Shown here piece by piece: positions 1-64,000 of a DNA stretch of 64,000 nucleotides. The first letter of the stretch is position 1, and the number at the start of each line of letters is the position of its first letter. Position numbers and translations under genes: made by a program. The stretch lies in contig NZ_JACGWS010000002.1 of the NCBI RefSeq assembly GCF_014397005.1, positions 1-64,000 on the forward strand. The letters run 5' to 3'. The DNA comes from Kordia aestuariivivens. Its GTDB lineage: Bacteria > Bacteroidota > Bacteroidia > Flavobacteriales > Flavobacteriaceae. Under the pieces are notes generated by a model. The model made no database searches. It saw only the letters and a list, made by a program, of their open reading frames with translations, and was not told the DNA's origin.

Positions 1-159
1 TTAACACTGTAAACTAACTTCGCTTTTTTATTGTGACCGTTTTTAATCTCAATTAATCAAAGCTTGAGATCAAAACAAAATTAGACCAAAAAGAAAATCG
101 CCTAAAAATTACTTTTTAGACGACCTCCTTGCTTCATTAAAGAATAAAATATATATATA

Positions 160-351
160 TTAAATTACTTTTACGTTCACGGCATTAAGACCTTTACGAC
201 CTTCTGTAAGTTCGAATTCAACTTCATCTCCTTCACGAACTTCGTCGATTAATCCAGAAATGTGTACAAAATGTTCTTTGTTTGAGTCTTCTTCAACGAT
301 GAATCCAAATCCTTTAGTGTCGTTGAAAAATTTTACTGTTCCTCTACTCAT
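160..351 (-). CDS. Cold-shock domain protein (CspA family)
   Basis: This encodes a 63-residue single cold-shock domain that would bind single-stranded RNA/DNA and act as an RNA chaperone. The sequence opens MSRGTVKFFNDTKGFGFI, which contains RNP1 (KGFGFI), and RNP2 (HFVHIS) follows. The length is normal for the family. The reading frame is open a further 21 codons upstream, but that part is hydrophobic and unlike the family, so the ATG at 349-351 is chosen. A TAnnTTTG -7 element lies about 35 bases upstream. The family assignment is secure; whether the gene is cold-induced cannot be told. Confidence 0.95.
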   Translation of the reverse strand: MSRGTVKFFNDTKGFGFIVEEDSNKEHFVHISGLIDEVREGDEVEFELTEGRKGLNAVNVKVI

Positions 352-384
352 TGTAATAAATTTTAATATTTGTTTTGATATATG

Positions 385-392
385 CAAAGATA
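385..392 (-). promoter_or_regulatory. -7 element of the csp gene
   Basis: Read on the minus strand this is TATCTTTG, matching the Bacteroidota -7 consensus TAnnTTTG. It would give a leader of about 30 bases before the cold-shock gene. No exact -33 TTTG was seen at the usual spacing. Confidence 0.5.
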
Positions 393-446
393 ATAGCAAA
401 ATGCAAATGTTCAACTAATTATGTATTTTTTTTGAGGTAGTTACAA

Positions 447-1127
447 TTATTTAATATTGAAATTCTTTATTTTTTCCTTGAAACCCGCGTCTTTCATGAG
501 ATTTTCGATAATTGAGAAATTTTCCTTTTTTACTGTTTTTTTTATTTTTTCGTCTTTTAAATAGTGTAAATAATCGCAAGTGTCTTCTAATGTGGAGAAT
601 ATGTGTGATGAAAGTACTATTATTTTGCCTTTTTCTTTGAGCGATTTTAGAAGCTCTTTTATGATAAGATTGCTATGAATATCAACACCATTAAATGGTT
701 CGTCTAAGATAAAAATATTATTATTTTGAAGCAAAACACCTGTCAAGGCTAACTTCTTTTTCATTCCTGTAGAATATGTTTCTGCATATTGTTTCAGAGG
801 CAACTCAAAAATGTTTTGTGCTTCAAAATTCACATCTTTTATATTTCGGGCATTGCAGAGTAGTTGTAAATATTCTTTTCCAGTAATTTTTGATAGAAAT
901 TCAGGATTCGTTTCTAAGAACCCAATTGTGTTTTTGATGTTTACACTGGTATATTGAATGTTTCCTTCATGCGATTCTAAACCAGCAATGCATTTGAATA
1001 AGGTCGTTTTCCCAGCACCATTTTCGCCAACAATTCCATGAATTTCCCCAGGATTGAATTGCAATTCAATGGCACTCAAAATTTGCTTTTTCCGGTATGA
1101 TTTAGAAAGATTGGTAATGCTTAACAT
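447..1127 (-). CDS. ABC transporter ATP-binding protein
   Basis: A 226-residue ABC ATPase. Walker A is GENGAGKTT at about 34-42, the signature is STGMKKK at about 119-125, and Walker B is IFILDEP at about 138-144, with an LSSH switch histidine after it. The protein is short and contains only the nucleotide-binding domain. Its ATG overlaps the end of the upstream membrane protein by 7 bases, so the two are translationally coupled and probably form one exporter of the ABC-2 kind. The substrate cannot be inferred; drug, peptide or lipid export are all possible. Confidence 0.92.
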   Translation of the reverse strand: MLSITNLSKSYRKKQILSAIELQFNPGEIHGIVGENGAGKTTLFKCIAGLESHEGNIQYTSVNIKNTIGFLETNPEFLSKITGKEYLQLLCNARNIKDVNFEAQNIFELPLKQYAETYSTGMKKKLALTGVLLQNNNIFILDEPFNGVDIHSNLIIKELLKSLKEKGKIIVLSSHIFSTLEDTCDYLHYLKDEKIKKTVKKENFSIIENLMKDAGFKEKIKNFNIK

Positions 1128-2044
1128 GTCAAAATAGAATTAAGATTTTTAATAGCGCGTTTATAAAACAACGGAATAATCAAGAGTAAAAGTGGCGGAA
1201 ATAATATGCTAATCAGCATCGCGAATGCTTGCGCAATAGGAACTTGTGATGGATAGTTGCTGTACTTTCCGAGAATTGTCACACAAATAAAACAAAAACC
1301 GAGCAATAGAAATAGTGCCGTGATTTGTAATGTTGAAAGCGGAAAAAAGAAAGATAATCCAATTGCAATTGGTAATAGTAAGATGCTACTAAATAGCAAC
1401 GCTGTTTTTATTTTATGGTTTAAAAATTCTTTAGGCGACATGCTGTGAACCCAAATATAATATAACGGTTCTTGTTTTGAATAATACGACATGCAACATA
1501 CAAAAGCACCAATGAGACTGAAAATTCCTAGATTGTAATTGTTTACTGAAATCGCAATAAACGTAAGTGTATATAGTAGTGGAAATACCCAAAATGTGTT
1601 TCGAAACCCGATGACAAACTCAAATGGTTTTTTCCCGAAAGGTGTCGGAATCGTGATGCTTCTCATTCCAATGGTATTAAAAAATGACAAGGCAATTGCG
1701 CAACTATGTATGATAAGTGCTTCTATAAATGCTTGTTTGTAACACAGAAAACTACTAAAAGGAAGTACGAAGAGCGTATTTTCTAGGATTCTGACTTTCC
1801 AATACGCTTCTGGGAGAAAACACTTTTTTAGAAAAATGTTTCGTTTTACGCTGCCTAATTTCAAACTCAGCAATAAACCAATACTCATATAGATATACGA
1901 AGCTTGCTCCATATTTTTGAAAATAGCTTCAGAAACCCATATATAGAGCGCAATCAAAATAGCGAATCCAATGAGTGGAATTACGCCAAATTCGTCAATA
2001 TGACGATACATTCTTTTGAATTGTAAGCTAAAATAGAAGTTCAC
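1121..2044 (-). CDS. Membrane protein, probable ABC-2 permease
   Basis: A 307-residue, very hydrophobic protein with roughly eight membrane segments, for example around residues 22-40, 155-185, 213-235 and 240-260. No soluble domain is visible. It is the first gene of a two-gene minus-strand unit and overlaps the ATPase gene by 7 bases, which is the main reason for calling it the permease of that ATPase. I do not recognise a named subfamily. Its role as transport partner is inference from gene order. Confidence 0.7.
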   Translation of the reverse strand: MNFYFSLQFKRMYRHIDEFGVIPLIGFAILIALYIWVSEAIFKNMEQASYIYMSIGLLLSLKLGSVKRNIFLKKCFLPEAYWKVRILENTLFVLPFSSFLCYKQAFIEALIIHSCAIALSFFNTIGMRSITIPTPFGKKPFEFVIGFRNTFWVFPLLYTLTFIAISVNNYNLGIFSLIGAFVCCMSYYSKQEPLYYIWVHSMSPKEFLNHKIKTALLFSSILLLPIAIGLSFFFPLSTLQITALFLLLGFCFICVTILGKYSNYPSQVPIAQAFAMLISILFPPLLLLIIPLFYKRAIKNLNSILTC

Positions 2045-2293
2045 TTTCGTGGTTTGGTTTTTCTGAAAAATCGAAGATACATATAAAATTGAGTTTTCAA
2101 TCTGAAGCCGTTCCCGATTGCTAAATTTTAGCGAATTCTTAACGAATTGCGTTTAGCATATTTTTTAAATCAAAAAAGAAGTAGCATAATTATAAGATTT
2201 ATTTTCAGTTAGTTACGATTTAATCTTTATGCTATAATCTAACAGCGCTTGCGCTGAGCTCGTCGAAGCGTAGCGTTCTTTTATCTTTTGCTT

Positions 2294-4282
2294 TTATAAT
2301 TTCTCTTGCAACATTCTTATTTCATCACGATATTTTGCAGCATCCATAAAATTCAAGTCTTTCGCAGCCGTTTCCATTGCTTTTCGCTTTTCGCGAATTA
2401 ACTTTTCAAGTTGCGCTTTGGTCAAGTATTCCAAATCGGGTTCCGCCGCAGCTTTCGCTTTGATTTCATCTTCCCAAGCTAAACTTTCATCTTTTCCAAG
2501 AATAGAACTCAATGCTTTGTTCAATCCTGTTGGCGTAATATTATGTTTTGTATTGTATTCAATTTGTTTCTCGCGTCTGTACGCAGTTTCATCCATTGTT
2601 TTTTGCATGCTTTTCGTAATTTTATCCGCATACAAAATCGCTCGTCCATTTACGTTTCTCGCAGCTCTACCAATGGTTTGTGTTAGTGCGCGCGCCGAGC
2701 GTAAAAAACCTTCTTTATCTGCATCTAAAATAGCAACTAACGAAACTTCGGGTAAATCCAATCCTTCACGAAGTAAGTTAATACCAACCAATACATCAAA
2801 TAATCCTTTTCGTAAATCTTGCATGATTTGCACACGTTCCAAGGTATCAACATCACTGTGAATGTAACGACATCGAATTTGAATTCGCGAAAGATATTTT
2901 GTCAATTCTTCCGCCATTCGTTTGGTCAAGGTTGTTACTAATACACGTTCGTCCGCTTCGGTTCGTAGATGAATTTGTTCTACTAAATCATCAATTTGAT
3001 TTAAACTTGGGCGCACTTCAATAATCGGGTCTAATAATCCTGTTGGGCGAATGACTTGTTCTACAACGACACCATCAGTTTTGTGCAATTCATAATCCGC
3101 AGGCGTTGCACTGACATAGATTACTTGATTTTGAATGACTTCAAATTCTTCAAATTTCAATGGCCTGTTGTCCATTGCTGCTGGCAAACGGAAACCGTAT
3201 TCTACCAAGTTTTCTTTTCTACTTCTATCGCCGCCATACATGGCATGCACTTGTGAAACCGTTACGTGACTTTCATCGACCACCATTAAATAATCATCTG
3301 GAAAATAGTCTAAGAGACAGAACGGACGTGTTCCAGGCGCGCGTCCATCTAAGTATCTTGAATAGTTTTCAATTCCAGAGCAATAGCCCAATTCACGAAT
3401 CATTTCTAAGTCAAAATTGGTGCGTTCTTCCAAGCGTTTTGCTTCTAGATGTTTTCCGATTTCCCTAAAATAGTCTACTTGTTTCACCATGTCTTCTTGA
3501 ATTTGATGAATGGCGTTTTGTAATACATCTTGCGAAGTCACAAACATATTTGCAGGATAAATTGTGAGTTCTTCGTATTTTTCAAGCACATTATTTGTAG
3601 CAGGATCAAACGATTCTATTGTTTCTATTTCATCGCCAAAGAAGTGAATTCTAAAAGCAAAATCGGCATATCCAGGGAAAACATCAACTACATCGCCTTT
3701 TACGCGAAACGAGCCGCGTAAAAAATCGGCTTCGGTTCTAGAGTATAAACTTTGCACCAAACGATGTAATAGTTTCGTTCGCGAAATGACTTGATCACGT
3801 TCTAAAGTGATGACATTTTTCTGAAATTCCACCGGATTTCCAATTCCATACAAGCAGGAAACTGACGCAACAACAATTACATCGCGACGCCCCGAAAGTA
3901 GGGAAGAAGTCGTGCTGAGTCGCAACTTTTCAATTTCTTCGTTGATGGATAAATCTTTTTCTATATAGGTTCCAGAAGACGGCATATACGCTTCTGGTTG
4001 GTAATAATCATAATAGGATACAAAATATTCTACCGCATTTTCTGGGAAGAATTGCTTGAATTCAGAGTACAATTGTGCTGCCAACGTTTTGTTGTGTGCT
4101 AAAACTAAGGTAGGTTTTTCCACTTTTTCGATCACATTGGCAACCGTAAATGTTTTTCCAGATCCGGTAACTCCTAACAAGGTTTGGTAACGTTCTTCAG
4201 ATTCAATTCCTGCAATAAGCTCTTTAATGGCTTGCGGTTGATCTCCCGTAGGAGAGAAGTCAGATACTAATTTAAACTTCAT
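2294..4282 (-). CDS. uvrB: Excinuclease ABC subunit B (UvrB)
   Basis: UvrB, the damage-verifying helicase-like subunit of nucleotide excision repair, 662 residues (normal length). It shows Walker A GVTGSGKT at 37-44, the damage-probing beta-hairpin region with YDYYQPEAYMP at about 91-101, the DESH box (VVDESHVTV), motif VI QTIGRAARN, and a C-terminal UVR motif (KAQLEKLIREKRKAM) for UvrA/UvrC contact. The gene stands alone. A structured leader element and a TAnnTTTG -7 box lie between 4311 and 4469, so expression may be controlled through the leader. Confidence 0.98.
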   Translation of the reverse strand: MKFKLVSDFSPTGDQPQAIKELIAGIESEERYQTLLGVTGSGKTFTVANVIEKVEKPTLVLAHNKTLAAQLYSEFKQFFPENAVEYFVSYYDYYQPEAYMPSSGTYIEKDLSINEEIEKLRLSTTSSLLSGRRDVIVVASVSCLYGIGNPVEFQKNVITLERDQVISRTKLLHRLVQSLYSRTEADFLRGSFRVKGDVVDVFPGYADFAFRIHFFGDEIETIESFDPATNNVLEKYEELTIYPANMFVTSQDVLQNAIHQIQEDMVKQVDYFREIGKHLEAKRLEERTNFDLEMIRELGYCSGIENYSRYLDGRAPGTRPFCLLDYFPDDYLMVVDESHVTVSQVHAMYGGDRSRKENLVEYGFRLPAAMDNRPLKFEEFEVIQNQVIYVSATPADYELHKTDGVVVEQVIRPTGLLDPIIEVRPSLNQIDDLVEQIHLRTEADERVLVTTLTKRMAEELTKYLSRIQIRCRYIHSDVDTLERVQIMQDLRKGLFDVLVGINLLREGLDLPEVSLVAILDADKEGFLRSARALTQTIGRAARNVNGRAILYADKITKSMQKTMDETAYRREKQIEYNTKHNITPTGLNKALSSILGKDESLAWEDEIKAKAAAEPDLEYLTKAQLEKLIREKRKAMETAAKDLNFMDAAKYRDEIRMLQEKL

Positions 4283-4310
4283 ATAGTGTATTTGCTTTGT
4301 ATAATTTTTT

Positions 4311-4454
4311 GGGCGTTACCCCAAATGTTCCTTTCGAGAAAATCTCAATGAACATTTGCGGTCAGGCTCGCGGCAGTCGCTTTTTGCTTTCAGTCTTCGA
4401 GTTCCTCAGACTTCTAGCAAAAGAGCTCCAACAATGCCTTCATCCTTAACGCGG
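4311..4454 (-). ncRNA. Structured 5' leader element, copy A (uvrB)
   Basis: Read on the minus strand, the element starts with GCGTTA (4447-4452), followed by AAGGAT. A long hairpin closes with TTTTGCT/AGCAAAA and AGTCT/AGACT, then comes GCCTGACC, a second hairpin (AAATGTTC/GAACATTT), and finally TAACGC (4313-4318), which pairs with the first six bases. The element begins just after a -7 box and ends about 28 bases before the uvrB ATG. A second copy with the same plan precedes dapD. The structure is seen directly; a regulatory role is inferred. It may belong to a known flavobacterial RNA family such as Flavo-1, which I cannot confirm. Confidence 0.6.
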
Positions 4455-4461
4455 TGTTTTG

Positions 4462-4469
4462 CAAAAATA
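4462..4469 (-). promoter_or_regulatory. -7 element upstream of the uvrB leader
   Basis: Minus-strand TATTTTTG fits TAnnTTTG. Transcription starting a few bases downstream would begin almost exactly at the structured leader element, supporting the idea that the whole element is transcribed as the uvrB 5' leader. Confidence 0.5.
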
Positions 4470-4510
4470 ATGAAAAGGAATGAGGAAATCTATGTATGAA
4501 GAAATGTGTT

Positions 4511-4681
4511 TTAATTTAATTCTTGTAAACTTTGAATTAGATCTTCCGCGCGTTCTGTCCAGAAAGAATCATCAGTAGCGTCTTTAATTTTTTCTTTTAG
4601 TAGCGGAATGAAATCTGGATCATTTGATGCTTCAATTCCTTCTAAAATAATGAAACGATCTTCATCATGTTGTTGAAGTTT
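4511..4681 (-). pseudogene. In-frame coding remnant after the stop at 4682
   Basis: Directly after the TAA of the upstream gene, the same reading frame stays open for 56 more codons, to a TAA at 4511-4513. The encoded segment includes HDEDRFIILEGIEASND and ends QSLQELN. It has protein-like composition, resembles a helical HEAT-type repeat, and has no ATG, GTG or TTG start near its beginning. The simplest reading is that a single GAA or CAA codon mutated to TAA and cut off the C-terminus of an originally 260-residue protein. Stop readthrough or a sequencing error are alternatives. Confidence 0.55.
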
Positions 4682-5293
4682 TTAAAGTCCTGCATCTTTT
4701 TTGACCATAATGCCATTGCGTTTTAGATATTTTTCAATGGAATCATTAAAGTCAGAAAAGAAATTTCCGTTGTCCAAATCTCTGATTCCGCCAGAATTAT
4801 CAGAAGCTTCTAAAAAAGCATATAGCTTAGAATTTGTGATCGCTTTTGCTTTTTGCCAACACGCTATTAGAAAATCCAAATCTAATTCAGCGCGCGTTTC
4901 CCAAATAGCTGAAATATCATATTCATCTAGTTCTTCATCATCAATATTGTGTTTTTTTAGCGTATTTACACACATTTCATAGACATCATAATCGTCATAC
5001 ATGTCCATGTTTATTTCTGGTCTGGCCATGTCATAATCTTCTTCGTAGAAATCTAAACATGACATTGCAAAAACCCACGAGAGTCTACTATTTGCATCAT
5101 AAATTACGGAAATTAACTTGATTTCTTTTGATGCTTTATGGGTTCTGTAGCCATCTTCAAAGTTTTGAACTTTTGTAAAGAATTTGATGAATTCAGCTTC
5201 CATTGGTTGTAACAGTTCTTTGGTATAAGTAGTTTCAATGTCTTCTATAATTTTGTCAACTTCAAAGCCTTCTAAATCCTCAATAGTTCGCAT
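4682..5293 (-). CDS. Hypothetical protein, probably truncated by a nonsense codon
   Basis: A 203-residue acidic, soluble, mainly helical protein with no signal peptide. I do not recognise a family. The reading frame is open further upstream, but that part is basic, overlaps the preceding gene and looks non-coding, so the ATG beginning MRTIEDLEG at 5291-5293 is chosen; it falls 13 bases after the preceding stop. The frame continues for 56 codons beyond the TAA at 4682-4684 (separate entry), so the protein seen here has probably lost its C-terminus. It probably shares a transcript with the small exported protein upstream. Confidence 0.6.
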   Translation of the reverse strand: MRTIEDLEGFEVDKIIEDIETTYTKELLQPMEAEFIKFFTKVQNFEDGYRTHKASKEIKLISVIYDANSRLSWVFAMSCLDFYEEDYDMARPEINMDMYDDYDVYEMCVNTLKKHNIDDEELDEYDISAIWETRAELDLDFLIACWQKAKAITNSKLYAFLEASDNSGGIRDLDNGNFFSDFNDSIEKYLKRNGIMVKKDAGL

Positions 5294-5306
5294 GAATTTG
5301 TAGGTT

Positions 5307-5855
5307 TTATTCTTTAGTGAGTTCTTGCCAAACCTTGTGTAGCATCGTTTTATGTATCGTATATGTTTCAGGAACATTTTTGACAGGCGACAGCGAGAAA
5401 GAGAATTTTTTATCAGCATCAAAATTCCAATAGTTACCATTTAGTTTGCCATTTTCAGTTGCTATATACCATTGTGGAATGTTGATGATGGAAAATTTAC
5501 CTTCAGGATTCGTATCAATTGCAAATACTTTTAAGTCTTCTAATTTGGTGTATTTCAGCGTAATTTTAGTAGAAAGCACACCTTTTTCGGTTGCATTATA
5601 TGTAATATATTTTTCCGTAAAAGTATCAAGATGAGTATTCCAACTATCTTTTTTAGTATAGATAGATGCGAATTCTTTGGCAATGGACAGACTGTCTTTT
5701 TCTGTTGGATAAATTGCCAATAGATTTTCATGCTGAATTACAATTGTTTTTGTTTTCGGTGAAACGATTACGATTGTTTTCTCAGCAATTACTGTACTTG
5801 TTTCGATTCCAAAAAATAATCCTAAAACAAAGAGAACAATCTTAATGGTTTCCAT
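5307..5855 (-). CDS. Hypothetical exported protein
   Basis: A 182-residue protein with a hydrophobic N-terminus (residues about 4-24, IKIVLFVLGLFFGIETS) that looks like a signal peptide or a single anchor. The rest is a mixed strand/helix domain containing IPQWYIATENGKLNGNYW. No family is recognised. The gene starts 6 bases after the stop of the 1607-residue T9SS protein and is followed 13 bases later by the truncated hypothetical gene, so the three may be one transcript. Function unknown. Confidence 0.6.
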   Translation of the reverse strand: METIKIVLFVLGLFFGIETSTVIAEKTIVIVSPKTKTIVIQHENLLAIYPTEKDSLSIAKEFASIYTKKDSWNTHLDTFTEKYITYNATEKGVLSTKITLKYTKLEDLKVFAIDTNPEGKFSIINIPQWYIATENGKLNGNYWNFDADKKFSFSLSPVKNVPETYTIHKTMLHKVWQELTKE

Positions 5856-5861
5856 AAATTT

Positions 5862-8800
5862 TTATCGCTTTAGCGTGAAGTGACCTTTTAATTCAAATGC
5901 ATCCGGACCATCTTTGATTTCTGCCAAGAACCAATAATCACTCGAAGGTAATTTGCGACCTCTGTACGTTCCGTCCCAACCACGATCGCCCGCGCGTAAC
6001 GTTTTTATTAGTTTTCCATACCGATCAAATATGTATACGATTGAGTTTGGAAGTGTTTCAATTCCGATAATATGCCAAGTGTCATTGAATCCATCACCAT
6101 TAGGTGTTACAAATCCAATGTAATCGACCACAACTGCTTCTGCGCTGACTTCACCACAACCATTTATATCCGAAACAGTTACCGTGTGATATCCTGGGCC
6201 TACAAATTCAAATATGTTTGATACTTGCGGTGTTCCGCCATCTAATGCGTATAGGTAATCGCCATTTCCAGTCGCAGTTACCGTAATGGTATTGTTATCA
6301 GAGAAGTTCACGACATCTATTTCTACGATGGTTGCTAGTTCTGATTCGTTTACGGTGAAACTATCTGTTTGCGAACAGCCAAATGCACTTGTAACCGTTA
6401 CATCATACGTTCCAATAGAAGTAATGTCAATGGAAGCCGTTGTTGCACCTGTTGACCATAAATAGCTGTTTCCTATTGCAGAACCAGCCGTAACTGTTAA
6501 TGGAAGATCGTTTAAACATAATGTAATATCTTCTGGCAAATCAATTTCTGGCAATGGAAATATAATCGTTGTAAAGTCTGTAGTCGCAAAACAACCAGTT
6601 GTATTGTTTTCTATACGTACATGAATTATTTGCCCGTCAAACGCGCTGTATGATGTTGGCAATGGACTTACGTCGTTTTCTGCATCTTCAATACTTACGT
6701 GATAACTTACCGTAAATAAAGCAGGGTTTTGTGTCCCTAATACCGTTGCCGTTTGTTGTGATAGATTGAATACTTGCGTAGAATTGGAATTATCACTGAT
6801 ACACGCTTCCATATCACTTACCGGATTTGCTATTGGATTCGGGTTGATGTTAATGTCAATATTAGCAACAATGTAACAACCTGTATCATCATTTTCTGCG
6901 CGTATAAATATCGTTTCAGGATTTGTCATGTATGTGTAAATATCTGGCAATGCATTGATGTCTGCATCTGCATCTGCGGCAGAGTTGTAGTACAACAATG
7001 AAACTCCAGTTGGATCATCAATGATAATGTCATCTATTTGGCGTAAATCTACAGTGCCAGGTTGTTCAGCTTCACAGAAAGTTGCTTGTGTGACATTGTT
7101 TAGTAATGGCGGTAAATTCACGTGTAGTGTAAACGGAATTACTACGTAACAACCAGAGATTGTATTGAACAAACGCACAAAAATTGGTTGCGGATTGTTT
7201 GTGTTTGTATAGTTTGTCGGATCGGGAATTGTATTTGTTCCATCATCCGCATCTTGTTGTGTTTCATGATAGGAGATAACCACATTGTCTTGTCTGATAT
7301 TTAAAATATCAAATTCAGCTTCTGTCAAATCAAACACTACTTGTCCATCATAATCTACATCACAAACCGTGACATCTGGCGCAGGATTTGATTCAGGAAC
7401 TTGAATTACATTTACTTCAAAGTCAACAACCGTAATACAATTTGAATCATTTGAAATTCGCGCATATATTGCTTGAGGATTTGTTACGTTCGTAAACGTA
7501 GTTCCGATCGGATTTAGATTTGTATCCGCATCATCAAATGATAAGTGAAAGGAGATTGTTAAGTTTTGCGGTATTCCAGCACGGATTTCAGCTTCGGTAG
7601 CTGTAATATCAAAGGTGTCAATTCCGTCATTCGTTACATCATCACACACAAAAATATCAGTGGGTTCATTGTAAAGTGGTGCTGGACTTACTTGAATTAC
7701 AAAGGAAGAAACAGCAAAACAATCTGGATCAGTATCATTTTCTATCCGAACATGAATTGTTTGCGGATTTGTTTGATTCGCAAACGGCAATGTTTTGTCA
7801 ATTTCGTTCGTTTTATCCAATGCATCTTGTGCAGTAGGATAGTAGAGTACTGTCATGTCCGTTTGACCATTTAAGATTTCAACATCTCTGGTTTGCATGA
7901 TAAAGTTTTCCGTTTGATCTGTATCTGTTTCACACAATTGATAAATATCTGTGGCAATTACAGCTGGAATTATATTGACAATAATTGGTAATTCTACTAC
8001 GGTAAAACAGTTTGTCGTTGCATTTTCTACACGTACAAACGCGCTTGTCGTAGCGGTGTTATATGCTGTAGGATCGGGAATTATATCTGTATTACTAAAT
8101 GCTCCTCCAGCAGAAGCATGATAACTAATGCTTATGTTGGTTAAATCGGGAATGATTTCTGGTTGACTTACCGTTACATCTACATCCGCAATTCCGTCAG
8201 TATCATCATCACAAATTAAAATTGTAGACGGTTGTGTCACCGTTGGTGCTGGTAATATATCTATAAAAAATGAAGATATATCTGTACAACCTGTAGCTGG
8301 ATTGTTGTATCTAAAAAATATTTCTTGCGGATCCGAAGTATTGATATATGGATCAGTAATCGAGTTGCTAAATGAATTCGCATCTAACAGTGTTGCAAAG
8401 TAAAATACATTGTATGTTGTGTTTGCTCCTTGAATTGTTGGTGTAAATGTAGTTAGATCGATTCCTACAATTTCATCATCATTCGAATCACAATATGTAA
8501 GTGTGCCTATATTTGGTGCCATAACATTCGGATTCACCACTAAGTTAAAAGAGTCTTGATCTTCACAACCCACATCATCCGTAAGTGTGATAAATATTTC
8601 TTGCGGATTGGAAGTGTTTGTAAAAGGAGTTGTGATATCAATTGCATTTACCTGATTGGTTCTGTCATTTTCATTTAGATAAAAGACAATATTAACATAT
8701 GTTAGATTGTTTTGGATGGAATTAAAAATCGTTTGAAAATTGAAATCAAAAAAGCCATCATTACTTGGATCGTCACAACGATTTACATCTCTAATGTTTG

Positions 8801-10685
8801 TAGCTGTTAATAGCGCATTACTATGTGCGACAAATTGTGTCAAACTAAAACAAGCTGAATTATCATCTTGTACACGAATAAATAAGGTTTGTTGATTGAT
8901 ATCAGTGTTTGTGAAAGCTGTGATATCTGGAATTGGATTTGCGCCAGTTGTTGCATCATCAGATGAGGTATGAACGGTTACAGTAACTCCCGTCAATCCC
9001 ATCGTAATTTCATTGATAATGTCTGTTAAATCGAATGTGGCAAAACCATCATGATCTGGATCACACGCATCTACTAAGTTTCTGTTTGGTATATTTAATA
9101 CAGGCGTTGTGCTTACATTTACCAATAGTGTAGTTGTTATTTCACATCCTGTTTGTGTATTTACAACTCTAACAAATACGGTATCATTTGGTGTTGTATT
9201 TATAAAGTTATTTATAATTGGATTGATATTATTATCAGCATCACTTTGTGTAAAATGATAGGTAACTCCCAAAATGGGATTCATTGCTGTAATTTCATCA
9301 GTACGAACGCTTAAATCAACAGAAGCAACTCCGTCGTCGTCACAGATATCAAAAGGAGTTGGATTTGTAATCGTTGGTAACGGATTTACCACCAAGTTAA
9401 AACTTGTAAACGCCAAGCAACCATTGTCAATATCTAAAACACGTACAAAAACTTCTTGTGGTGATGTTGTATTTTGAATTGTATTTGGAAATGCATTTGT
9501 ATTATCGTTTGCATCATTTTGTGTTGGATGATACGTTATGGTATAGTTTGCAGGCGGAACAGTTCCTAATATTTCTCCTTGTTTGATGGGCAAGTTGAAA
9601 CTTTCTATTCCATCTTGAGAAATATCATCGCAGAGTTCAAAGTCGGTTATTGGTCCGGCAGATTGTGCAGAGTTTAAGGTAACTTCAACAGTATCTTCAA
9701 TAACACAAGTTCCTGTGCCGATCGGAATTGTAATTTCTACTCTATATATTCCCGTAAGGATAGCATCGTGTGTATCTGCATTACTTCCCGGAATGGTTAC
9801 TCCGTTTCTAAACCATTCATACGTTGCTAACGGATTTTGAATGTCTGCGTTTAGTAAATAAGAGTCTGCACAAGTTTCTACATCTGGACCTAAATCAACC
9901 GTAGCATTAAAACTGTTTCCTTGGATAAAAATAGCAGAATCTGCATTTTGATCCGTTCCATCCGCAATTATTAATTTAATATGATATTGTTGATTAGGAA
10001 TGATACTTGCTGTTGCCGTTAATACTGTAGTTCGTCCATTGTAGTTGGTGTCGCCTAAATTATATCCTTCAAAATATTGTTCATTTTCAGCAGGGCAGAA
10101 GCCCACAATTTCATCGTGAATTACACTCGTACTTACAGGAATGTTTGTTCCTGGTACCACGGCAATATTCGTATAAGGCGCAGTACTTCCTGCTTCTCTG
10201 ATTAAAAAAGCAAAACTATCTGAAAATCGACATGGAAAATCTGCAAAGTATTCTTCGGAAGCTAATAAGTAATTAAAACTGATTTGATTGGTAGCAGCAA
10301 TAAAATCGAATTCTATCGAAGTTGCATTCAGCGTATTACTTACGCCCAAAGCCATTTCAATATCTGGATCCGTTCCCCAAGCTGTTGTTCCTCTGTTTAA
10401 AGGTGCAGTATTTATAGGTGTTCCGGCATCAGAAGCACGACCGGAAGTTAGTACCAAACCATTTGCAAAAGGAAACCCAGAGGCAGCCTGATCAAAATAG
10501 GCGAAACTTGCAAAGCCGTCAATATTTCCATTTACGGAAGATGACACATTTGAAATTTCTACACATCCTTGGGCTAATTGCGCTACAAGTTGATCTAATG
10601 TAAATGATTCGTTCGTTGTTACTTGCTGTGCGGAAACTATTTGGTAAGCGCATAGCGTAAAAAGTATCAAAAAAACTTTTTTCAT
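5862..10685 (-). CDS. Giant secreted repeat protein, choice-of-anchor L N-terminus and type B T9SS C-terminus
   Basis: A 1607-residue surface or secreted protein. An N-terminal signal peptide ends near AYQIVSAQ (about 20). A choice-of-anchor L domain follows at about 25-260 (FANGLVLTSGRASDAG, LLASEEYF), then an Ig-like segment. Eleven units of about 94 residues run from about 340 to 1380, each with a CDD...DG start, an FDLT strand, a YH...DA turn, a FVRVEN strand, a TGC Cys and a final NPLP-like linker. The end is a gliding-motility-associated C-terminal domain (TPNGDGFNDTW, IFDRYGKL, GWDGTYRG) that sends it through T9SS. The paired Cys of each repeat suggest disulfides. The role is probably adhesive, by inference only. 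Confidence 0.9.
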   Translation of the reverse strand: MKKVFLILFTLCAYQIVSAQQVTTNESFTLDQLVAQLAQGCVEISNVSSSVNGNIDGFASFAYFDQAASGFPFANGLVLTSGRASDAGTPINTAPLNRGTTAWGTDPDIEMALGVSNTLNATSIEFDFIAATNQISFNYLLASEEYFADFPCRFSDSFAFLIREAGSTAPYTNIAVVPGTNIPVSTSVIHDEIVGFCPAENEQYFEGYNLGDTNYNGRTTVLTATASIIPNQQYHIKLIIADGTDQNADSAIFIQGNSFNATVDLGPDVETCADSYLLNADIQNPLATYEWFRNGVTIPGSNADTHDAILTGIYRVEITIPIGTGTCVIEDTVEVTLNSAQSAGPITDFELCDDISQDGIESFNLPIKQGEILGTVPPANYTITYHPTQNDANDNTNAFPNTIQNTTSPQEVFVRVLDIDNGCLAFTSFNLVVNPLPTITNPTPFDICDDDGVASVDLSVRTDEITAMNPILGVTYHFTQSDADNNINPIINNFINTTPNDTVFVRVVNTQTGCEITTTLLVNVSTTPVLNIPNRNLVDACDPDHDGFATFDLTDIINEITMGLTGVTVTVHTSSDDATTGANPIPDITAFTNTDINQQTLFIRVQDDNSACFSLTQFVAHSNALLTATNIRDVNRCDDPSNDGFFDFNFQTIFNSIQNNLTYVNIVFYLNENDRTNQVNAIDITTPFTNTSNPQEIFITLTDDVGCEDQDSFNLVVNPNVMAPNIGTLTYCDSNDDEIVGIDLTTFTPTIQGANTTYNVFYFATLLDANSFSNSITDPYINTSDPQEIFFRYNNPATGCTDISSFFIDILPAPTVTQPSTILICDDDTDGIADVDVTVSQPEIIPDLTNISISYHASAGGAFSNTDIIPDPTAYNTATTSAFVRVENATTNCFTVVELPIIVNIIPAVIATDIYQLCETDTDQTENFIMQTRDVEILNGQTDMTVLYYPTAQDALDKTNEIDKTLPFANQTNPQTIHVRIENDTDPDCFAVSSFVIQVSPAPLYNEPTDIFVCDDVTNDGIDTFDITATEAEIRAGIPQNLTISFHLSFDDADTNLNPIGTTFTNVTNPQAIYARISNDSNCITVVDFEVNVIQVPESNPAPDVTVCDVDYDGQVVFDLTEAEFDILNIRQDNVVISYHETQQDADDGTNTIPDPTNYTNTNNPQPIFVRLFNTISGCYVVIPFTLHVNLPPLLNNVTQATFCEAEQPGTVDLRQIDDIIIDDPTGVSLLYYNSAADADADINALPDIYTYMTNPETIFIRAENDDTGCYIVANIDININPNPIANPVSDMEACISDNSNSTQVFNLSQQTATVLGTQNPALFTVSYHVSIEDAENDVSPLPTSYSAFDGQIIHVRIENNTTGCFATTDFTTIIFPLPEIDLPEDITLCLNDLPLTVTAGSAIGNSYLWSTGATTASIDITSIGTYDVTVTSAFGCSQTDSFTVNESELATIVEIDVVNFSDNNTITVTATGNGDYLYALDGGTPQVSNIFEFVGPGYHTVTVSDINGCGEVSAEAVVVDYIGFVTPNGDGFNDTWHIIGIETLPNSIVYIFDRYGKLIKTLRAGDRGWDGTYRGRKLPSSDYWFLAEIKDGPDAFELKGHFTLKR

Positions 10686-10770
10686 AGGAATGGGGTTAAG
10701 TCGTACGGCTATTATGACACGATTTTAGTTGGGCAAACTAGCATCCTGTTGTTTCATAATCAATTATGGA

Positions 10771-10778
10771 CAAATATA
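10771..10778 (-). promoter_or_regulatory. -7 element of the 1607-residue protein gene
   Basis: Minus-strand TATATTTG fits TAnnTTTG and lies about 85 bases upstream of the start codon. It would give a leader of about 80 bases. This is a motif match only. Confidence 0.4.
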
Positions 10779-10889
10779 TACATAATTTAACGCTTCTGAA
10801 ACTATTTTTATTGCTAACGACTTGTTTTATAATTAGCTACTTAATGTTTCTAAAATACAGAAAATCAATTATATTACGGTAAAATTCAT

Positions 10890-13016
10890 TTAATTATTCT
10901 GTAAATATACCCAACCTGTATAGGTTTGTTCAAGCAATAAAGGACTTACTAAGGTATTTTCATCATTTAAGTACAATACATAAAAATATGTTCCTGCGGG
11001 CATTTTTTTATTTCTTGGCGTGCCTCTATTTGCATATCCGTTCCAACGAGAAGTGTTTTTGTTGCCTTCAAATATAAGTGTGCCATATCGGTTGTAAATA
11101 TGAATTTTATGATTTGGATGTGCTTCTAGATTTAAAATATTAAAAACATCATTTTTACCATCTCCGTTTGGAGATAAACCATTCGGAATATAAATTTCAC
11201 AATCATCCACGCTCAAGTCAAAAGAAGTCGATGCTATGCAACCATTTATATTTTCAACCGTAACATAAATTGTTTGCGGATTCGAAGTATTATCGTATGC
11301 AGTTGGCGTTGTGATTTCATCTTGAAACGTTCCGTCTGAATTTTCGGTTTCGTAATAGGTAATTATAGTCGTTGGACTTGAATTTATAGTAGATTCGTGT
11401 AAAGTCAAATCAAAAGTCACGAATTCTGTATCATTCAGTTTACAAGCGATTAAATTATCAGGTTCATTGGCTTCAGGACTTTCCAAAAGGATCAAATTAA
11501 AATCTCCAATAGAATCACATAACGTACTACTATTAGTCACTTTAATATAAATTTCTGTTGGATAATTTGCATTGCTGTATGAAGTAGGATTTGTAATGAC
11601 ATCTGTATTGTTTGAAGCATCTAGAAAGGTTTCGTAGTATGCAAAAGTGAAAAATGGATCACTGAAAAGAGCTTCTTGTATTGTTAAATCGAATATGAGA
11701 TTCTCGTCGTTATCGCACAATTCTAAATTTGGTAATACAGGAATCACAGGTGAAGTTGGAAGTGTAATAAGTTGCAATGCGTCATTATTATCTTCGTTGA
11801 TTTCATCGACAGTTCCTGTGCCAGTTCCATCATCATCAACTACAATCGTAAGGTTGAAAGTATTCGGAATTGTTGCCGGAATTGTAACTGTTATATTTTG
11901 CTGAATGCTTCCACCAATTGGAAGTGCTATTTGCGTGGCAGCAGTAGCAATCAAAATTCCATCTGTATAAAAAGCAATCGGCGTATTTTGAGGTAGGGCA
12001 GCAGTACTATTAGTGTTTGAAATGGTATATGTAATGTCTAAATCTCTGGAATCACACACCGAATTAACTTGATCAATTGTAACCGTTGCATCAGGAAGTT
12101 GACTGTTGAGTACGGTAATTATGTTATTAATCATCACAAAATCTTGACCAGAAGTCAATGAAATCGTGGCTTGTGTATCTCCAATGGCGATATAATTTTG
12201 AATGCTATACACATCAATATCCATATTATATAAATTGGTAGCACCTGTAAAACTATTCGTGCCGTTGAATGCATTGTTTGCTGGATTCAGCGGAAGGTTT
12301 TCTATAATATTCCCATTAATACGTAACGATTCATTCACGCTCAACGCTGCATCGCCTTCCCAAGCAATAAAGCCAATTTTTGCGCCCATATTATCAAAAA
12401 CGCTGAGGTTTTCCAGTGTAATTTCTAACATATCAGGCACACTTTCCAAGCCATCATACACGTTGAGTTGATTCAGCGGAAGCGAAGGATCTTCATAAAT
12501 AACCGTAATTGCCCAACCGCCAAAGTTGGTGCCTGTCGGACAATAGGGTGTAATTACAGACGTCAAATCAAATTCACTTACCGTATACAAACCATTTCCT
12601 GTAGCTTGTACAATCGTTGTTACATCAGCAAATGCTGCAAAAAACGTTCGATTCCCTGTCAACGCATCACTAAAAGTTCGATCTGCTGAAACAGGAATTC
12701 CGTTTAACTCAATATTAAAATCACCATCATCTGATCCTGCCCAATACAAATAAGCAGCCACCATCGTTTGATTTGTATTTAAAAATAAGCTTGCGCTAGA
12801 AGATGTATTGATTGTGCAAATACCACCTGGACCGTTTTCAGTCGTATTGAGTGTGTTTCCAAGTGCTGTGTAATCGTACCGACCGTTGAATTGTTGGAAC
12901 AACGTAATATCTTGTGCAGTCGCTTTAAATGTGTTTAAAAAACAACCTAAAGAAAGTAAAATAGCGATATACGTTCGTTTGTCCACACAGATTTGATTAA
13001 TTCTTGAAAGTAACAA
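10890..13016 (-). CDS. Secreted protein with CARDB-like domain, two shared repeats and type B T9SS C-terminus
   Basis: A 708-residue protein. The N-terminus carries a hydrophobic stretch ending ATAQ (about 35), a late signal peptide. Next is a large beta domain with LYWAGSDDGDFNIELNG near residue 90, of the kind found in flavobacterial surface proteins. A CARDB-like segment follows (about 310-410, DVTYTISN-like strands and DEINEDNND), then two copies of the roughly 95-residue repeat used in both neighbouring giant proteins. The C-terminal sorting domain starts GLSPNGDGKNDVF and has IYNRYGTLIFEG. An in-frame start nearer the signal peptide is possible. Its ligand is unknown. Confidence 0.85.
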   Translation of the reverse strand: MLLSRINQICVDKRTYIAILLSLGCFLNTFKATAQDITLFQQFNGRYDYTALGNTLNTTENGPGGICTINTSSSASLFLNTNQTMVAAYLYWAGSDDGDFNIELNGIPVSADRTFSDALTGNRTFFAAFADVTTIVQATGNGLYTVSEFDLTSVITPYCPTGTNFGGWAITVIYEDPSLPLNQLNVYDGLESVPDMLEITLENLSVFDNMGAKIGFIAWEGDAALSVNESLRINGNIIENLPLNPANNAFNGTNSFTGATNLYNMDIDVYSIQNYIAIGDTQATISLTSGQDFVMINNIITVLNSQLPDATVTIDQVNSVCDSRDLDITYTISNTNSTAALPQNTPIAFYTDGILIATAATQIALPIGGSIQQNITVTIPATIPNTFNLTIVVDDDGTGTGTVDEINEDNNDALQLITLPTSPVIPVLPNLELCDNDENLIFDLTIQEALFSDPFFTFAYYETFLDASNNTDVITNPTSYSNANYPTEIYIKVTNSSTLCDSIGDFNLILLESPEANEPDNLIACKLNDTEFVTFDLTLHESTINSSPTTIITYYETENSDGTFQDEITTPTAYDNTSNPQTIYVTVENINGCIASTSFDLSVDDCEIYIPNGLSPNGDGKNDVFNILNLEAHPNHKIHIYNRYGTLIFEGNKNTSRWNGYANRGTPRNKKMPAGTYFYVLYLNDENTLVSPLLLEQTYTGWVYLQNN

Positions 13017-13109
13017 ATTCTCACATCATAAAAAAACGATCAAGGAAGTTTTGACAGTTTATCTTGAAGAAATAGGAGTGAGGACTCCTTAAAAAAACGA
13101 TTTAGAAAA

Positions 13110-13151
13110 GATAGAATTATAGACCGCACTTTTATACTTAAAAATTCTATC
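13110..13151. repeat. Inverted repeat, 9-base arms
   Basis: GATAGAATT at 13110-13118 is matched by its exact complement at 13143-13151, with a 24-base spacer. It could be a weak hairpin or a protein-binding dyad near the ATCAAGA cluster. Confidence 0.4.
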
Positions 13152-13166
13152 TAGATCTATTGTAGA

Positions 13167-13246
13167 TTTTATCAAGATAAAATATTTTTTTGTCTTGATG
13201 TTTTGGTCAAAGTATCAAGACATTTTTTTATTTTATCAAGATAAAA
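13167..13246. promoter_or_regulatory. Cluster of four ATCAAGA sites, two as 16-base palindromes
   Basis: Two identical copies of the palindrome TTTTATCAAGATAAAA lie at 13167-13182 and 13231-13246, 64 bases apart. Between them GTCTTGAT (13192-13199) and ATCAAGAC (13214-13221) form an inverted pair. All four contain the core ATCAAGA. The symmetry and regular placement between divergent genes look like an operator array, but a pure hairpin or replication-related structure is not excluded. Confidence 0.45.
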
Positions 13247-13479
13247 TTTAGCACTTCTCAAAGTCTAGTGTTTATAGGGTTTGCGGGATGTGGTTGGAAT
13301 TGTGGTTTTGATGTACTAATTTCTATGGTTTTTAGATTATAAAATTGATCAATTGTGGTTTTCCGTATTGATTGTAATTTAATATAGGGTAGTTTTGAAG
13401 GCAGTAAGAACTAAACTATTTATAAAGATTGGTTTTGCTAAATAAAAATTCAATTAAACAATTAATAAAAACGAAAATC

Positions 13480-13608
13480 ATGGCACTTAAACCGGGACCA
13501 AAAAGAATTGCAAAATCAACAGGAAAACCAGATAGACGTGCTCGAGATAATAAAGATACGCCTGGAAATACACCGTCTTTGAAGCCGCCAAAACGAAAAA
13601 AAAAGTAA
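13480..13608 (+). CDS. Small basic protein, 42 residues
   Basis: A short ORF encoding a 42-residue, strongly basic, Pro-rich peptide beginning MALKPGPKRIAKSTGKPDRR and ending in a run of Lys. It is preceded by an AT-rich leader and uses an ATG followed by good codons. It has no hydrophobic segment and no Cys, and is likely disordered. Peptides of this composition often bind nucleic acid, but no function can be assigned. It is one of very few plus-strand genes in the first 29 kb and stands opposite the ATCAAGA array. Confidence 0.6.
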   Translation: MALKPGPKRIAKSTGKPDRRARDNKDTPGNTPSLKPPKRKKK

Positions 13609-13736
13609 GGTTAAAAAAGTTTTCTCTACGCTAGCACTCATTTCTAATGTTTGTTTAATATATTGATCTTAAACTTTTTTGGTTGCAAAAAAGTAATTAA
13701 TGCCTTGAAAGCAGTAACAAACACTAACTCCATAAA

Positions 13737-13768
13737 AAAACCCGAAGAATGTAGATTCTTCGGGTTTT
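13737..13768 (-). terminator. Rho-independent terminator of the 2234-residue protein gene
   Basis: The stem pairs AAAACCCGAAGAAT with ATTCTTCGGGTTTT around a 4-base loop. On the minus strand it is followed by a run of seven T. It lies 27 bases past the stop of the giant gene and could also end the plus-strand small gene. Confidence 0.85.
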
Positions 13769-13794
13769 AGTATGTTTTATTTTTTCTGTTTAAT

Positions 13795-16700
13795 CTATCT
13801 CTTCAATGTAAAATGATTGATAAACTCTTTTGGATTTCCATCAAATGGATCTACATATTCTACTCTAAACCAGTAATCTGCTGATGGCATTGGCGTTCCG
13901 TTGTAGGTTCCATCCCAACCTTGTCCTGCAGGACTGATCTGTTTGAGTAACTTTCCATAACGATCAAAGATGTAAATCTTCGCTGCTGGCTGATTCTGTA
14001 ATCCGATGATATTCCATGTTGGATTAAACGCATCACCGTTTGGTGTGAAGAATTCCATAAAGTCTATCAGTCCAAAAGTCCGTACCAGTTCTCCACAACC
14101 ATTGGTATCTCTCACCGTAATGGTGTGCTGTCCTGGTTGTAAATCGAAGAACTCTCCTGTGGTTTGCCACTGTCCATCATCCAATTGATATTCATAGTTC
14201 CCTGAACCTCCTGTTGCCGTTGCCACCACATTGTGTGTGTCTGAAAACGCGGGTGTGGTTACTGCAATATCAAGCGTGCTTGGCGCTGAAGATGCGGTAT
14301 AAGTTACACTATCATCCGAGAAACAATTCGTTGGATTGTTCTGATCGGTAACTATAACCGTATACGTTCCTGCTTGATCTACTGTCACTGTTGCACTGGT
14401 TTCAGTTCCACTTGGCGTGGTCCACTGATAGGTGAATCCTGCGCCAAAGTCTACACCGATTACTCGTGGGTCTAAGGCTTGTCCTGTAGTTGCATCCACA
14501 CATAAGATATCATCTTCTGGTAAGCTAAACACAGGCAATGGATTGACTTGTAAATTCACTAAGATCGGATCTGAAAGACAACCTGTAATGGTTTGTCGAA
14601 CGCGTGCAAACAAAGTCTGCGGATTCGATGTGTTCATATACGTTGTTGTGTTTGCAATCGCATTGCTATCTGCATCAGCATCTGCGGCTGTTTCATAGTA
14701 TGATACTGCCATATCTGCTTGTCCATTTATAATAGTAACATCAAGTGAAGTTAAATCAAATACGGCTGTATCTTGATCTGCCTCATTTGTTGCACATTCC
14801 TGATATGTTGGTGGTGCTGTCGCTGTTGGAATTGGTTCTACACTGAGTTCTAAACTTGCAATGTTATTGGTGTTCACACATCCAGTAATGGTATTCTCCA
14901 CACGGATAAAGACCGTTTGTGGATCGATGGTGTTTTCAAAACCATTCACAAGTGCATTGGTGTTTGCAAGTGCATCAGCCACTGTTGGATGATAGGTTAC
15001 GGTAAAGTTCGCTACATCTTGTGGTGGCGTTAGTAAATCTAGTGAAGCAGTTACCACATCCCAATCAAATTGTCCGGTATTGTCATTGTCATATTCACAG
15101 AATACATAGGTAAATGCGATATCTGTAAGTACTGGCAGTGGATGTACTATTACTGGCAATTCTACAATCTTGTAACAAGGCAGCATGTTGCTATCTATTT
15201 GTACATCACTCTCCACACGTACATAGATAATTACTTGTCCGTTTGTATTGGCGTTTGCCATGTCTACATTGTGCATCGTTGGATCTACAATTGGATTGAT
15301 GTCATCTGCAGCATCCATCTCCGTAGTATGGTAACTAACGGTCACATTACTTTCATTGTCTACAATCTCTGCTTCTGATTGTGTCAGATCAAAGATGAGC
15401 ATTCCATTGGTTGCATCTCCATCACTATCATCATCACAGGCCTCTAATATTGTTGGCGTTGTGTTTGGTGTTGGGATTGGAAGTACGCGGAGTGTCATGG
15501 TGATATCAGTGGTACATCCTGCGGCATTGGCTGCGCGGATATACAACACTTGTGGATTGCTTGTGTTTTGATACGCTGTTGGATCTGCAATTGGCGTATT
15601 ACTGTTTAAGTCTGCTAGACTTGCGTAATAGGTGAGTGTTAAACTGGTATTTCCTCCAGTGATCTCTATGTATTTATCGGTAAGATCAAAGGTGCTAATC
15701 TCATCACTTTCATCACCACTCTCCAGATCATCACAAAGCGCAAATGGAGTCGGTTGTACCAGTACTGGCGGTCCCACTACGATGATATCAAAGCTTCCAA
15801 TGGCATAACAAGCTGTGGCATTGTCTTCTAAACGTACCCAAATCGTTTGTTGATTGATGGTGATGTTGATATAATCGGTAAGGTTTACTATTGGTGATAG
15901 ATCATCAATGGCATCTTGTTCTGTCTCGTGATAGGTAAGCGTGTAATCACTTGGTGTTTGTGTACCATAGATTTCCATCTGCGTCTGAGTCAAATCAAAC
16001 ATGGTAAAGCCATCTAAGTTTGCTGCTTCATCACATTCTTCTAGGTCTGTAATGTTTAGTGGCAATACTGGAATTGGAATCACATTTAGTTGTAATGGAG
16101 TTACGGTGAAACATCCTGTAACGGTATTGGTTGCCAGTACATAGATGGTTTGTGTATCCATCATAATGTTATTGTATGGACTTGCAAGCGGGTTTAAGTT
16201 ATTGGTTGCATCCGCCTGTGTTTCGTGAAAACTGTAGACTACATCTGGTTCATTGTTGATAATGTCGTTTATAAGCGCATCTAAATCAAAAGCGGTAAAG
16301 CCATCATTGTCATCATCACATACTTCTGCGTCGAGTATTCCGCTTGGATTCAGTGTTGGACTTGGCAATGGATTTACTCTGATGTCAAAAGTAATGGTGT
16401 TTTCACAGCCTGTGGTATCATTGGTAGCCAATACAAAGATGGTTTGTACACCAATCTCTACATTGCTGTACATTGTTGGATCGCCAATTGGCGTATCACT
16501 TGCTAGATCAGCAGCGTTTGCATAGTACTGTAAACTAATCCCTGGAACATTGTTGAGTAATTGTTCTGCAAGGCTTGTAAGGTTAAACACTTCGATTCCA
16601 TCGTTTAAAGAAACAGCATCACAGGTGTCGAGTCCTGGTAATTGTGTCAGCACTGGAAGTTCGTTTACAATCAGCGTTAAGTTTGTAATACTAAAACAAC

Positions 16701-19700
16701 CTGTTGCCTGATCTTCTACACGCACCCAAATTACTTGTGGACTTGGTGGAATGTTACTGTAAGCATTTATATTGTTGATTTCTCCTGCTATCAATCCAGC
16801 GATTGCATTTACTTCAGTGTTATAGTAGCGAACCGTATGTGTGGTTGGATCTTCTCCGTTTAGAATTTCTACTTCACTTTGAGTGAGATCGAATTGTGCA
16901 ATCCCATCCGCCGTGATATCATCACATTCAGCCAAACTTACCGCATCAAGTGCAGCAATCTCAGGGGAATCAAAGACGATTAAGGCTAAAGAAACCACAT
17001 TGAAACATCCCGTAAGGACATTTTCCACACGCACATAAATCGTTTGATTGTAGGCGTTGATATTGGTATAGGTATCTGCAAGTGGATTTACATCATTGTC
17101 AGCATCTTCTGGAGTTTCGTGATAGGTAACCGTCACTTGTCCCGGAATTAAACCGCCAGTGATTTGATTTTCCGTGCTACGAATGTTAAAGATTCCGAAT
17201 CCGTCGTTGTCTGTATCACAGTATTCTAAGGGTGTTGCTGGGAAAGCCGCAGGTGCTTCACTCACAATGATATCAAAGTTCGTCACACTAAAACAACCTG
17301 TGGTGCCATTTTCAACTCTAACATATATTGTTTGTGGAGTACTTGTATTTGTGTATGGACTAGCAAGTGGATTTGTGTTGTTATCTGCATCAACCTGACT
17401 TGTATAGTATTGAACAGATACACCTGTGAGTGTTCCAATGATTTCAGCTGATTTTATATTTAAGTCAATTTGTGTAATTCCATCAAAAGGCGTTTCATCA
17501 CAAACATTTAAGTCCGTTGGCATGATGATCGCAGGGTTTTCATTGATTACCAAGTCAAAGTTCATCGTTGTGTTTACACAACCTGTTATCGTATTTGTAG
17601 CGCGCACAAATATCGTTCTAGAGAAGGTTGTATACGGACTTGGAATTACTCCTGTATTAGCTTCTGCTTCCGCTAACGATTCGTGATACGTGACACTAAT
17701 ATTTGCTTGTCCGCTAATTATTTCAGTATCTTTTGTAGTCAGATCGAATGTGAATTGATTCGCAATATCACTACATACCACATAATCTGTGATTGTATTT
17801 TGATCTGGTAAAGGGTTTACCGTTAGCGTAATGTGTTCTCCTAGTCCTAAACACGCATTGTTTACATCACTATCAACACGAACGACAATGTTTTGAGCAT
17901 TTGGCGAAGCATCATTTCTGTGGTTGCTAATGTCAGGAATTGCATTTGCTTCTGCTAATGCATCTGCAAAGTTTTCATAGTACGTAATTGTTAAGTTTTG
18001 ACCTGCTGGGAATAATGCATTGATTTGCGCTTCCGCTGAACTGAAATCAAACGTTGCTATTCCATTGGTGTTGTCATTGTCTATTAATTCATCATCACAC
18101 ACTTCATACGTAAGTTGAAACGTATTTGGTATTTGCGTTGTGGTTACTATTAAATTTACTTCCCCAGTTCTGAAACAACCATTTACTGTTTCAATTCTAA
18201 CAAACACTTGTCCGCCATTTGCACTATTGTATGCAGTATCATTTGGAATTGGGTTCGTTGAATTTTGTGCATCTGTTAAGCTTGTGTAGTATGTGAATGT
18301 TTCGTTAGCTGCGTCAGCAGAGAGTAAAGCGTTTGCTTCTGTTAGATTGAAATCTGACAATCCATCTGTGTCATCATCACATTGACTTAATGCTACTGGC
18401 TGCATGATTACTGGAAGCGGATTTACAACTACATTGAACGTAACAGTACTGTAACATTCAGGATTGTCTGCATTTTCAATACGCGCTGTTATTGGGTTTC
18501 CGCCAAAAGTTGTATTTATGTATGTTGTTGGTAATACATTCATTGAATCATCTGCGTCTAACTGATTTGCATAGTATGAAACATTGAATTGCATAGCATC
18601 TTGTGTTTGTAAAACTTGGATGTCAAGCGTAGAAAGATCAAATGTTGAAAAACCATTCGTATCATCGCCATCTAAAGTATCATCACATACTTCGTAGTCT
18701 ATTACTGGATTGGCAGTTGGTTGATCGAACACATCAAAATCAAAAGAAATTACAGCATTACAATCTGTATTATCATTGTTTTCAATACGAATAAAAATTG
18801 TCTCTAAGGTATATGCTATTTGATTTGTATATGGACTCGCTAATACGTTCATATTCATGTCAGCATCAGCTTGACTCGAATGATAGGTTACAGTAAACAA
18901 CATTGGATCTTGCGTTCCTAAAACGTTTGCTGTTACCGCATCTAAATCTAAGCCCCATAATCCGTCATTGTTATTATCACAAATTAATTCATCATCCACA
19001 GGGTTTGCAACAGGTAATGTAAATATGGAAACCGTTGCCTGTCCTATTAATGGACATTCTCCATTGTTCTGCTCAATTCTCACTTCATATAGTCCTGCAT
19101 CTGCAAGCGTAACATTCGTTAAGTTTAACTGAAAAGTAGTTGTCGTTAATGGGTTTCCTTCAAACATCCACGTATAGGTTGCTCCGGGAATATCATCAGC
19201 CATCAACGTATAATTTTGTGTCGTACACAAAGATAAATCCGTACTTGAAACTCCGTTACGAATAATGTCAACAGGCGTGGCAAATAGTGATTGAATGAAA
19301 GGTGGAAGTCCAATTCGTGAAAGATTGGTATTTGTGTTGGTAATGTCTAATAATACTCCACTTTGATTATAAACTACGGCAGCACCAGTAGCTTCTGGAT
19401 TTTCAATAACACCTAAAAAACGTCCTGTTGAACCGATATTGCTAAAATCGAGTAAAGCTCTGTAAATTCTTCCATCAATTCCTACTTGAATTGCACCGGC
19501 AGAAAATATAGCTGAGTTGTTAACCGTAAATTGTGAAGCTGGAATGTTAGCAGCCAATAAATCGTATTGTAAAAGTAAACTGTTTCCTGTTCCGCTATTT
19601 CCAAGTCCTACAGTTGCATATAATTTTGTTCCTTCTGGAGAAAACTCTACACCATACGGTGCATCTCCATCATATAATTCTAGTTCGTTCGTTACGATTC

Positions 19701-20499
19701 CTGTGGTGTTGTCAAAATCGTAGAGCATTACTTTTCCAGGACCGTTTCCACCTTCAACATTGGTAAGTCCTAAATGTGCTGCGGCTAGTTTATCTCCTTG
19801 CGGAGAAGCTTTTAAATATCCTAATGCATTTCTTCGGTATCCAGAAATAGGAACAGCGGTAGGCGTGTTACTTACTATTGGCGTTGTATTGACACCATTT
19901 ATATCTACCTTAAACGCATAAAAATTATCAATAAAGTGCGTTAAGAGCCAAAATGATTCACAATCAGAACTTTTTACCGCAGATATTTTTTCCGAACATT
20001 TAAAACGAGTTTCGTTCGTATCAGTAGTGTCGTATGTAATTAATGGAACATTTTTTTCTCCAGCAATAACAAAACCAATTCCGTCTGTCATGTCAACTGC
20101 GGTATAATTCAATCCGTTGTTCACGCCACCATCATTGTGATGTGGTTCGTCAACTGTAAAAATATAATAGATGTTTGGATCTTGAGGTTTTGGAATGATG
20201 AGCGCAGATGATGTACTAGAACTATCTCCATTTAAACCATTTCCATTGGTCATGATCACATGGTTTTGATTCCAAACGGTAATTCCATCTGAATAAAATA
20301 ATAAATTACCATTTGCATCTGAAATGGAAGCACAACCTTCAAGTGTGTCTAAACTTCCGTCGGTAACAGCAGTTACGGCTCCTGTATTTACATCAAATTG
20401 TAATCCTGCGTTTTGACCAAAATACCAGTTTGCAGCTTCACCTTGTGCAAGAAGCACAGTCGGTACTACTATAAAAATAAATAGTAAAAGTTTTTTCAT
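13795..20499 (-). CDS. Giant secreted protein with 15 repeats and type B T9SS C-terminus
   Basis: A 2234-residue secreted protein. The signal peptide ends at VPTVLLAQG (about 19). Residues about 20-410 form a beta-propeller-like domain (NWYFGQNAGLQFD, GNLLFYSDG, YYIFTVDEP), then an Ig-like segment to about 500. Fifteen units of about 97 residues run from about 500 to 1990 with the same signature as in the 1607-residue protein: CDDxxDG, FDLT, YHxxxxDA, FVRVEN, TGCF, NPLP. After a further Ig-like part comes the gliding-motility C-terminal domain (FFTPNGDAFNPTW, IFDRYGKLLKQ). The usual NGDG is NGDA here. It is probably an adhesin or matrix protein, by inference. Confidence 0.9.
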   Translation of the reverse strand: MKKLLLFIFIVVPTVLLAQGEAANWYFGQNAGLQFDVNTGAVTAVTDGSLDTLEGCASISDANGNLLFYSDGITVWNQNHVIMTNGNGLNGDSSSTSSALIIPKPQDPNIYYIFTVDEPHHNDGGVNNGLNYTAVDMTDGIGFVIAGEKNVPLITYDTTDTNETRFKCSEKISAVKSSDCESFWLLTHFIDNFYAFKVDINGVNTTPIVSNTPTAVPISGYRRNALGYLKASPQGDKLAAAHLGLTNVEGGNGPGKVMLYDFDNTTGIVTNELELYDGDAPYGVEFSPEGTKLYATVGLGNSGTGNSLLLQYDLLAANIPASQFTVNNSAIFSAGAIQVGIDGRIYRALLDFSNIGSTGRFLGVIENPEATGAAVVYNQSGVLLDITNTNTNLSRIGLPPFIQSLFATPVDIIRNGVSSTDLSLCTTQNYTLMADDIPGATYTWMFEGNPLTTTTFQLNLTNVTLADAGLYEVRIEQNNGECPLIGQATVSIFTLPVANPVDDELICDNNNDGLWGLDLDAVTANVLGTQDPMLFTVTYHSSQADADMNMNVLASPYTNQIAYTLETIFIRIENNDNTDCNAVISFDFDVFDQPTANPVIDYEVCDDTLDGDDTNGFSTFDLSTLDIQVLQTQDAMQFNVSYYANQLDADDSMNVLPTTYINTTFGGNPITARIENADNPECYSTVTFNVVVNPLPVIMQPVALSQCDDDTDGLSDFNLTEANALLSADAANETFTYYTSLTDAQNSTNPIPNDTAYNSANGGQVFVRIETVNGCFRTGEVNLIVTTTQIPNTFQLTYEVCDDELIDNDNTNGIATFDFSSAEAQINALFPAGQNLTITYYENFADALAEANAIPDISNHRNDASPNAQNIVVRVDSDVNNACLGLGEHITLTVNPLPDQNTITDYVVCSDIANQFTFDLTTKDTEIISGQANISVTYHESLAEAEANTGVIPSPYTTFSRTIFVRATNTITGCVNTTMNFDLVINENPAIIMPTDLNVCDETPFDGITQIDLNIKSAEIIGTLTGVSVQYYTSQVDADNNTNPLASPYTNTSTPQTIYVRVENGTTGCFSVTNFDIIVSEAPAAFPATPLEYCDTDNDGFGIFNIRSTENQITGGLIPGQVTVTYHETPEDADNDVNPLADTYTNINAYNQTIYVRVENVLTGCFNVVSLALIVFDSPEIAALDAVSLAECDDITADGIAQFDLTQSEVEILNGEDPTTHTVRYYNTEVNAIAGLIAGEINNINAYSNIPPSPQVIWVRVEDQATGCFSITNLTLIVNELPVLTQLPGLDTCDAVSLNDGIEVFNLTSLAEQLLNNVPGISLQYYANAADLASDTPIGDPTMYSNVEIGVQTIFVLATNDTTGCENTITFDIRVNPLPSPTLNPSGILDAEVCDDDNDGFTAFDLDALINDIINNEPDVVYSFHETQADATNNLNPLASPYNNIMMDTQTIYVLATNTVTGCFTVTPLQLNVIPIPVLPLNITDLEECDEAANLDGFTMFDLTQTQMEIYGTQTPSDYTLTYHETEQDAIDDLSPIVNLTDYINITINQQTIWVRLEDNATACYAIGSFDIIVVGPPVLVQPTPFALCDDLESGDESDEISTFDLTDKYIEITGGNTSLTLTYYASLADLNSNTPIADPTAYQNTSNPQVLYIRAANAAGCTTDITMTLRVLPIPTPNTTPTILEACDDDSDGDATNGMLIFDLTQSEAEIVDNESNVTVSYHTTEMDAADDINPIVDPTMHNVDMANANTNGQVIIYVRVESDVQIDSNMLPCYKIVELPVIVHPLPVLTDIAFTYVFCEYDNDNTGQFDWDVVTASLDLLTPPQDVANFTVTYHPTVADALANTNALVNGFENTIDPQTVFIRVENTITGCVNTNNIASLELSVEPIPTATAPPTYQECATNEADQDTAVFDLTSLDVTIINGQADMAVSYYETAADADADSNAIANTTTYMNTSNPQTLFARVRQTITGCLSDPILVNLQVNPLPVFSLPEDDILCVDATTGQALDPRVIGVDFGAGFTYQWTTPSGTETSATVTVDQAGTYTVIVTDQNNPTNCFSDDSVTYTASSAPSTLDIAVTTPAFSDTHNVVATATGGSGNYEYQLDDGQWQTTGEFFDLQPGQHTITVRDTNGCGELVRTFGLIDFMEFFTPNGDAFNPTWNIIGLQNQPAAKIYIFDRYGKLLKQISPAGQGWDGTYNGTPMPSADYWFRVEYVDPFDGNPKEFINHFTLKR

Positions 20500-20722
20500 C
20501 TGTAATCGTTATTTTTCTAAAGCATAAAAAATGCTCAATAATCCATTGTAATAACTCTTTTCTAAGGCTATTATTTTATGATTTTGAGAATTGTTGTTTT
20601 TCTATGTAGCGTATGGTTGAAATAACAATTTATAAAAATTACCAGTGCATATTTGTTTTAGGAAAATAATGGCAATTTTATAGCGAGGTACTTCATAGCA
20701 ATTTTCTATACTCTACAAGGCT

Positions 20723-20730
20723 CAAAGATA
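20723..20730 (-). promoter_or_regulatory. Possible -7 element of the 2234-residue protein gene
   Basis: Minus-strand TATCTTTG fits TAnnTTTG but lies about 225 bases from the ATG, implying a long leader. It is just downstream of the ABC-operon terminator, which is a sensible place for a new promoter. Confidence 0.35.
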
Positions 20731-20746
20731 GTTATTACAACTAAAA

Positions 20747-20770
20747 AAAGAGCGAATTTCTCCGCTCTTT
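20747..20770 (-). terminator. Terminator of the ABC-2 transporter operon
   Basis: The hairpin pairs AAAGAGCG with CGCTCTTT around an 8-base loop and is followed on the minus strand by a T run. It lies about 34 bases past the permease stop. Confidence 0.75.
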
Positions 20771-20803
20771 CTCTAAAATCTATATGATTTGGATGCTATT
20801 TTG

Positions 20804-21631
20804 TTATAAATCTCTGCGTTTTAACAATCGATACGATAAAAAGATATAAATAAAGATCCAAACAGCAGCAATGACAAACTCATACCAATATGCTGGATAA
20901 TCTGTTATAGGAAATTTTTCTGTTGTGTGTAATGAAGCAATCCTAGAGAAAGGTTCATCTATTAAATTCCACATACTTGTGAATGGGAAAAACTGCATTA
21001 TTTCATTAGACTTGTCATAATCGAACCATTCAAAACGGAACAAACCGTATAAAATTAATTCTAAAACAAAACTGACAAATAAGAATCCTAATGCAAAAGC
21101 AGATCTTTTGATGAGTACACCTACAAATAAACAAAGACTGAAAAATGTCAATAGTTTTGTAAAGTAAGCTAGAATAAATTCTGAACCATCAAAAATAGTA
21201 TCGATATAAAGGCTACCTGAAGGTGAATTAAAGATTCCAATAAGTAGCGTAATGATGAAGACAAACAAGGTCACCACAAGCGAATACGCCAAGATGAAAT
21301 AAAATTTGGAAAGAATAACTTCTTTTTTACTCAATCCGTCAATAAGGTTTTGTTTTAAAGTTCGATTGCTGTATTCGTTTCCAATCATGGAAACTACTAC
21401 AATGGCAAAGAAAAATTTAAAAAAGGCAACAAAAAACGTGGTAATGTGCCATATATAAGGAAACTCAAAAATCTTCGTTTCAGATAAATCTAATATAAAC
21501 CCAAAAAAGTTAATCTTTATGGATGATAAAATTAAAATTGATAACGGAAAAACGAATGATATTAGGAGTAATATTTTACTGGTTCTATTTAACCAGATTT
21601 TTTGAAATTCTATTTGTAATAAACGTAACAT
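20804..21631 (-). CDS. ABC-2 type permease
   Basis: A 275-residue membrane protein with six hydrophobic segments, the first at about 17-37 and the last near 250-268. The motif NEYSNRTLKQNLIDGLSKKEVILSK, shared with BcrB/LanE-like permeases, follows the second segment at about residues 86-110. It starts 18 bases after the ATPase gene, so the pair forms one exporter. This permease type often expels antimicrobial peptides or serves immunity. The divergent neighbour is a bacteriocin-like leader peptide, which makes that role attractive but unproven. Confidence 0.85.
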   Translation of the reverse strand: MLRLLQIEFQKIWLNRTSKILLLISFVFPLSILILSSIKINFFGFILDLSETKIFEFPYIWHITTFFVAFFKFFFAIVVVSMIGNEYSNRTLKQNLIDGLSKKEVILSKFYFILAYSLVVTLFVFIITLLIGIFNSPSGSLYIDTIFDGSEFILAYFTKLLTFFSLCLFVGVLIKRSAFALGFLFVSFVLELILYGLFRFEWFDYDKSNEIMQFFPFTSMWNLIDEPFSRIASLHTTEKFPITDYPAYWYEFVIAAVWIFIYIFLSYRLLKRRDL

Positions 21632-21649
21632 AGTCGTTGTGGAATGAAA

Positions 21650-22552
21650 TTAGTTAGATTGATTTTTGGTAAGGATTAAGAACTGCTCTTCTAAGCTTTC
21701 TTTTCGTTGTACTAAGTGCGATAATACAATACCTTCTTTAAACATTTCTGAATTGAAGTCAGCGGCACTCAATGGTGTATTTAAGAATGCGGTAATCAAT
21801 CCGCCTTCTTCCTTTACTCTACCAAAAGCAGCATTGTTTTCTAAGTACGATAGTAACTTATCTTTTTGCTCAGATTTCAGTTCAAAAAATCCTTGACTTG
21901 CGACCATTTCATCTACACGACCAGAATATATTTTTTTTCCTTCTCGTAAAATAACGACATGCGAACATACTTTTTCTACTTCATCCAAAAGGTGAGAAGC
22001 CAACAATATCGTTGTGCCTTGTGAAGCAATTTTTTTAATAATCTCTCTAATTTGATGAATTCCTTGCGGATCTAATCCGTTTGTTGGTTCGTCCAAAATT
22101 AAAATTTCAGGATCATTCAACAGGGCAGAAGCAATTGCTAATCGCTGTTTCATTCCTAAAGAAAAAGTTCTGAATTTGCTATTTTTTCGATCTATCAAAC
22201 CAACGAGTTCTAATTTTTCGTCAATTTTATCAGGAGCCACATTTTTAATCTTACACACCAACTTCAAATTGTCCGAAGCAGACATGTATGGATAAAAATT
22301 TGGGCGTTCAATAATAGCACCGACTTTCTTTAAAGCATCGTGTACTTTAACTGTACCATCAAACCAATGAAAGGTTCCCGATGATTTATTTACAACATTT
22401 AATACCATACCTAAAGTAGTTGATTTTCCACTTCCGTTAGGGCCTAAAATGCCGTATACACTTCCTTTTTCTATGGCGAATGATAGGTCTTGTACTGCTT
22501 TAAGATACCCAAAGTTTTTACTCAGGTTTTGCAGGGTTAGAATAGTTTCCAA
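21650..22552 (-). CDS. ABC transporter ATP-binding protein (BcrA/NatA-like)
   Basis: A 300-residue ATPase with Walker A GPNGSGKST near 37-45, signature FSLGMKQRLAIASAL, Walker B ILILDEPTNGLDP, an LASH switch and a C-terminal extension of about 80 residues typical of bacitracin-type exporters. It is followed by its permease 18 bases later. It is transcribed away from the 62-residue Cys-rich peptide at 22837. Likely roles are export or self-protection; the substrate is not known. Confidence 0.93.
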   Translation of the reverse strand: METILTLQNLSKNFGYLKAVQDLSFAIEKGSVYGILGPNGSGKSTTLGMVLNVVNKSSGTFHWFDGTVKVHDALKKVGAIIERPNFYPYMSASDNLKLVCKIKNVAPDKIDEKLELVGLIDRKNSKFRTFSLGMKQRLAIASALLNDPEILILDEPTNGLDPQGIHQIREIIKKIASQGTTILLASHLLDEVEKVCSHVVILREGKKIYSGRVDEMVASQGFFELKSEQKDKLLSYLENNAAFGRVKEEGGLITAFLNTPLSAADFNSEMFKEGIVLSHLVQRKESLEEQFLILTKNQSN

Positions 22553-22836
22553 TATGATTGTTTTTTGATTGATTGTATATAGTTGACGACTTAGGTTGCT
22601 ATTTGTTACAAAATATAAAAAACATAATGTATATGTGACTTATTTATAAAATGTATTGTTTGTTTTCAAAATTGCTGTTAAAAAGAGTCTTAATGGGTAC
22701 AAATATACACATCACACCTAAAAAACAGGTTTTAAAACAACGATAATCTATAATTTACGATGACCAATAAAATACTACTGGGGGAAGCCGAAAAACCAAT
22801 TTATAAATAGAGTAGGCAAATCAAAATAATTTAATT

Positions 22837-23025
22837 ATGAAAAAAAGCATTTTAGGAATCAAGGGAGTTTCTGAATTAAACAAAAAAGAACAGTCAAAAA
22901 TTACTGGAGCTGGACCAATTACATGTGCTAGAGGAGGAACTTCACATTGTAAAGAAACTGGCTCGCATTGTAAAGAATTTAACTGTCAAGGACTTTGGGG
23001 AGGCGATCCAGGTGGTATGGGATAA
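22837..23025 (+). CDS. Bacteriocin-like leader peptide with Cys-rich core
   Basis: A 62-residue peptide. Residues 1-25 look like the Bacteroidota natural-product leader: MKKSILGIKG, then LNKKEQSKITGA, with the Gly-Ala site at 24-25 where a C39 peptidase would cut. The core (26-62) has Cys at 30, 38, 45 and 50, a tandem seven-residue repeat (SHCKE at 36-40 and 43-47) and a Gly-rich tail. No modification enzyme, peptidase or second peptide is nearby; only a divergent ABC-2 transporter is adjacent. A shared terminator follows. The mature product is unknown: disulfides, thioether rings or no modification are all possible. Confidence 0.75.
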   Translation: MKKSILGIKGVSELNKKEQSKITGAGPITCARGGTSHCKETGSHCKEFNCQGLWGGDPGGMG

Positions 23026-23038
23026 AACTTAATGACAG

Positions 23039-23070
23039 AAAAGCCCTTGCTAACTAAAGTAAGGGCTTTT
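23039..23070. terminator. Bidirectional terminator between the leader peptide and the nucleoid-protein gene
   Basis: AAAAGCCCTT (23039-23048) pairs with AAGGGCTTTT (23061-23070), with extra pairing in the loop. It sits between two convergent genes, 13 bases past one stop and 4 bases from the other. Confidence 0.85.
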
Positions 23071-23074
23071 CAGT

Positions 23075-24133
23075 TTAAGCTTTTTGCTCTTTATTAAAAT
23101 ATACTAAGTAATAATACATTTGTTTCTCTTCGTCCCAACCTTTTTCTACAAATTTCTCTGCCGATTCTGGATTGATGAAATCTAGCTTTATTTGAATATT
23201 CGTATCTAAATTGATCGTATTCTTAATGCTTTTTCTTGCTGAAGAAACCGCTTTATTAGCAATTGGAAACTCAGAAACGTCTTCAATACTATATTTTGGA
23301 CCTTTCTCTACTTTATAATGCTTAAACTCAGGAATCAAATCTGGATTGTCAATCACATCATTCATAAAATCTGTTTCCTGAAACGTATCATTCTTTGCAA
23401 AATGATTCACGGCTCTGTTCATAAACATTACTTCTTCCTTTTTATCTTCCGCAGGGAAAACAACATCTTTGGCGAAGTTTTGACAGAACTTTAAATACTT
23501 TTTAGTGTAAAAGTTCTCATCAGCAAATGCATCAACACCTAAGAAATGATCTAACCAATATTTAGTATCGTATTTGTTACTATCAACCGAAAGAATTTTA
23601 TAACCTTCTTCCTTTTTTACATTAAAAACAATACAACCTTTATCTAATTTGTTCAATGAAACTCCTTGTTGAAACAATACATCTAAGTTGCTTCCGTTTT
23701 CTTCAAACTGAAGGAAATCGTTTTTAATCTCTGATTTAAAAATCCCGATAGCGTCCACCTTTTCGTTGTCAATCACGACATTTTCAAAATAACCAACATA
23801 CACTTCACCGCTTTTAATATGCGGATGTTGTGATTGTTCAAACAATAAAGAAACAATCTTTTTTGAATTCTCATGAACCGAAGATGGATCGTTAAAAATA
23901 GAAGTTGCAATCGTATACAATTGATTGAACTCTAAATCAACTTCATTCACAAATTGAAAATAATTTTCTTCTTTCTCTCTAAAAGGTTTAAAAAAATATT
24001 CTTTCAATAACGGCGTTAATTCATCCGTTAACTGATAAGGAGTTTCCGAAAGAAACACATTTTCGTTTCTACTTTTGTTTCCTACTTTATGAATAGAAAG
24101 GGAATCTATTTGTGCACTGTATAAATTGATCAT
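23075..24133 (-). CDS. Nucleoid-associated protein (NdpA/YejK family)
   Basis: A 352-residue soluble protein whose whole length matches the NdpA/YejK nucleoid-associated family: an N-terminal alpha/beta part (INLYSAQIDSLSIHKVGNK), a central GYFENVVIDNEKVDAIGIFKS-like core and DTKYWLDHFLGVDAF near 190. Proteins of this family bind the nucleoid in E. coli; their biochemical job is poorly defined, and some systems place them with abortive defence. Here it stands alone, with no defence genes around. Its normal start is kept. It shares a terminator with the convergent leader peptide. Confidence 0.85.
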   Translation of the reverse strand: MINLYSAQIDSLSIHKVGNKSRNENVFLSETPYQLTDELTPLLKEYFFKPFREKEENYFQFVNEVDLEFNQLYTIATSIFNDPSSVHENSKKIVSLLFEQSQHPHIKSGEVYVGYFENVVIDNEKVDAIGIFKSEIKNDFLQFEENGSNLDVLFQQGVSLNKLDKGCIVFNVKKEEGYKILSVDSNKYDTKYWLDHFLGVDAFADENFYTKKYLKFCQNFAKDVVFPAEDKKEEVMFMNRAVNHFAKNDTFQETDFMNDVIDNPDLIPEFKHYKVEKGPKYSIEDVSEFPIANKAVSSARKSIKNTINLDTNIQIKLDFINPESAEKFVEKGWDEEKQMYYYLVYFNKEQKA

Positions 24134-24327
24134 TATAGGTGTTTGTTTTTTAGTGTAAAAAAGTAAAAGAATGTAACATCTTGTTCTCGATACAAATTTT
24201 TAATACCTGCTTTGCTAGTTATTAAAATTCACTCGAACTGACGATGTCGACACTGAATCAATAAAGGAATTATTTTTAAAATTAGTCAGCTGAGCTTTTG
24301 CCGTTGTTAGGCTGAGGCTCTCGAAGC

Positions 24328-24852
24328 CTAGTTCCAGTTTTCGTCAAAGTTTAAGCTATCGTAATCGTTGATGTCCAAATCATCGTCATTCTCATTAAAT
24401 CCGTACGGATCTTCGTCTTCGTCAGCTTCAAACTGTTTATCAGGCGCGCTATCTGGAAGAATTCCGTGAGAAAACAATAAATTCGGATACATAACTCCAG
24501 GGATAGGTTCTGCAATTTCAGCAAGTTCTACCAAAAGGGTCCACATATTCAAGAAATCGTACACATAAATCAATCGCAATTGGTCTTCTGAAAGCACACC
24601 ATCAAGTGTAGTTTCGTTCATCAATCGGATAGAATCTGGTCCTTCACTCATGTCAAATTGTGAAATTTCTTCTCCTTGATCCCATTCGTCATTACTCACG
24701 TAAAAAGAAGCCATTTCCATGCCATCAAAGCCAAACGCTTGAATAATAGCGTTGTGAAAATCTTCAAAAGTGGCATCATGCTGAATTTCAATGTCTCTAA
24801 AAACATCTTCTGCTGCATCTAATATTACTCTGAATCTATAAATCATGCTCAT
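24328..24852 (-). CDS. PRiA4-ORF3 family protein
   Basis: A 174-residue acidic protein. Residues 1-115 carry the plasmid pRiA4b ORF-3-like domain (YRFRVILDAAEDVFRDIEI, FHNAIIQAFGF, FYVSNDEWDQG, LIYVYDF). The C-terminal 60 residues are very acidic (DEDEDPYGFNENDDDL). The family is widespread and of unknown biochemical function; it was first met on plasmids and mobile elements but is a stable chromosomal gene in flavobacteria. The start could also be the second Met. A -7 box lies 17 bases upstream. Confidence 0.85.
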   Translation of the reverse strand: MSMIYRFRVILDAAEDVFRDIEIQHDATFEDFHNAIIQAFGFDGMEMASFYVSNDEWDQGEEISQFDMSEGPDSIRLMNETTLDGVLSEDQLRLIYVYDFLNMWTLLVELAEIAEPIPGVMYPNLLFSHGILPDSAPDKQFEADEDEDPYGFNENDDDLDINDYDSLNFDENWN

Positions 24853-24868
24853 TAAAAAAATTGGATTG

Positions 24869-24876
24869 CAAATTTA
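24869..24876 (-). promoter_or_regulatory. -7 element of the PRiA4-ORF3 gene
   Basis: Minus-strand TAAATTTG fits TAnnTTTG, overlaps the last codon of the heme A synthase gene by three bases, and gives a leader of about 12 bases. Confidence 0.5.
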
Positions 24877-25908
24877 CAAACTTTCTGCGTTGTTTTGCGC
24901 TTTATTTGCTTCTAAGATAAGATAAAATTGAATTCCAAATAACAACGTCGCAATAACAATGTGTATCGTTTGTGTTCCAAAAGGAAAATCGAAATAAAAC
25001 ATCGCGATTCCCGAAAGGATTTCTAAAGCCAATAATACTAGCACCCAATTGACTTTTTTGAAGCCTAATTGTAGCTTTCTGAATCTATAAAATAGCGCTA
25101 CGTTCACTAATAATACAATAACAGAAAACGTTCGGTGAATGTAAAAATCAAGCTCAGGATTGGCAAGCCATAATCCTTTATTGGTTTCGCCAAGCGCGTG
25201 AATTTGCTCGTCTACAAACTGCCGAACTTGTGTTCCTAATACAATTTGAATCAAGGTTAAAACGAGAGAAGCGTATAGTAATTTTGTAAAAAATGCATCT
25301 TTTTTGTGTGATCTTACTTTGGATGAAGTCGCATGCACAATGTACAACAATGCGGCAACAATAACCAACGCCATCATCATGTGAATGGTAATTTTAAATG
25401 GTGCTAAGTTAGAATCTACAACCGTTTTTCCCAACCAAGCCTGAAATCCCATGCCCAACACTGAAAATATTGATAATAGCATGATGCTTTTCTGTTCGCG
25501 CCAATACCAAAAAGAACCGACTAAAAGTACCAATGTCGCCAATCCTGCCAACGCACCAAAGAGTCGATTGATATACTCAACCCAGGTGTGAAAAGCGTTA
25601 AAAACAGCGTAATCGTGTTTGGTGTACGGTTCCCAATTACTCAGGTCTAATGTGTTTGTGGTCGTAAAATCTTCTTTGGCAACTTGCAACGCTTCATCCA
25701 CAATAATCACCATGCCATCTTCATAAAAATGATTCGCTTTCCATTCCAATTGCGATTCTTCTGTTGGCGGAATATAATATCCGAAACATTTTGGCCAATC
25801 TGGGCAACCCATTCCACTTCCTGTCATTCGAACCACCGCGCCAGCAATAATCACAAGGTATACGAGAATCAATGTGACTTTTGCAATGCTGTGAATGTTT
25901 TTTTTCAT
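24874..25908 (-). CDS. ctaA: Heme A synthase (CtaA/COX15)
   Basis: A 344-residue inner-membrane protein with about eight membrane helices. It oxidises heme O to heme A for aa3-type cytochrome c oxidases. It shows MTGSGMGCPDWPKCFG near the N-terminus, including the Cys pair, and heme-ligand His residues in the helices (FHTWVEYINRLFG, ITIHMMMAL, FYIHRTFS, TIHIVIATL). The length is normal for the COX15-type branch. No other cytochrome oxidase gene lies nearby. It is followed by the PRiA4-ORF3 gene 21 bases later. Confidence 0.95.
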   Translation of the reverse strand: MKKNIHSIAKVTLILVYLVIIAGAVVRMTGSGMGCPDWPKCFGYYIPPTEESQLEWKANHFYEDGMVIIVDEALQVAKEDFTTTNTLDLSNWEPYTKHDYAVFNAFHTWVEYINRLFGALAGLATLVLLVGSFWYWREQKSIMLLSIFSVLGMGFQAWLGKTVVDSNLAPFKITIHMMMALVIVAALLYIVHATSSKVRSHKKDAFFTKLLYASLVLTLIQIVLGTQVRQFVDEQIHALGETNKGLWLANPELDFYIHRTFSVIVLLVNVALFYRFRKLQLGFKKVNWVLVLLALEILSGIAMFYFDFPFGTQTIHIVIATLLFGIQFYLILEANKAQNNAESL

Positions 25909-25957
25909 TACGAGACTTTATTTTTTTGTATATCTGTTTTCTGTCAAATAGTTACTG

Positions 25958-26040
25958 CGTCACCCTGAACTTGATTCAGGGTCTCATATATTGATTTTAT
26001 TCACAGCTGTGTGAGATGCTGAATCAAGTTCAGCATGACG
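25958..26040. repeat. Palindromic intergenic element, TGAACTTGATTCA type, copy 1
   Basis: Two 29-base arms (25958-25986 and 26012-26040) are inverted copies of each other with a few mismatches. Each arm is itself a hairpin around TGAACTTGATTCA. It sits upstream of heme A synthase and downstream of the CCA-adding enzyme gene. Copies recur at 41261-41335 and, as a half, near 49802-49828. Confidence 0.75.
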
Positions 26041-26113
26041 TACTTTACAGCTTTATGAAATTTTACGAGTATACACATTATTTTTTATCGGTTCAGCCGA
26101 AATGTACACGCGG

Positions 26114-27541
26114 CTATTTCGTTGTGTTTTCTACTAAACCTAATTCTTTTCCTTTTGCAATCATAAACGCATACGCCGCTTCGTGTTCATTTGGAATATC
26201 GCCTTCCAAAATAGCTTCTTTAATGGCATGTTTGATGATTCCAATTTCTCGTGAAGGTTTCAAATTGAAAGCTTCCATAATTTCTTCACCCGAAACTGGC
26301 GGTTGAAAATTTCGTACATGATCGCGTTCTTCAACTTCCACAATCTTTTCCCGAACAATCTTGAAATTATTGTGATACTTTTCAAATTTCCGTGGATTCT
26401 TGGTCGTAATATCTGCTTCACAAAGCGTCATCAAATCTTCTACATGTTCGCCTGCGTCAAAAACCAAACGACGTACCGCCGAATCTGTAATTCCATCTTG
26501 CGAAAGCACAATTGGACGCGAACTCATCATGACCAATTTTTGAACAAACTTTACTTTCTCGTTCAGCGGCATTTTCAAGCGTTTGAAAAGTTTAAACACC
26601 ATTTTTCCGCCCACAAATTCATGTCCGTGAAATGTCCAACCAATCTTTTTATGAAAACGTTTGGTCGGTGCTTTTCCAATATCGTGTAGCAACGCTGCCC
26701 AACGCAACCAAACATCGTCAGTGTTTTCACAAATATTATCGACAACTTCCAACGTGTGATAAAAATTATCTTTATGTGTTTGACCTTCAATTTCGTCAAT
26801 TCCTTTCAAAGCCAATAATTCAGGTAAAATATGTCCTAAAAGGTTCGTTCTTTCCAACAATATAAAACCGATAGAAGGTTTCTGACTCGATAAAATTTTA
26901 TTCAATTCTACGACAATACGTTCTTTCGAAATAATTTCAATACGATCTGCATTTCGCGTGATCGCTTCCAGTGAAACAGGATCAATTATAAAATTTAATT
27001 GTGAAGCAAATCGGATTGCGCGCATCATACGCAATGGATCATCGGAATACGTAATGTCTGGATCAAGCGGTGTTACAATGCGTTTGTCGGCTAAATCTTG
27101 CAAACCGTTAAACGGATCGAGTAAATCTCCAAAAGTTGCTTCATTCAAACTCAATGCCATCGCATTAATTGTGAAATCGCGACGTTCTTGATCATCTTGA
27201 AGTGTTCCGTTTTCCACTGCCGGATTTCTGCTATCACGATCGTAACTTTCTTTTCGTGCGCCCACAAATTCAACTTCTATTTCCTTTGTTTTAATCATGG
27301 CAGTACCATAATTCTTAAATATTTGTACGTTTGGTTTTCCAGGAAGAAGTGAAGCTACTTTTTGGGCAAGTTCAATTCCGCTTCCAACAGCAACAACGTC
27401 AATATCTTTTGCATCGCCACGTTTCAAGAGAAAATCGCGCACAAAACCTCCGATTACATACGTTTCAAGGTGTAATTCGGTTGCTGCTTTTGAAATCGTT
27501 GAAAATATATCGAGTTGTAATGCTTCTTTGTAATTCATCAA
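26114..27541 (-). CDS. cca: CCA-adding enzyme / tRNA nucleotidyltransferase with HD domain
   Basis: A 475-residue class II nucleotidyltransferase that adds or repairs the CCA end of tRNAs. It has the head motif [10 protein letters not shown] (31-40) with DIDVV (46-50), the template-binding DFTINAMAL, the neck ([15 protein letters not shown]), and an HD domain ([10 protein letters not shown]) at about 250-400. A C-terminal helical part ends the protein. The length matches bacterial forms with an HD domain. It is a lone gene with a -7 box 19 bases from its ATG. Confidence 0.96.
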
Positions 27542-27559
27542 TGTATTCTAAATGTGGTG

Positions 27560-27567
27560 CAAATTTA
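27560..27567 (-). promoter_or_regulatory. -7 element of cca
   Basis: Minus-strand TAAATTTG fits TAnnTTTG; the implied leader is about 15 bases. Confidence 0.5.
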
Positions 27568-27624
27568 CGAATGTTTTGGGTATTTTTTTAGTGTGTAGCG
27601 GGTGTAATTTATAAGTTCTTTTTA

Positions 27625-28160
27625 GCCACGAATGCACGAATTGTTTTTCTTTAATTTTTTTATCTGCAAGATGTGTTACTAATTTTTTTTTGTAGGTGTT
27701 ATAAAAGCGTTGTGTTATTCTTTATAAGCGCACGAATTTTTCTTTTTTATAAAACGATTCTTCTATGATCTAATAAATCTTCGTGAAAATTAGCTAAGAT
27801 GGCTAGTTTGCATTTAGAAACTTTTAGATAGTTTAGGCATTGAGAAAGATGTTTATCATGTAAATTAGAAACAGATTTTATTTCTAAAATAATTTTATCA
27901 TAAATAACAAAGTCTGCATAAAATTTGTGCTTTAATATGATGCCTTTGTAAACAATATTATATTCTTTTTCCCTTTCAAAAGGAATATTTAATGACTTAA
28001 ATTCATATTCTAAAGCATCTTTGTAAACTACTTCTGAAAATCCACTTCCTAAATTGTTATATACATTAAATAGGGCGCCGACAATGGCATAGCTTTCAGA
28101 TTTATATATGATTTTAGACATATTTTTAGATAGTATAAAAAATATTCGTGCATTCGTGGC
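27625..28160. repeat. Cassette bounded by 17-base inverted repeats around the GxxExxY gene
   Basis: GCCACGAATGCACGAAT at 27625-27641 is present as its exact reverse complement at 28144-28160. The GxxExxY gene is the only gene between, and T-rich sequence flanks the matching ends on both sides. The unit is 536 bases. It looks like a small gene cassette able to move or be exchanged; there is no transposase and no obvious target duplication. Confidence 0.65.
27747..28121 (-). CDS. GxxExxY protein (PD-(D/E)XK superfamily)
   Basis: A 124-residue protein with the family signature GFSEVVY at 27-33. The predicted nuclease core is D70 in FYADFV, then E80 and K82 in IILEIKS, with Q94 in a following helix, the usual order for a PD-(D/E)XK fold. 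The family is common in environmental bacteria and has no proven biological role. Here it lies within a unit bounded by inverted repeats, which suggests gain by transfer. It is complete and not fused. Activity is inferred from the residues, not known. Confidence 0.9.
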   Translation of the reverse strand: MSKIIYKSESYAIVGALFNVYNNLGSGFSEVVYKDALEYEFKSLNIPFEREKEYNIVYKGIILKHKFYADFVIYDKIILEIKSVSNLHDKHLSQCLNYLKVSKCKLAILANFHEDLLDHRRIVL

Positions 28161-28260
28161 AAAAAAAGGATGTGCTTGGAGTGTGTTTTTTAGTTTATAA
28201 GTTGAAAGGTTTATGAGTTTAAAATGTCAAACAACCAGCAACCAATAACTAGCAACTAAA

Positions 28261-28821
28261 TCACGCTCTAATTATGTTAATCTCTCCGTTTGATCGCAAT
28301 TGTATTATTGTCGATGGTTTGGAGGTCGTTTTTTCGTTGTGCAAATTTACAACATAGTCCACACCTTTTAAAATCTCTGCGCTTATTTCTTTATAGCTTT
28401 TTGGTGTGAGTTGTCCAGCAATATTCGCGGAAGTAGACACAATTGGTCGATTGAATTTACGAATGAGTTTTTGGCAAAATTCATCATCTGGAATTCGAAT
28501 CGCAAGTGTACGATCTGGAGCAACTAAATTTTTAGCAATTCCAACAGGATTGTCATAAATAATTGTGGTGGGTCTGTCGGCAATTTCTAATAATTTGTAA
28601 GCTGCTACTGGAATTTCTTCAATATAACGTTTCAACATCTCAATATCGCTGACCAAACAAATTAACGCTTTGCTTTCTTCGCGATTTTTCAATTTATAAA
28701 TTTTAGCCACAGCTGCTGCATTTGTAGCATCACAACCCAATCCCCAAATGGTATCCGTTGGATATAAAATGGTGTTTCCCGATTGTAACTGATCAAAAGC
28801 TTTGTTGATTTCTTCTGTCAT
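28261..28821 (-). CDS. L-threonylcarbamoyladenylate synthase (YrdC/Sua5 family)
   Basis: A 186-residue YrdC-domain enzyme making threonylcarbamoyl-AMP from Thr, bicarbonate and ATP for the t6A37 modification of ANN-decoding tRNAs. It shows YPTDTIWGLGCDATN at 20-34, KLKNREESKALI with the substrate-binding Lys/Arg, and the VSTSANIAG loop. The short form lacks the Sua5 C-terminal domain. An upstream in-frame Met would overlap the glycosyltransferase, so the ATG at 28819-28821 is chosen; it lies 2 bases after that gene's stop, implying coupling. Confidence 0.95.
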   Translation of the reverse strand: MTEEINKAFDQLQSGNTILYPTDTIWGLGCDATNAAAVAKIYKLKNREESKALICLVSDIEMLKRYIEEIPVAAYKLLEIADRPTTIIYDNPVGIAKNLVAPDRTLAIRIPDDEFCQKLIRKFNRPIVSTSANIAGQLTPKSYKEISAEILKGVDYVVNLHNEKTTSKPSTIIQLRSNGEINIIRA

Positions 28822-28823
28822 GA

Positions 28824-29726
28824 TTAAAATCGAATTTGCTGTTGTTGCTTTAATGATTTTGATAAATGTGCGCCTTTCCAAACTAACGATAACATGAACC
28901 ATTTTTTGGGTTTGATGAGAAAACTCAAACAATAATACACGCGAATAAAAATATATTTAGCGTACGAATAATTCTTTTTAATCACATATATGTGAGACAA
29001 CATGCCTTCTTTGCTAATCGCTTTAGAAACGCCAGTGCTCACACCTTGATAATGAAGTATTTTCGCTTCTGGCACTAACACACTTGTGTAGCCCAATTGT
29101 CGCATGCGAAAACAAATGTCCATTTCTTCAAAGTAGAGAAAAATATTGGTGTCAAATCCGCCAACTTTTTCAAAAACTTCTCTTCTAAAAAACATAAACG
29201 CGCCGTTTACGAAGTTTACCGAAACTGGTTCAGTGTATTCTTTTTTGCGCTTTGGAAATTGTGTTGCCCAATTTTTCTCTAAAAAACTTCTTCCTAATAA
29301 TAACTTTCTTATGCCTTTATCATGATCAAATGAAATGACGTGTTTGTTGTGTTCGTCATAATTTTGCGCCGTTGTCACACCAACTTTAGGATTGGCTTCC
29401 ATATACGAATGCAAGATTGATAAACAATCGTTTTGCAACATCGCGTCATTGTTCAGAAACAAAATATACTTTCCGTTGGTAAATTGCGCGCCAAACATAT
29501 TTCCGCCACCAAAACCAGTATTGATCACACTTCTGTGTAATGAAACATGAGCGTGTGTTGGGAAATTTTCTTTTAGGTGTAAAAAATCTTCGGGTTTGGA
29601 ATTATTATCCACAACTACAATTTCGTACGATAAAGATGTGTCTGTAAATTTAATAACGGAATCCACACATTCTAGCGTGTAACGCGCCGTGTTGTAATTG
29701 ATAATAACTATAGAAATATCTTGCAT
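28824..29726 (-). CDS. Glycosyltransferase family 2
   Basis: A 300-residue inverting GT-A enzyme. It has the N-terminal nucleotide-sugar fold (INYNTARYTLECVDSV, VVVDNNS), NTGFGGGNMFG, the metal-binding region FLNNDAML and a catalytic FYFEEMDICFRMR-like stretch. It resembles rhamnosyl-type GT2 enzymes (the NNDA and EEMD pattern), though the donor is not certain. It is the first gene of the glycan region and is divergent from the methyltransferase-like gene. The YrdC gene follows with a 2-base gap. Confidence 0.9.
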   Translation of the reverse strand: MQDISIVIINYNTARYTLECVDSVIKFTDTSLSYEIVVVDNNSKPEDFLHLKENFPTHAHVSLHRSVINTGFGGGNMFGAQFTNGKYILFLNNDAMLQNDCLSILHSYMEANPKVGVTTAQNYDEHNKHVISFDHDKGIRKLLLGRSFLEKNWATQFPKRKKEYTEPVSVNFVNGAFMFFRREVFEKVGGFDTNIFLYFEEMDICFRMRQLGYTSVLVPEAKILHYQGVSTGVSKAISKEGMLSHIYVIKKNYSYAKYIFIRVYYCLSFLIKPKKWFMLSLVWKGAHLSKSLKQQQQIRF

Positions 29727-29742
29727 AAAAGTAGTTGTTGCG

Positions 29743-29750
29743 CAAAATTA
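29743..29750 (-). promoter_or_regulatory. -7 element of the GT2 gene
   Basis: Minus-strand TAATTTTG fits TAnnTTTG, 17 bases upstream of the GT2 start. A plus-strand -7 box lies 22 bases to its right, so the two promoters are back to back. Confidence 0.5.
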
Positions 29751-29771
29751 CATAATTTGACTTGAATTTTA

Positions 29772-29779
29772 TACTTTTG
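29772..29779 (+). promoter_or_regulatory. -7 element of the methyltransferase-like gene
   Basis: TACTTTTG fits TAnnTTTG and lies 21 bases before the ATG at 29800. Confidence 0.5.
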
Positions 29780-29799
29780 CGCAAACACAAACCACAATT

Positions 29800-30396
29800 A
29801 TGGGACTTCGTTCAAAATTAAAGAAATACCTTTTACATAAAAGATTACCGATGGAAACGTATGTTCCCAACAAAAAGACCAAGCCAGAAAAAATGATTGA
29901 GATTGTAACAGCTTGGGCTGGACTCGAATTAATCATTGAAGATATTATAGAACGTTTTGATATTGGACGTGATTCTTGCATTGAGTTTGGTGTAGAATTT
30001 GGCTATTCTTCCGTAGTTTTTTCAAACTATTTTAAAGAAGTAAAAGGAATTGATATTTTTATCGGAGACGAACATACCGATCATAAAGGTGATCATTATG
30101 ATAAAACAAAAGCTTCTTTGGCTGAGTTTACCAATATTGAATTGATCAAGTCAGATTACCGCGATTGGATTGCTAAAGATACCAAGCAATACAATTTTTC
30201 ACATGTTGATATTGTACATAATTACAAAGAAACTTACGAATGCGGTTTGTGGGCAGCACAACACAGTCAATGTACTGTTTTTCATGATACCGAAAGTTTT
30301 CCGGAAGTGCGTCGCGCAGTAATTGATATCGCGAAAGCAGCAGGGAAAAAAGTGTATAACTATCCGCATTGTAATGGATTGGGAATTATTGTATAA
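29800..30396 (+). CDS. Methyltransferase-like protein of the glycan region
   Basis: A 198-residue protein with a Rossmann-like core: CIEFGVEFGYSSVVFSNYF at about 67-85 resembles an SAM-binding motif I, followed by VKGIDIF, SDYRDWI and a FHDTESFPEVRRAV segment. This layout resembles the class I SAM methyltransferases found in polysaccharide loci (Methyltransf_24 type). It has no signal peptide. It lies between glycosyltransferases on the opposite and same strands. The substrate, perhaps a sugar or lipid-linked glycan, is inferred from position only. Confidence 0.6.
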   Translation: MGLRSKLKKYLLHKRLPMETYVPNKKTKPEKMIEIVTAWAGLELIIEDIIERFDIGRDSCIEFGVEFGYSSVVFSNYFKEVKGIDIFIGDEHTDHKGDHYDKTKASLAEFTNIELIKSDYRDWIAKDTKQYNFSHVDIVHNYKETYECGLWAAQHSQCTVFHDTESFPEVRRAVIDIAKAAGKKVYNYPHCNGLGIIV

Positions 30397-30460
30397 TACA
30401 TTAGTTTAACATAATTAATCCCAATCTAATAAATTAATATGAGTAACAAAATTAATATTT

Positions 30461-30536
30461 TGTCACTTCGAGCGCAGTCGAGAAGCTAAAAAAACACTAT
30501 TGTTACCATTGAATCTCGACTGCGCTCGATTTGACA
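30461..30536. repeat. Palindromic intergenic element (GAGCGCAGTCGAG type)
   Basis: The 23-base arms 30461-30483 and 30514-30536 are inverted copies differing at two bases, with a 30-base spacer. The arms contain TCGAGCGCAGTCGAGA. It sits between two same-strand genes and could act as an attenuator or be a dispersed repeat; related fragments occur near 38545 and 41361. Confidence 0.7.
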
Positions 30537-30557
30537 TCAGGTTTAAACTGATAAAAA

Positions 30558-31508
30558 TTGAAATCTTCTAAAAAAGTACTCATCATTGCGCCTTTTGCGT
30601 TTGGTTACACGGCACATATTCAAAAGGCATTACAACAATACGAAACTATTGATGCAGAGATTCTATATCTAGATCAACCCGCATTTTCATATAAAAATAC
30701 GTTTCACAAAGCACAGAATTTCTTCTCGAAATTATTTTTAGGGAAGAATTTAAAAAAGACGTTTGTAACCGATCGAATCAAAGCTTCACTTGTAGAGTTA
30801 GGAAAACAAGATGAAATTTTTATCATTCGGCCAGATATGTTGAATGATGATTTGTTGCGATTCATTAAAAGCTACACAAACAAGTTTATTGCGTATTATT
30901 ACGACAGTACGCGCCGTTTTCCGCGAAAGACGGACATCATTCCAATGTTTGATAAAGTGTATAGTTATGATCGTTTGGATGTCTCAACATATAATTTAGA
31001 CTTTTTGACGAATTATATTTTTGAAGAAAGTAATCATCAAGAATTTGAATATCAGTTTTTTAATATTTCTACGAATGATTACCGTTTTCCATTGCTTGAA
31101 AATTTAGCCAACTACTTGAAGCAACACAAATGGACTTATAACATTCAAGTATACAATGGAAGTGAAATGCCTGCGGAACATGTGGAAATTATCACGACGC
31201 AGAAATCGATCACGGAAGTTTCAGAGTTGATTCAGAAAGCTAAAATTATTGTGGAAATTCAACGCACGGAACAAGTTGGTTTGTCATTCCGAATTTTTGA
31301 AGCGTTAGGACATCGCAAAAAACTCATCACAACCAATAAAGATATTGTCAATTACGATTTTTATCATTCGCAAAATATTCTAGTTGTAGACGAACACAAC
31401 ATTGAAATTCCTGAAGATTTTGTGACTTCTCCATACGTAGAAATTGATTCAACAATTCTTTCCAACTATAAAATTGAAAACTGGGTGAAGCCAATTTTTG
31501 AATTATAA
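30558..31508 (+). CDS. Possible glycosyltransferase of the CgeB-like type
   Basis: A 316-residue soluble protein. It opens with a Rossmann-like strand (VLIIAPFAFGYTAHIQKAL), has a central DKVYSYDRLDVSTYNL segment and ends with a conserved-looking region, IVEIQRTEQVGLSFRIFEALGHRKKLITTN, that resembles the C-terminal nucleotide-sugar region of GT-B enzymes (the FEAL core). No ATG is near; the TTG at 30558 is the best start and directly precedes KSSKKVLII. It lies in the glycan region. The enzyme class is moderately sure; donor and acceptor are unknown. Confidence 0.6.
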   Translation: MKSSKKVLIIAPFAFGYTAHIQKALQQYETIDAEILYLDQPAFSYKNTFHKAQNFFSKLFLGKNLKKTFVTDRIKASLVELGKQDEIFIIRPDMLNDDLLRFIKSYTNKFIAYYYDSTRRFPRKTDIIPMFDKVYSYDRLDVSTYNLDFLTNYIFEESNHQEFEYQFFNISTNDYRFPLLENLANYLKQHKWTYNIQVYNGSEMPAEHVEIITTQKSITEVSELIQKAKIIVEIQRTEQVGLSFRIFEALGHRKKLITTNKDIVNYDFYHSQNILVVDEHNIEIPEDFVTSPYVEIDSTILSNYKIENWVKPIFEL

Positions 31509-31645
31509 AAATAGACTACCTGAAAAGTTTTAACAACGTCTTTGCGAAGAATTTTTAATTTTGAAGCAATCTGTAAATTAATAACTTAATTTTAATAGAT
31601 TGCTTCATTTCATTCGCAATGGCTAGTTCTCAGAATGCATATTAG

Positions 31646-32032
31646 TTATGCTGCGGCTTTATGAATGACGCTTTCTAATTCCTTAAATGCTTTTTCTTGC
31701 GGTCCTTTTAGTAATGCTTGTTTTATGATACCTGCAATAATTTCAATAATATTTCTTCGTGCTTTGACACTTTTTCCAAAATATGCATGCATCATTTTAT
31801 TGGGAATAATATAATTAATCTTCACAGTATCGTTATTTACAAAAAATGCTTTTACTGCGTGCATTCCACTTTTTTTAATGATGATGCATTGCTCCATTTG
31901 CCCGTTTGCATCCGTTCTTTGTTCCCAAATGTCATAATCTTTTGAACATTCATAATTTGATTCTTTATCTAAAAACAGATATAATTTGTCTAAAGAATTG
32001 TAGTTGCTTTTAATTTCAATTAAGTTTTCCAT
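31646..32032 (-). CDS. Hypothetical protein, 128 residues
   Basis: The open frame extends upstream, but the likely start is the ATG at 32030-32032 giving MENLIEIKSNYNSLDKLYLF. The protein is soluble, mixed in structure and has a KARRNIIEIIAGIIKQALLKG helix near the C-terminus. No family is recognised and no signal peptide is present. It lies alone between glycan genes, convergent with the CgeB-like gene. Function unknown. Confidence 0.6.
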   Translation of the reverse strand: MENLIEIKSNYNSLDKLYLFLDKESNYECSKDYDIWEQRTDANGQMEQCIIIKKSGMHAVKAFFVNNDTVKINYIIPNKMMHAYFGKSVKARRNIIEIIAGIIKQALLKGPQEKAFKELESVIHKAAA

Positions 32033-32205
32033 ATTTTTTGATGTTATTTTATGTTCAAAACACAACACTCTTAGTTGTGCTTTTAATGCAATACTGAAAC
32101 AAAGAAACTTATTTATGTGATACAAATGAACTACTATAAGTGACGTTTTATAAAAACTCAGTGCTAAGTGACAAATGTTTTGAGTAGCTGTTTTTGAAGT
32201 AAACT

Positions 32206-32241
32206 AAAATACCATCATTACAGAAGTAACGATGGTATTTT
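32206..32241 (-). terminator. Hairpin downstream of the lipoprotein gene
   Basis: AAAATACCATC (32206-32216) pairs with GATGGTATTTT (32231-32241), with further pairing of TTAC and GTAA in the loop. It lies about 120 bases past the lipoprotein stop; the flanking A/T tracts fit a terminator working in either direction. Confidence 0.55.
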
Positions 32242-32251
32242 TCCTAAAAAA

Positions 32252-32279
32252 CCTAATTAACCTAATTAACCTAATTAAC
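32252..32279. repeat. Tandem 9-base repeat CCTAATTAA, three copies
   Basis: Three perfect units of CCTAATTAA follow each other at 32252-32278, directly beside the hairpin. This is a simple tandem repeat of the same size class as the TCTAACAAG arrays elsewhere. Confidence 0.8.
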
Positions 32280-32361
32280 ACTAAGACATTTGTAGATGAT
32301 CTTAGCTATGTATCAATACGCGCTTACATGATACACTTGAGAAAGTTATTTTTAAATATTT

Positions 32362-32961
32362 TTATTGAAGTGTGTATGTTATGATTCCGTTACCTTGAAA
32401 TGCTTCTACGGTACCGTCGGGTTTTAAAACACTATTGTTAGTAAAAAATAGATCTTCGTATGGAAAGTCAAATACAAGTGTTTGTCCATCAGTAGAAAGT
32501 GTGCCTATAAATTCTAATTGTCCTAAATAGCAAAAGGATATGATATTGCCATTTTGAGTATAAAAAGGAAAGAGACCATCGCCTATTAAGCAGTCTACTC
32601 TTTGTGAAAGATTTCCATTTCCATCGTCATCAACATCTAAATACATGTTATTCAAAACTGGATTATCAGCTTTAAAATTGTCTAAAAACCTTAATATAAC
32701 TGTTCCGCAAGAAGATTCGTCAAGTAATTCATTTGAGAAAATACCATCTCCGTTACCATCGATATCAGTTTCAATAATAAAACTAGTTCTTAGCCAAGTA
32801 CTTCCTAATATTGTTGGTGGATTGCTGGCATCAGGTACGCATTCAATATCGCTTGCAGTAACTTCTTCGCCGCTCACGGGAATTAAATCGCTTTCAACAT
32901 TATCTACGCTACAAGCGGTTACTATTCCTAAAATTAACGCGGTAAAAATTAATTTTTTCAT
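32362..32961 (-). CDS. Hypothetical lipoprotein
   Basis: A 199-residue protein with a lipoprotein signal: MKKLIFTALILGIVTAC, the lipobox Cys at 17. It is followed by Ser/Asp-rich sequence (SVDNVESDLIP), so outer-membrane anchoring is likely. The mature part has two Asp-rich loops, DIDGNGDGI near 74 and DVDDDGNGN near 111, that resemble calcium-binding loops, and four Cys that could pair. No family is recognised. It is a single gene with a possible terminator after it. Confidence 0.75.
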   Translation of the reverse strand: MKKLIFTALILGIVTACSVDNVESDLIPVSGEEVTASDIECVPDASNPPTILGSTWLRTSFIIETDIDGNGDGIFSNELLDESSCGTVILRFLDNFKADNPVLNNMYLDVDDDGNGNLSQRVDCLIGDGLFPFYTQNGNIISFCYLGQLEFIGTLSTDGQTLVFDFPYEDLFFTNNSVLKPDGTVEAFQGNGIITYTLQ

Positions 32962-33131
32962 AATGAATTGGTTTTAATTATCTATTCAATAGATGTCAAT
33001 TCACTAAAATGGTTGCGTCTCAGAAATTATAAATTTTAAATTGAAAAAGTTTTTATGAACGACAAACAATGGATAAAAATCTAAAAGCACGAAAGTGCGG
33101 TCTAGCATCTGATGTCTAATAGCGAAGCGAT

Positions 33132-34199
33132 CTAAAGTAAACTCCGATACACTTCTTCGTATTGTTTTGCCGTAGCATTCCAATCAAAGCTTTGTGCACG
33201 TTTTATATATGCTTGTTCGTAGATTTCTTTGTTGGTTTCAAACGTATGCATGCCTTTTTCAAACACTTCTGCCATATATTTTGCATCGTAGTTTTTCCAA
33301 AAGAAAGCGTGTTCTCCACCAATTTCTGGCAAGGATGTGTTGTGTGATAAAAAGACAGGTTTTCCAAAGCGCATGGCTTCAATTGGTGGAATTCCAAAAC
33401 CTTCTCGTAGTGACGGAAATACAAATGCTGCACAGTTTTGTAGATAATATTGTTTGTCTAAATCGTCAATTTTTCCTGTGATAACGACGCGATCTTGTAA
33501 GTTGTGTTTTTGAATCGTTTCAGCGAGTTTTCCGCTAGTGTATTCTGTATTATTATTTCCCGAAAGGATTAAATTAAAATCGGGGAGAAGTGCTAACATT
33601 TCCACTAAAGTGTGAAAATTTTTACGCGGCGTAAATTCGCCAATAGAAAATAAAAACGGTCTTTTTGAAATTTGTTTTGGTTGATGATGCTCTGGAAGCG
33701 TGACTTCACGAATTGGATTTCCATTGTAAATCACGTACTCAGGAACGTTTGGTACGTCAAAATGTTGATGTGTAGATGCTTTGGCAAAGTTTGAAATATA
33801 GGTAATGGCGCTACTTCGTTCGAGCTTTTCGCGAAAACGCACATTGCGTTCGTGATTCATATCGCTTGATTCTTCTTCAATAAAATTCACATCATGAACT
33901 GTCAATAAATACTGAATATCGTGATATGGTTCAATTTTTATATTTTGATTCAGCGAATGCCATAAATCATATTTCTTGCGAATTCGCAACAAAGGATAGC
34001 GACGAAATGATTGGTATTTTTTATAGTCAAAATAATTGCCAAATTCGTCTTTTAGCTTGTTGAGGTCTTTCGCGTGAAGCGTCATTTTAAAATCGTCAAT
34101 TTCTGCCTGATATAATCCTTTTATCAAATGATAATTAAATTGTCCAAACCCAAAATGTAGGTTTTTAATATTGTGAGATTCTAAAAAAACGTTTTTCAT
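33132..34199 (-). CDS. Glycosyltransferase family 4 (GT-B)
   Basis: A 355-residue retaining GT4 enzyme. It has an N-terminal acceptor domain and a C-terminal nucleotide-sugar domain with LFSIGEFTPRKNFHTLVE and the EX7E-type motif in SLREGFGIPPIEAMRFGKP. The two catalytic Glu lie 8 residues apart, as in the family. It is the last gene of a two-gene minus-strand unit with the GT2 upstream, starting 1 base after that gene's stop. It probably adds a sugar to LPS or another surface glycan; the donor is unknown. Confidence 0.92.
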   Translation of the reverse strand: MKNVFLESHNIKNLHFGFGQFNYHLIKGLYQAEIDDFKMTLHAKDLNKLKDEFGNYFDYKKYQSFRRYPLLRIRKKYDLWHSLNQNIKIEPYHDIQYLLTVHDVNFIEEESSDMNHERNVRFREKLERSSAITYISNFAKASTHQHFDVPNVPEYVIYNGNPIREVTLPEHHQPKQISKRPFLFSIGEFTPRKNFHTLVEMLALLPDFNLILSGNNNTEYTSGKLAETIQKHNLQDRVVITGKIDDLDKQYYLQNCAAFVFPSLREGFGIPPIEAMRFGKPVFLSHNTSLPEIGGEHAFFWKNYDAKYMAEVFEKGMHTFETNKEIYEQAYIKRAQSFDWNATAKQYEEVYRSLL

Positions 34200-34200
34200 T

Positions 34201-34956
34201 TTAATCTATTTTTCGGTACATCGTCCATAATTGCAAATAGCGTTTAAACACTGAAAACGCATGTACATAACACAAAATGAATCCTTCTTTTCCATCCAAA
34301 AAACCAAAGCGTAAAAAGTATTGGTGAATAAAGCGATAGAATGGACGAAAGATGAAATGATACGCGTTTGGGCGCACATTCTTTTTGTACAAAGCTTCTG
34401 CTTGTAAACGACTGTAATGACTTAATTTTTCGTTGTAAATGTCAAAACTTTTATACGTTTGATGCGCAACGGCATGTTTCAGTTGTCCAACCTTTTCTTT
34501 AGTTTCAATGGTTTCATGTACAGGTTTTCCGTTGTAACGACACTGATTTTTGTTGAACAATCGCACCGAAATATCGGTTTGAAAACCACTATATTTCATG
34601 CGTTTTCCCATAAAATGGAAATCGCGTTTTACATGATATGCTTTTTCTGGATTTGCTGAATTTACAGTTTGTATAATTTCATCGGCTAATGCTTTCGGAA
34701 CTTGTTCGTCCAAGTCAAAAAAGACAATCCAATCGTTCTTAGCCTGATCAATGGCAAAGTTTTTCTGTGTTGAAAAATCATCAAACTTGCGTTGAATCAA
34801 GGTAACATTGTGTTTTTTGGCTAACGCAACCGTTTTGTCGGTACTAAACGAATCTACGATGATAATTTCATCGGCAAAGGAAAGTTGTTGAATATAGTTT
34901 TCTATATGATCTTCCTCATTATAAGTAATCGCTAAAGCACTGATTTTTGTGTTCAT
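34201..34956 (-). CDS. Glycosyltransferase family 2 (WaaE/KdtX-like), copy 1
   Basis: A 251-residue GT2 enzyme similar to the LPS-core beta-1,4-glucosyltransferases (WaaE/KdtX-like). It shows ITYNEEDHIENYIQ, DEIIIVDSFSTDKTV and the metal motif FFDLDEQVP. It has the same length and layout as the enzyme at 35961, so the two are probably paralogs; the WaaE-type label is by resemblance. The GT4 gene follows with a 1-base gap. The start is the ATG after a -7 box at 35004-35011. Confidence 0.9.
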   Translation of the reverse strand: MNTKISALAITYNEEDHIENYIQQLSFADEIIIVDSFSTDKTVALAKKHNVTLIQRKFDDFSTQKNFAIDQAKNDWIVFFDLDEQVPKALADEIIQTVNSANPEKAYHVKRDFHFMGKRMKYSGFQTDISVRLFNKNQCRYNGKPVHETIETKEKVGQLKHAVAHQTYKSFDIYNEKLSHYSRLQAEALYKKNVRPNAYHFIFRPFYRFIHQYFLRFGFLDGKEGFILCYVHAFSVFKRYLQLWTMYRKID

Positions 34957-35003
34957 ATACGGATGAAGATACTTTTTTTCTTGTGAAAATGATATTCTAC
35001 GAA

Positions 35004-35011
35004 CAAAAGTA
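35004..35011 (-). promoter_or_regulatory. -7 element of the GT2/GT4 operon
   Basis: Minus-strand TACTTTTG fits TAnnTTTG, about 48 bases upstream of the GT2 start codon. Confidence 0.45.
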
Positions 35012-35053
35012 ATAATTTTACAAGGATTTTGATCTTTGAATAAAAAATAACTT

Positions 35054-35776
35054 ATGCCACGCTTACCAATTTTAATGTATCATGGAGTTTCCACGAAAGC
35101 TTCTGAAAGTAACGGATTAACGATTTCTAAGGAGAACTTAGAAGCGCAATTCCGCTATTTGAAAGAAAACGGATATACAACGTTGCATTTTTCGGAGTTG
35201 CAATCCATAAAAACGACGACTGATTTCTCGAAAAAAGCCGTCATCATTACGTTTGACGATGTATATGTAAATCAATTAGAATTGGCGTATCCGTTATTGC
35301 AAAAATATGGACTGAAAGCAAGTTTTTTTATTCCGTTTCAATATGTAAACGGCGTTGACGAATGGAATACAGGAAAAGAACGATTGATGTCTATAGCACA
35401 ATTAAAAAGCATGGATGAAGCTACAATTGAACTCGGTTTGCATTCATTCGCGCATAAAAAATACAACGAATTATCCACAGAAGAAATTGATGAGGATTTT
35501 GAAAAGTGTAAAGATTTTATCATTTCCAACCAATTGAATGTGAGTAATGTATTGGCATATCCGTATGGGAAATATCCGCGAAAAAACCCTGAGAAAGACT
35601 TGTTTTTTAATGCATTAATAAAGCACAAAGTTGCGTATGGTTTGCGCATTGGAAATAGAGTCAACAAGTTTCCATTTAACGACAACTATCAAGTACAACG
35701 TATTGATATCAAAGGAGAAGATTCACTCTCGAAATTCAAATTTAAGTTGCGTTTTGGGAAATTGCGTTTGTTTTAA
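35054..35776 (+). CDS. Polysaccharide deacetylase family protein (NodB-like)
   Basis: A 240-residue carbohydrate esterase-4 domain protein. It opens LPILMYHGVST, then has VIITFDDVYVNQL with the metal/catalytic Asp pair at about 74-75, LGLHSFAHKKYNEL (HxxxH metal ligands) and AYPYGKYPRKN. No signal peptide is visible, so it acts in the cytoplasm or is exported otherwise. It would remove N- or O-acetyl groups from a glycan. It is flanked by divergent and convergent glycosyltransferases and followed by a strong terminator. Confidence 0.93.
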   Translation: MPRLPILMYHGVSTKASESNGLTISKENLEAQFRYLKENGYTTLHFSELQSIKTTTDFSKKAVIITFDDVYVNQLELAYPLLQKYGLKASFFIPFQYVNGVDEWNTGKERLMSIAQLKSMDEATIELGLHSFAHKKYNELSTEEIDEDFEKCKDFIISNQLNVSNVLAYPYGKYPRKNPEKDLFFNALIKHKVAYGLRIGNRVNKFPFNDNYQVQRIDIKGEDSLSKFKFKLRFGKLRLF

Positions 35777-35788
35777 CTAAAAAGAGGC

Positions 35789-35817
35789 AAAAGAGTTCTT
35801 TAGGGAAGAACTCTTTT
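35789..35817 (+). terminator. Terminator of the deacetylase gene
   Basis: The 12-base arms AAAAGAGTTCTT (35789-35800) and AAGAACTCTTTT (35806-35817) close a 5-base loop. A short T run ends the stem. Confidence 0.8.
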
Positions 35818-35960
35818 GGTAGTAAAATAAAAAGGGGTAATGTATTTTCTAAAAATACATTGTTCAAAATTACATTGAAATTGTTTTCGTGCTTGAAATT
35901 TTAGATAAATGAAAGGGAATTCGTAGATGAACAGTAGTATAAGGTTCTTTGATCTTACTT

Positions 35961-36698
35961 TTACTTAATTCCTTTTTGAAGCAACATCAATTTTACATAT
36001 CTCGAAAAAACACCATAGGCATTAATTCCGGCAACAGCCAAACCTGGAACACCATCCATAAAACCACGTTTCACGATATATTCATGAAAAAAGCGATACA
36101 AAGGTTTGAAAGCTAAATGAAAATAGGTGGCTTTTTTCCCTTTTTCCAACATGCGTTCTGCCTGAAACCACGCGTAACTATCTTTTTTGCTGATGTAATG
36201 CAATAAACCTTTATACGTGTAATGAAGTACTTTGTTTTTTAACTTTCCAACAGTTCCATCCACGATGAGTTTTTCATGTACATTTCCTTCAAAATGACAC
36301 TTTTCACGGACAACCAATCGTGTCACATCGTTGTTGTGATGATACAAAAATCGATTCATATAAAAATGAGGAAAATTCAATTTATAGGCGGTGTGTTTTC
36401 CAGAGTTCATTGCGGCAATGATCTCTTTTTGAAGTTGATACGTAATGCGTTCATCTCCATCTAAAAACAAAACCCAATCGCAAGTTGCAAATTGCAGTGC
36501 ATGATTTTTTTGATTGGAAAAATTATCAAACTTCCGAGAAATCACTTTGCAGCCATGCGCTTCAGCAATTGCGACAGTTTCGTCGGTACTTAACGAATCG
36601 ATCACAATAATTTCATCGGCAAATTGTACAGAATACAGCGCATCTTTAAGATACAAAGCTTCGTTATACGTTGGAATGATGACAGAAAGTGTTGGCAT
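35961..36698 (-). CDS. Glycosyltransferase family 2 (WaaE/KdtX-like), copy 2
   Basis: A 245-residue GT2 enzyme. The start is the ATG at 36696-36698 (MPTLSVIIPTYNEALYL); six upstream codons are unlikely. It shows DEIIVIDSLSTDETV and FLDGDERI. It parallels the GT2 at 34201 in length, motifs and C-terminal shape (FKPLYRFFHEYIVKRGFMDG), indicating duplication within the cluster. It is divergent from the GT2 at 36749 with overlapping promoter regions. It probably extends LPS core or another envelope glycan. Confidence 0.9.
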   Translation of the reverse strand: MPTLSVIIPTYNEALYLKDALYSVQFADEIIVIDSLSTDETVAIAEAHGCKVISRKFDNFSNQKNHALQFATCDWVLFLDGDERITYQLQKEIIAAMNSGKHTAYKLNFPHFYMNRFLYHHNNDVTRLVVREKCHFEGNVHEKLIVDGTVGKLKNKVLHYTYKGLLHYISKKDSYAWFQAERMLEKGKKATYFHLAFKPLYRFFHEYIVKRGFMDGVPGLAVAGINAYGVFSRYVKLMLLQKGIK

Positions 36699-36713
36699 GA
36701 TAAATTTAAAACA

Positions 36714-36721
36714 CAAACTTA
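36714..36721 (-). promoter_or_regulatory. -7 element of GT2 copy 2
   Basis: Minus-strand TAAGTTTG fits TAnnTTTG, 16 bases upstream of the ATG. It lies next to a plus-strand -7 box 12 bases away, so the two divergent promoters overlap. Confidence 0.5.
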
Positions 36722-36732
36722 CTAAAAAACTT

Positions 36733-36740
36733 TATATTTG
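36733..36740 (+). promoter_or_regulatory. -7 element of the plus-strand GT2 gene
   Basis: TATATTTG fits TAnnTTTG and ends 9 bases before the ATG at 36749, so the leader would be only a few bases. Confidence 0.45.
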
Positions 36741-36748
36741 TGGTCTGT

Positions 36749-37570
36749 ATGACAACAATAGACACTTCCATAATAATAAGCACGTACAACTCTCCTGAGT
36801 GGTTGGCGAAAGTTTTACACGGCTACAACAATCAAACGTATCGATTGTTTGAAATCGTCATTGCTGATGATGGCTCCAAGCAAGAAACCATTGATTTAAT
36901 TGAAGAAATTCGCAAAGAAGTCTTTTATCCAATAGTGCATGTTTGGCATGAAGATAACGGTTTTCAGAAATCGCAAATTCTCAACAAAGCCATTGTAAAA
37001 TGTAGTTCGCCGTACATTATTATGTCGGATGGCGATTGTATTCCGCGCGCCGATTTTGTAGAACAACATATAAAGCAGCGTGAAGAAGGTTTTTTCCTTT
37101 CGGGAGGATACTTTATGCTACCAATGAATATTTCGAAACTCATCACAAAAGAAGACATATACGAGGGCAATTGTTTTGATGTCAAATGGTTGAAACAACA
37201 CGGATTGAAAGCTTCTTTTAAGAATAATAAATTAACTTCTGCGGGTTTAAAATCACGTTTTTTAAACGCAGTTACGCCGACAAATGCAAGCTGGAATGGA
37301 CACAGTTCTTCGGGCTGGAAAAAAGATATTGTAGCTGTCAATGGATTTGATGAACGCATGCAATACGGTGGACAAGATCGTGAATTGGGCGAACGTTTAT
37401 TCAACTACGGATTAAAAAGTAAACAAATTCGATACAGTGCGGTTTGCGTACACTTAGATCATCCACGTGGTTACAAAAACCAAGAATCAATCAATAAAAA
37501 CTTAGCGATTCGTAAAACAACCAAAGACGAAAACAAAAAGTGGACGGATTTTGGAATAGTTAAAAAATAG
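36749..37570 (+). CDS. Glycosyltransferase family 2 with Glyco_transf_7C-type end
   Basis: A 273-residue GT-A enzyme of the chondroitin-synthase-like or galactosyl type. It shows DTSIIISTYNSPEWL, EIVIADDGS, MSDGDCIPR (DGD metal motif) and a C-terminal region with GGQDRELGERL, which fits the second-domain motif of this type. GTG at 36740 is open upstream, but the ATG at 36749 directly precedes the conserved strand. It is divergently arranged with the GT2 at 35961. Confidence 0.9.
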   Translation: MTTIDTSIIISTYNSPEWLAKVLHGYNNQTYRLFEIVIADDGSKQETIDLIEEIRKEVFYPIVHVWHEDNGFQKSQILNKAIVKCSSPYIIMSDGDCIPRADFVEQHIKQREEGFFLSGGYFMLPMNISKLITKEDIYEGNCFDVKWLKQHGLKASFKNNKLTSAGLKSRFLNAVTPTNASWNGHSSSGWKKDIVAVNGFDERMQYGGQDRELGERLFNYGLKSKQIRYSAVCVHLDHPRGYKNQESINKNLAIRKTTKDENKKWTDFGIVKK

Positions 37571-37768
37571 TATTGAGTAGTGAGTTTTTAGTATTGAGAT
37601 TGGAACGCTTCGCTTTTGGAACGCTTCGCTTTTTGTTCTTATGATACGTCTTTACGAGGAGGAAACAACGAAGTAATCTATTTATTGAGAAACAGATTGT
37701 TACAAGTTTTTCAAAATTTTCGCAATGACGCTTTATTTCAAACACTTCTAAATTTGAAAAATAACTGA

Positions 37769-38341
37769 ATGAACATAAAAAAAATCAGTATAGCTTTCGT
37801 GCAAATCATTTTAACGGTATTATTGTTGTTATCAGGTTTTTTGCTGATCTACACTAGAATACCTGGGAATGGAGCCGTTTGTGATGCAGATCAAATGATT
37901 TATTTTTTGGTCATAGTGGTTTTCACGATTTCTTCCATAGGTTTGTTACTTAGCACTTCTGCTCTCTTTAGTAATTCCAAATGGAAGAAGTATAAGTTTT
38001 TTACCATAACACTTATTTGCCTTTTAACCTTTTTAATTTTCTCTACGAGAAAAATAATGTTTATGACGAAAGGTGAAAAAGAAATGATGCTAGTTTCAGA
38101 TGATTTTTACACGCTAGAAATTCAATTATATAAAAGTGGAGATTTTTTTTCGTACTCATTTGATGGAATTTCATGCGAAGCAGAGAGTTTGGGAACGTAT
38201 GAAGTATCTGATGGAGTATTGAAATTAATTTTTAAGACTAAAAAACCGCTACTTTTAGGTAGTTTATATACTATTGATAAAGAAGAAGTGCATTGTATTG
38301 ATTGCCCTGTAAGTCAAAAGTTGAAATTAGTTGAGAAATAA
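37769..38341 (+). CDS. Hypothetical membrane protein
   Basis: A 190-residue protein with a hydrophobic N-terminal half: segments at about 7-27, 44-65 and 75-95, then a soluble half of about 90 residues (EMMLVSDDFYTLEIQLYKSG, YSFDGISCEAESLG). The C-terminal half resembles a small beta domain and contains Cys in GISCEAE and in HCIDCP. No family is recognised. It lies alone and has a short leader. Function unknown. Confidence 0.65.
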   Translation: MNIKKISIAFVQIILTVLLLLSGFLLIYTRIPGNGAVCDADQMIYFLVIVVFTISSIGLLLSTSALFSNSKWKKYKFFTITLICLLTFLIFSTRKIMFMTKGEKEMMLVSDDFYTLEIQLYKSGDFFSYSFDGISCEAESLGTYEVSDGVLKLIFKTKKPLLLGSLYTIDKEEVHCIDCPVSQKLKLVEK

Positions 38342-38466
38342 AAAAAATCATAAGTATCAAAGAAGCGAATTACTATGTCGTTTCTCTTCGTAAATAGGTT
38401 TTAAAGTATTTCTCCATACAACGAATCGTAGATTCGCCACTCGAAATGACGATTCATTAATTTTCA

Positions 38467-38550
38467 TCTAACAAGTCTAACAAGTCTAACAAGTCTAACA
38501 AGTCCAAAAATCCAAGTAGTCTAAAAAAGAAGTCTAAAAAAGAAGTCTGA
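38467..38550. repeat. Tandem 9-base repeat TCTAACAAG, array 1
   Basis: Four TCTAACAAG units (38467-38504, the last one imperfect) are followed by decaying copies (AAGTCTAAAAA) to about 38550. It lies downstream of the minus-strand methyltransferase gene. The same unit recurs at 41492 and 59598, and in decayed form at about 48357. Confidence 0.75.
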
Positions 38551-38613
38551 GCGGAGTCGAAGACTGACATTTTATTTCAAACACTTTTACATTTAAAATT
38601 TAGAGTTTTACAT

Positions 38614-39183
38614 TTATAATTTATAAACTCCAACTTTCCAATACGTTTTTTCTTCTTCGGTTTTAACAACGGTAAAGCCAAGTCTTTGTAGTTTCTCGAA
38701 ATATTCCCAACAACCAACACCTTCACGGTAAATAGATACAATCAAAATTCCGTTTGCTTCTAAATGACTCAGCATTCTGTCTAAAACGTTTTGCTTCTCA
38801 GATTCATGGATATAATAAAAAGCTTCATTAAAAATGATCACATCAAACTTTCGAGTTGGTTTGTAGGTGTGAATGTCAGCTGTGACAAATTCTGCTTTTG
38901 AAAAGTTTTTCGCTTTTGCTTTTTGAATCGAGACATCGGAAAAGTCCATTCCTAAAAAATAACTAAACATTTCCGCATCTAAATATTCGTTCAAAACACC
39001 TTCGCCGGCGCCTAAATCGAGAATACTTGGTTGTTTTTTACCATGGGAAGTAATAAAATCAATGATTGTTTTATAGCGATTTGCTTCAATCGGATTGCGC
39101 AAATTGTCCCAACGTCCTTTTTTATATTGCTTATTCCAACGTTGTTTTCTGCGCCAGTTATGAAATTTATCAATTAGATTCAT
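38614..39183 (-). CDS. Class I SAM-dependent methyltransferase
   Basis: A 189-residue methyltransferase. Motif I is ILDLGAGEGVLNEYL at about 54-68, then FLGMDFSDVSI (acidic ribose contact), ADIHTY, and VIIFNEAFYYI as motif IV. It is short and contains only the catalytic domain. It is preceded by a GT9 gene with a 1-base gap, so it is probably a glycan or lipid modification enzyme; the exact acceptor is unknown. Confidence 0.88.
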   Translation of the reverse strand: MNLIDKFHNWRRKQRWNKQYKKGRWDNLRNPIEANRYKTIIDFITSHGKKQPSILDLGAGEGVLNEYLDAEMFSYFLGMDFSDVSIQKAKAKNFSKAEFVTADIHTYKPTRKFDVIIFNEAFYYIHESEKQNVLDRMLSHLEANGILIVSIYREGVGCWEYFEKLQRLGFTVVKTEEEKTYWKVGVYKL

Positions 39184-39184
39184 G

Positions 39185-40249
39185 CTATTTTTTTATGTGT
39201 AAATTTAAAAACTGTTCCAGTTTCGGAATAATCATTTCTGGCGTTAATTGTTTGTATAAATCATGCGGATTTTCTTCGATTTTCTTGCGTTCTTCAAACG
39301 TAAATGTATCAAATAAATCAGGTTTTTCTTCTAATAAATGAATGGATTCGTGCTGTTTTCCATCTTCAAAACTCGCCCAATGATCTTTATTCACATACGG
39401 TGAAAATATCGTAAAAGTGGGTTTGTTCAGTGCTTTTGCTATGTGGACAATTCCGCCTTCATTTGCAACCATTAAATCGCATGCATACATAAGTCGTACA
39501 AAACCACGAATACTATCTTCATAAATATCTAAAATGATACTTTCTTTATTGGTACACATTTCATAAATTTTATCGGCTTCCGTTTTTTGATTCGGCGCGT
39601 AGTTGAAGAGAATGTGAACTTTATAGTTGGACGTGATATAATCAACCAATTCGGCAATGTATTCGTACGGCATCGACTTTTGCGGCGTACTTCCCAAAAT
39701 CCCCAACATCAATACAGGATGTTTGTACTTGTCAAGTTTTGGATATATTTTTTCGGCTGACTGCAATGTGATTTTTGGTTCGTAATCAGGATTTTCTAAA
39801 GGAAAAACAGATGTAATTAAGTTGATGCGATCTTCAATTGCTTTTCCGCAAATATGTGATTTTTCATCTAATAAATTAATTGGATGTGAGTAGAAGGAAA
39901 GCGGTAATTTTTTATGCTTTCGTTTATTTCCAATGCGATATTCCGCTTTTGAAAAATAACAAATCAAGCGACTTTGTAATTTAGAATACGGATCAAAAAT
40001 AATGTCGTATCTCTCTTTTCGAACTTTACGAATCATTTTAATCAAATTCGGAATCTTTTTTAGTTCCTTTTCATTGATTGGAATGATAATATCGATATTC
40101 GGATTATTTTCAAGAACGCCAGTAGTAAAGTCATAAGCCATAAAATCTATACGACTTTCGGGAAATATTTTTTTAATATTATTCGCTATTACAGAACTTA
40201 TCAAGACATCTCCAATACGCTTATTCTGTATAATTAATATTTTTTTCAT
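39185..40249 (-). CDS. Glycosyltransferase family 9 (heptosyltransferase-like)
   Basis: A 354-residue GT9 enzyme of the ADP-heptose LPS heptosyltransferase type. It shows RIGDVLISSVIANNI at the N-terminus and a C-terminal ANEGGIVHIAKALNKPTFTIFSP segment, the usual donor-binding motif of the family. Members build the LPS inner core. The methyltransferase gene follows with a 1-base gap, while the WaaP-like kinase is divergent upstream. The donor could be heptose or another sugar. Confidence 0.93.
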   Translation of the reverse strand: MKKILIIQNKRIGDVLISSVIANNIKKIFPESRIDFMAYDFTTGVLENNPNIDIIIPINEKELKKIPNLIKMIRKVRKERYDIIFDPYSKLQSRLICYFSKAEYRIGNKRKHKKLPLSFYSHPINLLDEKSHICGKAIEDRINLITSVFPLENPDYEPKITLQSAEKIYPKLDKYKHPVLMLGILGSTPQKSMPYEYIAELVDYITSNYKVHILFNYAPNQKTEADKIYEMCTNKESIILDIYEDSIRGFVRLMYACDLMVANEGGIVHIAKALNKPTFTIFSPYVNKDHWASFEDGKQHESIHLLEEKPDLFDTFTFEERKKIEENPHDLYKQLTPEMIIPKLEQFLNLHIKK

Positions 40250-40360
40250 GCAATGTTGTTATAGATACAGGCAATATGTGCAAAATATTATTTTTTCGGG
40301 GTTTATTAAAATTTCATTTCATCTATTTATAATTTTTATTTTATTTCTGTCAATTTCACA

Positions 40361-40368
40361 TATCTTTG
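40361..40368 (+). promoter_or_regulatory. -7 element of the WaaP-like kinase gene
   Basis: TATCTTTG fits TAnnTTTG, 18 bases upstream of the ATG. Confidence 0.5.
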
Positions 40369-40385
40369 AAAAATAACTTTTTAGT

Positions 40386-41141
40386 ATGCAAATCGTACAC
40401 ATTCATCCAAAATATCAAGATAAAAAGGATGCGTTATTGACTTTTATCAATGCTTTTGAAACCGAAGGTGAATATGTAACCAAAGGCGAACGAAACGTAA
40501 TTAAGTCGTTTCAGTTGGCTGACGAAAAGATCAATGTGAAATCGTTTCGTGTCCCAAAATTTTTCAACGGATTTGTATATAAATTCATCAGACCTTCTAA
40601 AGCAAAACGTTCGTTTGAATATGCAGAAAAGTTATTATTGAACGCGATTAAAACGCCTTTTCCAATTGCCTACATTGAAAATTATTCCGCTTTTGGGCTG
40701 AAAGAAAGTTATTATGTGAGTTTACATATTGACTACGATTTTGATTTCCGCGCTTTGATTCACGATCCATTATTTGAAGATCGACGCTTTATTTTGGAGC
40801 AATTTGCCGAATTTTGCTTTCAATTACATGAACATAATGTCAACTTTTTAGATCATTCACCTGGAAACACCTTGGTTGTAAAACGTGACAATAATTATGA
40901 TTTTTATCTCATTGATTTAAACCGAATGCGTTTTGAATCAATGTCTTTAGATAAACGTATGGAAAACCTAAAACGTTTGTGGCTTTCCAAACAGATGATT
41001 CATATCATTAGTAAGCGTTACGCCGAACTTGCAAATAAAGAACTTCACGAAGTTCAAGATGTGTTATTAAAACACAGCACAGCTTTCAAGCGAAAAATCA
41101 ACCGTAAAAAGTATTTGAAGAAGAAGTACTTGAAACGCTAA
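40386..41141 (+). CDS. Lipopolysaccharide kinase (WaaP/Kdo kinase family)
   Basis: A 251-residue protein-kinase-like fold. The catalytic segment FLDHSPGN carries D156 and N161, and LIDLNR at 175-180 stands for the DFG motif. The early Lys/Glu pair is less clear. The family phosphorylates Kdo or heptose in LPS core, or sugars of other envelope glycans. The position next to a GT9 gene, divergent from it, supports a role in LPS core decoration. The C-terminal tail is strongly basic. Confidence 0.85.
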   Translation: MQIVHIHPKYQDKKDALLTFINAFETEGEYVTKGERNVIKSFQLADEKINVKSFRVPKFFNGFVYKFIRPSKAKRSFEYAEKLLLNAIKTPFPIAYIENYSAFGLKESYYVSLHIDYDFDFRALIHDPLFEDRRFILEQFAEFCFQLHEHNVNFLDHSPGNTLVVKRDNNYDFYLIDLNRMRFESMSLDKRMENLKRLWLSKQMIHIISKRYAELANKELHEVQDVLLKHSTAFKRKINRKKYLKKKYLKR

Positions 41142-41260
41142 CGCGTTTAGACTCGCTTCGCTTTTGGACTCTTTCCCGCGTAGGCGGGAATCTCTTGGAA
41201 CGCTTCGCTGTTAGATCGGCTTCGCCTCTTGGATTTTTGGATTCTTATGGTTTTACTTTT

Positions 41261-41335
41261 CGTCATTCTGAACTTGATTCAGAATCACATTATCTTTAGT
41301 TTTTTGTGAGAAGCTGAATCAAGTTCAGCTTGACG
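41261..41335. repeat. Palindromic intergenic element, TGAACTTGATTCA type, copy 2
   Basis: The left arm 41261-41289 and right arm 41305-41335 are inverted copies around a short T-rich spacer; each arm is itself a hairpin. It has the same design as the element at 25958-26040. Confidence 0.75.
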
Positions 41336-41491
41336 CAGACATAGATTTGTAGAATACGTCAGTTCGAGTAATTTTCAAAGAAAATTGTATCGAGAACTAC
41401 TTTAAAATAAAAAGCGGACTTCGAATTATATCTCAGCCCGCAATTATATGTCATTCCTGCTTAGGCAGGAATCAATTTTTAGTTTTTTTGA

Positions 41492-41559
41492 TCTAACAAG
41501 TCTAACAAGTCTAACAATCTAAGTTGTCTAAGTCAGTCCAAGAAGTCTAACAAAGTCTA
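41492..41559. repeat. Tandem 9-base repeat TCTAACAAG, array 2
   Basis: Two and a half perfect TCTAACAAG units are followed by decaying ones, ending 2 bases before the dapD stop. It is the same unit as the arrays at 38467 and 59598. Confidence 0.7.
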
Positions 41560-41561
41560 TA

Positions 41562-42377
41562 TTAAACCGCCACATCATGTTCGCGCAAAGCGTCATTCAA
41601 TGAAGTCTTTTTATTCGTACTTTCTTTACGTTTTCCAATGATTAATGCACACGGAACTTGATATTCGCCCGCAGGGAATTTTTTCGTATAACTTCCAGGA
41701 ATCACAACCGATCTTGCCGGAACGCGACCTTTCATTTCAATCGGTTCGTCACCTGTAATATCAATAATCTTAGTAGAAGCTGTCAAAACTACGTTTGCAC
41801 CTAAAACCGCTTCGCTTTCCACACGAACGCCTTCTACCACAATACATCTCGATCCGATAAACGCATTATCTTCAATAATCACTGGCGCAGCTTGCAAAGG
41901 TTCTAAAACGCCACCAATTCCAACACCGCCAGACAAGTGTACATTTTTACCAATTTGCGCACAACTTCCAACTGTTGCCCACGTATCTACCATGGTTCCA
42001 GAGTCAACATACGCACCAATATTTATATAACTTGGCATCATAATCACACCTTTAGAAATATACGCACCATGACGTGCAATTGCATGCGGAACTACACGAA
42101 TTCCTTTTTCTGCATAGCCTCTTTTCAGTGGAATTTTATCGTGAAATTCAAAAATTCCAGCTTCTAAGGTTACCATTTTCTGAATCGGGAAGTATAAAAC
42201 CACTGCTTTTTTTACCCATTCGTTCACTTGCCAACCGTTTTCAGTGGGTTCTGCAACGCGCAATTCTCCAACATCTAACAAATCAATGACCTTGCGAATT
42301 GCTGCTTGTGTGTCTTCGTTTTTCAATAATTCTCGGTTGTCCCAAGCGTTTTCAATAGTTTCTTTTAATGCGATCAT
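41562..42377 (-). CDS. dapD: Tetrahydrodipicolinate N-succinyltransferase (DapD)
   Basis: A 271-residue left-handed beta-helix enzyme that succinylates tetrahydrodipicolinate in the lysine/diaminopimelate pathway. It shows hexapeptide repeats from about 100 to 225 (GAYISKGVIMMPSYINIGAYVD, GSCAQIGKNVHLSGGVGIGG), the flexible loop LEPLQAAPVIIED and a normal C-terminus. dapB begins 21.6 kb away at the right edge. The gene is single, behind a structured leader and -7 box. Confidence 0.97.
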   Translation of the reverse strand: MIALKETIENAWDNRELLKNEDTQAAIRKVIDLLDVGELRVAEPTENGWQVNEWVKKAVVLYFPIQKMVTLEAGIFEFHDKIPLKRGYAEKGIRVVPHAIARHGAYISKGVIMMPSYINIGAYVDSGTMVDTWATVGSCAQIGKNVHLSGGVGIGGVLEPLQAAPVIIEDNAFIGSRCIVVEGVRVESEAVLGANVVLTASTKIIDITGDEPIEMKGRVPARSVVIPGSYTKKFPAGEYQVPCALIIGKRKESTNKKTSLNDALREHDVAV

Positions 42378-42414
42378 GCGTATATGTTTTGTAATTTTTT
42401 GACTTTTACTTTTT

Positions 42415-42520
42415 GGGTGTGCCCTTCATATTTGCTGTTCCTTAGCAAAAATTCAGGTCAGGCTATTCGCTGTATCTCCCGAGAAAATCGGGAGGATGCC
42501 GCTGCTATCCTTCACACGAT
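42415..42520 (-). ncRNA. Structured 5' leader element, copy B (dapD)
   Basis: On the minus strand it reads GTGTG (42513-42517), AAGGAT, a GGAT/ATCC stem, a hairpin CCCGA/TCGGG, GCCTGACC, a second hairpin (TTTGCT/AGCAAA) and CACAC (42417-42421). The ends pair as GTGTG with CACAC, whereas in copy A the same positions pair as GCGTTA with TAACGC. The base pairs change but pairing is kept. It follows a -7 box and ends about 38 bases before dapD. The function is inferred to be regulatory. Confidence 0.6.
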
Positions 42521-42526
42521 ATCGAA

Positions 42527-42534
42527 CAAAGATA
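42527..42534 (-). promoter_or_regulatory. -7 element of the dapD leader
   Basis: Minus-strand TATCTTTG fits TAnnTTTG. Transcription would start just at the first bases of leader element B. Confidence 0.5.
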
Positions 42535-42622
42535 GAATCTTCCAAGGAAATATTTGTGTAAAATTTATATATGTAACAGATTCTATTAATTTGAAAAGAA
42601 ATTTATAGAATTAATAAGTTGT

Positions 42623-43801
42623 TTACTGATGAATCTTTTTTCTAGGATATTTTCGTCCATTCAAAAATTTACCTATAAATGTGTTTCGGACAAAATAATG
42701 ATAGGTTACAAAGCAAACAATTGTAGTTCCTAAAACAACCAATAAAAACTTTGGAATGGCGCCAATGGGTAATTTCCAAACGACAACTGGAAAGATAATT
42801 GTTAAGGGTAAATGAATTAAATAGACCCAATACGAAGCATCTGAAATGTAACGCATTCGCTTAGAATGATTGCTTCCGTAGCGAATGAAAAGCCCTGTAA
42901 CACCAAACGTAAATAACCAAACAATCAAAGCGCTGAAAACGATTAATAAGGAAGAATTACTCGTTGGTGTCAAACCCAATCCTGCATATTGAATAATCAC
43001 ACCTTGACTAATGACTAGAATAATCGCTAATATCGTACAAAGCCAATCGTAACGCATGATGGTGTGCAAATGTTGTTTTGATGTATATAAAATCCATCCG
43101 ACAAGATAGAAAAACACATAAAATATAAATGTATTTGCGTCAGGCACGAATGAAGTTGAAGGCGCAATCATTGGCATTCCTAAAATAGAAAGTATAACAA
43201 ATGTAATTCCTGCGAAAAAAATGATTCGTACAAATGGTCTTAGAATGATCCAACTGAAGATTTCAGTAATTTTTTGCGTGAGTTTAGGCGTTTTTTTTAA
43301 TAACAATCCTAATACAACTGAAAATCCTGTCACATATAGTAAATAGTATAAAAACCACAAATGTGCAGTTCCTTTAGGAATGTAAAAGTAAAGTTCAGAA
43401 AAAGGTGTTAGTGTTGTCACTAAAACATTAGGTAAGGCTTCAAATGTAAAATTTGAATATCGAAATACAAAACTCAGGATAGGAGCCAAGACGAATAGAA
43501 ATACTAGGAACGGAAATGCAATTCTTGAAACTCTATTTTGAATCATTTTCAAGGGTTTGCGCTCATAAAAAAGCATCGCGCCAAAAAAACCTGCAATTAA
43601 AAAAAAGATCGGCATTCGAAACGAATGAATTAACAATACCAAGAAGTCCGTAGCAACATTCGTGGTTTCAGGATCTTTCAAATTCCAAGCATCTCCGTGA
43701 TTTGTGACATTGTACGTTAATGCGGAATGCAACACCAATCCAAGGATCATCATGATGGCGCGTAAAGAATCTAGGGAATGTATGCGGGCTGTTTTTTTCA
43801 A
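42623..43801 (-). CDS. Membrane acyltransferase (acyltransferase 3 family)
   Basis: A 392-residue protein with about ten membrane helices of the OatA/OpgC-like acyltransferase-3 family. The N-terminus HSLDSLRAIMMILGLVLHS contains the family Arg and His. No SGNH esterase domain is attached. It would O-acylate a surface or secreted glycan, using acyl-CoA from the cytoplasm. It is a lone gene upstream of the DapD leader, read on the same strand. The acceptor is unknown. Confidence 0.88.
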   Translation of the reverse strand: MKKTARIHSLDSLRAIMMILGLVLHSALTYNVTNHGDAWNLKDPETTNVATDFLVLLIHSFRMPIFFLIAGFFGAMLFYERKPLKMIQNRVSRIAFPFLVFLFVLAPILSFVFRYSNFTFEALPNVLVTTLTPFSELYFYIPKGTAHLWFLYYLLYVTGFSVVLGLLLKKTPKLTQKITEIFSWIILRPFVRIIFFAGITFVILSILGMPMIAPSTSFVPDANTFIFYVFFYLVGWILYTSKQHLHTIMRYDWLCTILAIILVISQGVIIQYAGLGLTPTSNSSLLIVFSALIVWLFTFGVTGLFIRYGSNHSKRMRYISDASYWVYLIHLPLTIIFPVVVWKLPIGAIPKFLLVVLGTTIVCFVTYHYFVRNTFIGKFLNGRKYPRKKIHQ

Positions 43802-43891
43802 GAATTTGGTATAGGTTTTAAATTTTTACCAAGTTCCTATTTTTTTACTAGAAATTGATATAGTATAAAAAAATATTTAGTATTAAATAAA

Positions 43892-45055
43892 TTAAGGGCG
43901 ATTTTTGAATGGAGAATCACTAGAGAAAAAGTTCAGGGCATACATTAAGTCTTTTTTATATTTTGGATCAACTGTTTCACTATTAATCCAAGTTTCTATA
44001 TCTCTAAAGCTTTCATCCCAACTAAGAGTTTGGTAATTAGCTCTCCATTTTTTTAATTCGATATTTAAGTCATTAATATTTTGCTTAATTATTTTATCAT
44101 ATATATTAAGCATTTCAAAAGATGCATTAGCACTTTTATTATCACTAAATCGATCTTTGAAAACTTCAACTAACTTATTGTCGAGCGGAACATTATTAAC
44201 AAGACATGCTTCAAAATAATTAGTATAAACATAGCAGTTATTAGGATTTAATCTAATGGCTTTTAGAAAATTACCTTGAGCTTCTTCAAATTTCCCAAGA
44301 GTAACATATTCAATAGCTAAATTGTTATACGCAACGTCATTATTAGGGTTTAATTCAATAACTTTTTTATATGCAGAAATTGCTTTATCTATTTGATGAT
44401 TTTTATCGTAGACTGTTCCTAGATGTTTCCATGCAATTTCAGAATTTGGATTAATTTCAATAGCCTTTTTAAAAGCTTCCACAGATTTTCTTAGTGTTAT
44501 TTTTCTGTAAGCTGATAAACCTAAGAATATCCAATCGTTAAAAGTCCTATTATTTTCTTCTAAATCTGAAGCATTCTCAGAAAAAATATTAACTAAATTC
44601 CAATCTTCATCAGTATAATTGAACAAACTTTTTTTATTTAAAATAAAAATTGTTTCCTGGTGTTTTCGTAAGAAGTCAATTTTTTCTATTTTCAAATTAA
44701 GTCCATTTAAAATAATTTTAGCTTTCTTTTCTGTATTTTTTACCTTTTTCCACATCAAATCAGGTCTTTTAAAAAGATAAACAAACAATATAAAAGCACC
44801 ACCTATAAAAATCATGAATATATTAACTGTTAGAGATATACTAGATTGTGACTCTTCGTAAAATCTAGAATACATCAAGTTGTTAGATTTTAGATCTGAG
44901 ATTGAATTTTTCAAAATTTCAATTTCATTTTGTAGCTTAATTATATTATATTTTTCACTTTGATTAATTATGTCCGTTTCAGAATTTTCAACTGTTTGGC
45001 AAAACATATTATTGAGAATAAATAAGTATGTGAAAATTATTAAAATTTTTTTCAT
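43892..45055 (-). CDS. TPR protein with signal peptide and membrane anchor
   Basis: A 387-residue protein. The N-terminus (IIFTYLFILNNMFCQ) is a signal peptide. A coiled-coil-like part follows to about 70, then one membrane segment (ISLTVNIFMIFIGGAFILFVYLF, about 72-94). Residues about 165-280 hold tetratricopeptide repeats (AFKKAIEINPNSEIAWKHLG, AISAYKKVIELNPNNDVAYN). It would serve as an anchored scaffold. The stretch upstream is very AT-rich. The partner is unknown. Confidence 0.85.
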   Translation of the reverse strand: MKKILIIFTYLFILNNMFCQTVENSETDIINQSEKYNIIKLQNEIEILKNSISDLKSNNLMYSRFYEESQSSISLTVNIFMIFIGGAFILFVYLFKRPDLMWKKVKNTEKKAKIILNGLNLKIEKIDFLRKHQETIFILNKKSLFNYTDEDWNLVNIFSENASDLEENNRTFNDWIFLGLSAYRKITLRKSVEAFKKAIEINPNSEIAWKHLGTVYDKNHQIDKAISAYKKVIELNPNNDVAYNNLAIEYVTLGKFEEAQGNFLKAIRLNPNNCYVYTNYFEACLVNNVPLDNKLVEVFKDRFSDNKSANASFEMLNIYDKIIKQNINDLNIELKKWRANYQTLSWDESFRDIETWINSETVDPKYKKDLMYALNFFSSDSPFKNRP

Positions 45056-45208
45056 AAAACTTAGTTTTGAAATTAATTTTCACAATTTCAATGTAAATTC
45101 TTAATCAGCCTTACGGTTTTCCTCAATTTCAAAAACTTTAGGTTTTCCTGATTTCCTTTATTACAGTAATAATTCCACCAAACTTTATACACATTGAAAT
45201 ATAAACCT

Positions 45209-45216
45209 TATTTTTG
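45209..45216 (+). promoter_or_regulatory. -7 element of ruvX
   Basis: TATTTTTG fits TAnnTTTG, 13 bases from the ATG. Confidence 0.5.
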
Positions 45217-45228
45217 CCAAAATTTTAC

Positions 45229-45636
45229 ATGGCTCGCATTCTAGCAATTGATTATGGAAAGAAACGTACGGGAATTGCCGTTACCGACGAGATGCAACTC
45301 ATTGCTTCTGGTTTAACGACAGTTCGTACACACGATTTAATCAATTTCTTGAAAGACTATGTGACCAAAGAAAATGTGGAATTATTCTTGGTAGGAGAAC
45401 CGAAACAAATGAACTATGAAGCTTCCGAAAGTGAAGTGTTGATCAAAGAGTTTATTCGTTTGTTAACCAAAGCAATTCCAACGATTCCGATAAAACGTGA
45501 AGACGAACGTTTTACTTCAAAAATGGCGTTTCAAACCATGATTGATGGTGGATTGAAAAAGAAACAACGTCAAAATAAAAGTCTCATAGACGAAATAAGC
45601 GCTACCATTATTCTTCAATCGTACTTATACAAATAG
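45229..45636 (+). CDS. ruvX: Holliday junction resolvase-like RuvX/YqgF
   Basis: A 135-residue RNase H-like nuclease; the MARILAIDYGKKRTGIA start holds the conserved Asp. RuvX/YqgF is implicated in rRNA processing and junction resolution. The upstream TTG-started five codons are not needed. It is followed by a T9SS cargo gene and then def, the latter being the usual neighbour in flavobacteria. Confidence 0.93.
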   Translation: MARILAIDYGKKRTGIAVTDEMQLIASGLTTVRTHDLINFLKDYVTKENVELFLVGEPKQMNYEASESEVLIKEFIRLLTKAIPTIPIKREDERFTSKMAFQTMIDGGLKKKQRQNKSLIDEISATIILQSYLYK

Positions 45637-45758
45637 TTCATACATTCCTTTTAACTGATTTTAAATACGTTATAACGATATTTGTATTTTCTGTAAATAA
45701 TGGAATACTTATCAAATCAAAAGGCGTAATTTTCCCACATAATTAATACGCCTTAAAT

Positions 45759-46340
45759 ATGAAAAAGATTATCTCTTTTGTCATTGTCATGATGACATTT
45801 TTTTACGCTTCAGCACAAACATGCCCAGGAACATTAGCAAATCAAACAACGACAACCGATCCTTTTTTTAAAATTGATCAAGGAACCACCGATTGTGTCG
45901 ATTGGCCTATGACGATTACCATTGATGGAAGTGTTTTTCAACAAACTTCTTGCAGTGGAGCAAATTTACAGTACACTTTAATATCTGGACCTGCGTTGAT
46001 GAATCCTGATAGTTTTGTGGCTAATTTTGGTTTTGGCGATTGTACGTATGTTAATGGAACGCTGACTGGACAAACACTTTCTGTAGAAGAAATCTTAGAA
46101 AAAAGCGTCAAATTATATCCTAATCCAGTTAAAAAGTCAGTAAATGCTTCAATCTCTTTTGGTCAGAACGTATCAGGTGAATTAGCTATATTTGATGTAA
46201 ATGGAATGCTTGTTCAGAAACTTTCTGTACAATCGGAAAATAGCCTAGAAATAGACACTTCTGCCTTGAAAAGCGGAATTTACTTCATCCAACTAATAAC
46301 AAAAGAACAGCGATTGTATAAAAAACTTGCTGTCATTTAG
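45759..46340 (+). CDS. Small secreted protein with type A T9SS sorting domain
   Basis: A 193-residue protein. It has a signal peptide (IISFVIVMMTFFYASAQ), a mature part of about 80 residues with six Cys (CPGTLANQ, TDCVDWPMT, FQQTSCSGANL, FGDCTYV) and a type A sorting domain (KLYPNPVKKSV ... KSGIYFIQLITKE). It has no enzyme motif. It lies between ruvX and def, which are usually adjacent in this lineage, so it is probably a later insertion. The cargo role is unknown. Confidence 0.88.
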   Translation: MKKIISFVIVMMTFFYASAQTCPGTLANQTTTTDPFFKIDQGTTDCVDWPMTITIDGSVFQQTSCSGANLQYTLISGPALMNPDSFVANFGFGDCTYVNGTLTGQTLSVEEILEKSVKLYPNPVKKSVNASISFGQNVSGELAIFDVNGMLVQKLSVQSENSLEIDTSALKSGIYFIQLITKEQRLYKKLAVI

Positions 46341-46382
46341 GATAAATATTCGCTGCAATACGCTAAATGTCGTAATACTTTG

Positions 46383-46390
46383 TATTTTTG
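46383..46390 (+). promoter_or_regulatory. -7 element of def
   Basis: TATTTTTG fits TAnnTTTG, about 22 bases from the ATG. Confidence 0.5.
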
Positions 46391-46411
46391 CAAACGCAAA
46401 ATAGTATAGAT

Positions 46412-47002
46412 ATGATATTACCAATTGTCGCTTTTGGCGATCCTGTTTTACGAAAAGTAGCTGACGATATTACAGCAGAATACCCAAATTTGGATACGCT
46501 TTTAGAAAACATGTTTGAAACCATGTACAATGCCTATGGTGTTGGACTGGCTGCTCCGCAAATAGGATTGCCAATTCGGTTGTTTATAATTGATGCAACC
46601 GGATTTGCAGAAGATGAAGAACTAGATGAGGAACAAAGAAAGCAACTTGAAGGCATGAAGAAAGTGTTTATCAACGCAAAAATTATTGAGCGCGATGGTG
46701 AACCTTGGGTTTTTAACGAAGGTTGTTTGAGTATTCCTGAGATTCGTGAAGATGTATTCCGTCCGGAAAATATCAAGATTGAATATCTGGATGAAAACTT
46801 TGAAAAGCAAGTAGAAGAATACGACGGTTTAGCAGCAAGAGTCATTCAACATGAATACGATCATATTGAAGGAATTTTGTTTACAGATAAACTATCTCCA
46901 CTAAAAAGACGTTTATTAAAAGGAAGATTGGCAAATATTTCACGTGGACGCATCAAAATAGATTACAAAATGCGCTTTCCAGACGCTAAAAAAATACGAT
47001 AA
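46412..47002 (+). CDS. def: Peptide deformylase
   Basis: A 196-residue zinc/iron deformylase that removes the N-formyl group from nascent proteins. The three motifs are present: GVGLAAPQIG at 43-52, EGCLSIPE at 103-110 and HEYDH at 147-151. A Bacteroidota-type insert rich in Asp/Glu lies at about 63-85. The ATG at 46412 is preferred over an upstream TTG. It is followed by the DUF5606 gene with its own -7 box. Confidence 0.97.
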   Translation: MILPIVAFGDPVLRKVADDITAEYPNLDTLLENMFETMYNAYGVGLAAPQIGLPIRLFIIDATGFAEDEELDEEQRKQLEGMKKVFINAKIIERDGEPWVFNEGCLSIPEIREDVFRPENIKIEYLDENFEKQVEEYDGLAARVIQHEYDHIEGILFTDKLSPLKRRLLKGRLANISRGRIKIDYKMRFPDAKKIR

Positions 47003-47144
47003 TTCAATAAAATATAGAGCAATAAACTCCGTTATGCAACGGAGTTAGTTCAACTAACAATTTTTACTTCGCTTTGTCAAGCTTGTAAAAATTGAGTTTC
47101 ACTAAAAATAACGTTAAAAAAAGTGATGGAATATTTACAAACTG

Positions 47145-47152
47145 TATATTTG
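47145..47152 (+). promoter_or_regulatory. -7 element of the DUF5606 gene
   Basis: TATATTTG fits TAnnTTTG, 28 bases from the ATG. Confidence 0.5.
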
Positions 47153-47179
47153 CCATCCTAAAGTTAGAAAAAATACAGT

Positions 47180-47593
47180 ATGGGTTTAGATAAAATATTA
47201 GCTATTTCTGGGAAACCAGGACTTTATGAGTTAAAAACGCAAACGCGTAATGGTTTTGTAGCAGAATCATTAACTGATGGAAAGAAAATCTCAGTAAGTT
47301 TACGTCACAATGTAAGTTTGCTTTCTGAAATTGCTATTTACACACAAACGGAAGAAGTTCCATTAGCAGCAGTTTTAGAAAAAGTAAAAGAAAAAGAAAA
47401 CGGTGCAGCAACTTCTGTAAACCATAAAGAATCAAAAGCGGTTTTAGCGGACTATTTTTCGGAAGTATTACCAGAATACGATGAAGATAGAGTATATCCA
47501 AGCGACATCAAAAAAGTAATTCAGTGGTACAATTTGTTACATTCAAAAGGAATGACAGATTTCTCTGTGGAAGCTTCCTCAGAAGAAGAATAA
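47180..47593 (+). CDS. DUF5606 protein
   Basis: A 137-residue soluble protein of a Bacteroidota-specific family recognised by GLDKILAISGKPGLYEL at the N-terminus and a mainly beta fold followed by acidic helices (YFSEVLPEYDEDRVY). The family is of unknown function and commonly follows def. The core runs to about 125, and the last 10 residues are acidic. A bidirectional terminator follows. Confidence 0.88.
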   Translation: MGLDKILAISGKPGLYELKTQTRNGFVAESLTDGKKISVSLRHNVSLLSEIAIYTQTEEVPLAAVLEKVKEKENGAATSVNHKESKAVLADYFSEVLPEYDEDRVYPSDIKKVIQWYNLLHSKGMTDFSVEASSEEE

Positions 47594-47617
47594 CAAAACA
47601 TACAAAGTTTAGTCATA

Positions 47618-47646
47618 AAAAAATCCAGCAATTTGCTGGATTTTTT
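47618..47646. terminator. Bidirectional terminator between DUF5606 and the exported protein
   Basis: The arms AAAAAATCCAGCA (47618-47630) and TGCTGGATTTTTT (47634-47646) close a 3-base loop. It lies between two convergent genes. Confidence 0.88.
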
Positions 47647-47676
47647 GTGTTCAATATAAGAAGTAAATGTTATGAC

Positions 47677-48171
47677 TTATTTGTGTTTCTTTATCACTGA
47701 GTTTGCTGCTTTTGCAACTGCATCCGTATACTTTACATCAGCCCCATCTTCAACCATTCCGATAAACATAATACATGTTTCTTCGTCGTACTTTACACAG
47801 TAAATTGTATTGTTTAAGGTTGTTCCTTCAGCTTCGCTAGTTCCTTCCATATACAGTACTTTCACACCATTTATTTCTTTTTCGCCTCTACCAGTTACTT
47901 TGAATTTGTCTGTGTCATTTTCGTTCATCTTCTCTTTAGAAGCTTCATACGTTTCAGGAACCATCATTGCCATGATTACTGCTTTTGGATTTTCAGATAC
48001 ATACGTGTTTGGAGTGACTGCCATAAAAAGTTCTTCGTTAACATCCATGTCAACCTTTTTGCTCATCATTTCCATTGCTTTTGCAGCTTTCTCTTTGTCT
48101 GCTTCTGTTTCTTGTGCTTGCACATTAAATCCTATGAATAAGATACATAGTGCGATTAGTGTTTTCTTCAT
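47677..48171 (-). CDS. Hypothetical exported protein
   Basis: A 164-residue protein with a clear signal peptide (IALCILFIGFNVQAQ) and a small mature domain rich in Lys and Met (AMEMMSKKVDM, DVNEELFMAVTP). No family is recognised. It is probably periplasmic or surface-exposed. It has its own -7 box at 48195-48202 and is a single gene. Function unknown. Confidence 0.75.
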   Translation of the reverse strand: MKKTLIALCILFIGFNVQAQETEADKEKAAKAMEMMSKKVDMDVNEELFMAVTPNTYVSENPKAVIMAMMVPETYEASKEKMNENDTDKFKVTGRGEKEINGVKVLYMEGTSEAEGTTLNNTIYCVKYDEETCIMFIGMVEDGADVKYTDAVAKAANSVIKKHK

Positions 48172-48194
48172 TGTTATTTTAAGTTTTAAGATTT

Positions 48195-48202
48195 CAAAAA
48201 TA
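48195..48202 (-). promoter_or_regulatory. -7 element of the exported protein gene
   Basis: Minus-strand TATTTTTG fits TAnnTTTG, 24 bases upstream of the ATG. Confidence 0.45.
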
Positions 48203-48356
48203 CGGAATTGAATAATATAATTATTAAAATCCTGTATTTATATGTTTTAGGAATAGGCATAAAGTGTGCCATACTTTGATAAGCACAGTGTAAATATTTT
48301 GACTTGGCTCAATGTAATATATTTTTTTGACTGAATGCGACGTAAATTCTTTCAAA

Positions 48357-48413
48357 CAATCTAAGAATCCAACACGTCCAATAATCAAAGAAGTCTAAAA
48401 ATCCAACACTTCA
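48357..48413. repeat. Decayed TCTAACAAG-type repeat
   Basis: A run of imperfect 9- to 12-base units (AATCTAAGAATCC, GTCCAATAATC, AAGTCTAAAAATCC) lies just before the DinB stop. It seems to be a degenerate version of the arrays at 38467, 41492 and 59598. Confidence 0.5.
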
Positions 48414-48414
48414 A

Positions 48415-48861
48415 TTAACTCAGTGCAAGCAATCGTCTATGATAATTAATCTGTCCTGTATGATAACTCAAATGCCATAACAAATGCAGTAACATCAATT
48501 CGTAAGAAGGAATTTCTCCGTTTTTTTCAATCGGATACTTTTCTTGTAATTTTTCTTCGGGAAAATTCATTAAAGCAGTAATCACGATTTCTTTTACGTT
48601 GGCGATTTCTGCAAGTAAAGTGGCTTTCGGAACATTTTTCGTACTGAATTCCAAGTCACGTTGTCGAACATAATCAGTATTTCCAATGTGTTTGCCAATA
48701 AAATGGTTTAAGTTTCCAATCAAGTGTAAAGACAAGTTTCCTGCACAATTGGAAATTGTGTCTGTGACTTTCCAAAGTGAAGTTTCATCTTTATATTGTT
48801 CAATCTCAGAAGTCAATCGGTCAATTTCTCTTATAAATAATTTTGTAATGGAAGTTTTCAT
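48415..48861 (-). CDS. DinB family protein (DUF1572-like)
   Basis: A 148-residue four-helix-bundle protein of the DinB/DUF1572 superfamily, predicted to bind a metal ion through His residues (SLHLIGNLNHFIGKH, LLHLLWHLSYHTGQINYHRR). Members of this superfamily are often thiol-dependent enzymes, but the reaction is not predictable here. The length is normal and it has no signal peptide. It overlaps no neighbour and is convergent with the exported protein. Confidence 0.85.
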   Translation of the reverse strand: MKTSITKLFIREIDRLTSEIEQYKDETSLWKVTDTISNCAGNLSLHLIGNLNHFIGKHIGNTDYVRQRDLEFSTKNVPKATLLAEIANVKEIVITALMNFPEEKLQEKYPIEKNGEIPSYELMLLHLLWHLSYHTGQINYHRRLLALS

Positions 48862-48911
48862 GGAGTTCTATTTTGATGATTTAAAAATACAAAGTTTGCT
48901 ATTAAAATCAT

Positions 48912-48919
48912 TAGTTTTG
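48912..48919 (+). promoter_or_regulatory. -7 element of mazG
   Basis: TAGTTTTG fits TAnnTTTG, 23 bases from the ATG. Confidence 0.45.
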
Positions 48920-48941
48920 CCATTCTTATACACAATATCTT

Positions 48942-49715
48942 ATGAATTCCAGAAAAGCACAATTAGAAGCCTTTGACCGTTTATTGACCATTATGGACGA
49001 ATTGCGCTCAGAATGTCCGTGGGACAAAAAGCAAACAATTGAAAGTTTACGTCACCTAACGATTGAAGAAACGTACGAATTGGGCGATGCAATTCTGGAA
49101 AATGATTTAGATGAAGTCAAGAAGGAATTGGGCGATTTGCTCTTACATATTGTGTTTTACGCAAAAATTGGAAGCGAAACGAACGATTTTGACATGGCAG
49201 ATGTTGCGAACGGAATTTGTGACAAACTCATCAGTCGTCATCCGCATATTTACAGTGATGTTGAGGTGAAAGATGAAGAAGATGTAAAACGCAATTGGGA
49301 AAACCTGAAACTAAAAGAAGGTAAAAAATCTGTTTTAGAAGGCGTTCCGAAAGGTTTACCAGCATTGGTGAAAGCAAATCGTATTCAAGATAAAGTAGCT
49401 GGTGTAGGATTCGATTGGGAAGAGCCAGCACAAGTTTGGGAAAAACTAGAAGAAGAATTGCAAGAATTCAAAGAAGAAGTCGCAAAAGACGATAAAGAAG
49501 CCATGGAATCCGAATTTGGCGATGTATTGTTCTCTATGATCAATTATGCACGTTTTCTTAAGATCGATCCAGAAAATGCCTTGGAACGCACAAATAAGAA
49601 GTTTATCAAGCGTTTTCAATACTTAGAACAAAAAGCCGCAGCTATCAATAAACCACTTTCCGACATGACACTTGCCGAAATGGACGTGTTTTGGGAAGAA
49701 GCGAAGAAGTTGTAG
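48942..49715 (+). CDS. mazG: Nucleoside triphosphate pyrophosphohydrolase (MazG)
   Basis: A 257-residue tandem MazG protein that hydrolyses NTPs to NMP and PPi, cleaning damaged nucleotides and lowering ppGpp-type signals. The first domain shows CPWDKKQTIESLRH, EETYE (42-46) and ELGDLLLH (62-69); the second shows EEELQEFKEEV and ESEFGDVLFSM. The length fits E. coli MazG. It belongs to the ruvX-def-DUF5606-mazG neighbourhood. Confidence 0.96.
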   Translation: MNSRKAQLEAFDRLLTIMDELRSECPWDKKQTIESLRHLTIEETYELGDAILENDLDEVKKELGDLLLHIVFYAKIGSETNDFDMADVANGICDKLISRHPHIYSDVEVKDEEDVKRNWENLKLKEGKKSVLEGVPKGLPALVKANRIQDKVAGVGFDWEEPAQVWEKLEEELQEFKEEVAKDDKEAMESEFGDVLFSMINYARFLKIDPENALERTNKKFIKRFQYLEQKAAAINKPLSDMTLAEMDVFWEEAKKL

Positions 49716-49757
49716 GTTGTAGGTTGGTTGTGAGTTGATTTCGCTTTGCTCAATGGT

Positions 49758-49789
49758 GTTTGTTTGTTTGTTTGTTTGTTTGTTTGTTT
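49758..49789. repeat. Tetranucleotide repeat (GTTT), eight copies
   Basis: Eight perfect GTTT units follow one another just downstream of mazG. Tracts of this size change length readily by slippage. Confidence 0.85.
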
Positions 49790-49801
49790 TTGGCTTCTTA
49801 A

Positions 49802-49828
49802 TGCGATGTTGAATCAAGTTCGACATTA
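49802..49828. repeat. Half copy of the TGAACTTGATTCA element
   Basis: A single arm, with core GAATCAAGTTC and complementary flanks, so it folds as one small hairpin. Related to the two-arm elements at 25958 and 41261. Confidence 0.6.
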
Positions 49829-49902
49829 CGTTTGCTATTTAAAATCACCTTTCCATCAAGCTAAACTTGATGCGGTTTTACATCACAGTAAAATATAACA
49901 AA

Positions 49903-49934
49903 AAAATCCGTTTAGTTTTAACTAAACGGATTTT
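49903..49934. terminator. Convergent terminator after mazG and the DUF349 gene
   Basis: The 15-base arms AAAATCCGTTTAGTT (49903-49917) and AACTAAACGGATTTT (49920-49934) give a long stable hairpin with a minimal loop, flanked by A and T runs on the two sides. Confidence 0.9.
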
Positions 49935-49962
49935 GTATTCATAAAATATTTTTTTTCATTTT

Positions 49963-50010
49963 AAACTCATAAACTCATAAACTCATAAACTCATAAACTC
50001 ATAAACTCAT
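49963..50010. repeat. Tandem 8-base repeat AAACTCAT, six copies
   Basis: Six perfect units from 49963 to 50010, then one imperfect, ending at the stop codon of the DUF349 gene (50017). Confidence 0.85.
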
Positions 50011-50016
50011 AAACTC

Positions 50017-52101
50017 TTACAACGATCGCAACTGCGCTAATTTAGCTTTCCAAGTAGCTAACGCTTTCTTGTGTCTATCAATATCTTGGTGTACTTTTTT
50101 CAACATTGGACTGTTAGAAGATGAGTTGGAGAAAAACTGTAAATTGTTTTCCAACTGACGAATTTCAGCAGAAATCTCATCAGTCTTTCTACGAATAAAA
50201 ATAATCTCCGAATTGATTTTATCTGCATCTAAATTCTCCAAACGGTTTGTATACTTAATCAGTTCAGATTCTTGCTTGTCAATATCTAACTTATTAAACA
50301 ATCCGTCAATAACCTTGTTGAATTTATTATCAATGTTTTTCTTGCTAAACGGAACTCTACCAATTGATTTCCATTCAGAAATCTTTTCCTTAATCGTTTC
50401 GATATCTTGTTTTGTATCGCCTGATAATTCAAAAGTTTCCATTGCATCCAAGAAAGTTTTCTTTTTCTCTAAGGCTTCGCTTTCTTCTTTATTTGCTTCG
50501 TTTTTCTGTGCGTGTAATTTATCGAAATAGTGATTACAAGCATTTTTAAACTGCTTCCAAATCTTATCAGAAATTTTCTTTGGTACATGTCCAATCTTCT
50601 TCCAATCGGCTTGTACTTTCTTCATTTTAGGCGTTGTCGTTGCAAAATCATCATCATCTTTCAACGATTCAGCCAACTCAATCAATGCTAATTTCTTCGA
50701 TAAATTATCTTGTTGTTCTTTCTTTAGCGATTTGTAGAACGTGTTTTTACTCGCGTTAAATTCGCGAACAGCTTGTTTAAACTTTGCCCACGTTTCTTCG
50801 TTTACACGTAAAGGAACTTTTCCAGCACTGAAAAATTCTTGACGCAACTTTTCAATTTCTTTAATCTTGTTTTGCCATTGATTGTGAACGGTATAGTTTC
50901 CGGTCGAAATGGCATTAATTTTTGCGATAATTTCTTCTTTTATGATCAGATTCTGCTCATAAACTTTATCAATATTTTTGAAGTAATCCTGACGTCTGTC
51001 ATGAATTAATTTGGTAGCAGCACTAAATTGATTCCAGATTTCTTCACGCAATTCTTTGGCAACAGGACCAATATCTTCTTTCCAAAGTCGGTGTAAGTTT
51101 TGTAATTCGCGGAACGCATGAATAATATCATCTTCTTTAGATAATTCTTCTGCACGCGCTACAATCTTTTGTTTTTCTTCGTAATTACGTTTAAAATCTA
51201 AATCGCGTAAATCTCTATTGAGATGTAAAAAGTCGTAAAAACGCTCAATATGATGGTGATATGTTCGCCAAACATTGTTGTACTGCGTTTTCGGAATAGA
51301 ACCTGCATTACGCCATTCTTCTTGAATTTTCTTGAAATGTTTATACGTATTGTTGATGTTTTCTTCAACGTTTAATAAGCCTTTCAATTCTTCAATTAAC
51401 GCAAGTCGTCTTTCTAAATTTGCGTTTAAATCTTTTTCTAAACTCTTATAATAATCGTTGCGTTTGCTGCGATATGCATTGTACGCTACATTAAATTTTC
51501 CTTTTACTGGTAATGAAAAGTGAAAGTCAATACTGTTCCCGCCTTCGGCTAAAAAATCTGCTTTACTTTGCTCTAGAACTTCGTTGAATTTTTCATTAAA
51601 TTCAGACTTAATACCATCAACATGATCTTTTATTGCTTGAACCTTTTCGTTTTGCACTAGTTTTTCCAATTCGGTTACTAATGCTTCCATCGACATAGCA
51701 TGATAATCTAATACTGGAATTTCATGACGCTCGTTGGCACTTTCATCTTCTGCTTCTTCCGCTGCATTTTCATGCACCTCATTGACTGCTTCTTGATGTT
51801 CCTCTATCGTTTGCTCAGATTCTTCAGTTACTTCTTCCACTTCAGGCGTCGTTTCAGCAACGACTTCAGGAGTTGGTTCTTCAGTAACGACATCTTCCGT
51901 AACAGGAGTTTCTTCCGCAGTAATTGTTTCTTCTGTTGCTGGAGTTTCTTCTTCCGTTACAGGAGTTTCTTCCGCGGAAATTGTCTCTTCTGTTGCTGGA
52001 GTTTCCTCAGGAGTTGTAGACGTTTCGTCCGTGTGTTCGGGTGTTGATTCTAAATTATCTTCTGCGTTTGGCAGCGTATCATCTTTTTCTTCTAACATCA
52101 T
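50017..52101 (-). CDS. DUF349 repeat protein with acidic N-terminal tail
   Basis: A 694-residue soluble, mainly helical protein. Residues 1-130 are an acidic Glu/Thr/Pro tail with near-repeats (EETPATEETISAEETPVTEE, then the same unit with T for S). The remainder consists of several DUF349 helical repeats, recognised by patterns such as VQADWKKIGHVPKKISDKIWKQF spaced at about 70-80 residues. Function is unknown; proteins with this repeat are widespread in Bacteroidota. It is the last gene of the minus-strand block. Confidence 0.88.
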   Translation of the reverse strand: MMLEEKDDTLPNAEDNLESTPEHTDETSTTPEETPATEETISAEETPVTEEETPATEETITAEETPVTEDVVTEEPTPEVVAETTPEVEEVTEESEQTIEEHQEAVNEVHENAAEEAEDESANERHEIPVLDYHAMSMEALVTELEKLVQNEKVQAIKDHVDGIKSEFNEKFNEVLEQSKADFLAEGGNSIDFHFSLPVKGKFNVAYNAYRSKRNDYYKSLEKDLNANLERRLALIEELKGLLNVEENINNTYKHFKKIQEEWRNAGSIPKTQYNNVWRTYHHHIERFYDFLHLNRDLRDLDFKRNYEEKQKIVARAEELSKEDDIIHAFRELQNLHRLWKEDIGPVAKELREEIWNQFSAATKLIHDRRQDYFKNIDKVYEQNLIIKEEIIAKINAISTGNYTVHNQWQNKIKEIEKLRQEFFSAGKVPLRVNEETWAKFKQAVREFNASKNTFYKSLKKEQQDNLSKKLALIELAESLKDDDDFATTTPKMKKVQADWKKIGHVPKKISDKIWKQFKNACNHYFDKLHAQKNEANKEESEALEKKKTFLDAMETFELSGDTKQDIETIKEKISEWKSIGRVPFSKKNIDNKFNKVIDGLFNKLDIDKQESELIKYTNRLENLDADKINSEIIFIRRKTDEISAEIRQLENNLQFFSNSSSNSPMLKKVHQDIDRHKKALATWKAKLAQLRSL

Positions 52102-52220
52102 AAAAATGTTTGGGTTCGTTCCTTTTCAAGCTTTAAAGTCCGAATATACTAACAACTAATAAAAGAACAAAGTTTTACAGATGAGAAACTCTAATAATTA
52201 CTCTAAAAAGCATCGGTTTT

Positions 52221-52982
52221 TTAAGAATTCCATATTTTCCAAGCTTTTTCCGCTTGAAACTCTAACATTTTGTAGCCATTCGCAATTTGTGCGCCTTGTA
52301 AACGTCCGAGTTTTAGGAATGTAGTTTCTGATGGATTGTAGATTAAATCGAATAATAAAAAATCTTTAGAAACATATTTATACGGAATATCGGGACAGTC
52401 TTCAATTTTTGGATACGTACCCAAAGGCGTGCAATTCACAATAATTGAATGCGATTTCATGATTTTTTCGCTTAAATCATCATACGAAATCGATTTGCTG
52501 TTTTTTGGTTTTCTAGAAACGTATTTATATGGAATATTTAATTCTTCAAATACAAAAGCAATTGCTTTGGAAGCGCCACCAGTTCCTAAAATTAAGGCTC
52601 TTTTATGGTGATTTTGTAAGTGTGGTATGATTGATTTTTTGAAACCGTAACAATCGGTATTATATCCTGTTAGGCTTCCGTCTTCTTCAATTTTGATGGT
52701 GTTAACCGCGCCAATTTTTTTCGCTTTTTTGTGTAAGTTGTCCAAGTATGGAATTACAGCTTCTTTGTACGGAATGGTCACGTTCATTCCTTTGATATTA
52801 TCGTTTTCTTCAAAAATCTTAGGAAAATCTTGGATCGATGGAATGTCAAAATTTGTATACGAATGATCGTCTAGTTTCAAGGTTTTAAACTTGTCCGAGA
52901 AATAACCTCTAGAAAACGAGTACGCAATATGCTTTCCGAGCAGACCGAATAAATGTTTATATTTTTTTTGTTCGTTTTCCAT
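52221..52982 (-). CDS. aroE: Shikimate 5-dehydrogenase
   Basis: A 253-residue NADPH-dependent enzyme reducing 3-dehydroshikimate. It shows a flavobacterial substrate loop LLGKHIAYSFSRGYFSDKF in place of the common HSxSP form, GMNVTIPYKEAV (catalytic Lys), GAVNTI, GYNTDCYGF, the dinucleotide loop LGTGGASKAIAF and NCTPLGTYP. The start overlaps the DUF368 gene by 26 bases, indicating coupling. It is the only aromatic-pathway gene in the window. Confidence 0.95.
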   Translation of the reverse strand: MENEQKKYKHLFGLLGKHIAYSFSRGYFSDKFKTLKLDDHSYTNFDIPSIQDFPKIFEENDNIKGMNVTIPYKEAVIPYLDNLHKKAKKIGAVNTIKIEEDGSLTGYNTDCYGFKKSIIPHLQNHHKRALILGTGGASKAIAFVFEELNIPYKYVSRKPKNSKSISYDDLSEKIMKSHSIIVNCTPLGTYPKIEDCPDIPYKYVSKDFLLFDLIYNPSETTFLKLGRLQGAQIANGYKMLEFQAEKAWKIWNS

Positions 52983-53973
52983 ACCAATCTAAGGCTAATA
53001 CTATTGAAACTCCGATGAGAATATAAAATACGGCTATCCATGTTTCGCTTGCAGCAAGATCAGGAATGAGTCGTTTGTAATTTTGAATGATTTGTTTGCC
53101 GTTTGAATCTAGTAAAAATACACCTGCATCATCTGCTTTATAAATGGTTTCTTTCCATGGCCAAACCACGCCAAGCGAACCTGAAATAAATCCGATGATA
53201 ATTGCTGTTGTTACATTTTTATAATGTTTTAAAACGTAGTTTAAAAGATGTGATAAAGTCACCAATCCGACAGCAGAACCTGCTGTAAATACGGCTAATA
53301 TTTTTAAATCTCTAACGCGTTCGTGATTACTGGTAAAAGTAAAATCGCCACGCAACATATCTGCAAACGTATCGTATAATGCATTTACCGAATCGACTAA
53401 TAATAACACATAGTTTCCGAGTAGTATCAAAATAAACGAGCCAGAAAGTCCGGGTAAGGTCATTCCTGACACACTAATAATTCCGCATAGAAAGACAAAT
53501 GCTAAGTGATCGTTTTCTTTTGCAGGATTCATCAAGCTTATCGAAATTCCAACGGCAGCTCCGATGATAATACTCAATATGGTGGCGCGATTCCAATGGT
53601 TAAAATCTTTTGCGATGTAATATATGGAACCGAGAATCATCCCGAAAAAGGCAGACCAAACATAGAGTTCGTAATGCTGAATGAAATAATCGAGGATTTT
53701 GGAAACACTAAAGTAACTGATCAACATTCCGAGAATGAGCAATCCTAAAAACCGTCCATTGATGTATTGTGCGAAACTTTTAAACCGTCCGTTAAAGAGT
53801 AATTTGAATGCTTTTCCGTTAATGCGTTGCAACGAAAAGATAAATTCTTCATAGAAACCAGCTACAAACGCTACAATACCACCAGAAACTCCAGGAACTT
53901 TATTTGCTGCGCCCATCGCTAATCCTTTGACGACAAGTAAGATTTTATCTTTGAGCGTTCTTGTGCTTTCCAT
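52957..53973 (-). CDS. DUF368 undecaprenyl-phosphate translocase-like protein, copy 1
   Basis: A 338-residue membrane protein with about nine helices. It has the two inverted family motifs: GAANKVPGVSGGIVAFVAGFYEE near 22-44 and MTLPGLSGSFILILLGNYV. DUF368 proteins (PopT) have been shown in other bacteria to flip undecaprenyl phosphate back across the inner membrane for reuse in peptidoglycan and glycan assembly. It is 23 bases from a second copy and overlaps aroE. The carrier role is by family knowledge. Confidence 0.9.
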   Translation of the reverse strand: MESTRTLKDKILLVVKGLAMGAANKVPGVSGGIVAFVAGFYEEFIFSLQRINGKAFKLLFNGRFKSFAQYINGRFLGLLILGMLISYFSVSKILDYFIQHYELYVWSAFFGMILGSIYYIAKDFNHWNRATILSIIIGAAVGISISLMNPAKENDHLAFVFLCGIISVSGMTLPGLSGSFILILLGNYVLLLVDSVNALYDTFADMLRGDFTFTSNHERVRDLKILAVFTAGSAVGLVTLSHLLNYVLKHYKNVTTAIIIGFISGSLGVVWPWKETIYKADDAGVFLLDSNGKQIIQNYKRLIPDLAASETWIAVFYILIGVSIVLALDWYGKRTKKI

Positions 53974-53996
53974 GTAGTTTTATGCGTTATGCATTG

Positions 53997-54938
53997 CTAG
54001 TTTTTGTTTTTTCGCGTTGCGAATTTTTCCATTATAAAAATAGTCAGAAATCCGACAACCATCAACACAATTGCAAAAAGAAGTTTTGGATCTAAATTAT
54101 TTACCGTTTCAAAAGTGTTTGGCAAGATGCTTTTTCCATATACATTTACTTCTTCACCATGCGAATCAATACGTGTTCCCGTAATTATTTTCCAAGGCCA
54201 AATTTTGTTTAATGAACCTAAGATAAAGCCTGTTAATATGGCCAATGTTAGATTTTTATAGTTGTTAAATAACCATTTTAAGATTTTTGAGAATGATAAT
54301 AAACCAACGATTGCTCCAACGGCAAAAATTGCAATAGTTTTGAAATCTTTATTGTTTATGGCAGCCAACACAGGTTCGTACGCGCCCAAAAGCACTAAGA
54401 TAAACGCGCCTGAGATTCCGGGAAGAATCATAGCGCAAATTGCTAATGCGCCTGCTAAAAATATAAACCACGATGAACTGATACTTTGATCGCCACCTGG
54501 TAAGGTTGTAATGTAATAGGCTACAATCGCGCCAAGCGTAAAACCAAGAATCGTTTTCCAGTTCCAGTTTTCTATTTGTTTTCCGATGAATAGAATACTC
54601 GCAATCACTAATCCGAAGAAAAATGCCCATAATAATACAGGTTCAGTGTTCAGTAATGATTTAATGACTTTTGCAAGTGATAGAATACTGATTGCAATTC
54701 CGATCATCAATGCCAACAAAAAGTTACCATTTAGTTGCGTCCATGCAGCTTTGATTCCGTCTTTTTTGAGCGTTTTAAATAATCCAAGATTTACATTGTT
54801 GATCGATGTGATCAATTCTTCATAAATTCCAGAAATAAAGGCAATTGTTCCACCAGAAACACCAGGTACAACATCAGCTGCGCCCATGGCTAATCCTTTG
54901 AATGTAATTATTAAATAATCGAATAGACTTCTATTCAT
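53997..54938 (-). CDS. DUF368 undecaprenyl-phosphate translocase-like protein, copy 2
   Basis: A 313-residue DUF368 protein starting MNRSLFDYLIITFKG at the ATG 54936-54938; upstream codons are open but not family-like. It shows GAADVVPGVSGGTIAF and LPGISGAFILVLLGAY. It is 23 bases upstream of copy 1 on the same strand, so the two form a tandem pair. The copies differ in length and sequence, suggesting an old duplication with different control or substrate preference. Confidence 0.9.
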   Translation of the reverse strand: MNRSLFDYLIITFKGLAMGAADVVPGVSGGTIAFISGIYEELITSINNVNLGLFKTLKKDGIKAAWTQLNGNFLLALMIGIAISILSLAKVIKSLLNTEPVLLWAFFFGLVIASILFIGKQIENWNWKTILGFTLGAIVAYYITTLPGGDQSISSSWFIFLAGALAICAMILPGISGAFILVLLGAYEPVLAAINNKDFKTIAIFAVGAIVGLLSFSKILKWLFNNYKNLTLAILTGFILGSLNKIWPWKIITGTRIDSHGEEVNVYGKSILPNTFETVNNLDPKLLFAIVLMVVGFLTIFIMEKFATRKNKN

Positions 54939-55019
54939 GTGTAGCTTTGTTATGAGTTGTATATCGTTCAAAAGCAATTGTAAGTTGCTTGCGAATGCTA
55001 CACGCAAAAGTATGGAATT

Positions 55020-56426
55020 TTATGTGGACGATTTTTTAAATTCTGAAATAATATTTTTCACCGAAACACGCATAAAAACATTTGGAAAAAGCTGTTGAAA
55101 TTGCAAGTGCTGTTTGAAGTCGTTTCGCAGTGCATTTTTCAAGTGAAAAGTTCCTTTGTTTTGTTCACCTTGTGTGAAATAAATACCTGCCAATCGGTAT
55201 TCTATTTTTGCATGATCTGGATAGAATTCTAATGCTTGCAAAAGGACATGAACGCTGTTGCTGTATTCGCCTAAAAGCTTTAAGATATCTGCCCAAGCAA
55301 TCCACGTTGAAAGTTCGTAGTTTCCTAATTCCACCGTTTTTTGATACGCAATATCTGCTTCTTCATACAGTTGTAATGCTCTGTGAATTTCGGCACTGCG
55401 TTTCCAATACGCTACATTTTCAGTATCAATATTGATTGCTTTATTAATGTAATATAATGCTTTTTGAAAGTTTTCTTGCTTGATGTAATAATCTGTAATT
55501 GCAGTCCAACCTTTATCTAATAACGGATCTTCATGAACCGTTTTGTAGTAGAATTTTACAGCTAAATCTTTTTTGCCTAGTTTGTCATAACATTTTCCAA
55601 TACGCAAATACGCAAACGATGTTGGATCGTCTAACTCAAGTGTTATTTGATAGTTGTGAATTGCTTCTTCATATTCGCCTAATTTTTCAAGTACTTTTCC
55701 TTTTTCAAGATACGCACCAATAAAGCGATCATCGGCAATAATAGCAAAGTCAAAAGCTGCTAACGCTTCTATGAATAATTTTTTAGTGTAGTATTGTTTT
55801 CCTAGTTGATGCCAAGCTACTTCCGAATACGGATTTTTGTCAATGTAACTGTTTAAATAGTGTATTGCTCCATCAATATCTTCTAAAAATTCAAAGCAAT
55901 AGATAATATTGTATAAGGATGAATAATCGTCAAGATCAACTTCTACACATTTCATGAAGTACTTCTTTGCTTCTTTAAAATCATCAATAAACAAGTATTC
56001 CATCCCGATTAAAGAATTGACATCTGCGGTGTCATCCGAAAAGTCCAATGCCATTTTTAATAACTCAATAGCTTTGTAATGTTCGTCTCTTTTGGAAAAT
56101 ATATTTGCTTTCTGAATGTAGACTTCTGGATTTGTAGTTTCTAGAATGTATAGCTGATCTAGTATTTTTTCAGCTTCTTCTAGTTTATTTTCAAACACCA
56201 ATAGTTCAATATCCATGAGTTTTAAATTCACAGAACTTGGATGTTGTTCTAGTCCTATTTTGATGGCTTTTTTAGCTAGGCCAACCTTACCAGAATCTAA
56301 ATAGTGGTGGATGATATCTTCGAATTCAGCGGAATCAAAAAAGAAAACATTATTTGTTTTCAACATCGATTCAAACCTCGAAAGTGCAAAATTTTGATCT
56401 TCATTAGAGCTAAATAGCATAAGCAA
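55020..56426 (-). CDS. Tetratricopeptide repeat protein
   Basis: A 468-residue soluble protein made of about ten TPR units with little else. Typical units include YLFIDDFKEAKKYFMKCVEV and AWHQLGKQYYTKKLFIEALAAF. No signal peptide or membrane segment is seen, so it is cytoplasmic. It lies 81 bases upstream of the DUF368 pair on the same strand and is probably co-transcribed. Partner proteins are unknown. Confidence 0.9.
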   Translation of the reverse strand: MLMLFSSNEDQNFALSRFESMLKTNNVFFFDSAEFEDIIHHYLDSGKVGLAKKAIKIGLEQHPSSVNLKLMDIELLVFENKLEEAEKILDQLYILETTNPEVYIQKANIFSKRDEHYKAIELLKMALDFSDDTADVNSLIGMEYLFIDDFKEAKKYFMKCVEVDLDDYSSLYNIIYCFEFLEDIDGAIHYLNSYIDKNPYSEVAWHQLGKQYYTKKLFIEALAAFDFAIIADDRFIGAYLEKGKVLEKLGEYEEAIHNYQITLELDDPTSFAYLRIGKCYDKLGKKDLAVKFYYKTVHEDPLLDKGWTAITDYYIKQENFQKALYYINKAINIDTENVAYWKRSAEIHRALQLYEEADIAYQKTVELGNYELSTWIAWADILKLLGEYSNSVHVLLQALEFYPDHAKIEYRLAGIYFTQGEQNKGTFHLKNALRNDFKQHLQFQQLFPNVFMRVSVKNIISEFKKSST

Positions 56427-56619
56427 TACGTGCTTTTAGATTTCTATTACATTAAATGTAGTCGATGAAAGTGTTGTTTTGTTGACTTAGCGTCAATTGT
56501 TTTCAACAAAGTAATCAACAACTTGTAATTGTTGTCTGTTAGACAATTGTTTGATTGTTAGGTGGTTATTTTTGTTAGCGGAAGGTTTTGTTGGTATTAA
56601 GAACGAATATCTATGATAT

Positions 56620-57801
56620 TTAGTCTTTAATCTTTCGTAAAACTTTCATAATTATAGCACAACCTTGCTTTATTTCTTCGTTTGAAATGGTTAATGGTGG
56701 CGTTATTCGGACTGCTTTTGGCTCAAATAATAGCCAAAAAAGAATCAAACCTTCTTCTAAGCAACCTAAAATTATTTGATTGGCGATGTCTGCATTTTTC
56801 ACAATTAAAGAGAGCATTAATCCTTTTCCGCGAATTTCTTCAATGTATTCGTGTTGTAATAATTCTCTAAATAATGCTTCCTTTGCAATAGTTTGCGTCA
56901 TTAAATTACTGTCAACAATCTCCTTTAAGGTTGCCAAAGAAGCCGCCGCAATTACTGGATGACCACCAAACGTAGTGATATGTCCAAGTTTTGGCTGATC
57001 TTGTAACGCGTCCATTAGTGTTGCAGAAGACGTAAATGCGCCAACGGGCATTCCGCCGCCCATTCCTTTTCCCATCACTACAATATCGGGTACAACATCA
57101 TAGTGTTGAAAACCAAATAGTTTTCCTGTACGACCAAATCCGGGTTGAATTTCATCTAATATGAGCAATGCACCCACTGCTTCGCAACGTTGCTTTACTT
57201 TTTTTAAATAGTTATTTGTGGGAACAATAAATCCTGCGCCACCTTGAATGGTTTCTAAGATTACACCAGCCGTTTTTGTAGTAATCTTTTCTATATCTGC
57301 TTCCTTATTGAACTCAATAAAATGTACATCGGGCAATAACGGTCTGAATGCTTGTTTGCGTTCTTCAAAACCCATAACGCTCATCGCGCCTTGTGTATTT
57401 CCATGATACGCATGATTGGCAGCAATGAGTTCTGAACGACCTGTATAGCGTTTGGCAAGTTTCAATGCGCCTTCAATAGCTTCTGTTCCTGAGTTGGTTA
57501 GGTATGTTTTTTCTAACGGATCGGGCAATTGAGCGGCTAATAATTTTGTCAATTCTACGGCAGATTTTTGAACAAATTCTCCATACACCATTACGTGCAA
57601 GTACTGATCAAGCTGATCTTTGATCGCGTTGACAACTCTTGGATGTCTGTGTCCCAAACTACACGCAGAAACGCCAGCTACAAAATCTAAATATTCTTTA
57701 TTATTTGTATCATAGATGTGACTTCCTTCCGCATGTGAGATCTCCATCGCAAGTGGATGTGGGGTTGTTTGTGCTTGATATGTGAAAAAATCTTTCTTCA
57801 T
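56620..57801 (-). CDS. Class III aminotransferase (acetylornithine/ornithine type)
   Basis: A 393-residue PLP enzyme of the class III family. It shows NSGTEAIEGALKLAKRYTGR near 105-124, a YHGNTQGAMS loop, LILDEIQPGFGRTGKLF (PLP-binding Asp) and VMGKGMGGGMPVGAF with the catalytic Lys. It fits the acetylornithine aminotransferase/ornithine type, but without arginine genes nearby the substrate is open. It stands between the TPR and astacin genes. Confidence 0.92.
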   Translation of the reverse strand: MKKDFFTYQAQTTPHPLAMEISHAEGSHIYDTNNKEYLDFVAGVSACSLGHRHPRVVNAIKDQLDQYLHVMVYGEFVQKSAVELTKLLAAQLPDPLEKTYLTNSGTEAIEGALKLAKRYTGRSELIAANHAYHGNTQGAMSVMGFEERKQAFRPLLPDVHFIEFNKEADIEKITTKTAGVILETIQGGAGFIVPTNNYLKKVKQRCEAVGALLILDEIQPGFGRTGKLFGFQHYDVVPDIVVMGKGMGGGMPVGAFTSSATLMDALQDQPKLGHITTFGGHPVIAAASLATLKEIVDSNLMTQTIAKEALFRELLQHEYIEEIRGKGLMLSLIVKNADIANQIILGCLEEGLILFWLLFEPKAVRITPPLTISNEEIKQGCAIIMKVLRKIKD

Positions 57802-57812
57802 AAATTGAAATG

Positions 57813-57820
57813 CAAAGATA
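57813..57820 (-). promoter_or_regulatory. -7 element of the aminotransferase gene
   Basis: Minus-strand TATCTTTG fits TAnnTTTG, 12 bases upstream of the ATG, so the leader would be very short. Confidence 0.5.
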
Positions 57821-57914
57821 CGAAGTTAATTGCTGAGAATGTTTGCTTTTGTTTGTTGGATTTCTGTGTTTGCAGTTTGTATATTAAAATTTTGATAGGA
57901 TTATATTTTTAACA

Positions 57915-57949
57915 AAAAAAGAGCAATACGTTGTGTATTACTCTTTTTT
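57915..57949 (-). terminator. Terminator of the astacin gene
   Basis: AAAAAAGAGCAATAC (57915-57929) pairs with GTATTACTCTTTTTT (57935-57949) with one G-T pair; a T run follows on the minus strand. It lies about 30 bases past the stop. Confidence 0.85.
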
Positions 57950-57979
57950 GAGAACTTATGATTTTGTTTGTGATTTACT

Positions 57980-59377
57980 TTACAGAGGAGTTTGTCCGCC
58001 ACCACCATTTGGATTACAATCTGTCGGAATATGCTTGGTGTAATAACTTGTTACTCCACAGGCATTTCTAGTTCTTACTTTTACAGTAAATCCATAAGGT
58101 CCGTCAATTGGGTCCACAAATATTGTAGAAGAAGTTCCTGAGTATGTGTTACTTCCGCCTGTATTTGGAATAACAATCGTTCCGCCAGAAACTTGCCAAT
58201 CATAGGTTTCTACACCACTAAAAGCATCTACACTAATTTCTCCCATGGTGCAACCAAATCGAGTAACGTGAAGTAATCTCGTTGGTGTTTCTGGATTTCC
58301 GATCCATACATTCTTAGTTGTGATTAATCCGTTCATGTTAGATCTTATCCAACCACTCTGACTGCTATTTGGGTTAATAGCACTTACAGTAATGGAAGTA
58401 TTATTGCTACTTATAATTTGTAAATTATTAGAAACAGTCCAAACAGGAGGCGTTGGTACAAATGTATCTAAGGTATATGTTTGATTAGAAGAACAGATTG
58501 TGTTTGCTCCGTTAATATTTGGACGGTCATACATAAAGCTTGCCGCTTCAATATCTCCATTAGATAATGCTGTTCTTTGTATATTAAAAGTTGAGCCATC
58601 TAATCGAGTAATTGTAGGTAATCCATTGTCACTAAAGAAAAATGATCCGTACATCATAATTGATCCAAAGTCAAAAGGTCCAAATTCGAAACCATTCATT
58701 CCGCGATCTACGTACGTTTCAAAGTTCTGATCTCTTCCACTTTCTATATTATTCCAATTGATAATAATATCGTCATTCCTATCTGCGCGTTGTTGCTCGT
58801 GAAAAAGCCCGAGTGCGTGCCCAATTTCGTGAATCGTATTTCCAGTGGAGCATCCAGCAGCCAAGTTGATTCTTTGTCGTCCTCCAATCATTCCAAGTGA
58901 AGAGCTACATCCGCGCCCTACAACAAATTCAATATAGTTAGATTGATTGGTTCGTTGTGTAAACTGTAAGGAAGGTACATTCGCTTCCCAATGTGCAATA
59001 GCATCTGTCACGCGCGCCTGATTTGGAAGGTTACTTGCAATTGTAAAGAATACTTGTCCATTAGGCCATTTATCTGCGTAATTTGATAAGCCTGTTCGTT
59101 TGGAATCATCAGATGTGCGTAGTTTTTCTACCTGTTTGGGAGTTAAAATCATATCGCCGCCCCAAACATATTCATTATTAATATAACTTATAGTTATGGG
59201 ATTTTGTGATTTTGAATTTAGAATAATAGTTTCTCCTATATCATCTGGATATGCCAGTTCGGCAGTAATAGTTGATGTGTTTTCATAGTTTTCTGTAGTG
59301 CTCACTTCGTCTAAATCTTTTGAACAACTCAAAAGTAATAGCGCAAAAGTGCCGAGTAATAACTTTTTTCGTAACAT
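57980..59377 (-). CDS. Astacin-like (M12A) metalloprotease lipoprotein
   Basis: A 465-residue lipoprotein: the ATG at 59375-59377 gives MLRKKLLLGTFALLLLSC with the lipobox Cys at 18. A zinc protease domain covers about 100-290, with the astacin motif HEIGHALGLFHE (183-194) and the Met-turn SIMMY (about 239-243). A C-terminal beta domain of about 170 residues (NTICSSNQTYTLD and three further Cys) may bind substrate. Such enzymes digest proteins outside the cell. It is a single gene with its own promoter and terminator. Confidence 0.93.
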   Translation of the reverse strand: MLRKKLLLGTFALLLLSCSKDLDEVSTTENYENTSTITAELAYPDDIGETIILNSKSQNPITISYINNEYVWGGDMILTPKQVEKLRTSDDSKRTGLSNYADKWPNGQVFFTIASNLPNQARVTDAIAHWEANVPSLQFTQRTNQSNYIEFVVGRGCSSSLGMIGGRQRINLAAGCSTGNTIHEIGHALGLFHEQQRADRNDDIIINWNNIESGRDQNFETYVDRGMNGFEFGPFDFGSIMMYGSFFFSDNGLPTITRLDGSTFNIQRTALSNGDIEAASFMYDRPNINGANTICSSNQTYTLDTFVPTPPVWTVSNNLQIISSNNTSITVSAINPNSSQSGWIRSNMNGLITTKNVWIGNPETPTRLLHVTRFGCTMGEISVDAFSGVETYDWQVSGGTIVIPNTGGSNTYSGTSSTIFVDPIDGPYGFTVKVRTRNACGVTSYYTKHIPTDCNPNGGGGQTPL

Positions 59378-59398
59378 AATTATTTTTTTTTGGTTACT

Positions 59399-59406
59399 CA
59401 AAATTA
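59399..59406 (-). promoter_or_regulatory. -7 element of the astacin gene
   Basis: Minus-strand TAATTTTG fits TAnnTTTG, 22 bases upstream of the ATG. Confidence 0.45.
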
Positions 59407-59597
59407 AAACAAAGCGTTTCTTGGAGATTATGGGTTTTTGCTAAAATTTTTATAGGAAAACATGAAATTTTTAGGGTATAAACGATTGATTTTACAGATT
59501 TTTTAATAAAATTCTGTAATAGAAGTAATGTATTGCCGTTGTTTTGGCTATTTTCTATCGAAAATAACTTGTTGAAGTGATGTTTTATTTAATCTTG

Positions 59598-59660
59598 TCT
59601 AACAAGTCTAACAAGTCTAACAAGTCTAACAAGTCTAATAAATCTAATAAGTCTAACAAG
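59598..59660. repeat. Tandem 9-base repeat TCTAACAAG, array 3
   Basis: Seven 9-base units, mostly perfect, with two TCTAATAAG-like variants, end exactly at the base before the stop of the OstA-like gene. It is the same unit as in arrays 1 and 2. Confidence 0.85.
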
Positions 59661-61379
59661 CTATTGCTCTTTCAATTTGCCTTTCGCTTTCTTCTGCGCG
59701 ACAAATTTCTTCTTTTCGGCAGCTCTGTTCTTTTTTTCAGGAGGAACTGTGCTTATGGTAGATTTGAAGATTTCTTTATCAGGATCTTTTTCTTCTTCCA
59801 ACGGATCCATGGCATTGTTCAAACCTCTAATAACAGGCAAGACTAAGTTTTTATCGTCTTCGTCAAAAATATCATCTTTGGAAAGCATACGTTCGTCGCC
59901 ACGCCAAATAAATCCACGGAGTTTTCGGGCGTTTTTTGGTAAATCTTTATCAGGATAAATCACGCCATCAGGTCGTGTAAAAAAGGTAATGTCTTCTATT
60001 TGATTCTCGTTTAACGTCAGATTGATCGCGCTACAAATCGTTTTATCAATTCCGATAAATTCATTTTTGTCATTATACATATAATAGACAACTTCGGTAT
60101 TTTTGACAACATCTACTTCGCGCAGTTTATTTTCTTCAAACTTGCCGTATAGATTCAATCCTTTTACCTGATTATACCCTTCGCCAAGCGTATCTTTACT
60201 AACAATAAAAGCATTGTTAATTACTTTGAGTGAATCTAATTTTTCTGTTTTTACGTTTGAAATCAAGAAAATTGTATCACCTGTCATTTGACTTTCGCCG
60301 TTCCACATAATAGGTTTGCGAATCATTTTTGTAATTCCTGATTTGTTATCAGCAAATAAAGAATCACATTTTCCGCTCATGTCCGTTTTAAAAAACTTCA
60401 CATTATAATAAGCGCGAATCACTCTATTGTCATCCGGACCAGTGACTAATAAGCGATCTCCGTGAATGTACATCGAATCTGTTTCCACCAAACTAATCGC
60501 AACGGCGCGTTTGGTAATAAATGCAGAATCTTTTGCTTTGTACACTTCGCCATAATGTCCTTTTAAGATCATTTTATTGATCGTATCCGTAATTTTTATA
60601 TTGTTCGTCGCAGAGGCAAATTCATTGCTTTTTTCAAAGTATAAACTATCTCCATTAATGATTCGGTTGTCGTAATCAATCCGTGATTTTTTTACAAAAT
60701 AGCCTTTTTCTGTAACCGTATTGTAAAATCCGCGTTCGCAATACACTGTATAATCTTCTCCTTTTATGGTTGATGGACCATACATATACGCATGTTTGGA
60801 ATCGGTATAATAATCCAATTGGGCAGAATCTACTGTGTATTCAGGATTGGTAATGTTTACTTCTTTTAAGAACTGATATTTATTTTTTTCCATGAAATAA
60901 CGTCCTTCAATACTTTTTAAAACTGTTGCACTATCTTTTACAATACCGCCAGTATCAAAATACGCTTCTTGTGCGTTTCTGTCAAAATATAAGGTATCTG
61001 TAGACAGCGTCATGTCCGTATTTTGCAAACGTACATTTCGTTTGGAAACGGCAAATTTTGTATCGCCATCATATTCAATGTATTCGCTAGACATTTCGAC
61101 AGAATCACCTTGTTGAATGAAGACATTTCCGTATGCTTTTACCCAATTTCGATCTTGAAATAAAACCGCTCTGTCGCACCATAAATCCATTCCTTCGTGT
61201 TCAAAACGAACTTGTCCTGTTTCGGTTTTAGAAAAGATTTTTGCGCCAGGATATTTATTCTCGTTCACGTTCAAATTTCCTCCATATACAATCTTAATCA
61301 CAGTTTTTTTATCTTCTGGATTTTGAGTTTGAGAAAACGAAACTTGTGCTAAAAATAATAAGATGAATAGTTTCTTCAT
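59661..61379 (-). CDS. OstA-like (LptA/LptD-domain) outer-membrane transport protein
   Basis: A 572-residue exported protein. The ATG at 61377-61379 gives a signal peptide, KKLFILLFLAQVSFSQ. The mature part has repeated beta strands of the OstA/LptA type, seen as evenly spaced motifs such as WVKAYGNVFIQQGDSVEMSS and EYIEYDGDTKF. The end is basic (EKKKFVAQKKAKGKLKEQ). The family carries LPS between the membranes. It is divergent from parA, the usual flavobacterial order. Confidence 0.9.
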   Translation of the reverse strand: MKKLFILLFLAQVSFSQTQNPEDKKTVIKIVYGGNLNVNENKYPGAKIFSKTETGQVRFEHEGMDLWCDRAVLFQDRNWVKAYGNVFIQQGDSVEMSSEYIEYDGDTKFAVSKRNVRLQNTDMTLSTDTLYFDRNAQEAYFDTGGIVKDSATVLKSIEGRYFMEKNKYQFLKEVNITNPEYTVDSAQLDYYTDSKHAYMYGPSTIKGEDYTVYCERGFYNTVTEKGYFVKKSRIDYDNRIINGDSLYFEKSNEFASATNNIKITDTINKMILKGHYGEVYKAKDSAFITKRAVAISLVETDSMYIHGDRLLVTGPDDNRVIRAYYNVKFFKTDMSGKCDSLFADNKSGITKMIRKPIMWNGESQMTGDTIFLISNVKTEKLDSLKVINNAFIVSKDTLGEGYNQVKGLNLYGKFEENKLREVDVVKNTEVVYYMYNDKNEFIGIDKTICSAINLTLNENQIEDITFFTRPDGVIYPDKDLPKNARKLRGFIWRGDERMLSKDDIFDEDDKNLVLPVIRGLNNAMDPLEEEKDPDKEIFKSTISTVPPEKKNRAAEKKKFVAQKKAKGKLKEQ

Positions 61380-61660
61380 AAAAGCATTAACTACGAATGA
61401 CAATTGCGCGGACACAACTGTTAAATTTTCGACCAAAAATAATCTTTTTTGCATGTAAAGTTTATAATTTATGACTTTTTAACTTGTGAATGATACACTT
61501 TAATATGCTGATTCCTTAATTTTTCTAGTATTCCCGTGGATTTAGCGTTCATTTTGATGGTTTTCATATTTAACGAAAGATTATCATAGTTGTTAATAAT
61601 TTTCATTTCATTAACTCAATAATAATTGTATTTTTATCGCTTAAAATCCTCAAACAAAAC

Positions 61661-62425
61661 ATGGGCAAAATTATTGCTATCGCAAACCAAAAAGGTGGTG
61701 TCGGAAAAACGACTACTTCTGTAAACTTAGCGGCATCTTTAGGTGTGCTTGAAAAGAAAGTATTATTGATTGATGCAGATCCACAAGCAAATGCAACTTC
61801 CGGGTTGGGAATTGACGTGGAAAGCGTTGAAAAAGGTACGTATCAAGTGTTAGAACATACAGCAAGCGCAGCAGAAGTTGTGATAGAAACAAGTTCGCCA
61901 AACTTAAGTATTATTCCATCGCATATTGATTTGGTAGCTATTGAAATAGAATTGGTAGATAAAGATCAGCGTGAATATATGTTGAAAAAAGCATTGAAAC
62001 CAATTAAAGATCAATACGATTATATATTAATTGATTGTGCACCATCGTTAGGATTGTTAACTTTAAATGCATTAACTGCTGCGGATTCTGTGATGATTCC
62101 GATTCAGTGTGAGTATTTTGCATTGGAAGGTTTAGGAAAATTATTAAACACTATTAAAAGTGTTCAAAAAATACACAATGCTGATTTAGATATTGAAGGA
62201 TTGTTATTAACAATGTATGATTCTCGTTTGCGTTTATCGAACCAAGTGGTAGAAGAAGTACAAAAACATTTTAATGATATGGTGTTCACAACCATTATTC
62301 AACGAAATGTACGATTGAGCGAAGCACCAAGTTATGGCGAAAGTATTATTAAGTATGATGCAAGTAGTAAAGGTGCGAGTAATTATTTAAGTTTAGCACA
62401 CGAAGTGATTAAGAAAAATAAATAG
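61661..62425 (+). CDS. parA: Chromosome partitioning ATPase ParA
   Basis: A 254-residue deviant Walker-type ATPase that works with ParB in chromosome segregation. It has KGGVGKTT at 11-18 with the signature Lys, IDADPQANATSGL and IDCAPSLGLLTLNAL. The length and layout are typical of chromosomal ParA/Soj. It is followed by parB 16 bases later. No parS site (GTTTCACGTGAAAC-like) was seen in the window. Confidence 0.97.
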   Translation: MGKIIAIANQKGGVGKTTTSVNLAASLGVLEKKVLLIDADPQANATSGLGIDVESVEKGTYQVLEHTASAAEVVIETSSPNLSIIPSHIDLVAIEIELVDKDQREYMLKKALKPIKDQYDYILIDCAPSLGLLTLNALTAADSVMIPIQCEYFALEGLGKLLNTIKSVQKIHNADLDIEGLLLTMYDSRLRLSNQVVEEVQKHFNDMVFTTIIQRNVRLSEAPSYGESIIKYDASSKGASNYLSLAHEVIKKNK

Positions 62426-62441
62426 TGGCAAAGTAAGATTT

Positions 62442-63347
62442 ATGGCGAAGGCAACAAAAAAACAAGCGTTAGGAAGAGGATTATCTGCATTATTAAAAGA
62501 TCCTGAAAATGATATCACGTCGGTTTCAGACAAGAATGCTGATAAAGTCGTTGGAAGTATTGTAGAACTTGCAATTGGTACGATTGAAGTAAATCCGTTT
62601 CAACCGCGAACCAACTTTAATGAGGAAACATTGCGTGAATTAGCATCGTCTATAAAAGAATTAGGTGTAATTCAACCAATTACTGTACGTAAGTTAGGTT
62701 TTGAAAAATTTCAATTAGTTTCTGGAGAACGTCGTTTTAGAGCTTCTAAATTAATAGGACTCGAAACCATTCCTGCGTATGTGCGTATTGCGAACGATCA
62801 AGAATCGTTGGAAATGGCATTGGTAGAAAACATTCAACGTTCAGATTTAGATCCGATCGAAATTGCGTTATCATACCAACGATTGATTGACGAAATTAGC
62901 TTGACGCAAGAGCAGATGAGTCAACGTGTTGGAAAGAAACGTTCTACGATTGCCAATTATTTACGTTTGTTAAAATTAGATCCTATCATTCAAACAGGAA
63001 TGCGCGATGGTTTCCTAAGTATGGGACACGGACGTACCTTGGTCAATATTGAAAATACAAACGACCAATTGGAAATCTACGAGATGATTCTCACCAAATC
63101 ATTATCTGTTCGTGATACAGAAGAATTGGTAAAGAATTATAAAAAAGATAAAACAATAGATACGCCAACGAAAGAGAAAGAAGAACTTCCAAAGTACATT
63201 AAAAAAGGAGTTCGTGATTTTTCTGAATATTTTGGTCATAAAGTAGAAGTGAAAGTTGGGAGTAATGGAAAAGGAAAAATTAGCATTCCGTTTCATTCAG
63301 AAGAAGACTTTGCTCGAATTAAAAAATTACTAAAGAGTGGGAAATAG
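62442..63347 (+). CDS. parB: Chromosome partitioning protein ParB
   Basis: A 301-residue CTP-dependent DNA-binding clamp. It shows GRGLSALLKD at the N-terminus for ParA contact, the ParB/Srx box VSGERRFRASKL, VENIQRSDLDPIE, the helix-turn-helix QEQMSQRVGKKRSTIANYL and a C-terminal dimerisation part. The stop overlaps the next gene's GTG start by 11 bases, so these are coupled. Its parS targets are not in this window. Confidence 0.96.
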   Translation: MAKATKKQALGRGLSALLKDPENDITSVSDKNADKVVGSIVELAIGTIEVNPFQPRTNFNEETLRELASSIKELGVIQPITVRKLGFEKFQLVSGERRFRASKLIGLETIPAYVRIANDQESLEMALVENIQRSDLDPIEIALSYQRLIDEISLTQEQMSQRVGKKRSTIANYLRLLKLDPIIQTGMRDGFLSMGHGRTLVNIENTNDQLEIYEMILTKSLSVRDTEELVKNYKKDKTIDTPTKEKEELPKYIKKGVRDFSEYFGHKVEVKVGSNGKGKISIPFHSEEDFARIKKLLKSGK

Positions 63348-63948
63348 AATCATTTTAGCACTATGTTTCTTGTGTTTTGCATGCCAATTATCGTGGTCGC
63401 AAGAAGACACAGAGAAGAAAGATGTGAAAGAAAAGACGAAAGAAGCATCTGTTTTAAAGGTAGTGGACACTGTAAATGCAAATGCAGAAAAGGTCGTAAT
63501 TGATCCGTTGTCACCATCAAAAGCAGCTTTCTATTCGGCAATCTTACCCGGATTGGGACAAGCGTATAATAAAAAGTATTGGAAAATTCCGTTAGTATAT
63601 GCCGCGTTAGGAACCGGAATTTACTTTTATGTAGATAACAACAACAAATACAATCGATACAGACGTGCGTATAAAAGGCGTTTGGCTGGTTTTACGGATG
63701 ATGAATTTCAAAATGTTGTAGCAGATGATAATGCATTAATTGATGCACAAGAATTCTATCAGCGAAATCGTGATTTATCCTTATTATTAACGGTTATTGC
63801 GTATGTGCTGAATATTGTTGACGCTAATGTAGATGCACACTTGTTACAATTTAACGTAAGTGACGATCTCTCGTTGCGTCCACATATTGATCAGAATGAA
63901 ATTGATTTCAATCGAAATCTTGGAGTAACGCTCAATTTCAAATTTTAG
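63337..63948 (+). CDS. DUF5683 membrane-associated protein
   Basis: A 203-residue protein with a signal peptide (GNRIILALCFLCFACQLSWSQ) and a region SKAAFYSAILPGLGQAYNKKYW that matches the DUF5683 family. The start is GTG at 63337, overlapping parB by 11 bases; no ATG gives a signal peptide. The neighbours parA, parB, this gene and dapB recur in this order in flavobacteria. The function is unknown; it is probably envelope-located. Confidence 0.85.
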   Translation: MGNRIILALCFLCFACQLSWSQEDTEKKDVKEKTKEASVLKVVDTVNANAEKVVIDPLSPSKAAFYSAILPGLGQAYNKKYWKIPLVYAALGTGIYFYVDNNNKYNRYRRAYKRRLAGFTDDEFQNVVADDNALIDAQEFYQRNRDLSLLLTVIAYVLNIVDANVDAHLLQFNVSDDLSLRPHIDQNEIDFNRNLGVTLNFKF

Positions 63949-63980
63949 TCGTTGCACGATACATTCAAAAACAATAGCGT

Positions 63981-64000
63981 ATGAATATTGCATTGCTCGG
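63981..64000 (+). CDS. dapB: Start of dihydrodipicolinate reductase (partial)
   Basis: Only 20 bases are visible: an ATG followed by codons for MNIALL and the first bases of the next codon, matching the start of the DapB dinucleotide-binding domain (MNIALLG-type). The gene order parA-parB-DUF5683-dapB supports it. The gene runs off the window. Confidence 0.6.

Follow-up and report, generated by a model that had tools for sequence, protein, structure and literature searches.

The window, which is the whole 64,000-nt stretch of Kordia aestuariivivens DNA analysed, carries two elements on its minus strand. One precedes uvrB (2294–4282; NCBIfam equivalog, 1046.8 bits) and one precedes dapD (41562–42377; passing the cut-off of NCBIfam NF008808 with 368.2 bits but not that of TIGR00965, at 303.6 bits), both genes likewise on the minus strand. 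Copy A, in the uvrB leader, occupies 4311–4452 and consists of a shell element with a type-S tip. Copy B, in the dapD leader, occupies 42415–42517 and consists of a shell element with a type-F (Flavo-1) tip. Leader elements at these two genes had been proposed in the original prediction, with limits correct within a few bases.

All parts of both copies lie on the minus strand. The closing stem of copy A has the 5' arm GCGTTA at 4447–4452 (sequence and fold) and the 3' arm TAACGC at 4313–4318 (sequence). The inner arm (TTGTTGGAGCTC ... AGCGACT; type-S row L063) is at 4368–4441 and has a palindrome nested within its loop; the second hairpin is at 4319–4359 (fold). The closing stem of copy B has the arms GTGTG at 42513–42517 and CACAC at 42417–42421, both read from the sequence; the two closing stems are those predicted. 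The inner arm of copy B, with the Flavo-1 tip (AGCGGCATCC ... GATACAGCGAATAGC), is at 42464–42506 (Rfam match), and its second hairpin at 42422–42455 (fold). Common to both copies is GCCTGACC, at 4360–4367 in copy A and 42456–42463 in copy B. A promoter –7 box of the TAnnTTTG type, whose consensus is given in the accessible part of PMC9723704, was expected ahead of each leader and lies 9 nt before each closing stem, as TATTTTTG at 4462–4469 (copy A) and TATCTTTG at 42527–42534 (copy B). From their position just downstream of this box, the copies should be transcribed as 5' leaders.

Shell, tips and relation to Flavo-1

The outer shell comprises the closing stem P1, a lower stem and the second hairpin. 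The lower stem contains an A.G mismatch together with an apparent tandem G.A loop. One shell carries several inner tips: F (Rfam Flavo-1), S (the type of copy A) and T. Palindromes sit nested inside the tip loops.

Copies A and B are real, homologous, structured elements, confirmed by models, folding and covariation. Model R1, built from type F only with copy A left out and copy B in the training set, finds copy A at 22.8 bits (E 0.0025, search of 64 kb) and copy B at 80 bits. Model R3, the type-S model from which copy A and every uvrB row were left out, finds copy A at 61.1 bits (E 2.8e-14) and copy B at E 2.3e-5. The folding z-score is –4.3 for copy A (0/200 shuffles as good) and –2.1 for copy B (7/200). 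Among 12 genome copies, including copy B and excluding copy A, 97.4% of the cells are paired versus 79.3% in shuffles, double changes occur in 17 of 23 pairs, and none of 500 shuffles reaches the observed pairing, double changes or covariation score. Exact complementarity of the two closing arms holds for 69 of the 78 extended F copies and for 122 of the 129 S copies in a count by a script that searched for the complement first; the S rows include L281 (probably false) and L126 (hybrid).

That copies A and B are alike by chance, or are unrelated leaders, might be argued from their inner-arm sequences, which differ; it has practically no chance of being right, being refuted by models that find a copy left out of their construction. 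The predicted recurrence, structure and covariation are likewise supported by these models, by the covariation, by the pairing of the closing arms and by the further copies found. Hairpins differing in sequence and staying hairpins had also been claimed. Their sequences do differ, but the inner arms belong to different tip types borne by a common shell, which goes beyond divergence.

The Rfam comparison took in types F and S. Copy B passes the 42-bit cut-off of Flavo-1 (RF01705) with 44 bits over 42452–42537, and the cut-off is also passed by nine other sites and by L027 in this genome. Copy A has no overlapping match at E≤10 and only the shell in common with copy B; no match fell on the element in 20 of 20 type-S loci tested. 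The original prediction left a choice between Flavo-1 and an undescribed class: Flavo-1 is copy B, and the undescribed class is copy A. Flavo-1 RNA (RF01705; Weinberg et al. 2010, PMC2864571) has the same inner arm as copy B; its Rfam model covers neither the closing stem nor the second hairpin seen in extended copies, and misses copy A. Described in 2010, Flavo-1 is tabulated by Weinberg et al. as a likely RNA that is not cis-regulatory, and no function is assigned to it in the accessible parts of PMC2864571 or PMC9723704. No description of types S and T was found in the accessible texts on Flavo-1, RF01705, flavobacterial extragenic palindromes or Kordia intergenic repeats, the last three among the matches listed.

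Distribution and same-site comparison

About 33 copies are listed in this Kordia genome. Copy numbers differ among species, with R1 matches per Kordia genome ranging from 1 (G005) to 23. Of 149 Flavobacteriaceae genomes, 98 have a match to the type-S model, and strong type-S copies turn up here and there in other families of the class. The R1 and R2 models place the element at 4 of 80 named uvrB loci, in all four upstream of the gene. By reading, only the two Kordia records among them have it in leader position. L213 (Cellulophaga fucicola) and L214 (Bacteroidetes MAG) have 54 and 72 nt from the element to the uvrB start codon, and their elements lie, by eye, upstream of the uvrB promoter. Wide conservation of the uvrB leader copy was rejected on these counts.

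Within Kordia, 24 of 41 sites are common to at least two species, a count for which not every copy was fetched and in which clustering missed members (uvrB 9 vs 10 by reading; dapD 5 vs 7). The element is present at uvrB in 10 of 11 species, at dapD in 7, at a transaldolase-like gene in 7 and at the canonical site in all 11. At dapD the closing stem of this one site changes in compensatory fashion: GTGTG/CACAC, GCGTG/CACGC and GTGCG/CGCAC, plus GTGCG/CGTAC with a wobble.

Tip type differs at 7 of the 24 shared sites while flanks and shell are kept. These sites were typed by motif, and at two of them (L005/L365 and L027/L377) the tip is S-like without being an exact S; the candidate pair L337 and L003, whose case is a whole-locus match, was not added to the seven. 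The uvrB site shows tips S, T and F across Kordia, with unlike tips in G006 and G008, which are sister species (support 76). G005 lacks the element at uvrB and dapD, both of which are occupied in its sister G001 (support 99). The Kordia tree was built without G002 and G010 (no uvrB frame found) and its backbone support is low. Similarity of the type-F hairpin 1 is 0.47 between orthologs (35 pairs), 0.48 between unrelated copies (280) and 0.58 between paralogs in one genome (63).

Movement in trans, by a transposase or recombinase acting on a non-autonomous element of MITE or REP-like kind, would suit the spread of R1 matches within one genus, the strong copies in distant families, and the two G005 sites, empty where those of the sister are filled. 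Such an element is less likely than not; the site sharing among Kordia species speaks against it. No mobilising gene was found, and no target duplication was seen by eye beside the empty uvrB and dapD sites of G005. On viral contigs two exact patterns match only 3 and 9 stretches, some of them on one contig; one 75-nt type-S query has no match on plasmids. RAYT was rejected as the mobiliser, since a different repeat, its own, borders the sole Y1_Tnp match of the genome (E≤0.001), and the 3.2-kb locus around that match has no Flavo-1 match at E≤1.

REP/BIME repeats with RAYT transposases are intergenic hairpins scattered through a genome, many of them close to the 3' ends of genes. The elements described here share this habit, but form a larger three-way junction, and the local Y1-transposase gene has another repeat. 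Integron attC sites are folded-strand recombination sites with variable tips, the latter in common with the shell elements. The arm order of the elements does not fit the attC core-site consensus.

Orientation, wobble pairs and the nature of the elements

Relative to their two neighbouring genes, 40 Kordia sites divide into 22 antisense to both, 9 sense to both, 7 convergent and 2 divergent, the orientation of each site being that of the majority of species; site L301/L302, lying at near-identical contig ends, is without gene context. F-only sites (n=8) are 4 sense, 2 antisense and 2 convergent. S-only sites (n=20) are 3 sense, 14 antisense, 2 convergent and 1 divergent. The mixed group of the script (n=8, including one S site with an unclear row) is 2 sense, 5 antisense and 1 convergent. 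For replication-strand bias, GC skew, sampled at 20 positions per genome in three genomes, proved too weak for locating origin and terminus. A terminator role was rejected: neither strand ends in a T run (by eye).

G-T pairs make up 1.0% of the cells in extended F copies (15/1457), 1.0% in canonical copies (6/578) and 1.4% in S copies (22/1624, structure without the closing stem), versus 7.0% (29/416) in 30 TPP riboswitches taken as a control through the same pipeline. One-sided to two-sided changes are 15:203 in F extended, 6:69 in canonical, 11:311 in S and 28:75 in TPP. G-T to A-C on the named strand is 15:4, 6:1 and 22:3 in the first three sets; a direct count of type S over shell stems and hairpin 1 gives 9 G-T and 6 A-C among 1693 cells. 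RNA selection predicts G-T in sense copies and A-C in antisense copies. Copies sense to both neighbours have 4 G-T and 5 A-C in 1066 cells, antisense copies 16 G-T and 6 A-C in 2006; thus no wobble preference is seen in the sense copies, and RNA-like G-U tolerance in their presumed transcribed strand, compared with TPP, is absent. The deficit may be overstated, because searches by covariance model and motif favour well-paired copies, rows are non-independent and the S structure is without the closing stem.

Less likely than not is a cis-acting RNA leader, in which the junction, formed in the 5' UTR, would respond to a ligand or protein or protect the 5' end, and would govern how the mRNAs of uvrB, dapD and other genes are translated or degraded. 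Such a leader would account for the start of P1 9 nt after the –7 box in both window copies, for the Kordia retention at uvrB, dapD and the transaldolase-like gene, and for the compensatory dapD closing stem. At 6 of 40 sites, versus 1 of 40 in the mirror position, the element has a sense start codon no more than 60 nt away, numbers too few for firmness; before ortholog removal, 27 of 78 extended F copies preceded a sense start codon versus 7 in the mirror position. In Flavobacterium psychrophilum, several 5' transcribed regions overlap Flavo-1 matches according to the accessible part of PMC9723704, but there the matches seem to be sense or antisense alike and many lie outside transcribed regions. 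Against the RNA leader also stand the antisense majority of sites, the near absence of wobble in sense copies, the uvrB tip that differs between G006 and G008, and the two copies missing from G005. The original prediction of a mobile or recurrent structured leader keeps its recurrence and structure, whereas 'leader RNA' suits poorly a set with 9 of 40 sites sense versus 22 antisense and with almost no wobble in the sense copies.

We tentatively prefer, at somewhat short of an even chance, to regard the elements as a dispersed intergenic DNA-level hairpin repeat, REP-like in habit, whose shell bears tips F, S and T. This is favoured by covariation nearly without wobble, by the sense copies having no G-T excess, by the prevalence of antisense sites, by the tip differences at shared sites, by a type-F hairpin 1 no closer between orthologs than between unrelated copies and closer between paralogs, by the range of R1 matches per Kordia genome and by the scattered type-S copies in other families. 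It is disfavoured by the excess of G-T over A-C on the named strand, expected from RNA selection or from folding of that DNA strand, by vertical retention at many sites (uvrB, dapD, canonical), by the compensatory dapD change, by the 6:1 ratio of leader to mirror sites, and by no mobilising gene or target duplication having been found. As a DNA-level repeat, the elements would keep their arms complementary mainly as DNA, either through single-strand hairpins or through correction of one arm from the other. Tips would travel from one copy to another when the short shell arms take part in ectopic recombination or in gene conversion. If the uvrB and dapD mRNAs were affected at all, for instance through slower decay behind a paired 5' end, this would be a secondary matter.

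The analysis extends Flavo-1 to a shell that can bear several tips, among them a widespread one that Rfam does not match. Strong covariation nearly without wobble cautions against taking covariation by itself as proof of RNA. The tip differences at fixed sites make the nature of the element, RNA regulator or DNA hairpin element, testable. More speculatively, and with considerable doubt, what is called Flavo-1 may, instead of being a single RNA, be one tip within a family of DNA hairpin cassettes, in which shells fixed at many Flavobacteriaceae sites would have their tips F, S and T repeatedly swapped by a folded-strand process, with other palindromes nesting in the loops.

Elements before uvrB and dapD

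Genes uvrB and dapD are each preceded by one element on the minus strand, copy A at 4311-4452 and copy B at 42415-42517. Both copies follow one plan: closing stem P1, AAGGAT, inner hairpin arm, GCCTGACC, second hairpin, P1 partner. In each copy, a TAnnTTTG box lies 9 nt before the start of P1. Copy B scores above the cut-off of Flavo-1 (RF01705); no Rfam match overlaps copy A, even at E 10. To avoid circularity, a covariance model of copy A's type (R3) was trained without copy A and the uvrB copies; it matches copy A (E 2.8e-14) and also, via the common shell of P1, lower stem and second hairpin, copy B (E 2.3e-5). The original prediction of two same-plan elements is borne out and proves larger than first stated; its guesses as to class are both true, Flavo-1 of copy B and an undescribed class of copy A. 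A DUF805b RNA match (33.6 bits, slightly below the gathering score of 35.6) is present in the window at 22778-22818 (+).

Copies, closing stems and tip types

The genome (5.46 Mb) belongs to the genus Kordia, given that its nearest named uvrB loci are from Kordia. In it the Flavo-1 model yields 10 sites above cut-off, plus three that score lower yet are clear, among the 150 of 1256 candidates scored. Pattern search adds two copies, L027 (above the Flavo-1 cut-off) and L028. The extended type-F (Flavo-1 tip) model, R1, gives 24 genome matches at E<=1, and the type-S model, R2, seven more places among the matches listed; these sources together amount to about 33 places. Twelve type-F copies with shortened loops align well, and double changes occur in 22 of the 28 pairs predicted from them; when the uncertain outer hairpin 2 is left out, 23 pairs remain, with 97.4% of cells paired and covariation of 0.53 vs 0.18 in shuffles. 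The Rfam model of Flavo-1 lacks a closing stem, whereas extended type-F copies possess one. Closing stems of 78 such copies are GCGTT/AACGC (n=36), GCGTG/CACGC (n=6), GCATT/AATGC, GAGTT/AACTC, GTGTG/CACAC, GGGTT/AACCC and GTGCG/CGCAC (n=3 each), among others. Because stem sequences are many and exact complements occur in 69/78 (the script sought the complement first), the predicted covarying closing stem can be taken as a general feature. The genome's one Y1-transposase (RAYT-like) match, L022 1399-1953 (+), has inverted copies of a short repeat of its own, with GATAGCGCGGACTTGCAGTCCGTGC in it, on both sides, and this repeat recurs in the vicinity.

The R1 search uncovered elements in which the same shell bears a different tip, TTGTTGGAGCTC ... 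AGCGACT (type S); copy A is a member. Each of 11 Kordia genomes has 4 to 26 R2 matches, some of them F or T elements picked up by way of the common shell. At E<=1e-5, R2 matches 98/149 Flavobacteriaceae genomes and 41/295 at class level. Since recognised type-F copies in Kordia reach E about 1e-8 with R2, the threshold was tightened to E<=1e-9, which leaves 73/149 and 11/295 (hand count), nine of these 11 outside the family. Twenty R2-matched loci from 20 genomes (of 29 fetched) have no Rfam match on the element at E<=0.01. In G209, a genome from a different family, type-S matches number 12 and reach 88 bits, equal in strength to native Kordia copies. Locus L126 (G028) carries an S-like tip, TGAGCTC..AGCGAGT, in a canonical Flavo-1 shell and is possibly an F/S hybrid in another family. 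Palindromes such as GATTCCTGCC..GCAGGAATGAC or CACTGAG..CTCGAAGTG occur inside tip or second-hairpin loops (L305, L297, L064 and other type-S copies), as if repeats nested preferentially there.

Fixed sites and position relative to genes

Flank clustering of 158 Kordia element records gives 24 sites that recur in two or more species, besides 17 single sites; tip type is mixed at 7 of the 24. The uvrB element is found in 10/11 genomes (missing from G005), with tip S in five, T (AAGTTAC..GTAAC) in four and F in G006; G008, closest to G006 in the tree (support 76), has tip S. The dapD element is found in 7/11, with closing stems GTGTG/CACAC, GCGTG/CACGC, GTGCG/CGCAC and GTGCG/CGTAC. At the L007 site, one of these seven, all three species share the shell letters GTGAT/AGCACGAC, but G000 and G006 have tip F and G003 has tip S; exchange therefore ends within the shell. 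In type-F hairpin-1 likeness, orthologs are not above unrelated copies. G005 has one R1 and four R2 matches, without uvrB or dapD copies (L039, L068, L098); its sister G001 has 13 and 16.

Of 41 Kordia sites, 40 are usable. With orientation taken from the majority of species at each site and genes defined by simple ORF rules, 22 sites are antisense to both flanking genes and 9 are sense, while 7 are convergent and 2 divergent. Within 60 nt, a sense start is present at 6 sites vs 1 in mirror position; uvrB is among the six and dapD apparently too. With orthologs included, extended F copies resemble leaders, having such a start in 27/78 vs 7 mirror, and canonical copies are antisense at gene 3' ends, 28/36 within 100 nt vs 3 sense. 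Type-S copies of the family search lie <=100 nt from an opposite-strand gene's 3' end in 25/29. Because sites are mostly antisense and sense starts few, the predicted leader position of copies A and B is real, yet not typical of the element. In six Kordia genomes including G005 (L341, L348, L360, L367, L378, L306), a type-S copy lies just 3' of a TATTTTTG box, 15-18 nt ahead of a gene, presumably for seryl-tRNA synthetase by its N-terminal sequence.

Pairing and nature of the element

Paired cells are nearly all Watson-Crick in 114 Flavo-1-type copies and 129 S rows. In one pipeline, the G-T share is 1.0% in extended F, 1.0% in canonical and 1.4% in S copies (13 pairs, predicted structure without closing stem) vs 7.0% in 30 TPP riboswitches; six tRNAs give 10/125. 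One-sided changes are correspondingly scarce in the element types vs TPP riboswitches. Direct count of type S: 9 G-T and 6 A-C among 1693 cells. Split by orientation, copies antisense to both neighbours have 16 G-T vs 6 A-C, and copies sense to both have 4 vs 5, without G-T preference. Against this, G-T exceeds A-C overall on the named strand in the one-pipeline count, as would result from RNA, or from one-strand DNA folding. The wobble deficit is moderate evidence against RNA selection, since rows are not independent and searches favour paired copies. Best supported is a dispersed DNA-level hairpin repeat with exchangeable tips; before uvrB and dapD it may also act as a leader RNA. Copy B was already known, as Flavo-1; new relative to Rfam 15 and the literature searched are the extended form of the shell, the S and T types, and the finding that tips differ at fixed sites.
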